DNA of 64,000 nt from Aureococcus anophagefferens (taxonomy: Eukaryota; Sar; Pelagophyceae; Pelagomonadales; Pelagomonadaceae), in NCBI RefSeq assembly GCF_000186865.1, contig NW_008705562.1:516981-580980 (forward strand), given 5' to 3'. The notes beneath the pieces are model-generated. The model saw only the letters and a program-made list of their open reading frames with translations, was not told where the DNA came from and ran no database searches. A program made the position numbers and the translations under genes. How positions within the stretch are numbered: position 1 is the stretch's first letter; every line of letters starts with the position of its first letter. Below are positions 1 through 64,000 of the stretch, one piece after another.

Positions 1-700
1 GCTGGGGGTCGACTCGCAGGTTCACGCTCGCGAGCTCCGTGCAGCCCGCGGCCAAGGTTTCGTTGAAGCGCGCGGGCCGGGGGGCTGGGCCCACGATTCA
101 CAGTTTTCAGCAACCCGTCGCTGCGCTGCCAACCGAGCGTCGGCCGACGCGCGCTCGAAGCGCGACCGTGCCTCGTCGACGGACGCCGTCGCACCGCCGC
201 GGCGCACTTTGTCAAATGCGCCCCATGTGGGATTTCGGTGTGATTCGGGTCGCCCGTCGAGTCGTGGATCCATCGCGAATTCGGGCGCGCCGCTGCTCGA
301 CGAACGGAATACAGAGCGTCCCGCGCCGCCCCGCGCCGACGCTGGGGACGTCGTCGAAAAATTCCGGCGCGCGGACCCGGCCACGGGGAAAACGCGTTTT
401 CCCCGATCTCGACCCGGCGGCGGCCGCGCGCGGGGGAAGTCGGTCGGATGTTACTGATCGCGCGAGCCAAAACATCGCATCACGAACTGGGGAGCACGCG
501 GGAACGCGTTCGCGCGGAGATTCCCGCCGCGCGGCGCGCCCGGGCGTCCTGGCGGGCGAAGGACGTCCGCCCGAGGCTCCGGGAGGACGACGTCCCATCG
601 ATGTCGGGGAACAACGACCCTCGACCCCGCCACCGCGCGCGTCCGCACCCGGCCCGACCGGGCCACACACACAACCGCGCGCCTAGAGCTAGCCAAACGT
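1..700. other. Intergenic sequence, no supported gene
   Basis: No reading frame here has recognisable protein character; the open frames on both strands are arginine/proline-rich compositional artefacts of GC-rich DNA. The stretch lies 3' of the VWA8-type gene, which ends at 701. The only structure I see is a perfect 22-bp palindrome at 384-405. Confidence 0.6.
384..405. repeat. Perfect 22-bp palindrome
   Basis: The 20 central bases read GGGGAAAACGCGTTTTCCCC and are flanked by a C/G pair, so 22 bp are self-complementary with no loop. It sits about 300 bp beyond the stop codon of the VWA8-type gene on the minus strand. It could be a dimeric protein-binding site or a cruciform/terminator-like structure; no function can be assigned from sequence. 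Confidence 0.8.
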
Positions 701-3700
701 TTACTGGTCCAGGTCGTCGTCGATGACGCGGGCGTGCTGGAGGATCCGCTTGAAGACGACGGGGAGGTCGTCGGCGTCGAAGCAGATGTGGCCGTGGCCC
801 CGGGGCAGCGCGCCGGCGATGGCGGCCGCCTCGTCGCCGATGGAGCCGACCATGACCGCGTGCATGGCGACGCGGTCCTCGTCGTCCGTGAGCGCGTCGG
901 CCCACCAGAGGGGGTCCATGCCGTAGCGCCGGAAGTTGGCGTCGGAGAGCGCGACGACGAGGTGCTTGCCGCGCTTCCGCGCCCAGTCCGCGTCGTCGTC
1001 GTCGTCCGCGGCGCCGTCCTCGTCGTCCGCGCGAGCCTTGACGTCCGCGCACGCGCGCCGCGTCGCCTCGACGGTCATGTCGCCGCTGTCGCAGAACTGG
1101 GCGTGGGCGACCATGCGCTGGAGCACCTTGAGGCGGCTCCCGCGGTCCGGCGGCGGGTCGCTCCACTCGACGAAGGACACGGCGTTCGCCTCGCCGCTGT
1201 GGCCGCGGATCGCGTACTCGTACTTGTCGTCGAGGCCCGCGAGCGCCTCCATGAGCAGCATGGCCGCCTCGAGCATGCGCGACAGGCGGCCGTCCATCAT
1301 CTGGAACCGGTACATGGACCCCGACACGTCCATCAAAAAGAGGAGGCGCCGCTTCCGCCGCGCGCCGTCCTCGCGGGGCCGGTCGTCGCCGCCGTCGCCG
1401 TCCGGCGGCCCCCGCTTCTTGAAGACGAGGCGGTCGCCCGCGACGCCGTCGACGAGGCGGTCGTCGTCGAGCTCGCCGTCGGACCGCCGCTTGAGCCACG
1501 TCCGCTCGCGCTCGCGGTCCTTGGCGCTGTCGAGCGCGCGCTGGAGCGCGTCGACGTGGGGCGCGATGCGGTCGAGCATGTCCTTGTAGAGGTCCCAGTC
1601 GCGCTCCGACATGTGCTCGATCTCCTCGAGCCGCTCCAGGTGGGCCTTGCGCGCGATCTTCTTCGCCGCGGCGCGCGCCTCGTCGCTCACCTCGGCCTTG
1701 GCCTCCTCGGAGACCTGGTGCACGGCGTTGCCGTCCCAGAGCCGGAAGGGCCCGCCGCGGCCGCCGAGCCCCGCCGTGTCCGAGCCGCCGGACCCGCCCG
1801 CCCACGTGTTGCCGCCGACGTGCGGCGCGCCCGTCTCGTCGACCTTGCCGACCTTGGGCGCCTTGAGGCCCGTCCGCGGCGTCGACGCGCCGCCGGCCTC
1901 GCCCGACTTCCGGAGATATTCGACGTCGATCTTCTCGAGCAGCCGCCCGCCGACGTCGCCGACGCCCGCGTCCCCGAAGAGCTGGGCGATGGCCGCCTTG
2001 GCGCCCTCGAAGCCGTGGGCCTCGAAGACCTCGGCGACGGCGTCGCGCTGCGGCGCGAAGGCGTCGTGGGCCAGCACGTTCGCGAGCGCCGCCGGGAACG
2101 CGTCCGGGTCGTCGCCGCCGAAGGTCTCCAGGTGGCGCGCGACGGACGCGCACTCGCGCATGCTGAACGGGTACGCGAGCGCGCCGAGCTCGTGGCGCGC
2201 GCGCAGCTCCGCGAAGGCCGCCGCGAGCCGCCGCCGCTCCTCCGCGGGCCGCGACGGCGCGAGGGCCGCGAGCAGCTCCTCCTCGCTCGCGATGTCCGGG
2301 TTCTCGACGACCACCGGCGCGAAGGCGTCGCCGCATTCCCGGAAGAGCGCGTTGCCGTGGAACGGGTAGCCCGGCCGGTTCGCCAAAACGACCAGTCGAA
2401 AGTCGTCGTGCACCGCCACGAAGTCGCGGCCGTCGGCGGCGTCGTCGAAGGGCCGCGTCGTCAGCACGCGCCCGTCGGGCAGCGCGAGCTCGCCGTCGGC
2501 GACGAGCGCCTTGAGCAGCACCGTCACCTCCGTCGGCGCCTTGTCCGCCTCGTCCAATACGCACGCGCGGCCCTCGACGGCCGCGCGGACGAGGGGCGCG
2601 TCGACGTAGCGCAGCGCGCCGCCCTCGAGCACGGGCGTCGCCGTCAGCGACGCGACGGTGGAGTCGCGGTGGAGCTGCGCGTACTCGCGCTCGACGTTCG
2701 CGAGCTCGAGGTAGCGGTCCACGGCGACGTTCTTGCCCACGCCCTGGTTGCCGATGCATAAAATCGCCCGCTCGCCGACGGCCTCCAAGCGGAGGAACGT
2801 GGCGACGGCCCGCTCCGCCGCGGCCGTCGCGACGTAGCCCCGCACGGCCGGCACGAGCTCGGGCGCGGACCGCGGACCGCGCGCGGCGACGGCCGCGACC
2901 TCTTCGCCGTCGACGGACGCCGCCACGCGGTCGTCGTCCGCGACGACGGACCAGCGGCGCGCGTCGTCGTGTTCGCCCTCGCCGGCGTCGCCGAGCCAGC
3001 CGTCGACGGCCTCGCCGAGCCGCCGCGGCAGGAACCGCGCCATCAAGCCGTCGCGCACGGCGGTCGCCAAATCCGCGCCGCCGCCGACCTGCTTCGCGAC
3101 CCGCAGCAGCGTCCGCGTCGTCAGCCGCGTCGCCTCCTCGCCCTCGCGCGACGCATCATAAACCGCCGCGAGGCCGCCGTGCGAACTTCCCAGGAGCGCC
3201 GCCGCGGCCTCCGACGCCTCGGCGCCGGACCACTCGGGCAGCGCGAAGGTGGAGAACGCGGCCGCGACCTCCGCGTCGAGCCACCGGCCCGGCTCCGCGA
3301 CGGCGACGACGGCGAAGCCCGGCGCGGCCCGGAGTCGCGTGCCGTCCGGCAGGTCGACGACGCCCTCGTGGAGCGCGCGGCCCAAAGCTGCTGGGAGAGC
3401 ACCTTTCGGCAGGCGGTGCGCGCCGTCGAGCACGCAGACGCCCCCTGACCGCATCGCGGCGGCGAGCGGCGAGTCGCGCCAGACGCTCCGCCCCGTGGCG
3501 CCGTCCGTGTCGCGCTTCTGCAGCAGGTCGCGCGCGCCGAGGTCCCGGTGGCAGCCCACGGTCCACGCGCGCGGCCGCCCCTCCAGCAGCTTCCGCGCGA
3601 GGGCCGTCTTGCCGCCGCCGCGCGGCCCCACGAGCAGCACGCGCTCGCCGGCGTCGAGGGCGCGGCGTGCCGCGCCCAGCGCGGCTTTCTGGGTCGGCGA

Positions 3701-4939
3701 GAGCCAGAGGGCCCCGTCGAGGCCGCCGACCTCGCCGGCCGGCGGCGACGGCCCGCACGCGTCGCGCGCGGCGTCCGCGATGGCGTCCCGCGCGGGCGCG
3801 GACGCCCCGAGCAGGTCCGCGCCGGCGAGGGGCGGGTAGCACGCTCGTAACGTCCCCAGGGCGTCGCCGGGCGCCGCCGCGCCGCGCGCGAGGACGCGGT
3901 TCAGAGCCGTTCCCGAGAACCCGAAGAACGACCGCTTCTCGCCCGCGCGCGCCTGAGTGGAAATCTATCTTCAACCCGACTTCAATGTGCGATTATGCGA
4001 CAGTTTCGATGCAAGCGCTTCCGCTGTGCTTCGAGAACTCAACGAGAGCGATCGATCCGTCCAAAAATCAGCCGAATCGACTTCGATTTGATCGAGATAG
4101 AGAGGTTTGAAGTTTTTGCTGGACAGGGCGTTCCACTGGTTGATTTCCACACAGGCGCGCGCCGCGGCCTGCTTCTCGAGCTCCAGCACCGCCGCGACGG
4201 CCGTCGTGAGCGTCCTGTCCGTCGACGCGAGCTCCGCGATATCGAAGCCCGGCACGAGCCCGGCCTGGAGCCGCGACCGGAGCGGCGGGTCGAGCGGTCT
4301 CCCGTCGAACGGCGGGCTCGGCGCCGCGAGCGCGACGACGCGGAAGTTCGGGTGCACGGCCTCGAGCTTCGAGCTCGTCGCGCCGAGCATGCCGCGGAAG
4401 GCGTCGAAGCGCGCCGCGGGCACGAGGAAGCGGCCGTCGTCGAGCGCCATCTCGCGGTTTTCCAGTAAATTGTTCAGCGTCGGCAGCACGTTGCGCTCCG
4501 CCCGCTCCAGGCCGTCCAGAATGAGGACGCCGCCGCGGAGCGCCGCCCGCACGGGCGCGCCGTCGCTCCAGGTCGCCGACCCGCCGCCCACGAGCTCGCG
4601 CCGCTGCCGAAGGTCCGCCTCGGTCGTGTCGGCGGACACGCCGACGTAAAAGGCCTCGGCGCGGATCAGCTCCGCGTAGGCGAAGGCCGCGTGGCGCGCG
4701 CGCGCGCGCTCCGCCGGCGCGCACACGAGCAGCGCGTCCTGGGCCAGCGCGTCCTTCATGGCGAGGAACTCGAGGGTCGGGAGCAGGCGCGCCGGCAGGG
4801 ACTCGACGTAGCCTTCCGGCACGAAGGACCCGCCGGGCCGCAGCGGCACCGTCGCCCGGCCCACGCGCACGCTGTCGACGACGTCCGCCTCGCTCGACAT
4901 GGCGCGCCGGCGCACGGCGCTTGCGGCGAGGCGACGCAT
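701..4939 (-). CDS. VWA8: VWA8-type mitochondrial AAA ATPase with von Willebrand A domain (2 exons)
   Basis: Exons are 4939-4163 and 3952-701, separated by a family B introner; the splice gives a 1342-residue protein. The start at 4939 gives an N-terminus rich in Arg and Ala (MRRLAASAVRRRA), as expected for mitochondrial import. A first AAA module (about residues 20-260) has a degenerate Walker A but keeps the VWA8-typical DTTE-DL-QRRE and ERNVLPTLNNLLENRE signatures. A second has GPRGGGKT near residue 368. A third has GNQGVGKN near 659 and Walker B VLDEADKAP near 720. The C-terminal VWA domain carries the MIDAS motif DVSGS near 1132. The family is a dynein-related mitochondrial-matrix ATPase of poorly known function. 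The human protein is about 1900 residues, so this one is compact. It follows the ammonium transporter head-to-tail with a 126-bp gap. Confidence 0.9.
3953..4154 (-). mobile_element. Introner element, family B, in VWA8-type gene
   Basis: A 202-bp element lies between two copies of GCGCGCGC (3945-3952 and 4155-4162). Its ends are imperfect inverted repeats (CTGTGTGGAAATC against CTGAGTGGAAATC). Intron 4162-3953 starts with the GC of the duplication and ends with the CAG of the element. Removing it restores a continuous reading frame. The copy is in the commoner orientation relative to its gene. Confidence 0.92.
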
Positions 4940-5065
4940 CGGTGAGGGCGAGGAAGGCTGTATTTCTGCTTCATCAACTTGAGGCAAAGGTGAACGCCGT
5001 ATGCGTCCCCGGGTCTGCCGCGGTCTTACCGCCCGGCGCGGTCCGCGCCGGCCGGCGGGCACGTC

Positions 5066-6774
5066 CTAGGCCTCGGTCCCCGCGGGCACCTGCGCGGCGG
5101 ACATCTCGAGGTCCGTGAGCACGGAGCCGCCGTGTTTCGAGTCGTCCATGCCCATGGCCTCCTCCTCCGGGCTGCAGCGGATGCCGATGGTCAGGTGCAT
5201 GGCCGTGAAGAGGAGCGTCATGGTGCCGCCGACCCAGGCGATGATGAAGAGGACGAAGAGGCACGCGCTCCCGAGCGCGCCGCCGTCGCCGCCGTAGAAG
5301 ACGCCCGCGCACTCCGACGCGCGGTCGTCGTCGCTGTAGTAGGCGATCTTGTAGTAGTACTCCGTGGCGAAGAGGGACGCCGCGATGACGCCCCACATGC
5401 CGCAGGCGCCGTGAACCGGAAAAGCGTCGACGACGTCGTCGATGCCGAGGAAGACGAGCGACTTGGACGCGCCGAGGTACACGGGCGCCTGGGCAGCAAA
5501 AGGGTGATTCAACGTCGCTTCAACGTGAGTGTTCCGCGCGCGCGCGTTCCCGAAAAAAACATCCACGCTTCGAGACCGTTCCGAGAGATGATCGCTCGTC
5601 CAAAAATCAGCCGAAACGAGTGGAAAACGGCCTTGATATGAGCCTTTGAAGTTGGGAATTTCGCTCTCTTTTGCTGCCCTGACAGGCGCGGCGATGAGCC
5701 CGATGACGAACGCGCCCCACAGGTTCACCACGGGGCAGGGCGCCGTGATGGACACGAGGCCCGCGAGGATGCCGTTGTTCGCGTAGGCCGTGTCGATGAC
5801 GTGGTCGACGAGGTAGCCTAAAAACGTCGTCGCGAGGCAGCCCGTCGCCGCGGAGATCGTCGTCGTCATCATGACGTGCGCGGCGAGCCCGCCGTAGCCC
5901 GTGATCGCCAGCGTCGAGACGCCGTTGAAGCCGTACCAGCCGACCCAGAGCATGAGCACGCCCAGGGTCTGGTAGACGACGGACTGCTGGGGCAGCCCGC
6001 GCTTCCAGTCCGTCCGCGGGCCGACCATCTTCGCCGCGACGAGCGCGGCGACGCCGCCGGTCATGTGGACGACGCCGGACCCGGCGAAGTCGATGACGCC
6101 GCAGCCCCCCACGAGCTTGGACGACCGCCAGGGGCTCAGCTTCCCGGACCCGTCCCAGCCCATGTGCACGCAGACCGGATATATAAAACCCGTGATCACG
6201 CACGAGTAGCAGACGTAGGCGCCGAACTTGCAGCGCTCCGCGACGGCCCCGGACACGATCGTCGCCGCCGCGCCCGCGAAGGCCCACTGGAAGAGCCAGA
6301 AGGCCTTGGCGTACGTCTTGCCGTCCGCGGACATCGTCAGCGGGCTGCCGCTGTTGCCCTCGTAGAAGTAGCCGCTCTTGCCCAGGAAGCCGTTGTTGCC
6401 CGTCTTCGGGAAGTTGTCGTCGCCGAAGGCGATGCCGTAGCCGAAGAACCACCAGAAGATGGCCGCGATGGACGCGTCGAAGACGTTCTTGATCAAAATG
6501 TTCTTCGTGTTCTTGAGCTGCACGGACCCGACCTCGAGCATGGCGAAGCCCGCCTACGAAAAAACGCCTCCGCACCGGCGCGCGACACATCGACGCGGCG
6601 CAACCGCGCCTGCATGAAGAAGACGAGCACCATGCCGAAGAGCAGCCAGAAGGCGTTGGCGTCGGCAGCCGACAGGTAGACGGGCGCGTCGTCGTCGACG
6701 CCGTGGTTGCCCTCGAGCGCGGCGATGCGGGCCGTCAGCGCGAGGATCGTGTCGTCGTCGGCGGACACCCCCAT
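5066..6774 (-). CDS. AMT: Ammonium transporter (Amt family), 3 exons
   Basis: Exons 6774-6610, 6553-5690 and 5488-5066 splice to a 483-residue polytopic membrane protein. It carries ammonium (as NH4+ or NH3) across the plasma membrane for nitrogen assimilation. Family signatures include FFMQAGFAMLEVG near the N-terminus, DFAGSGVVHMTGG in the middle, and FLGIDDVVDAFPVHGACG near the C-terminal third with the conserved pore histidine. About eleven hydrophobic segments are visible. Intron 6609-6554 is only 56 bp with a GC donor and TAG acceptor, and joins ...FFMQ to AGFAM... exactly. The second intron is a family A introner inside the sequence encoding AAPVYLGASK. A start at 6774 (MGVSADDD) is preferred over upstream non-ATG codons. 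It lies upstream of the VWA8-type gene on the same strand; no functional link is implied. Confidence 0.95.
5489..5681 (-). mobile_element. Introner element, family A, in ammonium transporter gene
   Basis: The 193-bp element has termini CAGGGCAGCAAAAG and, inverted, CTGGGCAGCAAAAG. It is flanked by the 8-bp duplication GCGCCTGT (left) and GCGCCCGT (right), with one mismatch. Splicing 5689-5489 as a GC-AG intron restores the invariant Amt sequence AAPVYLG. The core TTCGGCTGATTTTTGGACGA is present. Confidence 0.95.
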
Positions 6775-6951
6775 GGTCGGCGCCGCGGAACTGTGCCTGT
6801 GGTGGGAAAGCGCGCCAGCCCCGCTCGGCACGATCACGTTTTTTCGGCCGCAGATCGTCCGGCCGACGGTGCCGAGATACGGATGGACGTGCACTTAAGC
6901 TTCCGAGTCGCGGCGCCGCGTCGCGACGCGCAAACGGAGCCTAATAAAGTG

Positions 6952-8469
6952 TTACGAGAGGGACGAGAAGCCGCAGGTGGCCGGGTCCAGTTCGAGGTCC
7001 TCCGGGGCGCGGTAGTTGCCGAAGCCGTCGTCGCGGCAGAAGTCCCAGTCGCACATGGTCGGCATGCCGTAGGCCGCGATGGCCTCCTGGGTGCTCTTCT
7101 CGTTGCGGATCTGGAGCGAGTACTGCGAGTAGGGCAAGGACGCGAAGGCGCTGAACTTCTCGAGGCGATCGTCTTCGAAGCTGCCCGGGTCGTTCGTGAC
7201 GACCTCGCGGCGCGTGAGCAGCGGCACGCGGTCGTCGTCGTGCATGGCCACGAGGGTCGTCCAGGGCGTGCCCCGCGCCGAGAGGGGCCAGAGGGGCTCG
7301 TCGACGGTGACGCCGACGTGCTCGTCGAGGAACGCGTCGTAGACGTCGTCGTCCAGGCCGGTCCGGAGCGCTCGTTGGAACGCCGCGAAGTCCGCGAGGT
7401 CCAACGTTCCCTGGCCCCGCGGGAGGTCCAGGGGCGGCGCGCCCGCCGGCGGCGCCGCGAGGTGCACGTAGTACGCCGTCGCGTTGACGGCCGCGCCGTC
7501 GAGCTCCTTCGAGTGGAACTTGAGCCAGACGTCGTCTCCCGGACCGCCGGCCGATTCGACGGCCGCGGAGACGTCCGCGTGGACGAAGTAGCGCGCGAGC
7601 CAGGCCGCGTCGCCGCGCGGGTCCGGCGACGCGACGTGCGAGTACGCGGCCCGCGAGATGGGCCAGCGGCCGTAGCCCTCGTCGCCGAAGGCGTAGGCGT
7701 CGCCGTCGCCGTGCCGCGCCGATTCGCAGACGACGTAGGGCGCGTCCTGCAGGCAGTTCGTGCCGCTCTGGTACCAGCCCGGCAGGTCCGCGGGGTAGAC
7801 CAGGGCCTCGTCGTAGGCGCCGTCGGCGTCGAACGCGGCCTTGGACGCGGCCGACGCGGAGACGGCCGCGGTCTCGAAGATCCGGCCGTCCGCGTTGCGG
7901 CTCCGCACGACGTAGAGCGGCACGCTGCCGCCCTCGGGCCCGCCGGGCGCGTCGAGCACGGCCCGGCCCACGCGGAGCGCGTAGGGCCAGCCGAAGCGCG
8001 CGCGGTTGTCGCGCGCGCCCTCGAGCGCGACCTCGATCCCCGCGCCGTCGAAGAAGCCGTAGCGGTTCCCCGAGAACTGGTTCGCGTCGCCCTCGAGGCC
8101 CGTCGCGTCGTGGAGCGCCGCGAGCGCGGCGCCGAACTCCTCCATGCTCAACCCGACGGACCGGCCGGCGACCTCGGCCTCCTGGACGACGGCGTTGTCC
8201 GCGGACCACACGAAGTGGATCTCGTCGTCGCTGGGCTTCGCCCGCGCGGACAGCCAGCGCCGGCTCACGGTCGAGCAGCCCGTCGGGCCCAGGTAGTCGT
8301 AGCCGCCGCCGCCGGTCACCGCGGCCCGGTCGAAGCGCTCGCCGAGCGTCCAATTTCGCCTCACCCTCTCGATCATGTTGTAGCCGAACCAGGCGGCGTC
8401 GGCGTTCTGCGCCAGCGTCGCGCGGCTGCCGCAGGGGATCGTCCACTTCCCGAAGTGCTGCAGCACCAT
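6952..8469 (-). CDS. Hypothetical protein, about 505 aa
   Basis: An uninterrupted frame from ATG 8469 to TAA 6952 encodes a protein of balanced composition rich in Trp, Tyr and Asp, unlike the Arg/Pro shadow frames. I recognise no family. Visible features are a Cys-containing N-terminal part (WTIPCGSRATLAQ, GPTGCST), many aromatic residues, an acidic middle and a C-terminal Cys cluster (TMCDWDFCRDDGFG). There are no clear membrane segments. A further 5' exon upstream of 8469 is possible, because the open frame continues and no signal sequence is evident. It is transcribed away from the repeat-bearing spacer at 8.7-9.6 kb. Confidence 0.6.
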   Translation of the reverse strand: MVLQHFGKWTIPCGSRATLAQNADAAWFGYNMIERVRRNWTLGERFDRAAVTGGGGYDYLGPTGCSTVSRRWLSARAKPSDDEIHFVWSADNAVVQEAEVAGRSVGLSMEEFGAALAALHDATGLEGDANQFSGNRYGFFDGAGIEVALEGARDNRARFGWPYALRVGRAVLDAPGGPEGGSVPLYVVRSRNADGRIFETAAVSASAASKAAFDADGAYDEALVYPADLPGWYQSGTNCLQDAPYVVCESARHGDGDAYAFGDEGYGRWPISRAAYSHVASPDPRGDAAWLARYFVHADVSAAVESAGGPGDDVWLKFHSKELDGAAVNATAYYVHLAAPPAGAPPLDLPRGQGTLDLADFAAFQRALRTGLDDDVYDAFLDEHVGVTVDEPLWPLSARGTPWTTLVAMHDDDRVPLLTRREVVTNDPGSFEDDRLEKFSAFASLPYSQYSLQIRNEKSTQEAIAAYGMPTMCDWDFCRDDGFGNYRAPEDLELDPATCGFSSLS

Positions 8470-8705
8470 GCGCGGCGGCGCGTCCGCGTCGGCGTCGGCG
8501 CGCCCGTCGCCGCCCCGCCGCCAGTCCAGCGACGGGGCGGACCGCGCACCGCGCCGCGCCCGAACCGCCGGCGGCCCGGTCGCGGGAGGAGCCCGCTGCG
8601 CTCCGTGGCGTCCATCGTTGCTGACTTCCTCCGAAAAAGCAGCTTCGATGGCGTTGAACTCAAGTTGGCCTCGGCCGGGGGTACGGCCTGGGCACTGTGC
8701 TGGGG

Positions 8706-9219
8706 TTGAGGGGGGGAATTGGCCAAATTGGGCGGATTGGCCGGATCGGACGTACGCCGTCGGACGGCAGCCAACCGCGGTCGGACGATCGGACGAAGAG
8801 CCAACCGCGATCGGACAGGGACGAGGCCATTGGACGAACCTAGCGGCCATTGGACATGACCCCCGGCCATTGGACGTAAAAGTCATCCATTGGCTACGAT
8901 CTCGCGACGTTGGGCAGAGTCTGGGCAGCCCGCTCGCGAGCGGCGACGGCCCGGAGCGCGTGGATTCCATGGGAGCGGCCAACGCCGCCCTCCCGCCCGC
9001 CCAAGACCTCGGCGCCGATGAACCAGAACTTCCGATTCGCGGACTGCCGCCGTTCTGCAGACATCGATCACTGCGAATGCGGCGCGCGTCCCCCGATTTT
9101 TGCAGCTCCGGGTTTATACGCCGTGACAGGAAGGACATGGGGCAACATATCACTTCTGTGCGGTCGCCCTACGGCTGACTCGGGTTCGAATCACCCCCAC
9201 GCGCGTGACGACGACGACG

Positions 9220-9267
<48 letters not shown>

Positions 9268-9629
9268 ACGACGACCGACCGACCGACCGACCGACCGACC
9301 CCCCAAAGTAGGCTACAGGGCTTCGCCGGGGGCCCGAAGGGACTCGCCCGGCACCTCCCCGAAACCCCAATATATTTTTTAAAAATTTTACCCCCCGCAC
9401 CCGGCGCTCGAGGTGGCCTCTCTGCTGGCAGTCCTCGCATTACACCGTGACTGGCGCAGAGCTCGCGACTCATGTCGGCCAGCGATCGGACGATCGGACG
9501 ATCGGCCAGATCGGACGATTGGACGAAGCCCATCGGACGCACGGCCAATCGCGGTTGGACGTGGCCAATGGGATTCAGCCAACGCGCAACGCGGCCAATC
9601 CGGCCAATTTGGCCAATTCCCACCCTCAA
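8706..9629. repeat. Inverted-repeat-bounded segment (37-bp arms)
   Basis: Arm one, 8706-8742, and the reverse complement of arm two, 9593-9629, match at 35 of 37 positions, including the shared stretch GGGAATTGGCCAAATTGG. The 850-bp interior holds tandemly arranged GATCGGAC-type motifs and a GAC/GGC/CCGA microsatellite, with no transposase-like frame. It could be a degenerate non-autonomous transposon or a satellite-derived hairpin; I did not find a target-site duplication outside the arms. Confidence 0.55.
9205..9302. repeat. Compound microsatellite (GAC)n(GGC)n(GAC)n(CGAC)n
   Basis: Consecutive runs of GAC, GGC, GAC and then the tetranucleotide CCGA fill about 100 bp within the spacer. It is low-complexity DNA likely to vary in length between strains. 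Poly-Thr or poly-Ala frames across it are artefacts. Confidence 0.9.
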
Positions 9630-9952
9630 GCCTGGGGTACGGGGCGCGGCGCCGTCGTGCAATAGGCGTCGTTTAGGTCGGCGGCGGTCGGCGGGCGCCG
9701 CCGCCGGCGCCCGGCGGTCTCGCCGCGCGCGCGGTTCGATGGATAGTGTGTGTGCGAGCGATGGATGGTGTGTGGGGGGGGGGGTTGCGGCGACGGGGCC
9801 GCGCGGGCGCGGGGGCGCGGGAGGCGAAGGCGCGGCGGTCCGGCTCGGCCCCGGGTAGGCGACCCGCCCGGGGCGCCGGACCGCGGCGGGCCCGGAACGC
9901 GCGTGAGTTCCGGGCCGTCGCCGCCGACCCGCGCCTCCGGCTCCGAGGTCCC

Positions 9953-11040
9953 CTAGCCGTTTTCGAAGGCCCAGTTCGTGATGAGCGAGATGCGCTTCGT
10001 GCTGAACTGGGGGCGCTTCGTCTCCGCGATGTCGAGGTGGCTCTGGGCCATGGCGCGCGTGGCGATGGACCGCTTCTCGAACAACGTCTGGCGGGAGCCG
10101 CCGTGCGTGTCCGGGTAGAAGTTCGTCGGCGGCGGCGCCTGGGGAACGAGGGCGATTCGACGACGCTTCAACGCGCGCGTTCCAGGGAAAACGCTTCGAG
10201 ACCGTTCCGAGAGCTGATCGCTCGTCCAAACATCAGCCGAAACGAGTGGAACGCGGCCGAGCCTTTGAAGTCGGGAACGTCGCGCGCGTTTCCCGCGCCG
10301 GGCGGCGCCTCGGGCACGGCGTCGGACATGCACACGGTCATGTCGTAGGAGCCGTGGTTGATGAGGCGCTTCTCCTTCATGTTGAGCTTGCACAACGAAT
10401 AGTTGAAGCTCGGGTTCGTCGCGAGGCGCTCCGCGTTCTCCTCCGCCGCGGCGGAGCCCGGCCGCGCCGTCCACTGCGACCCGTACAAATGCGCGTCGCG
10501 CTGGTGGTTCCGGAAGAACTGGGACGCGAGGGTCTTGCGCCCCCGCGTGCGCTGCACGGGGCTCAGCTGGCCCGTGCCCAGCGCGTCGAGCGCCTTGCTA
10601 ATTTTGTAGTCGTCGTGGCTCACCTCGCCGTCGCCGTCCAAATCGTAGGACCAGTGGGGCACGTTGACGCCCCTCAGCTTCTTCTTGAACTCGGACCGCG
10701 TGCGGCTCCGAGGCATGTTGTTCGACTCGGGGTCGAGCAGCAGCGTGCGCAGCGGCAGCTTCTTGCTCATGACGGGCCGGCTGAACGCCGTCGTGCCGAA
10801 GGACGGCTCCGACGCGGACCGGCCGAGCGGCCGGCCACCGAGGCTGCCCGTGCTCGGCCGCGGGGGCGTCACGAGCGCGGCGACGGCCTTGGTCACGGCC
10901 GCGACCCGCCCGGGCGTGCACCCGGCGCTCTCGCGGAGCCGCGAGCTACTCAGCACCATGCTCGCCGTCGACGGGCGGATGCCCTCGCCGGACGACGACA
11001 CGCGGTTCGTCCGCCCCGTCGACACCCGCGACGACGGCAT
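9953..11040 (-). CDS. EF-hand protein, about 305 aa (2 exons)
   Basis: Exons 11040-10309 and 10138-9953 join to 305 residues. The first third is Ser/Arg-rich and probably disordered. A single EF-hand loop (DLDGDGEVSHDD) lies near residue 130, so calcium binding is likely. The C-terminal half (FNYSLCKLNMKEKRLINHGSYD, then a segment ending ITNWAFENG) looks conserved in pattern but I do not recognise the family; it could be a cytoskeletal or flagellar protein. ATG 11040 is used because upstream in-frame codons are not ATG. The single intron is a diverged family A introner. Confidence 0.75.
10139..10300 (-). mobile_element. Introner element, family A (diverged, short), in EF-hand gene
   Basis: The 162-bp copy is flanked by perfect GCGCCGCC duplications (10131-10138 and 10301-10308). 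It keeps the family A core with one change (TGATGTTTGGACGA) but its inverted ends are eroded to CGGCGCGGGAA against CTGGGGAACG. Intron 10308-10139 is GC-AG and restores PEAPPPTNF in the protein. Confidence 0.88.
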
Positions 11041-11180
11041 GGCCACGCCCACCGGGCACGACGGACGCACCTACCACGCCCGCCGGCCTACCGCATGGGC
11101 GACCGACGCCACAAGCTATCAACGCGAGGGCTGCTCTCCGACGCGACAACGATGCGTGGATATCGAGGTGTTTTATGTAA

Positions 11181-12728
11181 ATGTCGACCATGGTCGGCTC
11201 GCTTGCAGTTCAAGGCGAAGATATCGAAGAAGGTGAAGAAGGCGATGGCGTCCTAACATCGATGGGTAAGGGCCGCGCGAAAGCCAAGAAGCACCAGCCG
11301 ACGCGCCGGCCGGCCGCGGCGCAGCGCGTCGCCGCCGCCGGCAGCGTCGCCGTCGCCGCCGCGGCGCAGCGGTCGCGCGAGCAGGCCGCGAAGCGCGCGG
11401 CGGCGGAGCGGGAGACGGGCGTGCCCGGTGGGCTGGCGCTCCTCGAGCGCGCCTACGCGTCGCTGCTCGCGGAGCCCGCCGTCGTCGTCGTCGCGCACTG
11501 CGGCGACGCCGCCGCCGCGAAGCTCTTGCGCGACGGCGCCAAGGCGCTGCGAGCGCCGGCCGTCGCGTTGCACGCGGCCGCGTCGCGCGCCGCCGTCGCC
11601 GAGGCCGCCCGCGTCGCCGGCGGCGGCCTGCTCGCCGTCGCCGACGACTTCCTCCAGCGCCTGCCCGCGGCCCTGGCCCGGGCCGGGGTACGAGCGTGCC
11701 GCGTCGCGGGCGACGACGCGAGAGCGGAGCTCGAAAAGCGGCGCGCCGCGGCCGTCGCCGGCGCGCGCGCGCTGCCCTGGCGCGCGGCCCTCTTCGCGCC
11801 GCTGGCCACCATCAGGGCCCGCTGCCGGGCCGCGCGCGGCGCCGCGGCCGCGCCGGGCGACGAGCGGGCCCGGACGGCCGCGGTCGTCGCGCTGCACGCC
11901 GACGGCGCCTCCGCGTCCACGAGGCGCAAGATGGCGGCGCTGGGCATGCTCGGCGGCGCGACGACGCGCATCGCCAACGACCGCGGCGAGCGCCGCGAGC
12001 TCGCGCGGACGCGGTTCCTCGACGGCTCGGTCGTCGCCGGCGCGCCGTGGCGGGGCGCGGAGCGCGACGGCGCGGCCGCCGACGCCGTGTCGCTTCGCGT
12101 CCGCGACGCGCTCGCGGAGGACTGGGAGACGTTAGCGCCGGGCTGGCGGCCGAACCCGAAACCCGGCGACGGCTGGGGCGGCGCATTCGGGAAATGCTGC
12201 GGCCACAACGAGGTCGTCATGCACGCGGTGCGGCCCTTCGCGCCCCTCGAGGTGCTCAACACGAAGTGCTGCTCGCGCGCGGACCCGGCGCCGGGCAACG
12301 CCGGCTTCGACGGCTGCCTCGAGTTCCTCGCCGCGCGCGCGCGCGCGAAGCGGCGGCCGGCGACGGTCTGGGACAGCGCCGCCTTCCACTGCGTCGGCGC
12401 CGACGGCGTCGACGACGTCCTGGAGAAGCGGGACTTGTTGGGTTGGCCCCTGGACCGCGTCGCCTTCGTCGTCCCGGCGCTGCGGCGGCTCACGGTCGCG
12501 ACGGACGGCGCGGTGCCCGCGCGGGCCCTGCTCGCGCGCGTCGACGCGCTCCTCGCGCTCGGCGAGGACGCCTCGGCGACGCTCGCGTCGCCGGCGGTCG
12601 CGCTCCCGCGGCGCGCGACGGCGCTCGTCGTCGCGTTCGCGCTCGGCGGCGGCGCCCGGCCGCGCGCGGACGGGTCCGGGCGCGGCGTCTTCCCGCGGCG
12701 ATCATCGCCCGCTTCCCGGACACACTAA
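11181..12728 (+). CDS. Hypothetical protein, about 515 aa
   Basis: A single open exon runs from ATG 11181 to TAA 12728. A second in-frame ATG at 11262 (MGKGRAKAKKHQ) could be the real start, since it opens a basic, Lys/Arg-rich segment. An Ala-rich helical region follows, then a mixed region with conserved-looking Trp, Cys and His (FGKCCGHNEVVMHAV, LNTKCCSRAD, TVWDSAAFHCVG). That spacing could bind metal, but I know no family with this order. The last 30 residues are basic and look weakly constrained. It converges on the cytochrome b5 gene with only 4 bp between the two stop codons. Confidence 0.6.
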   Translation: MSTMVGSLAVQGEDIEEGEEGDGVLTSMGKGRAKAKKHQPTRRPAAAQRVAAAGSVAVAAAAQRSREQAAKRAAAERETGVPGGLALLERAYASLLAEPAVVVVAHCGDAAAAKLLRDGAKALRAPAVALHAAASRAAVAEAARVAGGGLLAVADDFLQRLPAALARAGVRACRVAGDDARAELEKRRAAAVAGARALPWRAALFAPLATIRARCRAARGAAAAPGDERARTAAVVALHADGASASTRRKMAALGMLGGATTRIANDRGERRELARTRFLDGSVVAGAPWRGAERDGAAADAVSLRVRDALAEDWETLAPGWRPNPKPGDGWGGAFGKCCGHNEVVMHAVRPFAPLEVLNTKCCSRADPAPGNAGFDGCLEFLAARARAKRRPATVWDSAAFHCVGADGVDDVLEKRDLLGWPLDRVAFVVPALRRLTVATDGAVPARALLARVDALLALGEDASATLASPAVALPRRATALVVAFALGGGARPRADGSGRGVFPRRSSPASRTH

Positions 12729-12732
12729 CATG

Positions 12733-13181
12733 CTAGCGCGCTAACTTGCCGAGGATCGCGACGGACCCGCCGCCGTGGAACTTAACGACGTTCGAGCCGC
12801 CGCCGAGGAACGCGCGGACGCCGTCGTGGAACCGCTGGCCCGTCTGCGGGAAGTGCGCGTTGCGCCTAGAGACGGAAGATCGATCACGCCGGAAAGAGGA
12901 GACGCCGCGCCGCACCCTTTGGAGAGTGAAAAACCGAAGGCCTTGCCCGTCGCGCCCGTGTTCGCGTCGTCGGTCGACAGCAGCTTCTTCAGGCCGCCGG
13001 GATGGCTGTCGACGAAGGCCGTCGCGTCGACGACGAAGCCGTCGACGACGGCCCAGAACGCGCGGCCGTCGCGGCCATCGTTGCGCTTTATTTCCGCCGG
13101 CGAAAACAAGCGCAGGCCGTCGGCGCCCACGTTTTCCACGCAGAGGTGCGCCTGGGCGTGGTCGTCCGAGACGACGGCCAT
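12733..13181 (-). CDS. Cytochrome b5-fold heme-binding protein, 132 aa (2 exons)
   Basis: Exons 13181-12916 and 12865-12733 join across a 50-bp GT-AG intron to 132 residues. The domain has the heme-ligand signature HPGG near residue 60 in VDGFVVDATAFVDSHPGG, preceded by FWAV. The splice generates SLSKGRNAHFPQTGQRF, a run typical of this b5 subgroup; without splicing the frame degenerates to Ser/Arg. It is probably a soluble electron carrier, as no membrane anchor is present. One axial histidine is clear. The second ligand may be the His in RNAHFP, which is inference. Confidence 0.8.
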
Positions 13182-13367
13182 ATTGCTTTTGCCGAGTCGA
13201 GCGTCGCCGCGTTTACTTTTCTTCTTTGTCGAACGTCTGTCGCCGCGCTTGCTGGTCGTCGTTCGCGTGTCTCGCGCACGCTTGTACCTGCAGTCGCCTC
13301 GCGCGCCGCGTCCAAGCCGCGTCCAGATGCCGCAGCCTTTTTAAGCGACCTCGATTATTGATGCGTT

Positions 13368-13485
13368 CTTGAAGTTTCGCAATTAGCCGGCGAACGATGG
13401 TGCGGTTCTCGATGCTCGTCCTAGCCTAGCCTTGAAGTCGATAATTAACCGGCGAGCGATGATGGTGCGGTTCTCGATGCTCGTC
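13368..13485 (+). repeat. Tandem duplication of the translation-start region
   Basis: Copy one (13368-13420) and copy two (13431-13485) share CTTGAAGT, AATTARCCGGCGARCGATG and GTGCGGTTCTCGATGCTCGTC with few changes. Copy two contains the start codon of the downstream secreted protein. Copy one starts an identical peptide (MVRFSMLV) that stops after ten codons, so it forms a decoy upstream reading frame. Confidence 0.85.
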
Positions 13486-14304
13486 GCATCGCTGGCAACG
13501 ACGAGCGCGCGCGACCGTTGCGTCTTCAACGCGACCGACGCGCGCTGCGAGAGCGCGGCCTACCGCGGCCAATACCCCTTGTGCGCCCTGTTCCAATACG
13601 CGGACCGGAGCCCCATCCCTTGCCGCGGCCTCGTCGACGCCGACGCCTGCGACGCCGACAAATCCCCGACCCCCGAGGCCGCGTCGTGGCACGTGCACGT
13701 CTTCTTCCCGAACGTCGACTGCGGCAACTGCTCGGGCCATTTCACGCGGGAGGCGGCGAATTTCACGTTCGCGGGGGCCATGCGCCTCCGGCGCGACCTC
13801 GCGGCCTTCTTCAACGCGGACGCCGCCGACGCCCCCATCGACGAGGCGCGGGCCCTGCGGGACCCGGCCTACGACGAGTGCATCGACGGCTTCGGCCTCG
13901 TGGCCGGCGCGCCCGCGAAATACCACCCTTCCCCCTGCATCTACGAGGTCGACGCGGTCAAGGAGCTGGGCCCCTTCACGGACCCCGCCACGGGCCTCGG
14001 CTACCCGAACTGGTCCTTCTTGATCCCGTCGAACTTCTGGGCGCCGGGCCTGCGGGACCGGACCGTCGCGTGGTTCGAGCGGCGGCGCGAGCGCGGCGAC
14101 GGCGGCGCCTACGACGTCCTGTTCCACCCGAACACGGGCTGCGAGGCGCGGGACCACGTCGACGCGTCGTCGCCGGACATCCGCTGGCTCGGCGAGCGGC
14201 GGCCGCTCGACGCGGCCATCTTCAGTTGCAACGCCCTCGGCTGCAACCAGGCGTGCCCCTCGGACCGGGGCCCGCCGGCGGACTGCGGTACTAGTTCCAT
14301 CTAG
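13459..14304 (+). CDS. Secreted DOPA 4,5-dioxygenase-like protein, 281 aa
   Basis: The start at ATG 13459 gives a signal peptide (MMVRFSMLVASLATTSA). The mature part has many paired cysteines and N-glycosylation sequons (NATD, NCSG, NFTF), fitting the secretory pathway. The domain contains WHVHVFFPN, a helix with FAGAMRLRRDL, then DVLFHPNTGCEARDHV. These are the metal-ligand histidine pattern and C-terminal HPNTG..DH motif of the DOPA 4,5-dioxygenase family (a vicinal-oxygen-chelate-like fold). Actual substrate is unknown; many algal and fungal members are uncharacterised. Its start region is tandemly duplicated just upstream. Confidence 0.7.
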   Translation: MMVRFSMLVASLATTSARDRCVFNATDARCESAAYRGQYPLCALFQYADRSPIPCRGLVDADACDADKSPTPEAASWHVHVFFPNVDCGNCSGHFTREAANFTFAGAMRLRRDLAAFFNADAADAPIDEARALRDPAYDECIDGFGLVAGAPAKYHPSPCIYEVDAVKELGPFTDPATGLGYPNWSFLIPSNFWAPGLRDRTVAWFERRRERGDGGAYDVLFHPNTGCEARDHVDASSPDIRWLGERRPLDAAIFSCNALGCNQACPSDRGPPADCGTSSI

Positions 14305-14382
14305 GCCGCTTCGAGGGGCCCGCACGTTGTGGTTGGCGCGGGTGGCAGAAGGCGCCCGTTGCACTTTGTGTTTTAACGTCAA

Positions 14383-15846
14383 CTACGCATCCGGCGCCGA
14401 CGGGCGGTCCCTCACCCGCCTCCAGCAGGCCCCGCCGCGCCTCCGTTCGCAGCGCGCGGCCGTCGCGGCCGGCGGCGGCGCCTCGCACGTCGCGGCCGCG
14501 GCGCCGCAGGGCGGCCAGAGGGCGAGCGCGTCGACCTGCTTGCGCGTGGCGCGCCAGGGGAAGGCGTCGCGGAAGTAGGGGACGAGGTCGACGACGGTGG
14601 CGTCGACCGCGGACGCCGAGGCGACGCGCGGGTCCTCGGCCGCGTAGTTGACGCGGACGTAGGCCTCGAGGCCGGAGTTGAACATGAGCAGCGCCGGCGC
14701 GAAGGTGCCTGGGCCGAAATCAAATCTTCAACCCGACTTCAATGTGAGCGTATGCGACCGTTTCGACGCAAGGCTTTCTGCTCTGCTTCGAGAACTCGAC
14801 GAGAGCGATCGATTCGTCCAAAAGTCAGCCGAATCGACTTCGATTTGACCGAGCTAGAGAGGTTTGAAGTTTGGCTGGAATAACCCAACCAGTGGTCGAT
14901 TTCGGCACAGGAACGTGCCGACGCCGTAGACCACGCGCCGCGCGTTGACGAGCTGGGCGACGTCGTCGGCGAGCGCCGACGGGGCCCAGTCGGCCGCCGG
15001 GTAGCGGCGGAGGAGCTCGTCGACGACGGGGTTCCGGTCCTCGGAGACGAGGCGGATTCTGCCGAAGCCGCCGCCGTCGAGCGCGTCGGCGTAGTAGGAC
15101 ACGGGCGGCGGCGCGTAGTGGGTCTGGTCGTGCACGCCGAAGACGTCGCCGCCGCGCACGTGGACGTGGACGTCGTAGCCCCGCGCGGTCGCCGCGGTCG
15201 GGCCCGCGTACGCGCGTCGGAGGACCGCGAGGACCGCGTCGCGCGTCGGCGACGCGCGCGCGTCCATGGACGGCGTCGCCAGGTTCCAGAAGCTGTCCCG
15301 GAAGGGGCGGCGGCGGCGCCGGCGGGCGTCGCCGCGCGGCCGCACCGGCGCGGCGCGGAGCCGCCCCCCGGTCCGCGACGCGTTGAGGAACTTGGCTTCG
15401 AGGTCCCCGGGCGCGGCGCAGGCGCAGCCGTGCTCGACGGCGAAGCTCAGGCAGTTGGCCACCTGGAGGAGCGCGTTGCCGAGGCGGCCCGTCCAGCGGC
15501 CGATCTCCAGGTCGCGGCCCGCGGCGCACGCGCGCGTCGCGTTCGCGCGCCGCGCCGCCGGGTCCCCCCGCTCGCCGTCGCCCTCGCCGTCGGGCAGGCC
15601 CAGCGCACCGCGGAGCGCCGCCTGCGCGGCCGTGGACCGCTTGGCCTTCTTGCAGCGGGCGATGCAGCGCGGGCCCGTCCGGAGGGCGCGGCACGTGTCG
15701 GAGCAGCTCGAGGCCATGGCCGACCGGACGCGCTCGTCCGCCGCCAGCGCCGCGCTCGTCGGCGCGGCGGCGGGAGCGGCGCGGTAGGCCGCGAACGACG
15801 CGAAAGCGCCGGCGGCGACGGCGAGCGCGCGCCGCCAATGGCGCAT
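14383..15846 (-). CDS. Fucosyltransferase-like type II membrane protein, 417 aa (2 exons)
   Basis: Exons 15846-14919 and 14708-14383 join to 417 residues. An N-terminal signal anchor (residues about 6-25) follows MRHWRR. The luminal part has GRWTGRLGNALLQVANCLSFA, then VHVRGGDVF and a HYAPPPVSYYADAL motif. That combination is the donor-binding pattern of alpha-1,2/alpha-1,6 fucosyltransferase folds (GT11/GT23-like). RLVSEDRNPVVDELL and GVGTFAPALLMFNSG follow, the last being created by splicing of a family B introner. A Golgi role in glycan fucosylation is likely. Cysteines are paired before the catalytic region (CSDTCRAL, CIARCKK). The start at 15846 leaves a 161-bp divergent promoter shared with eIF1. 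Confidence 0.75.
14709..14910 (-). mobile_element. Introner element, family B, in fucosyltransferase-like gene
   Basis: The 202-bp copy has inverted ends CTGTGCCGAAATC and CTGGGCCGAAATC. Its flanks are GCACGTTC (left) and GCACCTTC (right), an 8-bp duplication with one mismatch. Splicing 14918-14709 (GC-AG) restores VYGVGTFAPALLM. The core reads TTCGGCTGACTTTTGGACGA. Confidence 0.93.
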
Positions 15847-16007
15847 CACGAGGGCTCCATCGTCTCGGAGGGCGGCAAGGTCGGAGGTGAACTTCATGAA
15901 AATCAGCTCTGCGCAAAATCGTCGAGCGAGCATCTCCTGCGCCGACGCCGCCGCGCCCGGGCCTCTCCCTGCGCGCCGCCGTCCCGCCCCGGGGGTTTCG
16001 CTCACCG

Positions 16008-16349
16008 ATGGCGAACTTCGAGAGCGACGGCATCCAGAACCTCGCGGGCTTCGACGCGTTCAAGGACGCCGACGAGGAGGCCGGCGACCAGTCCAAGGTC
16101 CACATCCGCGTGCAGCAGCGCAACGGCCGCAAGTGCATCACGACGGTCCAGGGCCTCGCCGACGACCTCGACATCAAGCGCATCTGCAAGGCGTTCAAGA
16201 AGAACTTCCAGTGCAACGGCGCCGTGACCAAGGACAGCGAGCTCGGCGAGATCGTCCAGCTGTCCGGCGACCAGCGAACGAACGTGTCGTCCTTCCTCAC
16301 GGAGCAGGAGATCTGCAAGAAGGCCCAGGTCGTCATCCACGGCTTCTAG
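16008..16349 (+). CDS. EIF1: Translation initiation factor eIF1 (SUI1), 113 aa
   Basis: A complete intronless 113-residue protein. It matches eIF1 throughout: VHIRVQQRNGRKCITTVQGL is the signature region, followed by DIKRICKAFKKNFQCNGAV and a C-terminal QVVIHGF. eIF1 binds the 40S subunit near the P site and enforces AUG selection during scanning. Length and ends match the usual family. That a factor which monitors start codons is present in standard form is relevant to the uORF structure near 13.4 kb, but this is only context. It is divergent from the fucosyltransferase-like gene. Confidence 0.97.
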   Translation: MANFESDGIQNLAGFDAFKDADEEAGDQSKVHIRVQQRNGRKCITTVQGLADDLDIKRICKAFKKNFQCNGAVTKDSELGEIVQLSGDQRTNVSSFLTEQEICKKAQVVIHGF

Positions 16350-16676
16350 GGCGCGTCGGCCCCGCGTCCGTCGCTCCGCCTTCCGTCCGCGCGCCGCACC
16401 GCTCCCCACTGCCACGGATCGCACCCGCTTGTCAATCGGGCGCGACGCCGCCACGGGGCTTAAAACGCGGAGAGAAACCGTCGCGCCGCCGGCGCCACGA
16501 CGCGAGGGACACCGTCCAAAACGGACGCCGCGCCTCGCGCCACGGGCCGGCGACGCGCGCACTCCCCGACGCAGGCGCGGCCGCGGCTCCGGCGCTCCCC
16601 CGTAATGATGTTCCCCTTCGTTTCGTGCGAGCTCGGGCTTGGGGGCCGCCCGTTCGCCGAGGCTCGCTCGTTCGCG
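16350..16676. other. Intergenic, nothing recognised
   Basis: This 327-bp gap separates the 3' end of eIF1 from the 3' end of the methyltransferase gene (convergent). It is GC-rich with no coding frame of protein-like composition and no obvious repeat. Confidence 0.6.
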
Positions 16677-17836
16677 TTACGCGCGCTTCTTGACGAACAT
16701 GGCCCCGTTTGGGACGATGGTGCGGAGCTCGGCCTCCCCGCGGAACTCGTCCCAGAAGAAGTCGTAGGCCGGCGTCGGCGTGTCGAGGACCGTCGCGTTG
16801 GGGTCCTTGGGCGCCCAGCCGTAGTCGTCGAACATCGCGGCGCCGCCCGGGCGGAGGAGCCGCCAGCCGAGGAGTACGTCCGCGAGCGCGGGCATGAGCG
16901 CGTGGGAGCCGTCGACGTAGACGAGGTCGTAGCGCGCCCCGGAGTCGAGGAGCTCGCCGAGCACGCGCGCGGACCGGCCCTTGGTCTTCGAGAGCCGCCG
17001 GCCCGCGTCGTCGACGAGCGCCGCGGTCTGCGCGTCGAAGAGCGCCTCGACGCCGGGCATGCCCGCGTAGGCCTCGCCGTCGAGGGACGCCTCCCAGGCG
17101 TCGACCTGGGCAGGACAAGAGAGATTCAACGTCGCTTCAACGTGAGTGTTCCGCGCGCGCGCGTTCCGGGAAAAGCATCCACGCTTCGAAACCGTTCCGA
17201 GAGATGATCGCTCGTCCAAAAATCAGCCGAAACGAGTGGAAAACGGCCGAGATATGAGCCTTTGAAGTTGGGAATTTCGCTCTCTTGTGCTGCCCCGGCG
17301 TCGACGCAGTGGATCGTCGCGCCGGGGAACAGCGCCGCGAGCACGATCGCGTTCGCGCCCGCGAACGAGCCGACCTCGAGGATGCTCTTCGGCGGCGACT
17401 CCGCGAGCCGGAGGACGTCGAAGGCCTCGAGGTACTTGGCCGCGAAGTGGCTGTTGAGGCCGGGCACGGCCCACATGTACATGCCCGCGTAGTCGATGGC
17501 CTCGCGGACCTCGGCGAAGCGGTCGGGCCAGCCCCGCCGCGCGGCCTCGCGCCGGAACTCGAGCTCGCGACCGCCCGCGGCGTCGACCTCGGACGCCGCG
17601 GACTCGAGGCAGGTCCCCGGCGGGGCGCCGACGTCGTCGCCGAGGCCGCGGCACGTCGCGAGGCCGGCCTCCGCGAGCGTGGCGCCCTCGCCCGCGCCGG
17701 GGCCGTCGAGCAGCCCGCGCCAGCCGCAGCGCACCACCGCGTCCCACCGCACCATGCGGCTCTCCCGCTCTCCGGTCTCGAGGTCGAACATGAAGACCCA
17801 GGTCCAGAGCACGAGGCGGCCGCCGCACGGCACCAT
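16677..17836 (-). CDS. Class I SAM-dependent methyltransferase, 319 aa (2 exons)
   Basis: Exons 17836-17306 and 17105-16677 join to 319 residues. Motif I is SILEVGSFAGANAIVLAALFPGATIHCVDAW, with the acidic ribose-binding residue directly after the introner junction. Downstream come YDLVYVDGSHALMPALADVLLGWRLLRPGG and MFDDYGW, the pattern of the Methyltransf_24/cephalosporin-hydroxylase-like group that often acts on small molecules or sugars. The N-terminal 120 residues are not recognised. The substrate is unknown. The family A introner interrupts the codons for HC|VDAW, within the SAM-binding motif. Confidence 0.8.
17106..17297 (-). mobile_element. Introner element, family A, in methyltransferase gene
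   Basis: The 192-bp copy is flanked by a perfect GTCGACGC duplication (17098-17105 and 17298-17305). The intron 17305-17106 is GT-AG. It is near-identical to the other full-length A copies and in the common orientation. Confidence 0.95.
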
Positions 17837-18025
17837 GTCTTGCGATCTTCGGCGAGCGGTGCGCGGCGCGTCTCGTGCGGTGGTTGCAGCCTCTTATGAG
17901 CGCACCACCGATCGTGCGCGGGGCAGCGCGTCGGGCAGCCTCTCAGCGCACCATAATCGCTTCCCGTTGGGTGCAAGTTCTAAAACGATGTCTTTTTTAA
18001 TGGAAGCCAAATATCCCAGTCTGCG

Positions 18026-21000
18026 ATGGCATGGCGGCCGTGGGCTGCGTTCTGGGCGCTCGTGGCGTCGTGCGTCGCGGCCTCGGAGCCGTCGGCGCAG
18101 CACGGTGCGCCGCTCCGGAAGAGCGTGCTCGCCGCGGAGCGCGAGCGCGTGGGGCCGGCGCTGCGCGCGCGCATGCTCCGGCCCGGCGGCGGCGAGGTGC
18201 CCGCGCGGACCGTCGAGTACCTCCAGCTGCGGCCGGAGCGGCGGCGCGAGCTCGAGGATGGCACGGCGGCGCCGAGCGCGCTGCCGACGCCGGCGCCGAG
18301 CGCCCTGCCCAGCGCGTCGTCGGAGCCGTCGCCGCGGCCGAGCACGGCGGCCCCGACGCGCGTGACGCTCGCGCCGTCGCCGCGGGACTGCACGCTCGGC
18401 TTCTGCCCGCAGCCGACGGCGGCGCCGTCGGGCGCGCCGACGCTCGGCGGCGCGCCGACGCTGAGCTGCGGGGAGCGCCGTCCCCGTTAGCTTCCGGGCG
18501 TGTTCCGGACACCGCGCGCGCCCCGCAGGTGAGGACGGCGACGCGAACAACGAGACCGACAGCCGGCTCGTCGGCTGCGCGGGCTACACGGACGCGACGG
18601 CCTGCGGCCTCTTCGACACGGACGCCTTCCGCGCCGACGAGCTCTGCTGCGTCTGCGCCGCGGCGGCCGCGGCGCGCGTCTGCGAGGACTGCGACGCGTA
18701 CGAGGCCTGGGACGGCGAGGGCTGCCCCGTGCGCGACGACGGCACGGCCTTCCTGCCCCTCTTCGACTTCGCGGCGTCCGACTCCGTCGAGGAGCGGCGG
18801 GGCTACGACCCCGTGGGCCTCGTCGACGGCTGCGCGGTCGCGATGACCATCGAGCCGGGCGCGTCCGCGTACTTCAAGCTCTCGGGCTTTTCGAACGCGA
18901 CGGCGTCGGGCGCGCTGCCGACCTTCTTCCTCGAGTGGGACATGTCGAACAACGAGCAGTCCCTGCCCATGTTCTTCTCGCGCCGCGCGGCGTCCCGCGG
19001 CGGAGACGACTCGGGGAGATGTTGACGCGCCGCAGGTTCCGCGACATCCCGCGCTACTACGAGGGCGCCATGTCCCTCTTCTTCGACTGGTACAACTGGC
19101 CCGCGGTGCGTCGTCGCGGGCGGGACGCGCGGAGACGTCGAATTTCGGTAGGTGACGGCCGACGCCTACAACTACGCCGAGTCCGACGAGGGCTTCGACC
19201 TCTACCACTGCCACTCGTGCGGCTACCTCGTGTCGTCCTGCGCCTACTGCTGGGACGAGGACCTGCGGAGCGACGGCTGCGCCCACACGCCCCGCTGCGA
19301 GGCCTCCGGCGACGACCTCTATATGACTGTCTACGGCATGAACTCGCACGTGTCGACGGCCATGGTCAAGCTGTCGCGCGTCGTCATGTACGACTACATC
19401 CGCGAGTCCGAGCTCGAGGCCATCAAGAACCTCTGGCTGGCGACCTGCGAGCCCGTCCTCGCGCCCCCCGCCGCGCGGAACGTCGGGAGCGTGTTTCGGC
19501 CGGGGTTCGGACCGCGAGGATTCGCGGACGCCGCTCGATCGATCCCGCCGCTCCCGCCGCGAAGCGACGCGCCCTCGCCGCGCCGCGGACGGCGACGCCC
19601 CCCCCGCGCAGGCCCGCGAACTGGTCCTGGGTCGAGTACGCGGTCACGGATCTTCCCGAGGTCCAGGGCGAGGCGGACGTCCGGTCCAAGCCCTACTGCG
19701 ACTGGTGGACGGACATGACGCGAGAGGGCCTCGACGGCGTGACGACGGGCGACTGCCTCGCGATCCCGGGCGTCGTCTGCGACGTCGACGGCTACGTGAC
19801 GGATACGTGACGGACATGATCCTGTCGGACTACGGCCTCCGCGGCGAGCTGCCGCCCGTGCTCGGGCTCGCGCGCGCGCGCGTGATCCAGATGGAGAACA
19901 ACCGGCTCAACGGGTCCCTGCCGAGCGACCTCTTCGCGTCGCCGTACCTCGAGGAGCTCGAGTTCTACGGCAACGAGCTCAGCGGGGACCTCGCCTGCCC
20001 GGAGACCGAGGAGCTCCTCCTCGAGGTGCTGGACCTCGAGAAGAACAAGTTCACGGGCCCCGTGCCCGCGTGCTACTTCTCGGACCTGCCGAAGCTCCGC
20101 GTGCTCCTGCTGGGCTACAACGACCTCGACGGCGCGCGCGCCGCGTCCGAAGCCCGAACGCCGGCCCCGCGCGAGGCGCGCCGTCCCCCGCGCAGGCGTG
20201 CTGCCCGAGTCCATGGGCGACGCGGAGCAGCTCGTCTACTTCTCCGCGGAGCGCGCGGGCCTCACGGGCGAGCTGCCGGCGAGCCTCACGGGCTGCCGGT
20301 CCCTCGCCTTCTTCCTCGTGTCCCACAACTTCCTCTCCGGCGAGATCACGTCCGACTTCGTCAACGGGTTCCCGGAGATGTACCACATCGACCTCGACTA
20401 CAACGCCTTCTCCGGCGAGCTGCCCTACCTGAGCTGCTGCCTCAAGAACCTCCACAAGGTGTCCTTCGAGCACAACGCGTTCACGGGCTCCGTCACGGAC
20501 GACCACTTCATCGAGCGCGCCGCGGCGCCCCGGCGCGGGCGCCGGGGCCTCTACGCGGGGTTCCCGACGAGCCTCTGGAGCCTCCGCGCCTGCGCGCCGC
20601 CCCCGCCCCCGCCCCGCCGCGAGCCCCCCCCGCGCGCGCAGGTTCGCCATGGGCCAGAAGCCGTCGGTCGAGTCCGCGCTGAGCCTCGTCGGCAATCGGC
20701 TCTCGGGCCCGCTGCCGTCCATCTTCTACTCCTTCTACTACGACGCGGCGACGACGCTGACCTACTTCTCCGCCAAGGACAACCACTTCCGCTGCAGCGC
20801 GCGGCCCGCGCCCGCCGTCCCGGGGAGCGTCGCGCGACGCCGCCGCGCGCAGGCCCGGACCACGAGAACGAGTACTTCGAGGACTGGGCCCACAACCTCG
20901 CGGAGGACGTCGGCATGTGCGAGCCCGTCGCGACGCCCGGGGCCGTGAGCGCGCCGGACGCGGCGCGCGCCTGTGTGGAAATCAACCAAACTGCAAAATT

Positions 21001-21955
21001 CTCCAGCTCGGTCAAATCGAAGTCGATTCGGCTGATCTTTGGACGGATCGATTGCTCTCATCGAGTTCTCGAAGCACGGCCGAAGAGCCTGTGTCGAAAA
21101 AATCGAATACGTGCACATTCGATTTGCACACAGGCGCGCGCGGGCGACGAGATCACCGTCGCCGGCGAGGCCTTCGCGGCGACGACGGAGAGCACGTGCA
21201 AGTTCACCTACGACGCCGGCGGCTCCGACGTCGTCCCGGCCTTCTTCTACTCGGCGGCCGAGGTCCGCTGTCCGTCGCGCGGCGTCTTTTTGCTTTTCGA
21301 GGCGGTTTTTCGGCCGGCGCGAGTCCGGGCGGCCTCCCGCTCGCGAGCTCCCGGCGGGCCGCCCGGACGAGCCTCTGCGATACGGCGCGGACGCCGTTCG
21401 ATCGAGACCCCGGACCCCGTCGCGCCGTTCCGCAGGCACGCTGCCCGAGGACGCGCCGACGGGCGACTGCGTCGTCGCCGTGGCAAACTACGGCGACGAC
21501 TACAGCGACGCGACGACGCTCGGCGACTACGCCGCCGTGACCTTCGAGATCTACCCGCCCGAGAGCTCGAAGAAGAAGAGCGACGACACGACGGCGATCC
21601 TCGCGCGGGCGCGGCGTCGCGAATCTTCGCCGTTCGAGCGGCCCGCTCGCCGCGGCGCTTCACCGCCGCGTCGCGCCGCCGCGGCAGTTCCGATCTACGC
21701 GCGCTCCTCCCTCGCCACCGCGCCGCGCCGCCGCAGGTCGCGGTCATCATCGCCGCGCTCCTCTTCGCCGCGCTCGTGACAGGCTCCTGCATGTACCTCG
21801 TCGCGCGCGAGAAGGCCGGCAAGCCCCTCTTCATGCCCCTGAGCCAGTCGCCCCTCCACCCCGCGGAGACCGAGCTCGCCCCCCCGGCGTCCGCGTCCGA
21901 GGTCGCCCTCAAGGACGACGTCGACGGCGGCCGCATGTCCACGATCCCGCTGTGA
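18026..21955 (+). CDS. Secreted/receptor-like LRR transmembrane protein, frame broken once
   Basis: The start at 18026 gives a signal peptide (MAWRPWAAFWALVASCVAAS), then a Pro/Ala/Ser-rich linker. Exons I infer: 18026-18467, 18529-18979, 19036-19105, 19152-19450, 19612-20131, 20196-20514, 20642-20796, 20853-20962, 21134-21269, 21436-21602 and 21737-21955. A Cys-rich extracellular region (CDAYEAWDGEGC, YHCHSCGYLVSSCAYC) precedes an LRR N-cap (CLAIPGVVCDVDGYVTD) and about eight plant-type LRRs (LRGELPPVL, LNGSLPSDLF, LTGELPASLTGC). A single membrane span (VIIAALLFAALVTGSCMYL) near the C-terminus is followed by a short tail with no kinase. An 11-bp tandem duplication at 19793-19814 shifts the frame inside exon 5; discounting it, the exon sum is 2877 bp (958 residues). 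Eight of ten introns use GC donors. Confidence 0.75.
19793..19814 (+). repeat. 11-bp tandem duplication causing a frameshift
   Basis: TACGTGACGGA occurs twice in direct succession (19793-19803 and 19804-19814) at the end of the LRR N-cap. The first copy alone leads straight into DMILSDYGLRGELP. The second copy shifts the frame and produces a stop within three codons. No splice sites can remove it. Confidence 0.85.
20971..21133 (+). mobile_element. Introner element, family B (short), in LRR receptor-like gene
   Basis: The 163-bp copy is flanked by GCGCGCGC duplications (20963-20970 and 21134-21141). Ends are CTGTGTGGAAATC and the inverse of CTGTGTGCAAATC. Intron 20963-21133 is GC-AG. The core has TTCGGCTGATCTTTGGACGG and the copy lacks about 40 bp found in other B elements. 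Confidence 0.9.
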
Positions 21956-22256
21956 GACCGCGGCGAGTCGAGTCGAGAACACGACTCGCCCCTGTAGTGG
22001 CGCCTCCCCCCTGCCTTGATGCCTCCTCCGTTGCCCCCTCTGTCGTGTTCGTTGGCTAAATGCTCTGGACTTCATGGCGGGGAAGGTGGAAATTACACTT
22101 GAAGTTACACTAGCAAACTTGAAGTAAAAGCAAACTTGAAAAAAAATTTAGTTGCTCTCGCAACTTCATTTCCTTCTGGCGCAGCAATTTTCGAGTTAGC
22201 CTCAATTGGGTCTCGAACCGAGTCTGAGAATCGTGTTCGAGGTCGTGGGTTCGGAA
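21956..22256. other. Intergenic, AT-richer than surroundings
   Basis: The stretch between the LRR gene stop and the tRNA gene is noticeably less GC-rich. It contains a short direct repeat of the AAACTTGAAGTA type around 22095-22145. No coding sequence is supported. Confidence 0.5.
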
Positions 22257-22328
22257 GGGCTTGTGGTCTAGTGGTAGGATTCCTGTTTTGGGTACAGGAG
22301 ATCTCGGGTTCGAACCCCGACTGGCCCC
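22257..22328 (+). tRNA. tRNA-Pro(UGG)
   Basis: The 72-nt sequence folds as a standard cloverleaf. The acceptor 5' strand GGGCTTG pairs with CTGGCCC (one T-T mismatch). The D arm contains GGTCTAGTGGTAGGA (A box). The anticodon stem CCTGT/ACAGG encloses TTTGGGT, giving anticodon TGG. The T arm TCGGG-TTCGAAC-CCCGA is the B box. There is no intron and no encoded CCA. A run of nine T follows immediately and is a pol III terminator. Confidence 0.95.
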
Positions 22329-22338
22329 TTTTTTTTTT
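22329..22338 (+). terminator. Pol III oligo-T terminator of tRNA-Pro
   Basis: A run of nine T follows the last tRNA base directly, as expected for RNA polymerase III termination. Confidence 0.85.
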
Positions 22339-22596
22339 ATTTTACAGACGGGGTAATACAATAGAACGACAGACAATAGAACGACAGAGGCGACGCAGGC
22401 GACGACTCCATTGTCTTTTGACGACGCGGGTGGCGAAATGAATGGATTCAGAGATGTGAGGCAATTATGGTCCTCATCGCATGAATGTGCGCCGTCGTCG
22501 TCCAAACGCTGCTCTAGCAGCGAACTGCGCTGTTCTATCGTCGCGTCGGTGGCCCGCAACGTCGTCTGAACGCTGCTTGACGCAGTGCGACGCGCC

Positions 22597-23295
22597 ATGC
22601 CGACGCCCATCGAGCTGAAGCTCTCCGAAACATGCGCGATCACCGTCTTCACGGAGTCCGGCGCCGAGACCGGCGCCGACGACCCGACGTCGCGCGAGGT
22701 CTGGCCGGCGGGGTACGCCGCCGCAATGGAGCTCCTCGCGATCGCGGACGAGCGAGGCGGCTCGCTCGAAGGGCTCGCCGTAACGGAGCTCGGGTGCGGG
22801 AGCGGCGTCGCGTCGCTGGCGGCATCCCGCCTCGGCGCGGCGGTCCACGCCGCGGACGTCGAGGCGACGGCGCTCCAATTGCTCGAGCTCGGCGCGGAAG
22901 CGTCGGGCAGCCGCGTACGCGCGCACGTACTCGACGCCACGGACGGCGACGCCCTGGACGCGTTCTTCGCGCGGACGGCGCCGGACCTCGTCGTCGTCGC
23001 GGACCTGCTCTACGACCAGACGATCGCCGCGAAGCTCGGCGAAGCGCTCGCGAGGCACTGCCCGCCGCTGCCGCTCCTGTTGGTCGACCCGGGCCGCACG
23101 CACGGGCGGCGCCGCTTCCTGGAGACCTTCTCGCCCGACGACTTCTTCGCCTACGTCTTCGAGCCCGTGCCGGCGGCGCGGCAGTCGCCGACGTTCCGCG
23201 GCGAGCCCGCGCCGCCCTCCGCCTCGCTCGGTCGCCTCGGCGTGAATCTCGACGGGCTGCGACATAAGGACCCCGGGAGAAGTCCCGGGAGCTAA
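22597..23295 (+). CDS. METTL/FAM86-type class I methyltransferase, 232 aa
   Basis: Start at ATG 22597. The N-terminal half contains REVWPAGYAAAMELL, equivalent to the conserved VWpag/a motif before the SAM site in the Methyltransf_16 family. Motif I follows (VTELGCGSGVASLAASRLGA) and then the acidic VHAADVEATAL. PDLVVVADLLYDQTI corresponds to the post-II DxxY motif of protein-lysine methyltransferases. Length is typical of these small enzymes. Substrate unknown. A hairpin of seven base pairs (CCCGGGA/TCCCGGG, 23271-23290) overlaps the last codons. Confidence 0.8.
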   Translation: MPTPIELKLSETCAITVFTESGAETGADDPTSREVWPAGYAAAMELLAIADERGGSLEGLAVTELGCGSGVASLAASRLGAAVHAADVEATALQLLELGAEASGSRVRAHVLDATDGDALDAFFARTAPDLVVVADLLYDQTIAAKLGEALARHCPPLPLLLVDPGRTHGRRRFLETFSPDDFFAYVFEPVPAARQSPTFRGEPAPPSASLGRLGVNLDGLRHKDPGRSPGS

Positions 23296-23517
23296 AGGCA
23301 CGTTGGGCTCGCCGCGGCATAGACCGGACCCGCGCCGAGGAGGCGGAGCAGCCAGCGCCGCCCACAGAGCGATCGTCCCGAGGGCGCCGAAACGGCCGAG
23401 GGCGCCACTTACCTTACACTTACCCGGTCCCCCCTCCAGTCATGATCACGGCGCGGCTTCAACGTTGAACCGAGCAATTTGTGTGAACCCCTGTCAACCG
23501 GCAATGGGCAGCATCCC

Positions 23518-25446
23518 ATGAAGCTCGCCCTCCTCATCATCGCCCTCACAACAGCGAAACCACAACAACGAAAGAAAAAGCCGCCGCGCAGCACGACACC
23601 GCAACCGTGCCCGCGAAGAACGCACCACGCGACGAACACGACCTACGTGCCCTACCGCCCCATACAACGAGGCGCCTGCACCTACGATCCGCACGCCTGC
23701 GCCGCGCTCGATGGCGTCGCGACGCCGCAGCCCATCGCGGCGACGCGCCAGGACGCGCTGCCGGCGGAGTTCCCCGCCGTCGACGCGGCCGAGGTCGGCG
23801 CGAACCGCGCGTACGACTGGGCGTCGCGGGCGCAGCTCCGGCGCGGCTGCGTCGGCGACGGCGGCAACGCGACGCGCTGGGCGGCCATCGTGGCGCGCGC
23901 CGCCGCGAACAAGCGCGCGCTCGCGCGCGGCGCCAGAGACGTGGCGCCCGTGCGCGTGCTCGTCCTCGGCGGGTCCGTGACTCTCGGCACGCATTGCGAC
24001 TTCGACCCGGGCAGCCCGCCGCGCGCGGCCTGCGCGTTCCCGCAGCGGCTCGCGACGCATCTCGACGCGGCCTACGGACCGGGCGCCGTCGAGGTCGTGG
24101 TCCGGGCCATGTCGGGCACGGGGAGCGGGCCGGCGTCGAAGACCCGGCGGATCATCGACGCGGCCGCGACGACGGACCTGCTGATCCTCGACTACGCGAT
24201 CAACGACGCCGTCGTGGCCACGGCCAAGACCTACGACGTCGACGACGTCGCGGGCCTGCCGGAGGCCAAGGCCGTGCGCCAGTCGACGGAGGTGCTGCTC
24301 CGCGTCTTCACCGAGGCCGGCGCGCACGTCGCCGTGTTGTGCACCTTCTACGTGCCCCTGTCGCCCGCGTCCTGGACCCACTGGCTCAAGCCCGACGCGC
24401 GGGGCCACGCGGCGAGCGACGGGTCGCCGACGTTCACCTTCGTGGCCTGCGCGACGGAGGACGAGCTGCGCCGCGCGAACCGGCTCCACTACGCGTACCA
24501 GGACATCGTCGCGCCCGTCGCGCGGCGCTACGGCGCGTCGCTCGTGAGCTACCGCGACGCCTTCTGGCCGGACGTCGCGGCGCCGCCGCACGTCGCCTAC
24601 TGGTACAACACGCGCGCGGAGCACGAGACGTGCGGCCGCTACGGCGGGCCCTTCCGCCAGGACCCGCACCCGACCTACGAGGACCACCAGCTCATCGCGG
24701 ACGTGCTCTGGTACCACTGGCTCCAGCACGCGGCGGCGGCCCACTGCGCGCGCGACGACGACGGCGCCGACGGGCCCGGCGAGCCCGAGCCGGAGCCGGA
24801 GTTGTCGCCGGAGGAGGCGGCGCCGGCCGACCCGTGCGGCGCGGTCCTCGCGTCCTTCGTCGCGGAGGGGAGCGACGCCGAGTTCCCCGCGGCGCGCCGG
24901 GGCCGCGACTGGCGCTACTACGAGGACCGGCCGGCGAAGCCCGGCTGGATCGGCCAGGCCCGGGAGCGGTCCCAGCGGCGCGAGCTCGGGCCGGTCTCGG
25001 CGTCCCGCGGCGGCGACGAGTTTCGAGAGCGTTCGACCGGGAACACGACGAAACGATTTTCGAGAGCCTTCGGCCGGGAAAACGATGAAACACTCCCTAG
25101 GTTGGTCTTCCGCCTGCCCTGCGGCGACGGCCCGATCCGGCTGACGATCCTCCGGTCCTACGCGTCCGTGGGCAGCGCGCAGGTCCGCGTCTCGCCGCCG
25201 CGCGCGCCGGGCGCCGCACCGGCCGTCGACGTCGACGACGGCGCCGTGACCCTCGTCGACGCGAAATGGGACCGCGGCGAGTCGACCTACGAGACCATCG
25301 ACGTCCCCGCGCCGGCGGCGCGCTGCGGCGCGGGCGCCGCGCGCGACGTCGAGCTCCGCGTGCTGCCCCGCGACGCATCGCGCAAGCTCAAGTTCAAGCT
25401 CGTCGGCCTCGAGGCCTGCGCCGGGCTCGTAAACGCGACGACCTGA
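23518..25446 (+). CDS. Secreted SGNH/GDSL-like hydrolase with C-terminal domain, 605 aa (2 exons)
   Basis: Exons 23518-24989 and 25101-25446 join to 605 residues. The start at 23518 gives a signal peptide (MKLALLIIALTTA); a Lys/Arg/Pro-rich segment follows. The SGNH blocks are VRVLVLGGSVTLGTHC (nucleophile Ser), the Gly region RAMSGTGSGPASKT, DLLILDYAINDA (Asn block) and DPHPTYEDHQL (catalytic Asp/His). It is probably an esterase acting on cell-wall or extracellular polysaccharide; the substrate is unknown. A Glu/Pro linker leads to a C-terminal beta-rich region (VFRLPCGDGPIRLTILRSY) split by a family C-related intron. The intron is 111 bp and stop-free, so reading through it also stays in frame and could yield an isoform. 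Confidence 0.82.
   Translation: MKLALLIIALTTAKPQQRKKKPPRSTTPQPCPRRTHHATNTTYVPYRPIQRGACTYDPHACAALDGVATPQPIAATRQDALPAEFPAVDAAEVGANRAYDWASRAQLRRGCVGDGGNATRWAAIVARAAANKRALARGARDVAPVRVLVLGGSVTLGTHCDFDPGSPPRAACAFPQRLATHLDAAYGPGAVEVVVRAMSGTGSGPASKTRRIIDAAATTDLLILDYAINDAVVATAKTYDVDDVAGLPEAKAVRQSTEVLLRVFTEAGAHVAVLCTFYVPLSPASWTHWLKPDARGHAASDGSPTFTFVACATEDELRRANRLHYAYQDIVAPVARRYGASLVSYRDAFWPDVAAPPHVAYWYNTRAEHETCGRYGGPFRQDPHPTYEDHQLIADVLWYHWLQHAAAAHCARDDDGADGPGEPEPEPELSPEEAAPADPCGAVLASFVAEGSDAEFPAARRGRDWRYYEDRPAKPGWIGQARERSQRRELGPVSASRGGDEFRERSTGNTTKRFSRAFGRENDETLPRLVFRLPCGDGPIRLTILRSYASVGSAQVRVSPPRAPGAAPAVDVDDGAVTLVDAKWDRGESTYETIDVPAPAARCGAGAARDVELRVLPRDASRKLKFKLVGLEACAGLVNATT
24998..25100 (+). mobile_element. 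Introner element, family C-related, with internal duplication
   Basis: The element starts CGGCGTCCCGCGG, matching the family C start CAGCGTCCTGCGG. It then carries two successive copies of the family C centre (TTTCGAGAG...GGGAACACGACGAAAC and TTTTCGAGAG...GGGAAAACGATGAAAC) and ends TAG. Flanks GCCGGTCT (24990-24997) and GTTGGTCT (25101-25108) match at 6 of 8 positions. The intron 24990-25100 is GC-AG. Confidence 0.75.
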
Positions 25447-25599
25447 GCAAAAGCGCATCGGAGGGGGGGGGGGGCGCCTCCGAGGCTGGCGTGTCGGCAG
25501 AAGTATGGTAGAGTTTTTTATTGCCTTTTTAATTGAAGAAGGCTTGCAGTGCCGAAACTCGGGCTGCCAATCTGGGCTGCCGCAATCTGCTGCCACACG

Positions 25600-27209
25600 A
25601 TGAGCGCTCGCTACTATCCTCGAGATCGAAGCCCGCCGCGCCGCGACCGGAGCCCGCCGCGGCGCTTCGGCCGGAGCCGGAGCCGCGAGCGCCGCCGGAG
25701 CCCGGAGCGGGGCGGCCCCGCCGGCCCGCGCTACTACCCGCGGCCGCGGCGGTCGCCGTCGCCGCGGCGCGCGCGCCGCGTCCCGCCGGGCCCGCGGCCC
25801 CCGCCGTCGCCCCGCGGCCCGAGCCGGCCGGAGAGCAGCACGGAGCGCGCCATCCGCTGGAACAAGGCCCTCTCGTCGCCGCGCGCGACGTCGGAGTCGA
25901 TCCTGGACCTCGCGGACTTCGCGGGCGCGCGGCTCAACGCGGTCAACGTCGCGACGGCGATTCACCGCCTCGGCCGCCTCGGCAAGCGCGAGACCGACGC
26001 ACGCCTGCGGCGCCTGCTCGCGCTCGCGCGCGAGCGCATCGGCGCGGAGACGTGGGCGCCCCGGCACCTGTCGAACGTGTGCTGGGGCCTCGCGAAGATG
26101 GGCGTCGACGACGCGCCGCTCTTCGGCGCCGTCGCGGCGGCCGCGCTGGCGGTCCTCGACGACTTCAACGACCAGGCGGCGAGCAACACGGTCTGGAGCT
26201 TCGCGACGGCGGGCGAGAAGGCGCCCGCGCTCTTCGACGCCGTCGCGCGCTGGGCCGCGCCGCGCGTCGCGACGATCCGGGAGCAGGCCCTGACGAACAT
26301 GCTCTGGGCCTTCGCGCACGCCGGCGCCGCGGCGAGCGCGCCGCTCTTCGCGGCCGTCGCGGACGACGGCCGCGCGCTCGCGTTCTCGGTCCGCGGCCGC
26401 GCGATCGTCTGCTGGGCCTTCGCGACCGTCGGCGCGCCGGCGAAGCGCATGCTCGAGCGCATCGCCGACGAGTACCTCTTCGGCGCCTATTAAGCGTTAC
26501 GTTCCCCGCCCGATCCCCACCGTCAATCGTCACGCTTATTTTGCACCGAACAGGTACCCCGTGGACGAGGCCGCGGCGAGAGACCTATCCGACGTGGCCT
26601 GGGCGCTCGCCGTCGGCGGCGTGGCCGCGCCGAAGTTCTTCGAGCGCGCCGAGGCCGTCGTCGAGACGCGCGTCGCCGCGCGCGTCCGCCGGCGTCCGGG
26701 AAACCGGGCGGCCCGAGAAACCTCCGTTTCGTAGGTTCTCGCAGCACCAGCTCGCGCAGCTCCACGTCGTGCGGCTCGCCGTCGCCGGCGCGGGCGGGAC
26801 GTTCGCGGAGGCGCTCGCGCCGCGGCTCGCGCGCGCGTACGCCGCGTACCGGGCCGTCGCCGTGGAGCGCGCGGGCGCGGCGGCGCTCGCCGCGTCCGAG
26901 GCGCTCGAGGGCCTGGGCTGGGCCCACGACCGGGGCCTCGAGGCCGGCGACTCGGGCGTCGTCGTCGACTACGTGCGCCGCGACCGGAGCCGCGGCGCCG
27001 CGCCCCACGACCCGGCGCTCGAGGGCAGCGTGGGCTTCCTCCTCGCGCCGCGCCGCGGCGGCGAGGCGCGCTTCCTCGAGGCCCTCCTCGCGGCCCGGGG
27101 CTGGTCCATCGCGACGCTCGCGACGGACGAGTGGCCCGCGGACGCCGCGGACCGGACCGCGTACCTCAAGCGGCGCCTCGCGGAGTTCGACGAGCGGTGG
27201 CTGCTCTAG
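25600..27209 (+). CDS. FAST/OPR-like RNA-binding protein with RAP-like C-terminus, 490 aa (3 exons)
   Basis: Exons 25600-26471, 26554-26679 and 26735-27209 join to 490 residues. The first 90 residues are an SR/RS-rich, Pro-rich tail (RDRSPPRRDRSPPRR). A set of about 35-residue helical repeats follows with recurring NVCWGLAKMG, NTVWSFATAG, NMLWAFAHAG, IVCWAFATVG and DVAWALAVGG. That is the WxfAt pattern of FAST-kinase-like and algal OPR/heptatricopeptide RNA-binding proteins. The C-terminus (WSIATLATDEWP...RTAYLKRRLAEF) resembles a RAP domain. It probably handles organelle RNA, although the SR tail suggests a nuclear location and no clear transit peptide is seen. Intron 1 is 82 bp GT-AG, intron 2 is 55 bp GC-AG. 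Confidence 0.75.
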
Positions 27210-27218
27210 CTCGAACTC

Positions 27219-29552
27219 TTAGTCTTCGTCGAAGCACACGTCGTCGTCGTCGTCCTCCTCGAAGCCCTCGTCGCCGTAGTCGTCGCCGTCGTCGTCGGCC
27301 TTGTCGAGCGCCGCGTCGACGACGGCCTCGACGGCCGCGTCGTCGGGCTCCGGCGGCGGCGACGGCACGGCGGCGGCGGGCTCCGGCGGCGCGAGCGCGG
27401 GCGCGGGCTCGGGCTCGGGCGGCGCGACGACCGGCTCGGGCTCGGGCGGCGCGACGACCGGCTCGGGCTCGGGCGGCGCGACGACCGGCTCGGGCTCGGG
27501 CTCGGGCTCGGGCGCCGCGACGACCGGCTCGTCACCGCCCTCCTCCTCGAACTCCTCGACGGCCTCCTCGTACTCGGGCTCGTCCTCGACGGGCTCCTCG
27601 GCGATCGGCGGCTCCGCGGGCTCCACGGCCGCGGGTTCCTTGCGGAACGACTCGTCGGCTTCGAAGTCGTCGAAGGAGTCCTCGTAGTCGCCCTCGCCGT
27701 AGTCGTCCTCGACGGGCTCCGGCTCGGGCTCGGGCTCGGGCTCCGGCTCGGGTTCCGGCGCGGCGACGACGGGCGCCGGCTCCGGCGCGACGACGGGCTC
27801 CGGCGCGACGGCGGGCTCCGGCGCGACGACGGGTTCCGGCGCGACGACGGGCTCCGGCGCGACGACGGGCTCCGGCGCGACGGCGGGCTTTTCGACGACC
27901 TCCTCGACGACGAGCTTGATGTACATGGCCTTGACGGCGGTCTCCTGGTCGCCGTCGTCGTAGTCGATGTCGTAGAGGCCCCCGACGTCGGACGTGATGA
28001 CGCCGCGGTACCACTCGGCGCCGCCCTCGAAGCGCGCCTCGACGCGCGCGCCGACCGCGAAGACCGCCTCGGGCGCCTCGGGCGCCGCCGGCTCGGGCTC
28101 CGGCTCCGGCGGCGCGACCGCGGGCGCGACCGCCGCCGCCGCCGGCGTGTCCGCGGCGGCGCGCTTCCGGAGCGCGTCGAGGCCCCGGTCCAGGGCGTCG
28201 TCGTCGTCCCTGAGCGGCGACGGGTGCTCCTCGGTCTGGTCGTCGTCGCCGACGACGAGCGGCGGCACCGCCGGTGCGGCGCCGCCGCCCATGAGGTTCG
28301 CGAAGCGGTCCTCGAGCCAGGACTCGTCGTAGCCCCCGGCGCCGGCCCGGCGCGGCTTCTTGCCCAGCGCCGCGAAGGACGGCGCGCGGTGCTTGCGCTG
28401 CGCGCGGTCCGGACTCTTGGCCCTCGCGGGGCTCTTGACCTGGCCGTCCTCGTCGAAGGGCGGCAGGAGCGCCGTCGTGTAGCTGTCGAGGAGCTTCTCG
28501 TGGCCCCGCAGCGCGCCGCTGTGGTCGTCGGACGGCCGGGGCAGCTTGCCGAGGTCGCGGTGCGCGCGCGCGGCCTGCTGCTTGAGGAATTTGTCCGTCC
28601 GCGCCTTCTTCCTCCGCTGGCGCGCGCGCTGCGCGCTCAGCGCCTTGGGGCCCGGCGGCGACGCGTTCTTCGGCGGCGAGTGCTTCGGGGACGCGGGCTC
28701 GAGCGTCGACTTGGCCACGTAGTGCTCCGTGGGGAAGTAGACCTTCTCGAAGGTCTCGCCCTCGCGGCCCTCGACGTCCTCGTCGAGGATCGCGTCCCAG
28801 TCGTCGGCCTCGGCGCGCGCGCCGGCCGCGGGCGACGGCGGCGCCGCGGGGGCTTTGTCCGGCGCCTTGGCGGCGCCCGTGTCCAGGGGCGCGAGCTTGT
28901 CGCGGACGCGGCGGGGCTCGCCGCCGCGCGCGTCCGCGCGCGCCTTGCGCTCCGCGCGCCGCTCCGCGAGCTCGGCCTCGTAGGCCGCGACGGCGTCGTC
29001 GGCGGCCTTGGCGGCGGCGGCCTCGGCGTAGGCGCGGTGCCGGTACTCGATGGCGAGCCGCTCGTCCTTCTCGCTCCAGGGCAGCTCGTCGCGCTTCGTC
29101 GCGAACGACTTCACCTGCCGCGAGTCCTTGACCTCCTCGCCGCGGAGCATGGCCGTCCAGTGCTTCGCCAGCACCGTGGGCCGCAGGGGGCCGTTGTCCA
29201 CGCGGAAGTCGTCGGCGGGCTGCGCCGGGACCTCGGCGCCGCCGGGCCAGTCGCGCTCGAGGAGCTGCCGCGGCGGCGGCCGCCGCTTCCGCCGCCGCGG
29301 CGGCGCGCGGTACTGGATGAGCGGCAGGATGTTCTTCTTCTTCGGCGGCGCGCCCCGGGCCGGCGCCTTGGGCCCGAGGCTCGCGTGGCTGAGGCTCGCG
29401 AGCTGCTTCTGGCCCAGGCCGCTCCCGGCGGCGGACGTCGACGGCGCCGACGCGCTCTGGGACAGGTAGGGCGCGTGCTGGGCGCCGCCGCCGCCGAAGA
29501 TGCTCGACCGCCCGCCGCCGCCGCCGACGAGGACGACGACGCCCGCCGTCAT
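27219..29552 (-). CDS. Large acidic protein with Tudor-like domain and EP-rich repeats, 777 aa
   Basis: Intronless from ATG 29552. The N-terminal half is basic and contains coiled-coil-prone segments. A compact domain near residues 530-580 (FAVGARVEARFEGGAEWYRGVIT..YDIDYDDGDQE) has the Tudor/Agenet pattern that binds methylated or protein ligands. It is followed by low-complexity tandem repeats of VAPEPV and PEPEPEPE and an acidic tail. The second half of the N-terminal part has Ser-Pro sites (SPKHSPPK, SPARAKSP) suited to phosphorylation. Function unknown; a chromatin or ciliary scaffold role is possible. It converges on the FAST/RAP-like gene with 9 bp between stops. Confidence 0.7.
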   Translation of the reverse strand: MTAGVVVLVGGGGGRSSIFGGGGAQHAPYLSQSASAPSTSAAGSGLGQKQLASLSHASLGPKAPARGAPPKKKNILPLIQYRAPPRRRKRRPPPRQLLERDWPGGAEVPAQPADDFRVDNGPLRPTVLAKHWTAMLRGEEVKDSRQVKSFATKRDELPWSEKDERLAIEYRHRAYAEAAAAKAADDAVAAYEAELAERRAERKARADARGGEPRRVRDKLAPLDTGAAKAPDKAPAAPPSPAAGARAEADDWDAILDEDVEGREGETFEKVYFPTEHYVAKSTLEPASPKHSPPKNASPPGPKALSAQRARQRRKKARTDKFLKQQAARAHRDLGKLPRPSDDHSGALRGHEKLLDSYTTALLPPFDEDGQVKSPARAKSPDRAQRKHRAPSFAALGKKPRRAGAGGYDESWLEDRFANLMGGGAAPAVPPLVVGDDDQTEEHPSPLRDDDDALDRGLDALRKRAAADTPAAAAVAPAVAPPEPEPEPAAPEAPEAVFAVGARVEARFEGGAEWYRGVITSDVGGLYDIDYDDGDQETAVKAMYIKLVVEEVVEKPAVAPEPVVAPEPVVAPEPVVAPEPAVAPEPVVAPEPAPVVAAPEPEPEPEPEPEPEPVEDDYGEGDYEDSFDDFEADESFRKEPAAVEPAEPPIAEEPVEDEPEYEEAVEEFEEEGGDEPVVAAPEPEPEPEPVVAPPEPEPVVAPPEPEPVVAPPEPEPAPALAPPEPAAAVPSPPPEPDDAAVEAVVDAALDKADDDGDDYGDEGFEEDDDDDVCFDED
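27400..27900 (-). repeat. Coding minisatellites (Pro-Glu repeats)
   Basis: Two blocks encode near-identical tandem peptides, about 27410-27520 (VVAPPEPEP) and about 27720-27890 (VVAPEP). The 18-bp period CGGGCTCCGGCGCGACGA is visible on the plus strand. Length variation between alleles is likely. Confidence 0.85.
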
Positions 29553-29730
29553 GGCGGTGTCGTCCCGGCGCGGTCCGGGCTGCCTCCAACAACAGCGCCC
29601 CCCTCGGCGGCTAAAAAGCAGTGAACAATTGTTCACAATCGGGTGCAACGTCAAGAATCTGATTTACGTGAAAGCGCGTTGAGACGAGGCCCCCAGGGTG
29701 GGACGCTGCCCGCCGGGCTCGTGGGCCGCC

Positions 29731-32700
29731 ATGGGCCGCGGCGGTGGCGGGCCGGACCGGACGACGAAGTCGGCGCTCCACGCCATCGCGCGCGCCGAGT
29801 CGCTGAGCGTGCACGAGATCCCCTTCGATGACGTGCCGCCGGAGCTGCTCTGCAGCGGCAAGCTCGACTTCCGGGTCTGGAGCATGATCGTCAGCGACAA
29901 GACGGCGCAGCGCATCGGCGCCGAGGCCAAGGCGCGGGAGCAGCGCTTCGTGGAGAAGGCCATGGCCGACATGCCCGTGCCGCCGGCCATGCCCGCGGAC
30001 GACATCCGGCCCGCGGACGCGTCGGCGTCGGCGGCCGCGTTGAGCGACGCGCGGCGCCGCGCGCGCCAGGAGGCCTACGAGGCCCAGCAGCGCAAGGCCG
30101 AGGCCGACGCGCGCAAGGCGGCCCTCGAGCGCGCCCACGTCGAGACGGGGCTCAAGGACTGCCTGTTGGGCGGCGCGACGAAGCTCACGGACGCGGGCGT
30201 CGCCGCCGTCGCCGTCGCGGCGCCCGCGCTCGTGAGCCTGGACCTCTCGGGCGCGCTGCGGGTCACGGACGTGTCGCTACGCGTCGTCGCCGCCAACTGC
30301 CTCGAGCTGCGGAAGCTCGACGCGGGCGGCTGCGCGGGTCTGGCCGGCGCGGGTCTGGCGGCCGTCGGCGCGCAGTGCCGGAAGCTCGAGCACGTGCGCC
30401 TCGCGGGCTGCGGCCGCGCCGCGACGGGCTGGGCGCTGGCGGCGCTCGTCACGGGCTGCGGCGCGTCGCTGACGCACCTCGACGTGTCCCACTGCGCGCT
30501 GCTCACGGACGCGGACTGCGGCGCGGTCGCGAAGCACTGCCCGAATTTGATTCGCCTCGACCTGTCCCACTGCCGCCAGACGGGGGACCAGGCGGCGGTG
30601 AACATCGCCGAGAAGTGCCACCGCCTCGAGTACATCAACATGGCGCGGAGCGAGCTCCTCCACAAGACGTCGGACGTCGCGCTGCTGTCGATCGCGGAGG
30701 GCTGCGGGAAGACCTTGGTCGAGCTCGACCTGAACGGCTGCGAGATGGTCACGGACGTGGGCGTCAGTTGGGTCGCCCACCAGGCCGGCGCGACGCTCGA
30801 GGTCTTCAACCTGCGGGGCTGCAACCGGCTGACGAACGCGGGGTGCCGCGCGATCGCGGACCACTGCCACGTGATCCGCGTCGTGGACCTCCGCGGCGCG
30901 CGGCGCGTGACGGACGTGGGCGTGCGCGTGCTGGGTGCCGCCTTGGGCGACACGTTGGAGACCTTGGACATCTCGAGCATGCATCTGGTCACGGACGGCG
31001 TCGACCGGGGCTTCGGCTTCGAGGGGTTGTTGGCGCTCGCGCAGGACGTGACGCGGCTCAAGTGTTTGCACCTCGACGGCTGCTTCCAGGTGTCGAACCG
31101 GGCGCTCAACGCTTTGGCGAAAGGGTGCTCGACGCTCGTCGAGCTGGGCCTCGCGGGCTGCCCGCGGCTGACGGCGAACGGCGTGGGGGCGCTGTGCCAC
31201 GCGTCGCGCGAGACGTTGGAAAAGGTGAACCTGGGCTGCTGCGGCGACTGCGTCGACGACGACCTCGTCAGTGCCCTCGCGCGCGGGTCGCCGAACCTGA
31301 AGCAGCTCTTCCTGCGGGACTGCGAGCGCTGGGGGCAGGTCGGCGCGCGCGCGATCGCGCGCCACTGCAAGCGGCTCCACCGCTTGGACTGCACGGGCTG
31401 CTCCTCACTCGACGACGAGGGCGTCGCGGCCTTCGCCGAGTGCTACTGGAAGTTCCCGGGTTTGAGGCATCTGCTCCTGGCGCACTGCCCGAAGTTCGGC
31501 GACATCGGTCTGGCGTGGCTCGTCGAGGGCCCGGGGTCGAAATCGCTCGTGACGCTGTCCATGTACCGCTGTTCCTGCACGTCGGCGGCGTTGAAGTCGT
31601 CGCGGGACCACTTCCCCCACAGCGAGATGAAGCGCGACAACGGTTTCTTCGGTTTCTGGCCGAAGCCGCGCTGGGAGCACCGCATCCAGATCCACGAGTT
31701 CGCGAAGCACCGGCGGGGCGTCGTCAAGTTGCAGTCCGCGTACCGCGCTTTACTCGGGCGCCGCGCGGCGCAGCACCTGCGGAATCTACGAGCGCTGGCG
31801 CGGGCCGTGCTCGTGCTCCAGAAGCACCGGCGCGGCTACCTCGGGCGGCGGCGCTTCGCGCGGCTGAAAGCGGAGTTCGTCCGCCGGTGGAACGCGTCGA
31901 CGACGATCGAGGCCTTCGGTCGGGGCTGCGCGGGCCGCGCGCGCGTGAAGCGCATCCGCACCCTCATCGCCTTCCGCCTGGCGACGGCGGCGGCGACGCG
32001 CATCCAGGCCGCGTACCGGGCCGTCGTCGCGCGGCGCTACGTCCGCATCCTCCAGCACCACGCGCTCCTCCGGAAGGAGCGGCGGCTCAAGGGCTGCGGC
32101 ACGATCCAGCGCATCTACCGCGGCTTCCTGGGCCGCAAGCGCTTCCAGCACTTCGTGGACCTGGACAACGCGATGATCGCGCTGCGGAACCGGTCCGCGG
32201 CGACGATCCAAAGAGCGTCGCGCTCAGGGCAGGAAAAGGGTGATTCAACGTCGCTTCAACGTGAGTGTTCCGCCCGCGCGCGTTTCGCAAACAGCACCCA
32301 CGCTTCGAGAGCGCTCCGAGAGATGATCGCTCGTCCAAAAATCAGCCAAAACGAGCGGAAAACGACCGAGATAGGAGCCTTTGAAGTTGGGAATTTCGCA
32401 CCCTTTTCCTGCCCAGGTCGCGCTGCGAGCGCGCGAAGAAGGAGGTCGCGGCGGTGCGGGCGGCGCTCAAGCTGCGGAAGCAGCGCGAGCACGCCATGGC
32501 CGTCATGCTCCAGGCGCGCGTGCGCATCATCCACACGAAGAATCTGGTGCGGAAGCGGAAGCGCGCGCGCGACGCGAAGAAGAAGGTCGCGCTCTGCCTG
32601 CAGGCGTGCTACCGCGCGAAGCGCGACTCCATCATCGTCTACATCGCCGCCGCCGAGCGGCAGAACAAGATCGAGCAGGCCGCCGCCGCCGTCATCCAGC

Positions 32701-33653
32701 GCGCGCACCGCTCCAAGGTCGCGGCGCGCGAGATGCGGCGGCGGAAGGCGCTGAAGCGGGCCAAGGAGAAGCGCGAGTGGGACGCGTCCATCGTCATCCA
32801 GAGCGGCGGGAGGGGCTACGCCTGCCGCGTGCGCGTCGCGGAGTTGAGGCGGCAGCAGGAGGAGTTCGACCGGAAGATGGCGGAGATGGAGGTCTGGGCC
32901 GCGACGCTCGTCGAGGCGGGCGTGCGGGGGCGCGGCGGCCGGAAAAGGGCCGTCGCGGTCCGCGACGCGAAGCGGTCGCGGTGGAAGGAGATGTTCGACG
33001 AGGATTCGCAGCGGCCCTTCTTCTACAACCAGATCACGGGCGAGATCCGCTGGCGGCGGCCCCAGGACCTCCTCGAGCTCATGAAGCGGCCGACGTGCGG
33101 CAACTGCGAGTACTTCGAGGCGGCCATCGAGTGCGGCACGTGCAAGGAGTTCTACTGCAACGACTGCTTCGGCCAGGTCCACTACGGCGGCAAGCGCGCG
33201 GGCCACCCCTTCCGCGCGCTCTACGACGCCTACGCGCGCCGCGTGGACTACGGCGACGGCGACTTCGAGCTCGAGTCCATGTGGCCCTCGGAGATCGTCC
33301 AGGACGACGTCGCGGGCATCCTGCTGCGCATCTCGCCCCACCGCGAGCCCGTGGAGACCGTGGGCACGTGGCAGCGCTACGCGGACCCGGACACGGGCAC
33401 GTCCTACTACTACAACCCCGTCTCCGGCGAGGGCACGTACGAGGAGCCGCGCGCGGTCGCGGAGCACCTGTCCCTGACGAACTACCAGTACGCGAAGCAG
33501 ATGTCGGACCAGTACGCGGTCCTCGGCGCCGCGCCGGACCCCTACGCGCAGTCGAACCCCTACGCGGACCCCTACTACGCGCAGACGAACCAGGCCATCG
33601 AGCCGCAGCAGGACACGAACTTGTACTCGCACCTCGAGTACGGGGCGACGTAA
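29731..33653 (+). CDS. LRR (FBXL-type), multi-IQ, WW and B-box scaffold protein, 1240 aa (2 exons)
   Basis: Exons 29731-32216 and 32417-33653 join to 1240 residues. After a helical N-terminus there are about 15 cysteine-containing LRRs (LVSLDLSGALRVTDVSL, LVELDLNGCEMVTDVGV) over residues 140-620. Next come several IQ motifs (VVKLQSAYRALLGRR, AATRIQAAYRAVVARR, CGTIQRIYRGFLGRK) to about 970, for calmodulin binding. A WW domain (WKEMFDEDSQRPFFYNQITGEIRW cut at about 1016-1040), a B-box-like zinc site (CGNCEYF, CGTCKEFYCNDC, H) near 1055-1090 and a second WW domain (YYYNPVSGEGTYEEP) near 1150 follow. The C-terminal tail repeats NPYADPYY. No F-box is evident. It is probably a calcium-responsive scaffold, perhaps ciliary. 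The introner sits inside the IQ array. It converges on the next gene with 2 bp between stops. Confidence 0.85.
32225..32416 (+). mobile_element. Introner element, family A, reversed, in LRR/IQ/WW gene
   Basis: The 192-bp copy is flanked by a perfect GTCGCGCT duplication (32217-32224 and 32417-32424). Intron 32217-32416 is GT-AG. It is inserted in the opposite orientation to most A copies, yet its terminal CAG still serves as acceptor because both ends are near-identical inverted repeats. Confidence 0.95.
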
Positions 33654-33655
33654 GC

Positions 33656-34987
33656 TTAGCCGAAGGAGTGGAAGCCGAGCTTGCCGTGGCGCTCGAGGCG
33701 GCCGCAGCCCGACAGGCAGGCCCCGTCGGGGAGATATACTCCCGCTTTCGCGTCGTCCGTCGCGGGGAGGGGGGGCCGCACGACGCGCGGTGGTCGCCCG
33801 CGTGCTTGACCACGCAGCGGAGGCTGTGCTGCAGCGCGTGGTGCTGCCAGAACCTACGAAGCATGACGGTGACGATTTCTCATTGTTTTCCCACCCGAAA
33901 TCTGTCGAAAATCGTCACGGCCACAGGACGCTGGCCAGAACCCGCGGATGTTGTTGACGACGAGGCCGTCGCCGGCGATCCACCAGCTCGAGAGGCCGTC
34001 GAGGTCGAAGAACGGCGGCGCGGCGACCGGCGGCGGGCCGTCCGGGTTCCGGTCCGCGAGCATCAAAGCGTGGACGAGGCGCCCGACGTTCGACGAGAAC
34101 GTGCCGACGACGTGGCCCGTCCGCGCCATCAACAAAATCTCCGCGGCGATGGCCGCGGCTTGCCGGTCGTCGCACGCGTCCTTTTTGGGGGGCTCGTAGG
34201 CGTAGGCGTCGGCGACGCGGACGGGCCGCCAGCCGCGCAAAGCCTGGGCGACGGCGCCGTGGGTCTCCTTCCGGTCCGAGCAGACGAGCACGTCCGCGAA
34301 GCCGCGCTCGTTCGATATCGCGATCGCGGCGTTCGCGTACTCCTTCCAATTGTGGAGTATCGCTTCTTTGTCCTTCTCGCCGATGCGCGCGTGGATCGAC
34401 AGGACGGCGCGGAGGTCTTCGACGCCGGGGAAGAGCGCGGCGCGGAGGCCGGCGACGTGGCGCGCGAGGCACGCGCGCGGCCGCGTCGCGTACGCGGCGA
34501 CGGCGGCGGCCCAGAAGTAGGGCGGCTGGTCCCGGAGGTCGCCGTCGCGCCGCGCCGCGGCGACGAAGGCGCTCGGGGTTTTCGTTTCGTTGAGCGCCTT
34601 CGGGCTGAGCTGGAAGCGGCTCGCGCTGGCTTTCGCTGTTTTGCCGTCGGCGGCGCAGGCCGTGAGCGGCAGGAAGAGCGAGGTTTCTTGGAACGCGCAG
34701 GCGACGTCGAAGTCGTGGCCGCGCCCGCGGCCGCAGGCCCTGGGCCGCTGCACCGCGAGCACGCGGCCGTTGAGCAGCGCCGACGACAGCGCCGCGAGCA
34801 CGCTGTGGATGCCCGAGGCGAAGCCCGCGACGTGCGTGCGCGCGTGCAGCAGGTCGACGTCGGCGCCGCAGTTCGCCTGCGATTCCGCCACGAGCGCCAC
34901 GGCGCGCTCGAAGGTCGTCGGCGCTGCGGAAGCGCGGGCGAGGCAGAAGAGAACGCAAAGGCCGAGCATCGCAGCCCACTTGTGCAT
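33656..34987 (-). CDS. FUT8-like (GT23) fucosyltransferase, 399 aa (3 exons)
   Basis: Exons 34987-33942, 33853-33789 and 33744-33656 join to 399 residues. The start at 34987 gives a signal peptide/anchor (MHKWAAMLGLCVLFCLARASA). VLSIHARIGEKDKE corresponds to the conserved HxRR/TDK donor site of GT23. DVLVCSDRKETH and GTFSSNVGRLVHALM correspond to the later FUT8 motifs (GTFSS). The product would be a Golgi fucosyltransferase acting on N-glycans or another glycan. The first intron is a family C introner, the second is only 44 bp with a GC donor. Together they are needed to reach the stop at 33656. It converges on the LRR/IQ/WW gene; the two stop codons lie in the palindrome TAAGCTTA (33651-33658). 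Confidence 0.8.
33854..33933 (-). mobile_element. Introner element, family C, in FUT8-like gene
   Basis: The 80-bp element starts CAGCGTCCTGTGGCCGTGAC and ends CGTCATGCTTCGTAG. Inner inverted repeats CGTGACGATTT and AAATCGTCACCG pair around a short loop. The flanking duplication GTTCTGGC is perfect (33846-33853 and 33934-33941). Intron 33941-33854 is GT-AG and restores IRGFWQHHALQ. Confidence 0.92.
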
Positions 34988-35150
34988 CACAGCAGCCCGC
35001 TAGCTTATCACGACGCTTTTGATCACATCGTGTGCCTCAACTTGGAGTCAAGGAGAAAAGGTGAAGTTTCGCGCGGTCGATCGGTCGAGACGAGCTGTGT
35101 CAGCCGCTCAACCTCGCAACGAAACACCGCGTCTTGCAGCCGCTCTTGCA

Positions 35151-36233
35151 ATGCCGACGCCGCTGCTCTGGCTCCTCGCGAGCGCCTCGGCGTTCGGCCC
35201 GCGCACGCAGCAGCGCGCGCCGCTGCCGCCGCCGCCCGCGGCGTCGCCGATGCCCGTGCGCGTCGCCACGGGCGCCACGGGCGCGGCCTGGGTCGCGCTG
35301 GGCGCCAGGACCTTCGACGTCGAGTCGTCGCGACAGCTCGTCGGCGCGCTCGGCGTCGCGACGGCGACGTTCGAGGACAACATCCGCGAGCCCGCGGCGG
35401 GCTTCCTCGAGCTCACGTCGCCCGTCTTCGTGCTCGAGGGCGCGCTGCTCGTCGCGCTCGCGGCGAACGTCTTCGAGGCGCGGCCCGCCGACGCCGCGCG
35501 CGTCGGCGCGTCGCTCGCGCTCGCGTCCGCCGCGACGCTCGCGGGCCTCGCCGTCGCGACGTCGAGCGGCGCCCCGGTGGTCGATCAGGGCGTCGTCGGG
35601 CCCGCCGTCGACCTCCTCTTCCTCACGGCGGCCGTGGCCGTCAAGGCCGTCGGCGCGTCCGGCGTCGACGACGTCGCCGCGCTCCTCAAGGGCGACGCCG
35701 TGGACCTCGCGACGGACCGCGGCGAGTCCGCCGGCGGCGGCTTTTACAGAACGCTCGCGACGTTCTACCGGGGCTCGACGCTCGTCGGGATCCTCGTCGG
35801 CGCGTCCTTCATCTTCAGCCCCGTGAACCCCATCGGCATCTTCGAGACGGAGTCCGCGGCGACGCACCTGTTCCGCGCGGTCTGCGGCATCTACATCGCG
35901 CTCGTGCTCTGCCCGGCGGAGAGCTTGTTGTGGCGCTGCACGAAGGCCGGCGAGCTCGACCGGGCCGCGGCGCGCGCGCTCAACGGCGCCGTGGGCCTCG
36001 CGTCCGGCCTCCTCGTCGTCGACGGGCGCGTCCAGGTCGAGACGGGGTCCAAGGCCTTCGCGGAGCTCGTCGCCGCGCAGCCCGACTCGCCCATCGTCCA
36101 AATGGTCAACGCGGGCGACGTCGGCCGCTCCGAGACGAACACGACCGCGGCCTTCACCGTCGGCCTCATCGTCGCGCTCTTCTACCTCGCCCAGGCCGCG
36201 GCGCCGCCCGCGGTCGACGACGCGCCGAGGTAA
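35151..36233 (+). CDS. Plastid-targeted (ASAFGP) membrane protein, 360 aa
   Basis: Intronless from ATG 35151. The N-terminus MPTPLLWLLASASAFGPRTQ is a signal peptide ending at the ASA-FGP cleavage motif, followed by a short basic/Pro-rich stretch. That is the bipartite presequence that stramenopiles use for import into a complex plastid, with Phe at +1. The remainder has about six hydrophobic segments separated by acidic loops (GLAVATSSGAPVVDQG, LVGILVGASFIFSPVNPIG, AFTVGLIVALFYLAQAA). I do not recognise the family. A thylakoid or envelope location is inferred only from the presequence. It converges on the K+ channel gene with 6 bp between stops. Confidence 0.75.
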   Translation: MPTPLLWLLASASAFGPRTQQRAPLPPPPAASPMPVRVATGATGAAWVALGARTFDVESSRQLVGALGVATATFEDNIREPAAGFLELTSPVFVLEGALLVALAANVFEARPADAARVGASLALASAATLAGLAVATSSGAPVVDQGVVGPAVDLLFLTAAVAVKAVGASGVDDVAALLKGDAVDLATDRGESAGGGFYRTLATFYRGSTLVGILVGASFIFSPVNPIGIFETESAATHLFRAVCGIYIALVLCPAESLLWRCTKAGELDRAAARALNGAVGLASGLLVVDGRVQVETGSKAFAELVAAQPDSPIVQMVNAGDVGRSETNTTAAFTVGLIVALFYLAQAAAPPAVDDAPR

Positions 36234-36239
36234 CTCACA

Positions 36240-37599
36240 TTAGTCGCCGACGTCGGCCCGCGCGGCGATGGCGTCCACCGTCGCCGCGAACTCGCTCGCG
36301 TCGAGCGCGCCGTCGCCGGAGTCGTCGCCGACGGAGATGAAGCGCCGGAGCGACGCGTCGCCGACGTCCGCGAAGCCGTCGAAGCGCCGAAGATCGTCGA
36401 AGCGCACGACGCCGCTTCGGGACATGCGCGCGAAGAGCTCGGCCGCGGGCCGCTGTTGCAGCGCCTCCAGCAGTTCCGGCGCCGCCGTCTCCGCGAAGAA
36501 GCCCCGGAGGTCGTCGCCGTCCAGCACGCCGCTCCCGTCGGCGTCGAGGCGGTCGAAGGTCTCGAGCACGCGGCGCACGTCCGCGGCGCGGACCTTGTCC
36601 TGGCGCACCAATAGAGCGAGCGCGAAGCTCGACCGGTCCACGGCGCCCGTACCGCCGCCCGTCAGCTCGTCGGCCCGGCCGGCGATGTAGACGAGCTCGT
36701 CGCGATCGAGCTCGTCGCCGAGCTGCGCGAGGACGAAGCGCTGCTGCGCGGCGCGGCGCGCCTCGAAGGGCAGCGCGGCGAGCGAGCCCAGCGCGCTCGC
36801 GACGAGCGACGACCCGAGCAGCAGGAGCGGGATCGCCAGCGCCTTGCCCGCGTCCGTGCGCGGGACGACGTCGCCGTAGCCGACCGTCGACACCGTCGCC
36901 ACCGCGAAGTAGAACGCGTCGAGGGGGCGGAGCGCCTCCACCTTCGCGAAGGCCGCCGTCGCCGCGCCGACGAGCAGCACGACGGCGCCGAGGGACGTCG
37001 CCGTGCGCCTCTGGAGCGCCGAGACCGCGTCGTCCGCGTCGTCGGCCTCCGCCTACCAAGCATGACGGTGACGACTTTTCATCGTTTTCCCAGCCCAAAT
37101 CTCTCGAAAACCGTCACGGCCGCAGGACGCTGGCCTCGGCCTCGAGCAGGGCGGACGCGACGATCTCGCCGAAGACGAGGCCGACGACGGCGACGCCCAC
37201 GAGGCAGTAGAGCGCCGTGAACAGCTTCGCGGCGTCGGATTCGACCCGGAGGTCGCCGTAGCCCACCGTGCTCACCGTCGCGGCGACGAAGTAGCACGCG
37301 TCGAGGAGCGACCAGCCGGGCTCGACGACGACGTCGTAGGCCGCTGATCCCAGGACGACGAAGCCGACGGCGACGCCCACGGCGGCGGCCACCGGCGGCG
37401 CCGTGTCCACGACGGCCGGCCGGAAGCCCTCGCGGTCGTCGCTGCCGTCGCGCACCTCGCTCGGCGTCGCACGGCGGCGCGTGCGAGGCTCGAAGCGAGG
37501 CTCGATGCACACCGCGGCGCGCGACCGCGGCGCCGTGGGTATGCGCAGGGCCGACGCGGCGATTGCGAAGCCCAGGCAGCGCCAGCGTCGGGCCGCCAT
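36240..37599 (-). CDS. Two-pore potassium channel with EF-hands, 423 aa (2 exons)
   Basis: Exons 37599-37141 and 37052-36240 join to 423 residues. Two pore loops carry the K+ selectivity filter, TVSTVGYGDLRV in exon 1 and TVSTVGYGDVVPRT in exon 2, each followed by a hydrophobic helix and preceded by another, giving four membrane segments. The cytosolic C-terminus holds EF-hand loops (DADGSGVLDGDD and DDSGDGALDASE), so calcium regulation is likely, as in plant TPK channels. The N-terminus (MAARRWRCLGFAIAASALR) may be a targeting sequence but lacks the Phe of the plastid motif. Membrane location (vacuole, thylakoid or plasma membrane) is unknown. The family C introner lies between the two pore halves. 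Confidence 0.9.
37053..37132 (-). mobile_element. Introner element, family C, in K+ channel gene
   Basis: The 80-bp element starts CAGCGTCCTGCGGCCGTGAC and ends CGTCATGCTTGGTAG, about 87% identical by eye to the copy at 33854. Flanks GCCGAGGC (37133-37140) and GCGGAGGC (37045-37052) form the 8-bp duplication with one mismatch. Intron 37140-37053 is GC-AG. Confidence 0.92.
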
Positions 37600-38796
37600 A
37601 TCGGCAGCCCCGAAAATGGGTGAAGATTGGCTGCATCATGTTTCATTGATGCGATGCTGCTGCTTTTCGGGCAGCCCTCTCATTTGTCTGAGGCCGGGAA
37701 CAGATGCAAGAGAAGGGAATTTTAAAAAGATTTAAAAAGAAAGGAAAGGGAAAGTAGGAGGCTTGCTTGATCCGAACTTGAGTGCACGATGCCGTCCCTG
37801 AGCGGTGTGCCACGACTGCAAGTGCCGGCGCGCGCGCAGCTGCGACGACGAGCTCCAATTTTTCTAGCGCGCTGCGCGCGGGGTCGGAGCTGGCCGCCAC
37901 GCGGAGGCGCATGGACAGCTAACTACGCGATTACGACGAAGTTTCGAAGATGCTGCTCAAAATTTCTACCGCGCTTCGCGCGGGGAGGATTGCACCGAGG
38001 CCGCGCGGACGAGGCTGTAGCCTCTTGGACACGCGCGGCGTCTTGTTCTGCGTGCGGAATAGATTTCGAAGCGCACATAGTCGTGGATCTTCGGCCGACA
38101 CATGGGCGCGCGCGCGCGTGCCGTGCGCGCGCCGCCGCGCGCGGCAACGATGTCTCGCCGCGCGCCACGGACGTGGACCACGTCATCGGCGGCCCGGAGG
38201 ACGCCTTCGACGACATGGGCGCGCCGATGCGGATCAATTCCTCGCCGCTCGTCTGCGAGGGCTTGTGCTCGGGGCCGCGGGGTTGCGGCGCGCGCGGCGA
38301 CGACGTCACGAGACGCGCCGCGGATCATCGGCGACCTGGAGGCTGGCCTCGGCGACGTCCCGAGCCGCATCAACGGCGGCGGCGACAGGCACACGACGAA
38401 TTCGTCGCTGTCGTCGGCCGCGGCGTCCATGTCGGCGCGAGGCAGCCCACAACGACGACAGGAACACGCCGCCGTCGCGCACGGCAAGGCCGCGGGGCAG
38501 CCCCGGGAGTTGCCGTGGGGCGCGGAAGGTATGCGACGGCATTTCGACGCGCTGGAAGCCCTGGAAAGGCGCCAGCAGGGCAGCCGATCCCGACACGGAA
38601 GCGCTGCGCATAGGCGTGAGCGGCGCGTTCACCGTGTGTAGAGGCATGAGTGGCGGAGATCGCGTGTGAACAAGCGGCACTAAAGACTTCACCTTGTGAA
38701 CGAAATGAGTGGTTCACACAACTTCTCTTGCTATTCATTTGGGTCTGTCTGTGACGCGCGCTCGAGGCGCGCGCGCCGTCGTTCCTTCGCGGCGCC
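37600..38796. other. Intergenic, no supported gene
   Basis: About 1.2 kb between the divergent K+ channel and transporter genes. The part at 37640-37790 is AT-richer and purine-rich (AAAAAGATTTAAAAAGAAAGG). The part at 37800-38690 has open frames on both strands but none with protein-like composition, and I see no domain. Short similar runs GCGCGCTGCGCGCGGGG and GCGCTTCGCGCGGGG occur at about 37868 and 37971. A small or degenerate gene cannot be excluded. Confidence 0.45.
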
Positions 38797-40095
38797 ATGG
38801 ACCGGTCGACGTTCGACGGTTGGCTCCTGACCATCGTGACGCTGCTGCTCTGGGGGTCCATCGGCACGCTCGCGAAGGCGTCGAAGGTGAAGTGGGCCAC
38901 GTTCTATTCCTACTACGCCTGCGGCATCGTCGTCGCCGCGTCGCTCCTGGGCGCCTCCCTGGACTTCGCGACGGTCTTCGCGGAGGCGCGGCGCGCGTCG
39001 GGCGGCGCGCTGTTCTACGCGTCGCTCGCGGGCGTCTGCGGCTGCGTCGGCAGCATGCTCTTCCTCTCGAGCATCGAGCTCATCGGCGTCACGTTGTCGT
39101 ACCCCGTCGTCACGGGCCTCGAGATGACCCTGGGCACGGTGCTGCTCTACCTGGCGGACCCGCAGGACCTGAGCGCGGGCTACCTCGCCGCGGCGCTCGT
39201 CGCCGTCCTCGCGGCCGTCGCGCTCGACGCGTTGGCGCAGCTCCAGCTCACGCTCGACGAGGAGGCGGCCGCGCGCGCGGGCGCCGTCGTCGCGGAGCCG
39301 GCGCCGGCCAAGGGCGAGGGCGACGCGCTCATCAAGGGCCTCGTGCCGCCGCCGCCGCTGTCCTTCCGCCACCGGTCGACGTCGCTCGGCAAGCTCGACT
39401 TCGTCGTCGAGGACGCGGAGGAGACGGACGTGCCCTTCGACAGCGGCGACGACGACTCCGACGCCGAGGCCGGCGACTTCGTGACCATGCCCCTGTCGCC
39501 CCACCTCGCGCGCGCGCACTCCGTCGACGTGTTGGCGTCGAACCGGCTCCTCGAGACGCCCGCGAGCCCGCGGTCGCCGAGGGTCGACAAGTCGGCGAAG
39601 AAGGTCGTCCGGCGGGGCCTGCGGCGCGCGGCCGCGGCGGGCCTGCTGATGAGCCTCTGGCCCGTGCTCGAGGCGCTCGCGCTCGAGGAGGACGACGGGC
39701 TCTCGGTGTTCACGTTCATGGTCCTCTTCGGCTTGAGCCACTCCGTGGCCGTGGTCGTCGCCGTGCCCGTCCGGAGCCTGTACCTGAAGCGCCCCTCCTC
39801 GAAGAGCTCGCCCGCGGAGCCCATGGCCGGCGTCTGCGGCCGGGCCTGCGCGTGCGGCCTCGCCGCGGGCGCGTTCTGGTACAGCGGCGCGGTCTTCGTC
39901 TTCGTCGCCGGCACGAAGATCGGCGTCACCGTCGCCGTGTCCGTGGGCCGCTGCTCGCCCGTCGTCGCGGCGCTCTGGGGCATCCTGGTCTGGCGCGAGG
40001 CGCAGCACGCGAAGCACCGCGCGTCCCTCTACATCGCCGCCATGTTCGCGTGCTACGTCGTCGGCATCGTCCTCATCGCCTGCTCCGCGCGATAA
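38797..40095 (+). CDS. DMT-superfamily transporter, ureide-permease-like, 432 aa
   Basis: Intronless, complete. About ten hydrophobic segments form two five-helix halves. They are separated by a long, acidic, Ser-rich cytosolic loop (about residues 155-270) with phospho-type sites (SPHLARAHS, TPASPRSPR). The first helix (LLTIVTLLLWGSIGTLAKAS) resembles the LxFWGTWP start of ureide permeases and related EamA/DMT carriers. The pairing FYSYYACGIV, then SVGRCSPVVAALWGILVWRE and the last helix fit DMT topology. Substrate unknown: a nitrogenous solute or sugar is possible. The close location of an ammonium transporter elsewhere in the window is not evidence of a shared role. It converges on the next gene with 6 bp between stops. 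Confidence 0.65.
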   Translation: MDRSTFDGWLLTIVTLLLWGSIGTLAKASKVKWATFYSYYACGIVVAASLLGASLDFATVFAEARRASGGALFYASLAGVCGCVGSMLFLSSIELIGVTLSYPVVTGLEMTLGTVLLYLADPQDLSAGYLAAALVAVLAAVALDALAQLQLTLDEEAAARAGAVVAEPAPAKGEGDALIKGLVPPPPLSFRHRSTSLGKLDFVVEDAEETDVPFDSGDDDSDAEAGDFVTMPLSPHLARAHSVDVLASNRLLETPASPRSPRVDKSAKKVVRRGLRRAAAAGLLMSLWPVLEALALEEDDGLSVFTFMVLFGLSHSVAVVVAVPVRSLYLKRPSSKSSPAEPMAGVCGRACACGLAAGAFWYSGAVFVFVAGTKIGVTVAVSVGRCSPVVAALWGILVWREAQHAKHRASLYIAAMFACYVVGIVLIACSAR

Positions 40096-40101
40096 AGCGT
40101 C

Positions 40102-43100
40102 TTAGGGCGCGGAGAGGCGGACCTCGCCCTCGCGGAGCGCGTTGCGGTCCTTGGCCCACGTGTTGTGCATGAAGTCCGGCGCGACGGGGATGGCGACGAA
40201 GGCCGCGGGCGGCGGCGGCTCGACGTGGACGTGGCGCGGCTGCGTGAGCACGTGGACGACCTCGGCGACGACGAGGGCGTCGTTGGCCTCCCTGTCGTCG
40301 CGGTCGTCGTCGTCGTAGTCGTGGCGGTTCCGCTCGCGATGCCGCCGGCTACCGTCGACGGCGAGCTCGTACTCCTCGAGGACCTCGTCCTGGGACTTGG
40401 ACGGGTCCAGCGTCCGCAACAAGCGGTGGAAGGTCTCGAGGTTCAGCAGCCCGTCGCGGTTGATGTCGCACTTGCGGAACTCGCGCTCGACCCTGGCGCG
40501 CTCGAACGCCGCGGCCTTGGCCTTGACGGTCTCCGCGTGGCGCGCGCGCGCCGCGCCGCCGCGCGCGCGCTTCTGGATGAGGCGGCTCGCGTAGCGCCGC
40601 GTCTCGCGCGCCGCGTGGTCCGTCGCCGCGGGCCAGTGGGCCACCAGCGCCTCGAGCGCGTCCGCCAGCTTGACGCGCAGCTTCAGCGAGATCGGGTCCG
40701 GCTCGACGAGCGCCGCTCGGGCGTCCAGACTCCTCACCAAATCGGCGTAGAACGGCAGGTCCGTCGTCAACGCGTTCTCCCGCCAGGGGTAGAGCTTGTG
40801 CGCGTCGAAGACGTGGATCTGGAACAAATTCGGCGCGAGCGCGGCGACCTGCCCCAAATCCAACACCTGCTCCTCCTTGGCGCCGAGCTTCTCGATGATC
40901 TTGTCCCGCGGCACGAGCGTCGACAGCGCGACCACAAAAAAGTCGAGCGCGCGCGGCGACGCGAGCGGGTCGTGCGCCGCGGACGCCTCGAGCGCCGCGA
41001 AGACCGCGGGCACGGCGAAGGAGTTGCGCTTCTGCTTGAGGCCCCGGGGCACGCCCGCGACGCGCGCGAAGAGGCGCGCCAGGGCGTAGTCGCGCGCGAG
41101 CTGGTCCACGCCGAGCGCGAGCTCGCCGAGCGCGTCGTCGGCCGCGTGGCGGAAGATGAGGCGCCGCGTCAGGAACTTGCGCGCGATCTTCGCCATCGAG
41201 TGGCCCCGGAGCGTCGCCTCGGAGCCGACGTGCGCCGCGTAGATGGACGCGATCTGCTCGAAGATCTTGTCCGGCCGCGGGACGGACAGGGCGCTCAGAT
41301 CGACGTCCCGGAGCAACGCCGCTACGGTCGCGACGGCCGACACCCTGCGCCGCGACGCCTCGCGCTGGAGCAGCTGCTTCGCGTCCGGCTCGTCGAGCAC
41401 GTGGAGCGCCGACGGGCACGCGCCGAGCAGCGCGCCGCCGAGGACGGCGACGCCCTGGAGCCGCGCGGCGAAGGGCTCGCCCTCCGGGGGCCGCGACGCG
41501 AACATCGCGCACTGCGGATGTACCGCGCCGAGCACGGCCGCCGCCCGTTCGACTCCCACGAGCGTGTCGTCGTTCGCGGCGGCGTCGAGCGCCGCGTCGA
41601 CGCGCGCGAGCTGCGCGCCCTTGAAGAAGTGGCGGTCGCGGAGCGCGGCGACGACCGCGACGGGCGCGTCGCCGGACGCGAATCGGTCGTCGTCCGCGAG
41701 GTCCTCGATGGGCTTCCCCCCCAGGCAGCCCGAGATGCCCCCGTTGACCCACTGGAGCACGATGGCCTCGAGGGGCTGCGTCGCGCGCATGAACTCGTGG
41801 GCCGCGAGCACCGTCGCCGCGGCCGCGACGTCGCGCGCGGCGTCGCCGTCGCGGTCGTCGTCGTCGTCGGGCGCCGCGGCCTCGGCGAGCTCGAGCTTCT
41901 CCGGCGGGACGGGCGCCGCCAAAGGCTCCTCGGCGACCCAGATGCGCTTGCCCGAGGCCAGGTACAGCGCCTTCATGCGCCGGCCGTCGTCGAGCTCGAA
42001 GTACTCCGTCGACGACACCGCGGACGCGTCGTCCTCGGCGAGCGCCGCGGCGCCGGGCGCGGGCGCGGGCGCGCCCGCGTCCGCGGGCGCCGGCGCCTCG
42101 GCGAGGTCGCACGCGGAGTCCGCGCGCGACGCCGCGTCCCGTTCGTCGCCGACGTCGACGAGGCGCCGGAGTTTGGCGAGCGCGGGCCCGACGTTCGGAT
42201 CCGCGAAATAAGCCTCGAGGCGCGCGGGGTCCGGCGCCGCGTCGTTGAGCATGTAGGTCAGCGCGTCGAGCACCTCCGGCGCGACGGGGCCGAGCGCCTC
42301 CTTCGCCTCCCGCGCCGCCGCGTCCTCCTGCAACGCGCGATTCCGCGCGTCGAGCTTCTCGACGCGGTCCGCCATGTCGTCGAAGTAGACCTTGCGCACG
42401 GCGTCCATCTTCCGCCGCGACGCGACCTCGACGCGGACCTGCTCGAGGCGCGCGACCGTCGCCTCGAGCTCCGCCTCGACGCCGAGCTTCGCGCGGCGGT
42501 CCTCGATGGAGCAGTCGTGGGCCTTCCGGAGGAGCGCCAGGGACTCGTCGCGCTCTCTGGAGAGCTGCTCGACGTGCTCCTCGAGCCGCCGGACGCAGCG
42601 GCCGTGGAACTTCTGGGCGTCGGCGCTGGCCCAGGACGGGCCGTCGCCCTGGACGGCGGCGAGGCCGCCGAGCGCGGCCTCGGCGGCCCGCCGCGGGTCG
42701 CCCGACGCCGCGGCCTCGCGGGGGCCCCGGCCGTGGAGGCCGGACAGCACCGCGTGGCGCGTGACCTCGTTGCGGAGGCGGCGCACCTCGTCGAGCAGCT
42801 CCTCCTCGCGGCTCAGCGCCCGCCGCACGGCGCCGCGGAGCCCCGCGGCCTTGGACCGGGACTGTTCTAGAAGCTTGCCGAGCACGCCGTCGATGGCCTG
42901 GTCGCCCACGGGCAGCGTCACGGTAAAACAGGCGCCGTGGCCGCCCTCGCTCGTGTCCCGCACGAGGGGCTTGAGCACGTTCTTGTGCTTCGCCGGGCTC
43001 GCGGCCTTTTTCGCGAGGAGGCCGTCGACGGTCCGAGTCGCGACGCCGCCGCCGATCCAGCCCGCGGCCGCGCGCTCCGCGACGGCGCCGGGGCTCCGGC

Positions 43101-43326
43101 CCTGGCGCAGCCGCGCGTCGAAGAGCGTGTCGTCGAGCTCCCGGTTGAGCAGCGTCGCCTCGAGGCGCGCCTTCGGGATGCGCTCGGGGTAGCTCAGCGT
43201 CGTCGCCGCCCGCGGCGCCTCGCCCACGCTCGTCGCCGGCGTCGCGTCGAGGGGCGCCGACGCGCTCCGCCCCAGCGTCGAGGACGACGTCGCCGATGAC
43301 TTCTTCATGGCTTTCTGGGCCTGCAT
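40102..43326 (-). CDS. Large coiled-coil protein with C-terminal EF-hand, 1074 aa
   Basis: Intronless from ATG 43326 to TAA 40102. The N-terminal 130 residues are Ser/Ala/Pro-rich and probably disordered. A long coiled coil covers about residues 160-400 (LSREEELLDEVRRLRNEV, HVEQLSRERDESLALLRK). A mostly helical domain occupies about 500-900 (FEQIASIYAAHVGSEATLRG, LALGVDQLARDYALARLFARV) and is well folded in appearance but not assigned. An EF-hand (CDINRDGLLNLETFHRLL) lies near 985. The C-terminal tail is acidic and rich in Asp/Arg. It looks like a cytoskeletal or ciliary protein. The 238-bp promoter region is shared with the divergent micro-protein gene at 43565. Confidence 0.7.
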   Translation of the reverse strand: MQAQKAMKKSSATSSSTLGRSASAPLDATPATSVGEAPRAATTLSYPERIPKARLEATLLNRELDDTLFDARLRQGRSPGAVAERAAAGWIGGGVATRTVDGLLAKKAASPAKHKNVLKPLVRDTSEGGHGACFTVTLPVGDQAIDGVLGKLLEQSRSKAAGLRGAVRRALSREEELLDEVRRLRNEVTRHAVLSGLHGRGPREAAASGDPRRAAEAALGGLAAVQGDGPSWASADAQKFHGRCVRRLEEHVEQLSRERDESLALLRKAHDCSIEDRRAKLGVEAELEATVARLEQVRVEVASRRKMDAVRKVYFDDMADRVEKLDARNRALQEDAAAREAKEALGPVAPEVLDALTYMLNDAAPDPARLEAYFADPNVGPALAKLRRLVDVGDERDAASRADSACDLAEAPAPADAGAPAPAPGAAALAEDDASAVSSTEYFELDDGRRMKALYLASGKRIWVAEEPLAAPVPPEKLELAEAAAPDDDDDRDGDAARDVAAAATVLAAHEFMRATQPLEAIVLQWVNGGISGCLGGKPIEDLADDDRFASGDAPVAVVAALRDRHFFKGAQLARVDAALDAAANDDTLVGVERAAAVLGAVHPQCAMFASRPPEGEPFAARLQGVAVLGGALLGACPSALHVLDEPDAKQLLQREASRRRVSAVATVAALLRDVDLSALSVPRPDKIFEQIASIYAAHVGSEATLRGHSMAKIARKFLTRRLIFRHAADDALGELALGVDQLARDYALARLFARVAGVPRGLKQKRNSFAVPAVFAALEASAAHDPLASPRALDFFVVALSTLVPRDKIIEKLGAKEEQVLDLGQVAALAPNLFQIHVFDAHKLYPWRENALTTDLPFYADLVRSLDARAALVEPDPISLKLRVKLADALEALVAHWPAATDHAARETRRYASRLIQKRARGGAARARHAETVKAKAAAFERARVEREFRKCDINRDGLLNLETFHRLLRTLDPSKSQDEVLEEYELAVDGSRRHRERNRHDYDDDDRDDREANDALVVAEVVHVLTQPRHVHVEPPPPAAFVAIPVAPDFMHNTWAKDRNALREGEVRLSAP

Positions 43327-43564
43327 GGCGTCGCCTGAGAGGGTGGCGCTCTTAGGCGTCCATAACGCGCTCTCACAAAGCGCCGGGGCAGCGTTGGCTT
43401 GGTAGCGTCAAATTCGACTTTTGCCGGTAGCATATGCGTCGGTAGACGCTGCCCCCGCAACGTCCGCCTCATCCCCCCCTTCGCACGCGCGCCGCCGCCG
43501 CCCGCCGCGACGCTCGACGCCGCCGCCGCCCGCCGCGGCACGATCGCCGCTGCAACGGTCCGCC

Positions 43565-43810
43565 ATGGACGCCGCGACGACTGCAAGCGCCTTCGACGCC
43601 GCCGCGCCGCGGGACCAGATGGCGCCGCCGGCGCTCGAGGACCTCGTCGCCCTCGTCGAGTTCGGCGGCAGGATACGGAGGCGGCTCGCCGACATCCAGG
43701 ACGACGAGAACCTGCCCGGCATCATTCTGGTCATCTTCTTCGTGCCGGGGCTCTTCGGCATCATGTGGTACATGCTCGGCTGCAAGATGACGCAGGTCGT
43801 GCCGGCGTGA
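43565..43810 (+). CDS. Small single-pass membrane protein, 81 aa
   Basis: The ATG at 43565 opens an 81-residue frame. It consists of an Ala-rich N-terminus, an amphipathic segment (LEDLVALVEFGGRIRRRLADI) and one hydrophobic span (GIILVIFFVPGLFGIMWYML) followed by CKMTQVVPA. Such a hydrophobic span in a GC-rich shadow would be improbable, which supports a real gene. The family is not recognised; it resembles small organelle-inner-membrane subunits in layout. The frame is open upstream to 43421, but that extension is Ser/Pro/Arg-rich and probably untranslated. Confidence 0.55.
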   Translation: MDAATTASAFDAAAPRDQMAPPALEDLVALVEFGGRIRRRLADIQDDENLPGIILVIFFVPGLFGIMWYMLGCKMTQVVPA

Positions 43811-44153
43811 CGGCGCGGGCGCGCGGGCCCGTCGCGTAAGGCGCTCGGCTTGCGTACGTCGGCGCGGGTTCGGCGGGGGGCGCGCCGGGGGGGGGGCGCG
43901 CCGCGCGGCCGCGGATCCCGCGGCGCGCGTGTTCTGCGAACGCCCGCGGAGCGGCGCGCGGCATGTGTCCTTTGGTTTTTGGGGCCGCGACGTGCGACGC
44001 CATCGTCGCGTGCCGGGCCGCTGGCCGGTGGCGACAGCCATCAACCGAGGGGTGCCCCAGGTTCAACAACGAGTTCAACCTGAGAGCGCTAAATCTAAAC
44101 TTGAAACCCACCAGGAAAGTCTGGACAGAGCGTCTCGGGCAGTCCGTCGAGCC
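43811..44153. other. Intergenic, promoter region of kinase gene
   Basis: The 343-bp gap between the micro-protein stop and the kinase start contains a G-run-rich stretch (about 43875-43900) and an AT-richer segment before the kinase ATG. No gene or repeat is recognised. Confidence 0.5.
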
Positions 44154-45615
44154 ATGGGGGTGGCGGCGTCGATGAAGGAGGTGGCGGCGTACTGCGAGGG
44201 CGGCGCCGTGGGCGACCGCGACGCCTTCCTCGCCAAGTACGACTTCGACGGGACCAGCCTCATCGCCGAGGGCAACTGCGGCAAGGTCTACGCCTGCGCC
44301 AACAAGGAGACGTCGGAGGCCTGCGCCGTCAAGTGTATTAGTATGGCGGGCATGGACACCTTCGCCCACGAGGAGCTCAGGAACGAGGTGCACCTCCTCA
44401 AGTGCGCGGCGCATCCGGGTATTGTGAAGCTCCACGACTACTACGAGGACGCGGCCGCGGCCGAGGCCTACGTCGTCACGGAGCTCCTCGAGGGCGGCGA
44501 GGTCTTCGACCAGCTCATCGACATGGAGTGCTACGCGGAGAAGGACGCGCGGGCCGTCGTCGCGGCCGTCGTCGACGTCCTCGTGGCGCTCCACGGCGCG
44601 GGCCGGGGCGGGACAAGCGCGCGACATTCCCCGCTTCAAAGGCTCCGATCTCGACCGTCGTCCACTCGTTTCGGCTGATGTTTGGACGAGCGATCATCTC
44701 TCGGAGCGCTCTCGAAGCGTGGACGCTCTTCCTGGAACGCGCGCGCGTCGAAGCGACGTCGAATCGCCCTTTTCCTTGCCCAGGCGCGGGCGTCGCGCAC
44801 CGCGACGTCGAGCTGTCGAACTTCGTGCTGAAGACGCCGAAGGACCAGACGTCCCTCAAGCTCTGCGACTTCGGCTTCGCCGTCCACGAGTCCAACGAGG
44901 CGCTGCTCAAGTACGCCTGCGGGTCGCCGCTCTATTTAGCGCCGGAGATCGTCCACCGCGCGCCGCCGTACGGCACGCCCGTCGACGTCTGGGCCGTCGG
45001 CGTCGCGGCCTACATCCTCCTCAGCGGCGAGCCGCCCTTCGGCGCCGACGCCGACTACGAGGACGAGGTGCTGGAGAGCATCAAGGCGGGCACCAGGGCA
45101 GCACAAGAGAGCGAAATTCCCAACTTCAAAGGCTCCGATCTCGGCCATTTTCCACTCGTTTCGGCTGATTTTTGGACGAGCGATCATCTCTCGGAACGGT
45201 CTCGAAGCGCGGATGCGTTTTCCGTAACGCGCGCGCGCGGAACACTCACGTTGAAGCTACGTTGAATCACTCTTGTGCTGCCCAGGCGGGCGCCGTCGAC
45301 CTCGAGCCGCTCGCGCACGCGTCGGCGGACGCGCGGGACTTCGTCGCCAAGTGCCTCGTGTCGGACCCGGCGGGGCGCCTCACGGCGAAGCAGGCGCTGC
45401 TCCACCCCTGGTTCCTGCAGGCCCACACGGAGGTCGCGACGGCGCACCTCGAGAAAACCGTCGCGTCGTTCCGGAAGAACAAGGACAGCTTCCGCGGCAA
45501 GAAGCGCCTCAAGGCCTCCGCGACGAAGCTCCGGAACACGCTCCGCGCGTCGCGGCCGTCCTTCGCGAAGCTCGACGCCGCCGCCGCGGCGATCCCCGCC
45601 ATCGAGGCCCTCTAG
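44154..45615 (+). CDS. CAMK-like Ser/Thr protein kinase with altered catalytic loop, 357 aa (3 exons)
   Basis: Exons 44154-44595, 44784-45085 and 45286-45615 join to 357 residues, and both introns are introners. The kinase domain fills most of the protein. It has a Gly-loop variant (LIAEGNCGKVYAC), the ACAVK lysine, the HRD loop HRDVELSN, DFGFAVHE, LAPEIV, and DVWAVGVAAYILLSGEPPF. This sequence is closest to CDPK/CAMK kinases. The catalytic Asp and Asn are present, but the Lys two residues after the Asp is Glu. A basic coiled C-terminus (FRKNKDSFRGKKRLKASATKLRNTLR) could bind calmodulin; no EF-hands are present. The N-terminus MGVAAS has a Gly at position 2 that could be myristoylated. Confidence 0.85.
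44604..44783 (+). mobile_element. Introner element, family A (diverged), kinase intron 1
   Basis: The 180-bp copy lies between perfect GCGCGGGC duplications (44596-44603 and 44784-44791). Its left end has drifted to CGGGGCGGGACAAG and its core to TGATGTTTGGACGA. Intron 44596-44783 is GC-AG and restores HGAGVAHRD across the catalytic loop. Confidence 0.9.
45094..45285 (+). mobile_element. Introner element, family A, kinase intron 2
   Basis: The 192-bp copy has ends CAGGGCAGCACAAG and its inverse. Flanks are GCGGGCAC (45086-45093) and GCGGGCGC (45286-45293), with one mismatch. Intron 45086-45285 is GC-AG and joins ESIKA to GAVDLEP. Confidence 0.94.
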
Positions 45616-45637
45616 CGGCCGCGTCGACGCGCGCGCA

Positions 45638-45692
45638 GACGAGCGCCGCGCCGCCGCCGAGCGTCGCCGACGAGCGCCGCGCCGCCGCCGAG
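45638..45692. repeat. 31-bp-period tandem duplication
   Basis: GACGAGCGCCGCGCCGCCGC-CGAG occurs at 45638-45661 and again at 45669-45692 in the short spacer between the convergent kinase and the 45826 gene. It is probably slippage-derived. Confidence 0.75.
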
Positions 45693-45825
45693 TTTCGCAC
45701 CAATTCGCTCCCCAAATTCGACGCCACCACCAAATTCACCGACGACCCAAATTGGAACACACCCCGCGCGCCGGGCGACGCTCGCGTCCCGCGCGCCGCG
45801 ACCCCCGTGTCTCACGCGCGCCGCG

Positions 45826-46419
45826 TTAGAGCCCGTTGTCGCTCGAGCGGTCCTGGGGGAGGAGGTCCCCCTCGCCCTCGTCGCCGAAGGCGACCTTGGT
45901 GTCGGCCTTCTCCGCCTCCGCGGCGAGGACCTTGGCCTTGGCGTCGTCGTAGAACTCCTGGGGCACGTAGGGGAACGACGTCCGCGGCATGGTCTCGCGC
46001 GTGTCCGGCTCGATCTCGGGAGAGCACCCGTAGGGCCACTGCTGCCCCCGCGCCGTCGCCTGCTCGCTCCAGCGCCGCATGGCGACGTAGGCCGACGGCG
46101 TCATGCGCTTCTGGGCGGCGAGGTCGAGGTAGTGCTCGGCCATGTCGTTGTCGGGCTCGACCTGTTCCTCCCGTCGCCGCCGCTGGAGCGCGAGGCAGTA
46201 GGCCGCGTTCGCGTCGCCCGTCTTGTTCCACATGTCGTTCATGTAGGCGTCGAGCACCTCGGCGGCGTCCGCGGGCATGGCCTTCAGCTCCTCCTTGGCC
46301 TTCTCCTCCGCCGCCTCGAGCTCCTTCTTCTCGCGCAGGCGCTTCTCCTCGATGGCGCTCCGCATCATGGTCCGCTGCTGCGGCACGTCCGTGGGGTCCA
46401 CGATGGCGAGGTGCGCCAT
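45826..46419 (-). CDS. Hypothetical helical protein, 197 aa
   Basis: Intronless from ATG 46419. The N-terminus MAHLAIVDPTDVPQQRTMM leads into a charged helix (AIEEKRLREKKELEAAEEKAKEELK). Then comes a region with aromatic and Met content (VLDAYMNDMWNKTGDANAAYCLAL, AEHYLDLAAQKRMTPSAYVAMRRW) and an acidic C-terminus. The composition indicates a genuine protein, but I do not recognise the family. It is divergent from the SDR gene with a promoter of about 130-150 bp. Confidence 0.65.
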   Translation of the reverse strand: MAHLAIVDPTDVPQQRTMMRSAIEEKRLREKKELEAAEEKAKEELKAMPADAAEVLDAYMNDMWNKTGDANAAYCLALQRRRREEQVEPDNDMAEHYLDLAAQKRMTPSAYVAMRRWSEQATARGQQWPYGCSPEIEPDTRETMPRTSFPYVPQEFYDDAKAKVLAAEAEKADTKVAFGDEGEGDLLPQDRSSDNGL

Positions 46420-46570
46420 GGTCGGCCGGTCGAGATGCTGCGTCGAAGGGCTGCCCAGCGCGCGCGTTTTTTTTTTAGAGTTCAATATGGGGTCAATCAG
46501 GCTTCCTTGAAGAGTGGGTTTTGAAGGCCTGGCGCCGCCGGTGACGATGTGCCCATCATTGCTGGCGCCA

Positions 46571-47505
46571 ATGCGCATCGCGCTCTTCCTCCTCGTGCAC
46601 CTCGCCGCCGCGCGCGTCGGGCCGCTGAGCGGCAAGACGGCCGGCGTCACCGGCGGCAGCAAGGGCCTGGGCCGCGCCATCGTCGAGGAGCTCGTGGCGC
46701 AGGGGTGCACCGTCGTCACCTGCGCGCGCGACGCCGCGCCGCTCCGAGACGTCGACTGCATCGCCCTCGAGCTCGACGTGTCGACGCCCGCCGGCCGCGC
46801 GAAGTTCGCCGGCGCGTGCGCGGCCACGGGCGGGCTCGACATTCTGGTGAACAACGTCGGGACGAACATTCGGAGCAAGACCGAGGCGCTCGACGAGGAC
46901 GACTACGCGTTCCTCATGCGCGCGCGCGGCGTCCGGTAATAACGGCTTCCACGCGCGCAACACTCCGCCGCAGGCGCACGAACCTCGAGAGCGCCGTCTT
47001 CCTCTGCCGCGACTGCTTCCCCGACCTCCGGCGGCGCCGCGGCTGCGTCGTCAACGTGGGCTCCATCTCCGGCGTCACGTCGGACGGCACGGGCGTGGCC
47101 TACGCGATCTCCAAGGCCGCGCTCGACCACCTGACGCGCTACCTCGCCGCCGAGTGGGGGCCGCACGGCGTCCGCGTCAATTCCGTCGACCCGTGGTTCA
47201 TCCGCACGGAACTGACGGCGCCGCTCCTCGCGGACGCGGACTTCAAGGCCCACGTCGACGCCCGCACGCCCCTGCGGCGCGTCGGCGAGCCGCGCGAGGT
47301 CGCCGAGGTCGTCGCGTTCCTCTGCTCGGCCGGCGCGGGCTACGTGACGGGCCAGGTCCTCGTCGTCGACGGCGGGCTCACCGTGAACGGCTTCGACTAC
47401 GCGCCGCCGCCGGCGCCCGCGGCGGCGCCGCCGGCGGAGCCGCTCTATCGGAAGCTGCCGCCGCGGCGGCCACCGCGGGGCTGGCCTACCGACAAGTATA
47501 CGTAA
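46571..47505 (+). CDS. Short-chain dehydrogenase/reductase, 292 aa (2 exons)
   Basis: Exons 46571-46917 and 46974-47505 join across a 56-bp GC-AG intron to 292 residues. The classical SDR pattern is complete. It has TGGSKGLG (NAD(P) loop), CARD, the LDVS region, NNVGTN (NNAG-type), the catalytic Ser in VNVGSISGV, and [12 protein letters not shown] carrying Yxxx[13 protein letters not shown] and [16 protein letters not shown] follow. It resembles tropinone-reductase-type/3-ketoacyl-ACP-like SDRs. An N-terminal hydrophobic stretch ([16 protein letters not shown]) could be a signal peptide or anchor. An in-frame ATG at 46547 is an alternative start. The C-terminus extends into a Pro/Ala-rich tail. 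Confidence 0.88.
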
Positions 47506-47588
47506 GAGGAGGCCTAAGAGGTGCTGCGGCCTTCAATGTCGACTCCGACGACGAGGCCGGCGCCCGCCCGTCGTCGTCGACTCCGACT

Positions 47589-48818
47589 ATGTCGCATGCA
47601 ACATCGCTTCTTCCGCGGGGCAATATGAGACGCAGCTTGCGCCGATTCGGCCTCCGTGCGCAGCGGCGCCCGCTGTGCCGCGCGTTCTCGCAAGACAGCG
47701 ATGGCGGCGGCGGCGCGTCGCTCAACTTCCCGCCGCCCCAGGACCGCGACACGCTGGTGAGCGCCTGGGGCTTCCTGCAGCGCGCGAACCCCTTCGTCGT
47801 CTGGGGCGAGAGCGTGGGCCGCGAGCCGAGCGACGGGCTGCCGGACCTCTTCGAGCTCGTCGCGACGGTGTTGGGCGTCTCCGGTAAGAGCGCGGGCGAG
47901 GTCAGCGACTACGCGCGCGACGCGCATTCCGCGTTCGAGCGCTACGTCGACGACCTGGGCTTCGAGCGGCGGAGCGTCATGGAGATCGTCGCCAAGGACG
48001 AGGCCCAGTCCCTCGAGGACTTCACGGAGGGCGCCCTGGGCGCGCGCGAGGCCGTCCGGGGTCGGCTGGCGCGGCCCGGGGACTTCGACGACCTGCCGCT
48101 ACTTTTCGGCGACGCGCTCGCGGCCGCCGCGCGGAACGGGGCCTTCGCGCCCCCGGGCGACGACGGCGCGACGCCCCCGGGCGACGGCGCCGCGGCGCCC
48201 CCGGGCGACGACGACGCGACGCCCCCGGGCGACGGCGCCGCCCCGGGCGGCGACGCCGCGGCGGGCGAGGGCGGCGACGCCGACGACGCGGGCCCGCGCG
48301 CGCTCGTGGCGCGCGTCGCCTTCGCCGTGCGCGGCACGGGCCTGCGGGTCGCGGACCTCGCGCCGCGGTCCGGCGGGCTCATGGCGCGCTTCGAGCGGGC
48401 CGTCCAGCGGTGGCACTACGAGCCCTGCGCGCCGCCGGACGGCGACGGCGACGGCGTGCTCCTCCGCGAGTCGAGCGGCCTCTTCGTGGGCGCGTTCCAC
48501 TTCGCGCCGGACGTGCTCGAGGCGCTCGACGGCGGGCCGCCCGCGGCGGCCATCGGCGACTACCTCGCGGCGCGCGACCTGACGTGGCCCGTGCCCAACG
48601 ACGCGCAGCAGCGCCTCGCCGACGACGCCGAGGCGGCGGCCCGGTCCATGCGCGGCTGGATCTTCGTCGACGTCGTCTTCCCGGACGCGACGATGACCTT
48701 CGCGCGCGAGGTCGACCGCCGCGCGGACGCGCGCTGGGACGCCGACTGGCTCGTCGTCGACGTCGACGGCGCCGTCGCCGGGCACGACCACGGCAAGCTC
48801 CTGGCCACCTTCGAGTAA
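47589..48818 (+). CDS. Hypothetical protein with PPGD repeats, about 409 aa
   Basis: Intronless, with ATGs at 47589 and 47625. The N-terminus from the second (MRRSLRRFGLRAQRRPLCRAFSQ) is a plausible mitochondrial presequence. A helical domain follows (LVSAWGFLQRANPFVVWGESVG, FERYVDDLGFERRSVMEIV). Next are four imperfect repeats of PPGDDGAT/PPGDGAA near residues 190-230, and a C-terminal domain with WHYEPCAPPDG, GLFVGAFHFAPDVLE and MRGWIFVDVVFPDATMTF. I do not recognise the family. The repeat block is likely a flexible linker. Confidence 0.62.
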   Translation: MSHATSLLPRGNMRRSLRRFGLRAQRRPLCRAFSQDSDGGGGASLNFPPPQDRDTLVSAWGFLQRANPFVVWGESVGREPSDGLPDLFELVATVLGVSGKSAGEVSDYARDAHSAFERYVDDLGFERRSVMEIVAKDEAQSLEDFTEGALGAREAVRGRLARPGDFDDLPLLFGDALAAAARNGAFAPPGDDGATPPGDGAAAPPGDDDATPPGDGAAPGGDAAAGEGGDADDAGPRALVARVAFAVRGTGLRVADLAPRSGGLMARFERAVQRWHYEPCAPPDGDGDGVLLRESSGLFVGAFHFAPDVLEALDGGPPAAAIGDYLAARDLTWPVPNDAQQRLADDAEAAARSMRGWIFVDVVFPDATMTFAREVDRRADARWDADWLVVDVDGAVAGHDHGKLLATFE

Positions 48819-49043
48819 CCTTCGACGCGAGACTCCGGGGCCGTCGGACGCGCGCGTTACGGCCGCCGCCGCTTAAGCCGCCGCTTGTGAAAGTGCTTGT
48901 GAACTTCAACATCGGAATTGCAGTTTTTCGTATCCACTGCGGGGCTGCCCGCCGAGTTGCTTCGAGTGGTGATCTCCGGCCGTCGCCGCCACTTGTCGGA
49001 AGCGGCGGGGCGGCAGCCCCCTCCGCCTCCCCGGCGGGCCGGC

Positions 49044-51796
49044 ATGGACGCCTTCTGCCGCCTCTTCGGCTGCCGGAAGCCGCGGGACGACGACGGCGGC
49101 GAGTACGCCGTCGACAACGGGCGGCCCTGCGTCGAGCTCCTGCGCGACGACGAGGTCGCCTCGTCGACGCCCACGCGCTTCTCCGGCGCGGCGAGCCCGC
49201 CCTCGGGCAGCGCGTCGCCCGCGTCCTCTTGTGCGCCGTCGCCGGCGCGCGGGGGCGCGCTCGCGCCGCGGCGATCGCGCGCGCGGCCGCCGCGCGCGCC
49301 CTACGACTCCGCGCGCCGCAGGCACGTCGTCGACGGCGTCGATCCGGCGCGACGAGGACGACAACGGGCGGCCCCGGCCGTCGCCCGGGACGTCCAAGAC
49401 CCTCTTCGATAAAAAACCGACGGCGAAGAAGCAGAAGGTCGACGAGGGCCGGAGCCCCGCGCTGCCCGCCGCGTGGCAACTGGTCGCGCAGCTCAAGGAC
49501 GAGGACGGCGCGCTGACCAAGGACGTCGACCTGGAGATCCTGGGCGGCGGCGACGACGGCGACGACGACGACGAGCTCTTCGAGGACGGCGGCGCGATCA
49601 CGTTTAGTGAGGCGTGGCGGTCCTTCAAGTCGCAGGAGGAGACGGGCTTCGGCAAGCTGCGCGAGTACGTGGCGAAGAACTACGCGGCCCTGCTCCGCAA
49701 GATGCTGAGCCCGCGGCGCGAGCCCTTCGACGGCGCCGCGCTCGGGCCCTCGGGCTTCGAGTTCCGCGGCCGCCGCGTGCGCCGCGACGACTTCGCCGTG
49801 CAGAACGACCGGGGCCTCGAGCTCGCCTGCTCGCTCTGGCGCGACGAGGGCCACGGCGCCCCGGGCGCGCCGCCGAGCCCCGGCGGCTTCCGGCCCCTGA
49901 GCCGCTTCCGGAGCGCGAAGAAGGACCGGAGGTTTTGCGTCTTGTACGTGCACGACGTCGGCGGGAGCCGCCTCGGCGCGCTGAGCTGCCTCGGCGTCGC
50001 TCTCGACGCGGGCGCCGCGGGCTACTGCGCCTTCGACACGACGGCCTGCGGGCGGAGCGGCGGCGCCCACGTGTCCTTCGGCCACTTCGAGCGGTGGGAC
50101 GTCGGCGCCGTGGCGCAGGAGCTCGTGAAGCGGCGCGGCTTCACGGACGTCGTGCTCTGGGGCCGCGGCGCCGGCGCCGTCGCCGCGTTGCTCTACGCGC
50201 GCTTCGCCCAGGCGCCGCCGGCGAAGCGGCGGTCGTCGAAGGAGTCGTGGGAGTGGTCCGACTACTACGGCGGCGGCGGCGGCCCCGCGGGCGCGGGGCC
50301 CGGCGCGTGCGAGTGCGACGAGCACGGCTACCCGAAGCGGCGGCCCCGGGCCGTCGACGTCTTCAGCCAGGGCTCGACGACGCGCGGCGGCATCTCGACC
50401 TGCCCCGACTACGAGGGCGACGAGGCCGCGCGCGCCAAGGCCGCGCGGAGCTTCCTCCGGGGTTTGGAGGTGTCGACGATGACGGTCATGTGGGTCGTGT
50501 CCAAGCCGCCCCTCTACGTCTCCGCCGTCGCCAAGGGCTCGGCGGCCGCGGACTGCGGGTTAGAGGTCGGCGACGTCATCGCCAGGGCAGGAAAAGGGTG
50601 CGAAATTCCCAACTTCAAAGGCTCATATCTCGGTCGTTTCCCACTCGTTTTGGCTGATTTTTGGACGAGTGATCATCTCTCGGAACGGCCTCGAACGTGA
50701 ACGTCTTTCTTTGGAACGCGCGCGCGCGGAATACCCACGTTGAAGCGACGTTGAATCACCCTTTTCCTGCCCAGGTGATCGCGGGGATCGGGAGTTCGAT
50801 GCGGCTGCCGCACACCGCGGACGAGTTCGCGGAGATCCTGCTCAAGCTCGCCGAGCGGCCGCGGCCGGATCTGGTGGTCCACGTCTACCGCGACGCGACG
50901 GCGGGCGAGCTCGCCGCGCCGCCCTGCCCCTACCCGCAGGTCGTGCCCAGGGCAGGAAAAGAGAGCGAAATTCCCAACTTCAAAGGCTCCTCTCTCGGCC
51001 GGTTTCCACTCGTTTCGGCTGATTTTTGGACGAGCGATCATCTCTGGGAACGGTCTCGAAGCGTGGATGCTTTTTCCGGAACGCGCGCGCGGAAAACTCT
51101 TGTGAAGCGACGTTGAATCTCTCTTTTCCTGCCCAGGTCGTGCCCGCGGGGCTCGTCCTCGACTGCGCCGTCGACTCGCCGTCCGCGGTCGTCGACGCGC
51201 TCAAGGCCCACGCCCTCGAGCGCGAGCCCGTGCTGGTGACGCTCCTCGAGCCCGTGCTGAGCTCGGCGCTGGACATTTTGTACCACAGCATCCAGAAGCG
51301 CGCGAACTTCGACCCGACGGCGATCAAGGGCACGGACGTCGCGGCGGCCGTGCGCAACGTGCCCGCGCTCTTCGCCGTCAACGACTTCTCCGACCTCGAC
51401 CGGGGCATCCCGAAGCTCGCCGCGCTGACGTCCACGGTCTACGACGCCTACAAGGGCGGCGCGAAGAGCCTCGTCCGCTACAACAGCCCGCTCCGGCTCG
51501 CGCTCCGCGGCACGCGCGTCGCGCCGGGTCCCCGTCCTTCTTTTCCGTCTCCCACGCCCGTTTCTTCCCGTAGGCTCGACGCCATGTCGTCCAAGTTCCT
51601 CAACAAGGCCTTCGTCTTCCTCCAGGGCCTCGACGGCTTCGAGCCCGTGCCGACGACGGCCGCGGGCGCCGGCGGCGCGGCCATGCCCCGCTGGGTCGTC
51701 ACGACGCGGCCCTGGGCCCAGACCGAGGCGGAGCAGACCATCGACGACTACGAGAGCGCCCAGATCGTCTTCGACCAGGGCGGCCAGGGCTCCTGA
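49044..51796 (+). CDS. Alpha/beta-hydrolase-like and PDZ protein lacking the catalytic Ser, 727 aa (5 exons)
   Basis: Exons 49044-49209, 49322-50574, 50775-50939, 51137-51513 and 51574-51796 join to 727 residues. An acidic, disordered N-terminus precedes a domain resembling ABHD17-type alpha/beta hydrolases (CVLYVHDVGGSRLGAL, YCAFDTTACGRSGG, FTDVVLWGRGAGAVAALLYA). In active relatives the elbow is LWGRSMGA; here Ser is replaced by Gly. A PDZ-like module (PPLYVSAVAKGSAAADCGLEV then GDVIAGIG) follows and is completed by splicing of an introner. The C-terminal part is mixed alpha/beta with FVFLQGLDGFEPVPT. Two family A introners lie only 165 bp apart. The other introns are 112 and 60 bp with GC donors. 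It may be a binding or scaffold protein rather than an enzyme. Confidence 0.75.
50583..50774 (+). mobile_element. Introner element, family A, in hydrolase/PDZ gene (first)
   Basis: The 192-bp copy lies between GTCATCGC (50575-50582) and GTGATCGC (50775-50782), an 8-bp duplication with one mismatch. Ends are CAGGGCAGGAAAAG and its inverse. Intron 50575-50774 is GT-AG and joins LEVGD to VIAGIG in the PDZ core. Confidence 0.95.
50948..51136 (+). mobile_element. Introner element, family A, in hydrolase/PDZ gene (second)
   Basis: The 189-bp copy is flanked by perfect GTCGTGCC duplications (50940-50947 and 51137-51144). Intron 50940-51136 is GT-AG. It has the same orientation as the first copy in this gene but several different substitutions, so they are separate insertions rather than a local duplication. 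Confidence 0.95.
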
Positions 51797-51873
51797 GCGG
51801 ACCCCGCCGCGCGGCCGTGGAGGACGCGCGAGGGGGGCGCGGGCGTCTACGCATTATTATTTCGCAATTCATC

Positions 51874-52959
51874 TCAAAGTAAAGCTGGACCGGCAGGCGT
51901 CACGAACATGTACATGCCCAGCACTGGCGCGTCGAGCACGTCGTCGTCCGAATCGGAGAGTTCCTCGAGCTGGGGCACGTCGTCGTCGACGTCGGAATCA
52001 CGATCGATGTCGAGCCAGTGACCAATCCCCGCGCCATTGTGTTCTCCTGGGTCGGGGTCGCGGAGCGTCCGCCAGAAGGAAAGGATCAGCCAGAAAACCT
52101 CCTTGGGCAGGTCGATTTTCGCCGTGCGCGCGCGAAGCGAAGTCCGCGGATCCTCCCCGACGGGCGGACGATACGGAAAGAGGCGCGCGAGAATCGGTAG
52201 CGGCGCGGGCAAGATCGTTCGAGCCCAAAACCGAGCATCAAAGAGGCTATCCGCGGCGCAAATTCGATCCATAGCTGGAAGCATGTTCTCCAGGATCGCA
52301 GACACGTCAGGCGGCTTCGCTCGCCCGTGTTCGCAGAGCACGCGGAGCGCGAGGAGGCTGCGGCGCGGGTACGTGCTGTAGGCCTCCCAGGAGCCCGCCG
52401 CACGGACTCCGGCGATGATACACATCGCCTCATGCTTCTTCTCACAACGACGCCCCTCATTCAACAGGGTAGTTTGGGGAGCGGGCATCCGCGCGTGATC
52501 ATCGACAGTAAGACCACCGTGATCGCGAAGATCCATGTCCGCTCCACGACTGAGCAGGAGGTGCAGCGTGCTGACGTGCCCACAACAAGCGGCGGCCATG
52601 AGCGGCGTCCGGCCAAATTCGTCTCGGGAATTGACATCTGAGCCGGCGTCGATGAGCATGGCAATTATCTCGGAGTCAGTGGTCTGGAATATAAGGTAGC
52701 CGGTCCAAAGTAAAGAATAGACCGGGCATCTGGCATCGGCGCCACGCGCCAAAAGCAAGCGGACCATGTCGCGGAAGTGGAAACTGAGAGTTACGGCGTA
52801 GGCCAGAGGAGTGAGACCTGCGGCTCGCCCGCCGGGTGCTCCCTCGCCACTGTCAAAGGTTCTATTTACATCTTCCGCCGGGATCGCAGCTATAAATCGT
52901 TTTACGATTCTGCTTTGGCCCCGCTCACCTGCTTCACATAGCCACTTGGGAAAGCGCAT
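51874..52959 (-). CDS. Ankyrin-repeat protein, 361 aa, low GC
   Basis: Intronless from ATG 52959. It has about four ankyrin repeats (GLTPLAYAVTLSFHFRDMVRLLLARGAD, DSEIIAMLIDAGSDVNSRDE, GRTPLMAAACCGHVSTLHLLLSRGAD; quoted in part) in the first 180 residues. The C-terminal half has leucine-rich helical sequence (LPKEVFWLILSFWRTL is F-box-like) and an acidic tail. Base composition is clearly less GC-rich than all neighbours, with many A/T-ending codons. This could reflect recent acquisition or membership in an expanding ankyrin family. A role in protein-protein interaction or ubiquitin ligase targeting is inference. Confidence 0.8.
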   Translation of the reverse strand: MRFPKWLCEAGERGQSRIVKRFIAAIPAEDVNRTFDSGEGAPGGRAAGLTPLAYAVTLSFHFRDMVRLLLARGADARCPVYSLLWTGYLIFQTTDSEIIAMLIDAGSDVNSRDEFGRTPLMAAACCGHVSTLHLLLSRGADMDLRDHGGLTVDDHARMPAPQTTLLNEGRRCEKKHEAMCIIAGVRAAGSWEAYSTYPRRSLLALRVLCEHGRAKPPDVSAILENMLPAMDRICAADSLFDARFWARTILPAPLPILARLFPYRPPVGEDPRTSLRARTAKIDLPKEVFWLILSFWRTLRDPDPGEHNGAGIGHWLDIDRDSDVDDDVPQLEELSDSDDDVLDAPVLGMYMFVTPAGPALL

Positions 52960-53250
52960 CGAGAATCAAAATGCGGCGGCGCCGCCGAGCCGCGCGCGAC
53001 CGCGCGCGACCGACGCGGTGAACGCTGCGGTGCTTCTCGAGCGCGCGCGGCCGCTGCGGAGCGGCGCGGTTGGCGGCTGTGCGCGCGTCGGGGCGGCGGA
53101 GTGCGTGCCGCAGCCGAGCCTCGAGCTCTCGACCCAGATTTGCCTCAGCGGCGATCGCAATGTCCGAGCCAATGATCGACCGGAGAGGGCAGCCGCACGA
53201 TGGAGCCCGCCCGAGCGGGCTGAAATGCCGAAACGCGCGCCAAACCACCC

Positions 53251-54114
53251 ATGCGGCCGCTCTGGCTCCTCGGCGCCTACCACAAGACGGGCTGCATCCT
53301 CGCCATCAAGCTGCTCAACCTGCTCTCCGGCGGCTACGTGCGCGTCCAGGGGCCGCTGCCCGCGCCGCTCCCGTCGCTCGACGCGCGGCCGTTCAGACAT
53401 TATTGGTTCTCGCCCAACGCGAGCTCCCTGGCGACTTTACCGGATGACGTCGATTATCGTTTTGTCCACTTCGCGCGGGACCCGGCGGAGCTGGCCGTGT
53501 CCGCGTACCGCTACCACGGCGCGGCCGCCGCGGGCGAGCGGTGGCTCGACGTTCGCGCGGACGCGCGGCGCGCGCCGCCCCGCGACGCCTTCGAGCTCGC
53601 CCACGTGCGAGACGTGCCCGGGCGCCTCGCGGCCGCGGGGGAGCACCGGCTCGCGGCGGCCGTCGCGTCCGAGCTCCGGGCCGGCGCGACGTGGCGGCGG
53701 GTGCTCGCGGCGCGCGACCCGGCGGCCGGCGCGACCCTCGAGGCCTTCCGTGCCGCGGGCGAGATCGACAAGATGGTCGTCAACGCGGGGTTGCTGGCCG
53801 CGGACCCGCGCGCGCTCACGGTCCGCATGTCCGGCTTCCACCGAAACTTCGCGGCCGCGGCGGCCTGCGTCGTCGCCTTCCTCGCGCCCGTGCGCCCGGG
53901 CTTCGACGCCGAAGCCCACGCGAAACGCGCCGCACACCTCGACCCGACCGCGCCGACGCTGTCGAAGCGCGACGCGGCCCACGTCACGCGGGGCCGCCAC
54001 AACGACACGGCGCTCGTCGCGGCGCTCCGGAGGCTCCCCCACATCGCGCGGGCCACGGCGGCCCTCGACGCCGCCACGGCCGCGGCGACCGCGCGGTGCC
54101 CGCTCGCCTCCTAG
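53251..54114 (+). CDS. Sulfotransferase-like protein, 287 aa
   Basis: Intronless. The N-terminal LLGAYHKTGCILAIKLLNLLSGG fits the 5'-phosphosulfate loop (PxxGT/K type, here HKTGC) directly after a short beta strand. VHFARDPAELAVSAYRYHGA fits the 3'-phosphate site RDPxxxxxSxYxYH. A later RMSGFHRNFAAAAACVVAFL region may hold the second half of the PAPS site. Size matches small sulfotransferases. The acceptor, perhaps a carbohydrate, is unknown. There is no signal peptide, unless the true start is upstream. It converges on the UBA gene with 9 bp between stops. Confidence 0.7.
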   Translation: MRPLWLLGAYHKTGCILAIKLLNLLSGGYVRVQGPLPAPLPSLDARPFRHYWFSPNASSLATLPDDVDYRFVHFARDPAELAVSAYRYHGAAAAGERWLDVRADARRAPPRDAFELAHVRDVPGRLAAAGEHRLAAAVASELRAGATWRRVLAARDPAAGATLEAFRAAGEIDKMVVNAGLLAADPRALTVRMSGFHRNFAAAAACVVAFLAPVRPGFDAEAHAKRAAHLDPTAPTLSKRDAAHVTRGRHNDTALVAALRRLPHIARATAALDAATAAATARCPLAS

Positions 54115-54123
54115 GTCGCCCGT

Positions 54124-54719
54124 TTACTCGTCCGCCTTCGCCGCGAGGAGCGCCGTGAGCGCGGCGTCGACGTCGTTGTTCGCCGCCGCGAGCGCGGCCT
54201 CCGCCGCCGCGGCGTCGAAGCCCATCTCGCGGAACTGGGCGAGGCGGCTGTCGACGAGCACGGACGGCGGGCTGCGCGGGCGTCGCGGCGTCGCGGGATC
54301 CGCCGCTCTCGCTTCGGGACGAGCGACGCCTCTCGCGGCGCCTCTCGCGGCGCCGGTGACATAGCACGTTGGTTCCGCGCCGGCGCGCGCGCGCCCGGCG
54401 AGACGCCCTCGCGAAAATTCGACTTGTGCTTCGAGGGCGACGCGGGCGCGAAGCGCTCGTTCCTCCGCGCTTTGCGTTCGGCCCCGTAGGGGTCCCGCGC
54501 CGTCGCGAGCATGTCGAAGGGGTCGTCGCTCTCCGTCGTCGGCACCTGCGCACGCGCGCAGTCGATGCTTCGCGCGCGCGACGGAGGCGTCGACGTCGGA
54601 GGCGCGGAGGCGTCGAGGCGTTCTTCCCGAAAAGCGCTCGATTTTTCGTCGGGCGCCGGCGGCGTCACGTAGGCCTTGGCGTCGGACTCCTTCCTGGCCT
54701 TCGACGAGGAAGATCCCAT
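54124..54719 (-). CDS. UBA-domain protein with N-myristoylation signal, about 168 aa (2 exons)
   Basis: The N-terminus MGSSSSKARKE is a strong myristoylation consensus (Gly2, Ser6) with basic residues for membrane binding. A disordered, Pro/Ser/Arg-rich middle follows. The C-terminus (about 45 residues) is a UBA domain with the MGFD loop: RLAQFREMGFDAAAAEAALA and NNDVDAALTALLA. It would bind ubiquitin at membranes. The two halves lie in different frames, so an intron is needed. The acceptor is at 54272 and the most ordinary donor is GT at 54360 (89-bp intron, 168 residues). Several GC donors upstream would also keep the frame, so exon 1's end is uncertain. Confidence 0.65.
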
Positions 54720-55161
54720 CTCCCGTGACACGCGACGTCGGCCAGGGCCCGCGCAAACGCGTCGTGATCCGCCCGGAGTCACACAGTCGTTTTGCCTCAA
54801 ATCCGGGCCGTGGGCCGCTCGCGACGCCGTCCGGACGCCTGGCACGGCTCAACCCGCAACGATCCGCAACGACCGAGAGAAACGAAAGGATAATTAAGGT
54901 TAAATTGAGGAATTTCAGGCGCCGGCGGTGGGTCCGCGGCTCAGCGCGGTGCGTCGATCGGACCGACTGTTTCGGACGCAGCGCGGGCGCGGAGACAGGG
55001 GACAGACAGGGGGACGATGTTGGGGCGAGATCCGCAGCGAGAAGTTCGAGAGAAAACCCGCGGGAGGGGACGGCGGCCGGCGGGCGGTCGGGGGCTGCTG
55101 CGAGCCCGCGCCGGCCGGTGGCCCCCCGCCGCGGGGCGGGGCGGGTTCGAGCCGGAGCGCG
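54720..55161. other. Intergenic, nothing recognised
   Basis: This 442-bp interval upstream of the UBA gene and downstream of the membrane-protein gene contains only GC-rich sequence and a short A/T-rich patch near 54885-54910. No coding frame is supported. Confidence 0.5.
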
Positions 55162-56067
55162 TCAGTACGGGCTCAGGTCGCAGTCGTAGAGCTTCGTGTC
55201 GCCGACCTCGAGGAGGCCGCGGCAGGACGCGCAGTGCTGCCAGACGAGCACCTTGTAGCGCGGCGACTTGCAGACGAAGCCGAGCCCCGCGGAGCAGCCC
55301 ACGATGACGAGCTTCCACGCGTCCATGAGCGACGCGGCGTCCGGCGCCCACGCGGTGGACACGACGGCGTCGACGAGGCACCAGAGCCCGGCGACGCTCA
55401 GGTAGTCGCCCACGGGCCGCCAGAGCGCGTCGGCGGCGGCGCGCGAGCTCCGGTTCGCGTCCGCGGCCGTCCGCTTGCTCCAGCACCGGGCGCCGCTCGA
55501 CGCGCAGAGCGCGCTGTGGACGACCCAGTAGGCGACGTTGAACTCGCAGTTGCCCCGGAACTCGTCGCAGGTGCCGTCGCGCAGGCGCGCGTAGCGGTCG
55601 AGCACGAGCTTCCACGTGAAGAAGGAGATCGTCGCGAGCGCGAGCGACACCGTCGGGAGGATCGTCCGCCGGATCTCCGCGGGCGCCGTCGGCATGGCCG
55701 CGGGCAGCAGCGAGAAGATGCCCATGATGATGCAGACGAAGCCGAGGTCTGCGAGGGGGGGGCGGGGTCGCGGGGCGGCCCCGCGGCGCGGCCCCGCGCG
55801 GGGGGCGGGCCCGGACCGCGCGGCGCGCGCGGCGCGCGCGCGCGGGCCCGGGGACGCCGGCGCCGCGCAGTAGGCGTGCGTGCCGTGGGGCATGGTCAGG
55901 CTCAGCCAGAGGCCCGCCGTCGTGACACCGCAACCCAGGCTGTAGAGCAGCGACACGCGCTTGTGGCGCTCCGTCTTGAGCGTGTGCCACTTATAGGCGT
56001 TCTGCTCCGGGGCATCCTTCGTGCACCGGATGCGGAGCTTGCCGCTCGACAGCGTGCGCGCCCGCAT
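55162..56067 (-). CDS. Multi-pass membrane protein, about 261 aa (2 exons)
   Basis: Exons 56067-55869 and 55748-55162 join across a 120-bp intron (GC donor) to 261 residues. About six hydrophobic helices are visible: SLLYSLGCGVTTAGLWLSLT, FVCIIMGIFSLLPAAM, ILPTVSLALATISFFTWKLVL, VAYWVVHSALC, LSVAGLWCLVDAVVSTAW and WKLVIVGCSAGLGFVC. Cysteines are frequent, with a CxxC near the C-terminus (QHCASCRGLLE). Family not recognised. The start at 56067 is the ATG nearest the conserved-looking part; earlier in-frame ATGs exist but their sequence is Arg-rich. Confidence 0.6.
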   Translation of the reverse strand: MRARTLSSGKLRIRCTKDAPEQNAYKWHTLKTERHKRVSLLYSLGCGVTTAGLWLSLTMPHGTHAYCAAPASPGPRARAARAARSGPAPRAGPRRGAAPRPRPPLADLGFVCIIMGIFSLLPAAMPTAPAEIRRTILPTVSLALATISFFTWKLVLDRYARLRDGTCDEFRGNCEFNVAYWVVHSALCASSGARCWSKRTAADANRSSRAAADALWRPVGDYLSVAGLWCLVDAVVSTAWAPDAASLMDAWKLVIVGCSAGLGFVCKSPRYKVLVWQHCASCRGLLEVGDTKLYDCDLSPY

Positions 56068-56341
56068 GGCCGTGGTCAGCGGCCGCCCATGCGCTGCCCG
56101 CAGGCAGATGCGGGTGCTGTTCGGGATAACACGCTCGTGGCCACAACACCCGGCAGATCCTGGCCACCCAGCCCTTTTGGATCGGCCAAACATGCTGAAG
56201 CGCACGTGAAGTATTTGTATTTCTACACCAAACTACCGGATATATAGGTGGCCGAGATTTACGGACCTCTCATTTCAATAGTCCGTTCCAGAAGGGTACA
56301 CGTGCAAAATGAGCGTTGCGTAATATTACTTGCACCCTCAA

Positions 56342-56389
56342 TTGCAGCTTGGGGCAATTGCAGCTTGGGGCAACCGCAGCTTGGGGCAA
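56342..56389. repeat. 16-bp minisatellite, three units
   Basis: TTGCAGCTTGGGGCAA occurs twice and CCGCAGCTTGGGGCAA once, head to tail. Confidence 0.92.
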
Positions 56390-56521
56390 GCAGCCTCACG
56401 CGTGAGATCCGCGCGGGGAATCGCAGGCCCGGCCGCGCCGCGCTGGCCCAGCTTCCGGCACGCGGCCGCGGCGCACGCCGTCGACCACGAGGATGTTTCA
56501 AGTTGCGCCGGCGCTAGGGAC

Positions 56522-57356
56522 GGGTGATGCTCAGGTGTGATGCCCAGGTGTGTTGGTGTGATGCCCAGTGTGACCCTCGGTCCGCGTGTTTTCGGGTGTG
56601 ATGCTCGGTGTCACAACGGTTTTGGCCTGGGCCGAGCGGCGAAGATTAAAGTGCAACCCGGAGTCAAACAAACGTGCAGGCTTGTTTCTGGCCACCCGAT
56701 CGGACGTTGCTATTACTGCACCGATTTCCGATGCTATGGCCCGGCCCAGAGGCTGCGCCGGACGGCGTGCCGGCTTCCGGTCGCGCTCGTCGCGGCCCTG
56801 GCGTGGCGCCCGCGGCGTGCGGTGCGCGCTGGGCAGCCCTCGTCGGGCCGTGGGCGGCGGCGGCGGCGCGGGTCGGGCTGCCACGCGGTAGGCGTCTGGT
56901 CGAGGACTGGCGCCACTGCGGCGACGCGCGGTTGTTCCGACACGTTCTCCGGCGTCTATGCCGGCGGGGTTCTCGCGCGCGGGGGCGCGGGGCGGCCCAA
57001 TGGCGATGACTTCTTTTTTTGAGAGTTTTAACGAATGCTCGCACCTGCTCATCGCGGTCGTCGCGCCGAGGTCCGATTTGAAGAACGATCGCCGCAGCTG
57101 CGACGCCTCGCGCGCCGCGTGCGGGGTGGCGTCCCCTGGCGGAAGGACTACCAGGTCGTCGCCACCGTCATCGTGACCGCCGCGCCGCGCGCCTCCCTGC
57201 CGCGGCAGTTGGAAATCCACTGGGACGTCGCCTACCGATGATGTAGTAGCCATCTAGTACAGACTACCTCGGGCGAGTGTGATGCCCACTTCTGGTGTGA
57301 TGCCCAGGTGTGAGTGTGATGCTCGGTGGTGTGATGCTCAGTGTGGTGATGCCCAC
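56522..57356. repeat. Paired clusters of GTGTGATGCYCRG repeats
   Basis: Four degenerate copies of the motif lie at 56522-56608 and five at 57277-57356, all in the same orientation, with irregular spacers of 0-25 bp. The clusters flank a 668-bp segment of ordinary GC-rich DNA. They could be long direct repeats of a mobile element, a regulatory array or an eroded minisatellite. Confidence 0.7.
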
Positions 57357-57648
57357 GCTTCACTCACTTACCAATCGTTGGCCGGAACGCAACATTAACT
57401 TATTGAACCTAGTAGTTTACTTTCGAAAAGTGGTTGGACGTCGTCGATGATGGCACGATCTCTGATGCTGGGTTTGGCATGTTCCAGGCCAGGGGGAGAG
57501 AAACTGAGCACACTTCGCAATGGCAATTCGGGGTCGAGCATCCCAAATCTTCAGCCCGCTCGTCTCGGGAACACGCAGAAGCCGAGATCATTTTCCCCTC
57601 TCTCTCCGCGCGCGCGAGGCGGTCCCCGCGGCGAGGTTCTGGGTGCTC

Positions 57649-57723
57649 GAAGGTACTATGCCAAGCGAACCCCTCTCTCGTCGCCCCGATTCCGGCCGGC
57701 AGCCGCGCGGGCATAGTACCTTC
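57649..57723. repeat. 14-bp perfect inverted repeat with 47-base loop
   Basis: GAAGGTACTATGCC (57649-57662) and GGCATAGTACCTTC (57710-57723) are exactly complementary. The sequence between is GC-rich. It may be a structured RNA, a stem-loop terminator or a short inverted-repeat element. Confidence 0.85.
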
Positions 57724-58001
57724 GGGCGCCCCAGACCCCAGACGCAGCCCCGCTCCGCCGACCAACCACATCGTCTCGAGCAAAAGACGACGTTTCAGCC
57801 GAGCGATACATTTCACTGCAACTTGGTCCGTCGATTAGTAAGTGTCACTAGCCGGCGCTCGCCGCCGGCGATCATCCGCCACGCGCCGCGGCCGGCCGGG
57901 CGCCGCGCCCCGAGGCTCGCGGTGATCTGAAAGCTCTTAAGGGCGCCCCCGGATCTCAGGGGAGCCGAGAGCTCCCGCCGGGGGCGCGCCGCGGCGGGGC
58001 C

Positions 58002-58961
58002 TCACGCGCCGGGGTGGAGCGGGTGCGCGCCGCCCGGCCGGTCGTTCGCGCGCGACGTGGGCTCCTTGGACTGCTTGTTGAAGTCCGGGTCCGCGAGGGT
58101 GTAGGCCTGCTTGGCCCGGGGCCGCGAGCCCGCGGCGCGCGCGAGGAGGACGAGGCGGCCCGCGCCGCCGACCTGGCCCGGCGGCACGTCGTGCTCGGGA
58201 CCCGGCTCGGGCCGCTTCCGGACCGCGGGGCCGTCGCAGTCGCTCATGGTCTCCGGGTCGCCGTACAGGGACCCGTCGCGGCGCCGCTTCCGCGCGCCCT
58301 TGCGGAACCCCCAGAGCCGGAGCTCCGCGGCGAACTTGCGCCGCGCGCGCGCGAGGTCGTCGTCGTCGGTCGCCGGGTTCCCCGCGGCGCGGTCGAGCGT
58401 CCGGAAGAGCTTCTTGAGGTGCTCGAGGCCGTCGTCGCCGTCCTCCTCCGTGTCGAAGGTGCGCGACCCCAGGTTGTACTCGTAGCGCCGGTCCGCGGCC
58501 GCCTTCTCGCGGACGTACCGCTCCTCGAGGTCGGGGAAGCCGTCCTCGAAGACCGCGTGGATGAGGTTCACGGAGCCCCACCTAGGCGAGGGGTCGGGGG
58601 TGAGGAGGGGGCGGGGGCGGGGCGGGGGGGGGCATGCGCGACGGGGGGATGGGCGGCGCGCGCGGCCGGCGACGTCCGCGGAAATCCGCGGACCGCGGCG
58701 CCCGCGTCGCTCGCGCGCGGGGTTTTGGGGGGGGGATGGGCGCGGGGGGACGCACCGCGCGCGCCGCGTCTTCGGGCCGCGCGTCCGGGGCCGGTGCAGG
58801 AAGTCCTCGGGCCGCTTCAGGGACGAGGCGTCGGCGGCCGAATCCACGCCGCTCCAGACGGGCGTGACCGTGTTCGTCGCCTCCGCCGCGAGGGGGGGCG
58901 TCGTCGTGCGCGACGACGCCTGGGCGTCCGACGAGTCGGCCAGGGGATCAAGCGGGCTCAT
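58002..58961 (-). CDS. Basic hypothetical protein, 249 aa (2 exons)
   Basis: Exons 58961-58792 and 58581-58002 join across a 210-bp GC-AG intron to 249 residues (FLHR|WGSVNLI). The N-terminus is Ser/Asp/Thr-rich. The second exon opens with WGSVNLIHAVFEDGFPDLEERYVREKAAADRRYEYNLG (quoted in part: VNLIHAVFEDGFPDLEERY), then a charged helix and KGARKRRRDGSLYG, a basic cluster suited to a nuclear localisation signal. Family not recognised. The intron is G-rich and is not one of the three introner families. Confidence 0.6.
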   Translation of the reverse strand: MSPLDPLADSSDAQASSRTTTPPLAAEATNTVTPVWSGVDSAADASSLKRPEDFLHRPRTRGPKTRRARCVPPRPSPPQNPARERRGRRGPRISADVAGRARRPSPRRACPPPPRPRPLLTPDPSPRWGSVNLIHAVFEDGFPDLEERYVREKAAADRRYEYNLGSRTFDTEEDGDDGLEHLKKLFRTLDRAAGNPATDDDDLARARRKFAAELRLWGFRKGARKRRRDGSLYGDPETMSDCDGPAVRKRPEPGPEHDVPPGQVGGAGRLVLLARAAGSRPRAKQAYTLADPDFNKQSKEPTSRANDRPGGAHPLHPGA

Positions 58962-59229
58962 CGCCTTCGCGTCGCGACGCGGGGGCCGTGATTCGGCACG
59001 ACTTCAGGTTATCGCGAACGCGTCGCAGCCGTCGTCGCAAACGAGTGGTTGTGTGGAAGCTGGCACAATGTTGCACCTGTTGGTTGCAGCTGACGCCGAA
59101 GACGGAAACGCACGCGTCGACGGGCTTCCCGACCACATAGAACAGACCGCGTCGACTCGACGCCCACCACCGCGCCGCGCCGGCCGCGCGGAACGCGCGA
59201 AGACGCCAGGAAAACAACAAGACGCGGCG

Positions 59230-62200
59230 CTACTCCTTACTCGCGGCCTGGGCCTGCTGGTACCAGGCCGCCCGCCGGAGGATGCAGTAGTGGCGCTTCG
59301 CCTTGCCGAGGCGCTCCGAGAGGCGGAAGTCCGCGCCGCCGTAGCCGCGCGCGGCGGACAGCTCCGCGACGATGGGCCGGCCGCCGGCCTCGAGTATGCC
59401 GTTGTCCGTGAGGTTCAGCTCGCGGAGGGCCTCGTTGTGCGTCAGCGCCGGCCGGAAGGCGAGGAGCGCGAGGGACACGAACTTGCCCCGCTCGCCGACG
59501 ACCCAGGGCGCCGTGACGCCGCAGAGCTGGTTCCGCTGGAGATCCAGGCGCTGGAGCGTCGCGTTGACGCGGAGCGCGTCGCCGAGCGCCAGCACGCCGT
59601 CGGCGCTGTGGCTGCCCCAGCCCTGGGGCGACACGTCGCAGACCTCGTTCCGCGCGAGCTTGAGCTCCGTGAGCGCCGCGTTGCGCCGGAGGCCCTCGGA
59701 GAGCGCGCGGAGGCCCTGGGCCTCGACGTGGGACTCGCTCAGGTTGATGGACGTCAGGCCCGTGTTCTTCTTCAGCGCCTCGCCCAACGCCGCGAGGCCC
59801 GCGTTCGGCGGGAGCCGCGCGGCGCCCGCGTCGTCGTCGCGGCTCTCCCGCTTCGCCGTCAGCATGCCGAAGCCCGCGCGGTACGCGTAGGCCTCGGCGG
59901 ACAGCGCCCCGGCGGACGCGTCCCGCGCCAGGGCGTGGGGCGCGCTCGCCGCCAGCTCCCGCACGCCGTCGGCGAAGTTGTTGCCGGACAGGTCTAAAGC
60001 CGCGAGGTGCACGTTGTCCGGCAAGCAGACGGCGAGCCGCGCGAGCATCGCGCCGTCTAAACCGCAGGTCCGCAGGTCCATCTTCACGAGCGTCGGCGCG
60101 ATGACGTCACCGGCCGCGAGGGCCGCCGTCGCCGGGTCGACGACCGCGGCGATTAACGAGATGTCGCGGACGTTGATGTTGACTCTTCTCAAACTGAGGT
60201 CCGCGGCCGCGTCGCCGGCCGCGAGGCGGAAGCGGCGGCACGCGCGCTGCACGCGGCCGGCGGGCGACGCTAACGCCGCGGCGCGCTCCGCCGACGTGAC
60301 CATGTGGAGCACGACGTCGACCATGCCCAGCGGCGCGACGTAGGCCTCCTGGTGGACGTCGTCGAGCGACGGCCAGCCCGCGTAGTCGCCCGCCCTGATC
60401 TTCGCCGCGGACGCGCGCTGCGACGCGCTCGGGGCCGCCCCGGGCCGCGTCGCGCCCGGCGCCTCGAGGGCGACCCAGCGCCGCCGGCGCGCCTTGTCCG
60501 CGACGGGCTTGAGGGGCAGGAGCGCGACGCCGAGGCACGCGTCGCCGCGCTGTCCCGGCTTCTTCGGCGTGCCCGGCTTCTTCGGCGTGCCCGCTTCCTC
60601 CGCCGGGGGCGCCGCGTTCCAGCAGGCGACCTCTAGTTGGAGGTCGTCCGTGACCTCGTCGGCCTCGGGCAGCTCGACGAGGAACCTGGCAGGAAAAGAG
60701 AGCGAAATTCCCAACTTTGGAGACTGCTATCTCGGTCATTTTCCACTCGTTTCGGCTAATTTTTGGACGAGCGATCATCTCGGAGCGTTCTCGAAGCGTG
60801 GATGCTTTTTCCGAAACGGGCGCGCGCGGAACACTCACGTTGAAGCGAACTTGAATCACTCTTTTCCCGCCCTGACGAGGAACGTCTCCTGGAACTGGGG
60901 CCGCCGCGACGGCGGCGCGGTCCGCGTCCGCGCGCTGTGGACGAGCTGGCTCGGCCCGCCGACGGTCTTGATGGAGACCCAGACGTCGGGCACGGGCGAC
61001 ACTTCCGCGCTCGCCGCGGACGCGGTTTCGCCCCCGTTCGACGCGTCGTCCGCCGCGGGTCGCGCGAGGCCCGTCGGCGTGCCCGGTCTTTTCGAACCGG
61101 ACGGCGTGCCCGCGCGCTGGCGGCTGCCCGGGCGCGCCGCGTTCTCCCGGTCCTCGAGCAGGTCCGGCCGCCGGCCGAGGTTCCGCGCGCGGACGATAGC
61201 GACGCGGATCTCGTTCGGGTCCGCCTCCGGAAACACGTCCTCGTCGAGGAAGTAGTCCGGCGCGAGGGCCGGGTCGTGCACGAGGACGCAGGCGACCTTG
61301 ATCTGCGACGCCTTGTCGTCGCCGGCGACGCGGTTCGCCTCGGGCACGGCCAAAGTGACCCACGACCACGCCGGCGTCGGCACTCGTCGCGCGGCGTCCG
61401 CGAAGCCCTCGGCGTCGCGGTCGCCGCGGAAGGCGTCGCGCGCGTCGAGGACGGCTCTGAGCGGGATCTTCGCCGCGCCGAGCAGCGGCTGCGCGCCGTC
61501 GCCGCCGGCGACCTGGCGGTCGCGGACTTCTACGGTGACCTCCGGTTCCACCTCGCCTCTTTCAATGTCGTGCTCGTCGACGTCGAGGTCCAGGCGCTCG
61601 AACCAGGACGGGTAGAACGTGCCCTCCGTCGTCCGCGTCGCCTTCGCCACGAGCTCGCCGTCGCCGTAGGCTATTGAAGCCGTCGCGAAGACGCGCGCGC
61701 GCGCCTCGTCGTCGGACTTGGCCGCGGCCGGCGGCTTCGAGAACAGCGCCTGCTTCAGGGACGACGCGGCGGAGGCCGCCGGCGCCGCGCGCTTGATCTC
61801 CTCCGTCGACGCCTTGAGGTTGCGCGCGCGCCCCAGGAAGACGAGGAGCCGGTTCCCGCGCCGCGCGGGCCAGTCGACGGCGCCGTCGAGCAGGTCCGGC
61901 TCGAGGCCCGGGTTGTGGCGCCAGCGGAAGAGCAGCTCGACCTGGCCCTTGGGCGCGTGGGCCACGGGCGCGTTGTCGACGGCGCCGGGCTGCTTGAGCG
62001 GGTCGGGCCGCGCGTCCGCGTCCGCCTCGGCCTTGAGCGCGTACCACGATCGGAAGGGCCGCCGGTCCACGAGGCTCGACGCGAGGCGCTCGAGCTTGAC
62101 GCCGCCCATGAAGTCGTTGGCGCTGCGGTCGTCGTGGTCGAAGACGCGGACCCAGAGCGCGTAGTCGTCGCCCGGTTCGACCTCGAACGCGAAGACGCCC

Positions 62201-64000
62201 TTCCACTTGGGCTCGAGCGTCTTGGGCCTCACGGCCGTCCGCGCCTCGCCCGGCCCGACGTTGACGACGGCGTAGGGGTCGCTGGAGCCGCCCTTGGAGA
62301 AGCGGCTCCGGTCCATGATCTCGAGGGACTTGCCGCGGTAGACGGCGACCTGGAGCTCGTTGGGCTGCTTCTCGGGCACGTCTGGGTCGCCCTCTTTAAA
62401 GGGGTCGAAGACGAGCGCCGGGTCGTGCCTCCAGCACAGGACCAGCTCGACGTCGCCGGAGCTCCCGCCGAGCTTGTACCATCTGCGCACGCGGTAGCCG
62501 TCGTGGACCTCGCGGAGGTCGACGTCGGCCGAGCCCATGAAGTCGTTGCCGCTGAGCTCGTCCCAGTCCTCGAGGACGACCGTGAGGACGCCCGGCGGCG
62601 CGTCGTCGTAGTCGAGCTCGTAGGGGCACTGGAACCGCGCGCGGAACAACGGGTTCACGGTCTTCCGGCGCACGTCGGTCTTGAACGAAAACTCGGGCGC
62701 GTTCGCGAGGGTCACGGTGGCGACGGGGTCGCTGCTGCCGCCCTTGGATAAGATATTCCTGTCCATGATCGGCAAATGCCGCGCGCGGACGACGGCGATG
62801 CACAGCTCGTTGCGGGGCTTGCCCGGGTGCGCGTCGGTGCCTTCCCACGGGTCGAACGCGAGCTCGGGGTTGTGGATCCACTTGAGCACGAGCTCGATGG
62901 ACCCGGAGACGGCGTCCTTGGGCCGGTCCGGGTCCGTTTGTAGTTTGAACCACTTGCGGCCCCGGAAGTGGGTCACGTCCCGCAGGTCGACGTCGAAGAC
63001 GCCCATGGAGTCGGGCGCGGACGCGTCGTCGTAGTCCTCGCACCGCGCCCGCAGCACGGGGTGCTCGACCTCCGTGGCCTCGATGGGGAGGCGGAACTCC
63101 TCGTGCCACTGGGGCGCGAGCGTGTTGTTCTTGTAGGTCGACGTCGCGGCCGCGTCCGTGCCCGGCACGGTGAAGACGACGCGCGGGTCCGACGTGCCGC
63201 CCTTCGAGAGCAGGTTCCGGTCCTTGGCGATCAAGCCCTTGCCGCGCACGAGGGCGACCAGAAGCTCGTTGCAGTCCTTGGAGACGCGGTCCTGGACGAC
63301 GGAGCCCAGCACCTGTGTGCAAATCAACCCGTGAGCTGGGACGTCGGGGCCAAACTTCAGAATTCTCTAGCTCGGTCAAATCGAAGTCGATTCGGCTGAT
63401 TTTTGGACGAATCGATTGCTCTCAGCGAGTTCTCGAAGCACGGCGGAAGTGATCGTGTCAAAACATTCGAATACGCGCACATTGAAGTCGGGTTGAAGAT
63501 TTGATTTGCACACAGCCCAGCACGTTGAGCAGCCGCACGGACTGCGCGGCCTTCTTGAGCCGCTGGAGGCCCGTGGGCTTCGCGGGCGCCGCGGGCCCCG
63601 CGCTTCCGAAGGCGCTGAGCACGCGCGCGGACTGGGCCTGCTTCTTGAGCACGCCGAGCTTCGACGGCGGCGGCGCCGCGGCGGCCGCCTCGGGCGACGC
63701 CTCCGCCTCGCGCGCGGCCTCCGCCTCGCGCGCGGCCTCCGCCTCGCGCGCGGCCTCGACGGCGTCGGGGTCTTCGGTGAACTCGAAGGGCTCGTAGAAG
63801 TATTTCGGGTTGTGGCGCCATCTGAAGACGAGCTCGAGGGCGCCGGAGACCGTGTCCTTGGGCTTCTTCGGGTTCGGTTTCAGTTCGAACCAGCCCCGGT
63901 GGATCTGCCGATCGATGAATCGGGACACGTCGACGTCGACCTCGCCCATGTGGTCCGCGGCGCTCAGCAGGTCGTAGTCCTCGCATTTGGCGCGCAGCAC
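59230..64000 (-). CDS. Multi-C2-domain protein with C-terminal LRRs, partial (N-terminus beyond window)
   Basis: Visible exons are 64000-63524, 63312-60884 and 60685-59230, giving 1453 residues; the 5' end lies outside the window. The visible start is the end of a C2 domain, followed by an EAEAAR heptad-repeat linker. Then come at least four more C2-type modules with repeated LSKGGTSDPRVVF, LSKGGSSDPVATV and FSKGGSSDPYAVV loops. Acidic residues lie where C2 domains bind calcium (EDYDDASAPDSMG, EDWDELSGNDFMG, DHDDRSANDFMGG). A VELVLCWRHDPALVFDP motif recurs between modules. The C-terminal 350 residues form ribonuclease-inhibitor-type LRRs (LDLSGNNFADG, INLSESHVEAQG, LKLARNEVCD, LNLTDNGILEAGG). 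It is probably a calcium-dependent membrane-binding scaffold, ferlin/MCTP-like in plan but without a visible membrane anchor. Confidence 0.85.
60686..60875 (-). mobile_element. Introner element, family A, reversed, in C2/LRR gene
   Basis: The 190-bp copy is reversed relative to its gene. Flanks are GTTCCTCG (60678-60685 and 60876-60883), extended to nine matching bases by a further T. One C of the terminal CTGCCC is missing. Intron 60883-60686 is GT-AG and joins QET to FLVELPEAD. Confidence 0.94.
63313..63515 (-). mobile_element. Introner element, family B, reversed, in C2/LRR gene
   Basis: The 203-bp copy has ends CTGTGTGCAAATC at both sides (perfect 13-bp inverted repeat) and a perfect GTGCTGGG duplication (63305-63312 and 63516-63523). 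It is inserted in the opposite orientation to the other three B copies. Intron 63523-63313 is GT-AG. Confidence 0.95.
63680..63755 (-). repeat. 18-bp coding tandem repeat (EAEAAR)
   Basis: GCCTCCGCCTCGCGCGCG repeats about four times on the plus strand, encoding a helical EAEAAR linker between C2 modules. Length variation is likely. Confidence 0.88.

Follow-up and report, generated by a model that had tools for sequence, protein, structure and literature searches.

The 16 short repeated introns in a 64-kb stretch of the Aureococcus anophagefferens genome (the window; bases 516981–580980 of contig 2, in a genome of 49.05 Mb and 86 contigs) are, with high confidence, introners, that is, non-autonomous MITE-like DNA transposons. 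Introners are among the main explanations offered for bursts in which introns are gained. Their presence in A. anophagefferens is already known, and Huff, Zilberman and Roy reportedly dealt with the introner elements of this alga in 2016. The detail added here is that the terminal repeat appears to double as the 3′ splice site.

Inventory and anatomy of the introners

Self-comparison of the window (68–75% GC; strain CCMP1851 is described in the cited passage of PMC11237714 as 49.9 Mb with 70.5% GC) gave one short repeat family and two long ones, each of these two with copies in both orientations. The nine A, four B and three C elements of the original prediction are all present (Table 1); the third C copy has diverged and contains a C-like block in duplicate. 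The three predicted families stand as three repeat sets, but a core of some 53 bp is common to A and B (roughly 80% identical, E 1e-7 to 6e-6), which leaves two unrelated groups: A and B are evidently relatives and C is unrelated to both. The density, also as predicted, is one introner per 4 kb (16 in 64 kb). A copies with an exact left end are about 4.7 times denser in the window (4 in 64 kb) than in the genome (658 in 49.05 Mb).

In every case (16/16), the inferred intron is made up of the element and a single 8-bp copy of the target, with the donor coming from the duplicated target and the AG acceptor from the element tip. The donor is GC in nine and GT in seven, and all 16 introns end in AG. 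The 8-bp target-site duplication (TSD) that had been claimed matches at 8/8 positions in ten copies, 7/8 in five and 6/8 in one, and the inverted ends were found as well. The positions of the splice sites are evident at the level of sequence, as are target duplication, inverted ends, frame restoration and the dispersal of near-identical copies, features that fit the earlier reading of short non-autonomous DNA transposons serving as introns.

Table 1. Introners of the window (positions of the inferred introns, counted from the first base of the window)
Element	Position	Strand	Splice sites	TSD	Frame across junction	Host gene and remarks
B1	3953..4162	-	GC-AG	8/8	same both sides	gene with dynein-type AAA domains (AAA_5)
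A1	5489..5689	-	GC-AG	7/8	same	ammonium transporter gene; Ammonium_transp across junction, E 7.8e-88
A2	10139..10308	-	GC-AG	8/8	same	shortened, divergent
B2	14709..14918	-	GC-AG	7/8	same	no Pfam match
A3	17106..17305	-	GT-AG	8/8	same	methyltransferase gene; Methyltransf_24 across junction; public ORF P0001 uninterrupted
B3	20963..21133	+	GC-AG	8/8	coding scores weak but favour plus	
C3	24990..25100	+	GC-AG	6/8	same	two C1-like blocks, 73% and 83%
A4	32217..32416	+	GT-AG	8/8	same	gene with LRR, IQ and WW domains; body opposite to most A copies
C1	33854..33941	-	GT-AG	8/8	independent calls disagree; in-frame read-through by eye	
C2	37053..37140	-	GC-AG	7/8	same	ion-channel gene (Ion_trans_2, EF-hand)
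A5	44596..44783	+	GC-AG	8/8	same	protein kinase gene; Pkinase across junction, E 4.6e-59; P0011 uninterrupted
A6	45086..45285	+	GC-AG	7/8	same	kinase gene of A5; Pkinase across junction; P0011 uninterrupted
A7	50575..50774	+	GT-AG	7/8	same	PDZ-domain gene; PDZ_6 across junction
A8	50940..51136	+	GT-AG	8/8	same	gene of A7
A9	60686..60883	-	GT-AG	8/8	calls disagree	gene with C2 and LRR; weak C2 across junction, E 1e-4; rarer body orientation, as A4
B4	63313..63523	-	GT-AG	8/8	same	gene with C2 domains; young copy

Proposed mechanism

A transposase supplied from elsewhere would insert the element and thereby duplicate 8 bp of exon. The terminal repeat, read outward, would act as the 3′ splice site, which in A is a run rich in pyrimidines with CAG at its end, and the GT or GC with which the upstream target copy begins would act as the donor. 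Splicing would then take out the element together with one target copy and restore the original mRNA. The inverted arrangement of the terminal repeat allows either end to act as the acceptor when its second base is T; T at both ends would make B usable in two directions, and T at one end would make A a polar element. As the donor is supplied by the target, an exact join is available only where the target begins with GY. Both splicing and cut-and-paste transposition, with a transposase of hAT type, are inferred. On folding 11 of the 16 introns, the terminal inverted repeats (TIRs) pair over 12–16 bases in A and B and over 3–4 in C. RNA structure was rejected as evidence, the folding energies being mostly unremarkable (z −0.5 to −2.8 versus mononucleotide shuffles).

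Frame restoration, host genes and public gene models

The frame test picked the best-scoring strand and frame separately on each side after excision (chance agreement 1 in 6 for each element), using a codon model trained partly on the window itself. Each element had been predicted to lie inside a coding frame. Strand and frame agree across the excised junction in 14 of the 16, but the separate calls disagree for C1 and A9; C1 is in frame through the junction by eye, and a C2 domain bridges the A9 junction, weakly. Retention of the intron would shift the frame or introduce a stop in 13 of the 16 and would be silent for A1, B3 and C3. Pfam domains span six junctions: ammonium transporter (A1), methyltransferase (A3), kinase (A5 and A6), PDZ (A7) and, weakly, C2 (A9). 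Coding predictions on the raw window, with the elements unmarked, stop within a few bases of many elements. All 16 elements would be removed exactly by splicing.

The public ORF P0001 (319 aa, 98% identical) runs uninterrupted across the A3 junction, and P0011 (294 aa, 99%) does so across A5 and A6; the uninterrupted ORFs are only suggestive of splicing. The two target copies of A6 (45086–45093 and 45286–45293) differ by one base. At this position, P0011 has Thr, as encoded by the upstream copy, and the downstream copy encodes Ala, a hint that P0011 represents an intron-free allele, although it may also be a transcript of another allele. Compared with the A5/A6 kinase, the A. anophagefferens proteins P0012, P0013 and P0014 agree in 99, 95 and 89% of aligned residues, respectively, inserts and gaps aside. 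P0012 and P0014 contain the A5 intron in translation, each in a frame of its own, and part of the A6 intron is found in all three proteins. Other assemblies therefore also have these insertions, and introner sequence has been left in the gene models, so that public annotation of this bloom-forming brown-tide alga presents introners as translated protein. The Aureococcus precedent that had been invoked is borne out by these named proteins.

Family A in the genome

A first look at the genome gave 1979 A, 1731 B and 277 C candidates, of which 40 of each were scored; the common core may have placed some matches in both the A and the B set. Patterns for the exact left end of A matched 447 times with tip T and 211 times with tip A, and the reversed-pattern control matched 0 times. 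Introns are common in genomes of this type, and the copies might be ordinary old introns, alike through gene duplication or low complexity, but matches in the hundreds versus none in the control do not suit this explanation; the flanking genes are mutually unrelated by Pfam, and the similarity ends at the 8-bp duplications. We give this explanation almost no credence.

The A sample was non-random, comprising the best A1 matches, the first T-tip and the first A-tip copies, all but one of the nine window copies, and bystanders. Its 98 full-length matches were reduced to 94 by removal of duplicates; A2 lies outside it because the match was too short. The second base from each end, read on the body strand, is T..T in 58, T..C in 9 and A..A in 22 copies (89 of the 94 in total). 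Read inward, the same base is never present at this position in both ends (0/94; 31.6 expected if independent). The unlike second bases leave AG at one end only in the sampled copies.

Four copies without clear tips, A9 among them, were dropped, giving n = 90. The 3′ target copy begins with GC in 50, GT in 39 and GA in 1. The TSD is 8/8 in 71, at least 7/8 in 83 and below 6/8 in 4. The coding call falls on the predicted sense strand in 77 of 90 copies and is antisense in 13; the exact junction outscores as coding both the joins shifted by 1 or 2 bases in 79 and is not best in 11. The antisense calls, the 11 junctions, the poor TSDs (these 4 and 5 of 41 in B) and the frame disagreement of C1 and A9 are evidence against the introner reading.

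The A body is found in both orientations relative to the tips and has evidently been inverted between them at least once. A tree of 93 A rows needs at least 9 polarity changes (20.8 with shuffled labels), of which its well-supported branches force only 1, and a single clade for body orientation is not rejected by the AU test (p 0.159). Repeated inversion was not retained, since one event suffices and several are merely suggested.

Families B and C

The best 40 of the 1731 B matches are all at least 98% identical to B4, which indicates recent movement of the family. The B sample held 41 rows, of which 35 have tips CTG..CAG, with AG at both ends. Removal of 5 rows with a TSD below 6/8 left 36, and in these, GY is available forward only in 18, on both strands in 9, in reverse only in 9 and on neither in 0. 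Among the rows at least 98% identical to B4 (n = 28, counted by hand), the figures are 16 forward, 5 both and 7 reverse; usable donors are thus present in either orientation even in near-identical rows. Most B rows have short flanks, and the orientation result refers to donor availability, not to gene direction. Family B looks able to work whichever way it lands. The tips and TSD of B3 would also permit splicing on the minus strand, at 20971–21141. In C (24 rows), the tips are mainly CAG..TAG and the TSD is at least 7/8 in 18; GY is found at the 3′ target copy in 24/24 (hand count) and at the upstream copy in 20/24.

Spread through RNA, by reverse splicing of an excised intron into another transcript followed by copying to DNA, as proposed for fungal introner-like elements, would account for copies in coding sequence, mostly in sense as judged by the tips (77/90), and for exact splice borders. 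It would not lead one to expect perfect TSDs in 71 of 90 A copies, paired terminal repeats or a family usable both ways, and we regard it as very improbable.

Target choice and selection

Throughout the genome, GY is found beside the acceptor in 442 of the 447 exact-ended T-tip A copies, against a flank background of 19.9%. There are five exceptions to this rule, one without the G and the other four, by subtraction, with G and then a purine. The exception without G (contig 21, region L143, 601–793) resembles B in that both tips of this A copy are of the AG type; it is predicted to be spliceable in reverse with a GT donor, and the flanking sequence is scored as coding on the corresponding strand.

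For the coding test, 119 elements were found and 14 were excluded (11 partial, 3 near ends). All 105 testable elements, in 73 regions, lie within sequence called coding by a crude model whose training data were the same DNA; the model calls non-coding 16.8% of the DNA of those regions and 22.5% of the window. The GC content of the coding calls is 73.5%, versus 63.4% elsewhere.

The context of the target in A (n = 90) is mirror-symmetric, with C at −1 in 46 copies and G at +9 in 45. RC occupies target positions 7–8 in 26 of the 90, versus a background of 22%, and GY is present on one strand only in 27 of 36 B copies. The one-strand GY of both families speaks for splicing and against a symmetric preference for the target. 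B has AG at both ends, A and C have it at one end, and there are young, near-identical copies in which exceptions can be tallied; the families thus provide a clean natural test of aiming versus survival.

As far as distribution is concerned, insertion might be uniform, with purifying selection against unspliceable genic copies alone making the GY rule. The demand for GY on a single strand, as splicing requires, agrees with this, and negative selection on introners has been argued for (PMC9860276). However, under uniform insertion, spacers and old introns should contain numerous copies whose duplications are arbitrary, and what was found is confinement of all tested elements to coding calls, albeit by a crude model, despite the non-coding share of the DNA, and just 5 A copies of 447 in which GY is missing. 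Purging of unspliceable coding insertions alone does not easily explain the pattern, and we consider this account unlikely.

We favour, as the probable account, a transposase that strongly prefers GC-rich coding DNA, followed by selection that clears unspliceable copies. It is in keeping with the mirror-symmetric context, the higher GC of the coding calls and a published bias of introners towards genes and nucleosome linkers (PMC9860276), although the bias would have to be near-complete to leave so few unspliceable copies. Also improbable is that landing itself is coupled to spliceability, in exons only, beside a GY on the coding strand and with the AG tip downstream, for example through a link of transposition to transcription or to the splicing machinery; selection would then be a minor filter.

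Relation to published introners

Introners of A. anophagefferens with TSDs and TIRs are in print (PMC9860276, PMC7789003). As described in the cited passages, they are short and non-autonomous, with TIRs and 8-bp TSDs, and take one splice site from the element and the other from the duplicated target, as do those of the window; no difference was established in this comparison, which was made by description and not family by family. The cited passages of these two papers mention neither the use of B in both directions nor the inverted body seen in part of A nor the almost invariable GY rule; all three may be in Huff 2016. Two-way use of one family is likewise not described in the cited passages of PMC9481584 and PMC12768974. 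The methods given in PMC9860276 allow for insertion in opposite orientation when introns are paired.

In the cited passage of PMC9860276, the family 4 introner of Aureococcus sp. TARA_AOS_82_MAG_00129 carries both splice sites within the element and lengthens the mRNA by 12 bp. It shares the genus and the 8-bp TSD with the window introners, which in contrast take the donor from the target and would restore the mRNA length. The fungal introner-like elements, described in the same source as without TSDs and without TIRs, are also dispersed, near-identical introns; the window introners differ in having both.

Relation to hAT transposons and search for the mobiliser

The CAGGG end of A combined with the 8-bp TSD recalls, by analogy, the hAT superfamily. 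Members of this superfamily make an 8-bp TSD and have a TIR that begins CAG-N-G. The likeness to hAT-type MITEs lies in the TSD (8/8 in 71 of 90 A copies; at least 7/8 in 18 of 24 in C) and in the one A end; the difference lies in the other A tip, CTGGG, and in both B tips, which begin CTG.

In the genome, the Dimer_Tnp_hAT profile gave four weak matches (E 0.001–0.004). Paired A-type ends were not found in 10 kb around three of the four, where one region (L043) has a single unpaired A-type octamer, and two scans of three hAT-match regions gave no convincing pair of TSD and TIR. By Pfam, the long frame of region L041 had no match, and L043 had only one above the cut-off, a zinc finger. DUF4371 had one match, below the cut-off, in the ORF of one of the hAT matches. 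The KDZ profile gave 0 matches, but its control also gave no signal. Around one weak hAT-type match is a repeat of about 5.4 kb, present at 99% identity on contig 1 (L041, 806–6233) and contig 13 (L042, 760–6188); its boundaries lie inside repeats, and a TIR was not found. Viral spread was also rejected: a single 20-base match in IMG/VR is attributed to chance, on a contig whose frames look phage-like, and the B-core pattern had 0 matches there.

The statement in the original prediction that the window holds no transposase agrees with the scan of segments of at least 110 aa (33 shorter segments lay outside it), in which no transposase family was matched by the 35 segments scanned as such, out of 44, or by 10 spliced pieces representing the remaining nine. 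Elsewhere in the genome, the reverse-transcriptase (RVT_1) matches include two with identical scores, both on contig 34 (L001 and L002). The window also contains a tRNA-Pro gene with anticodon TGG, at 22257–22328.
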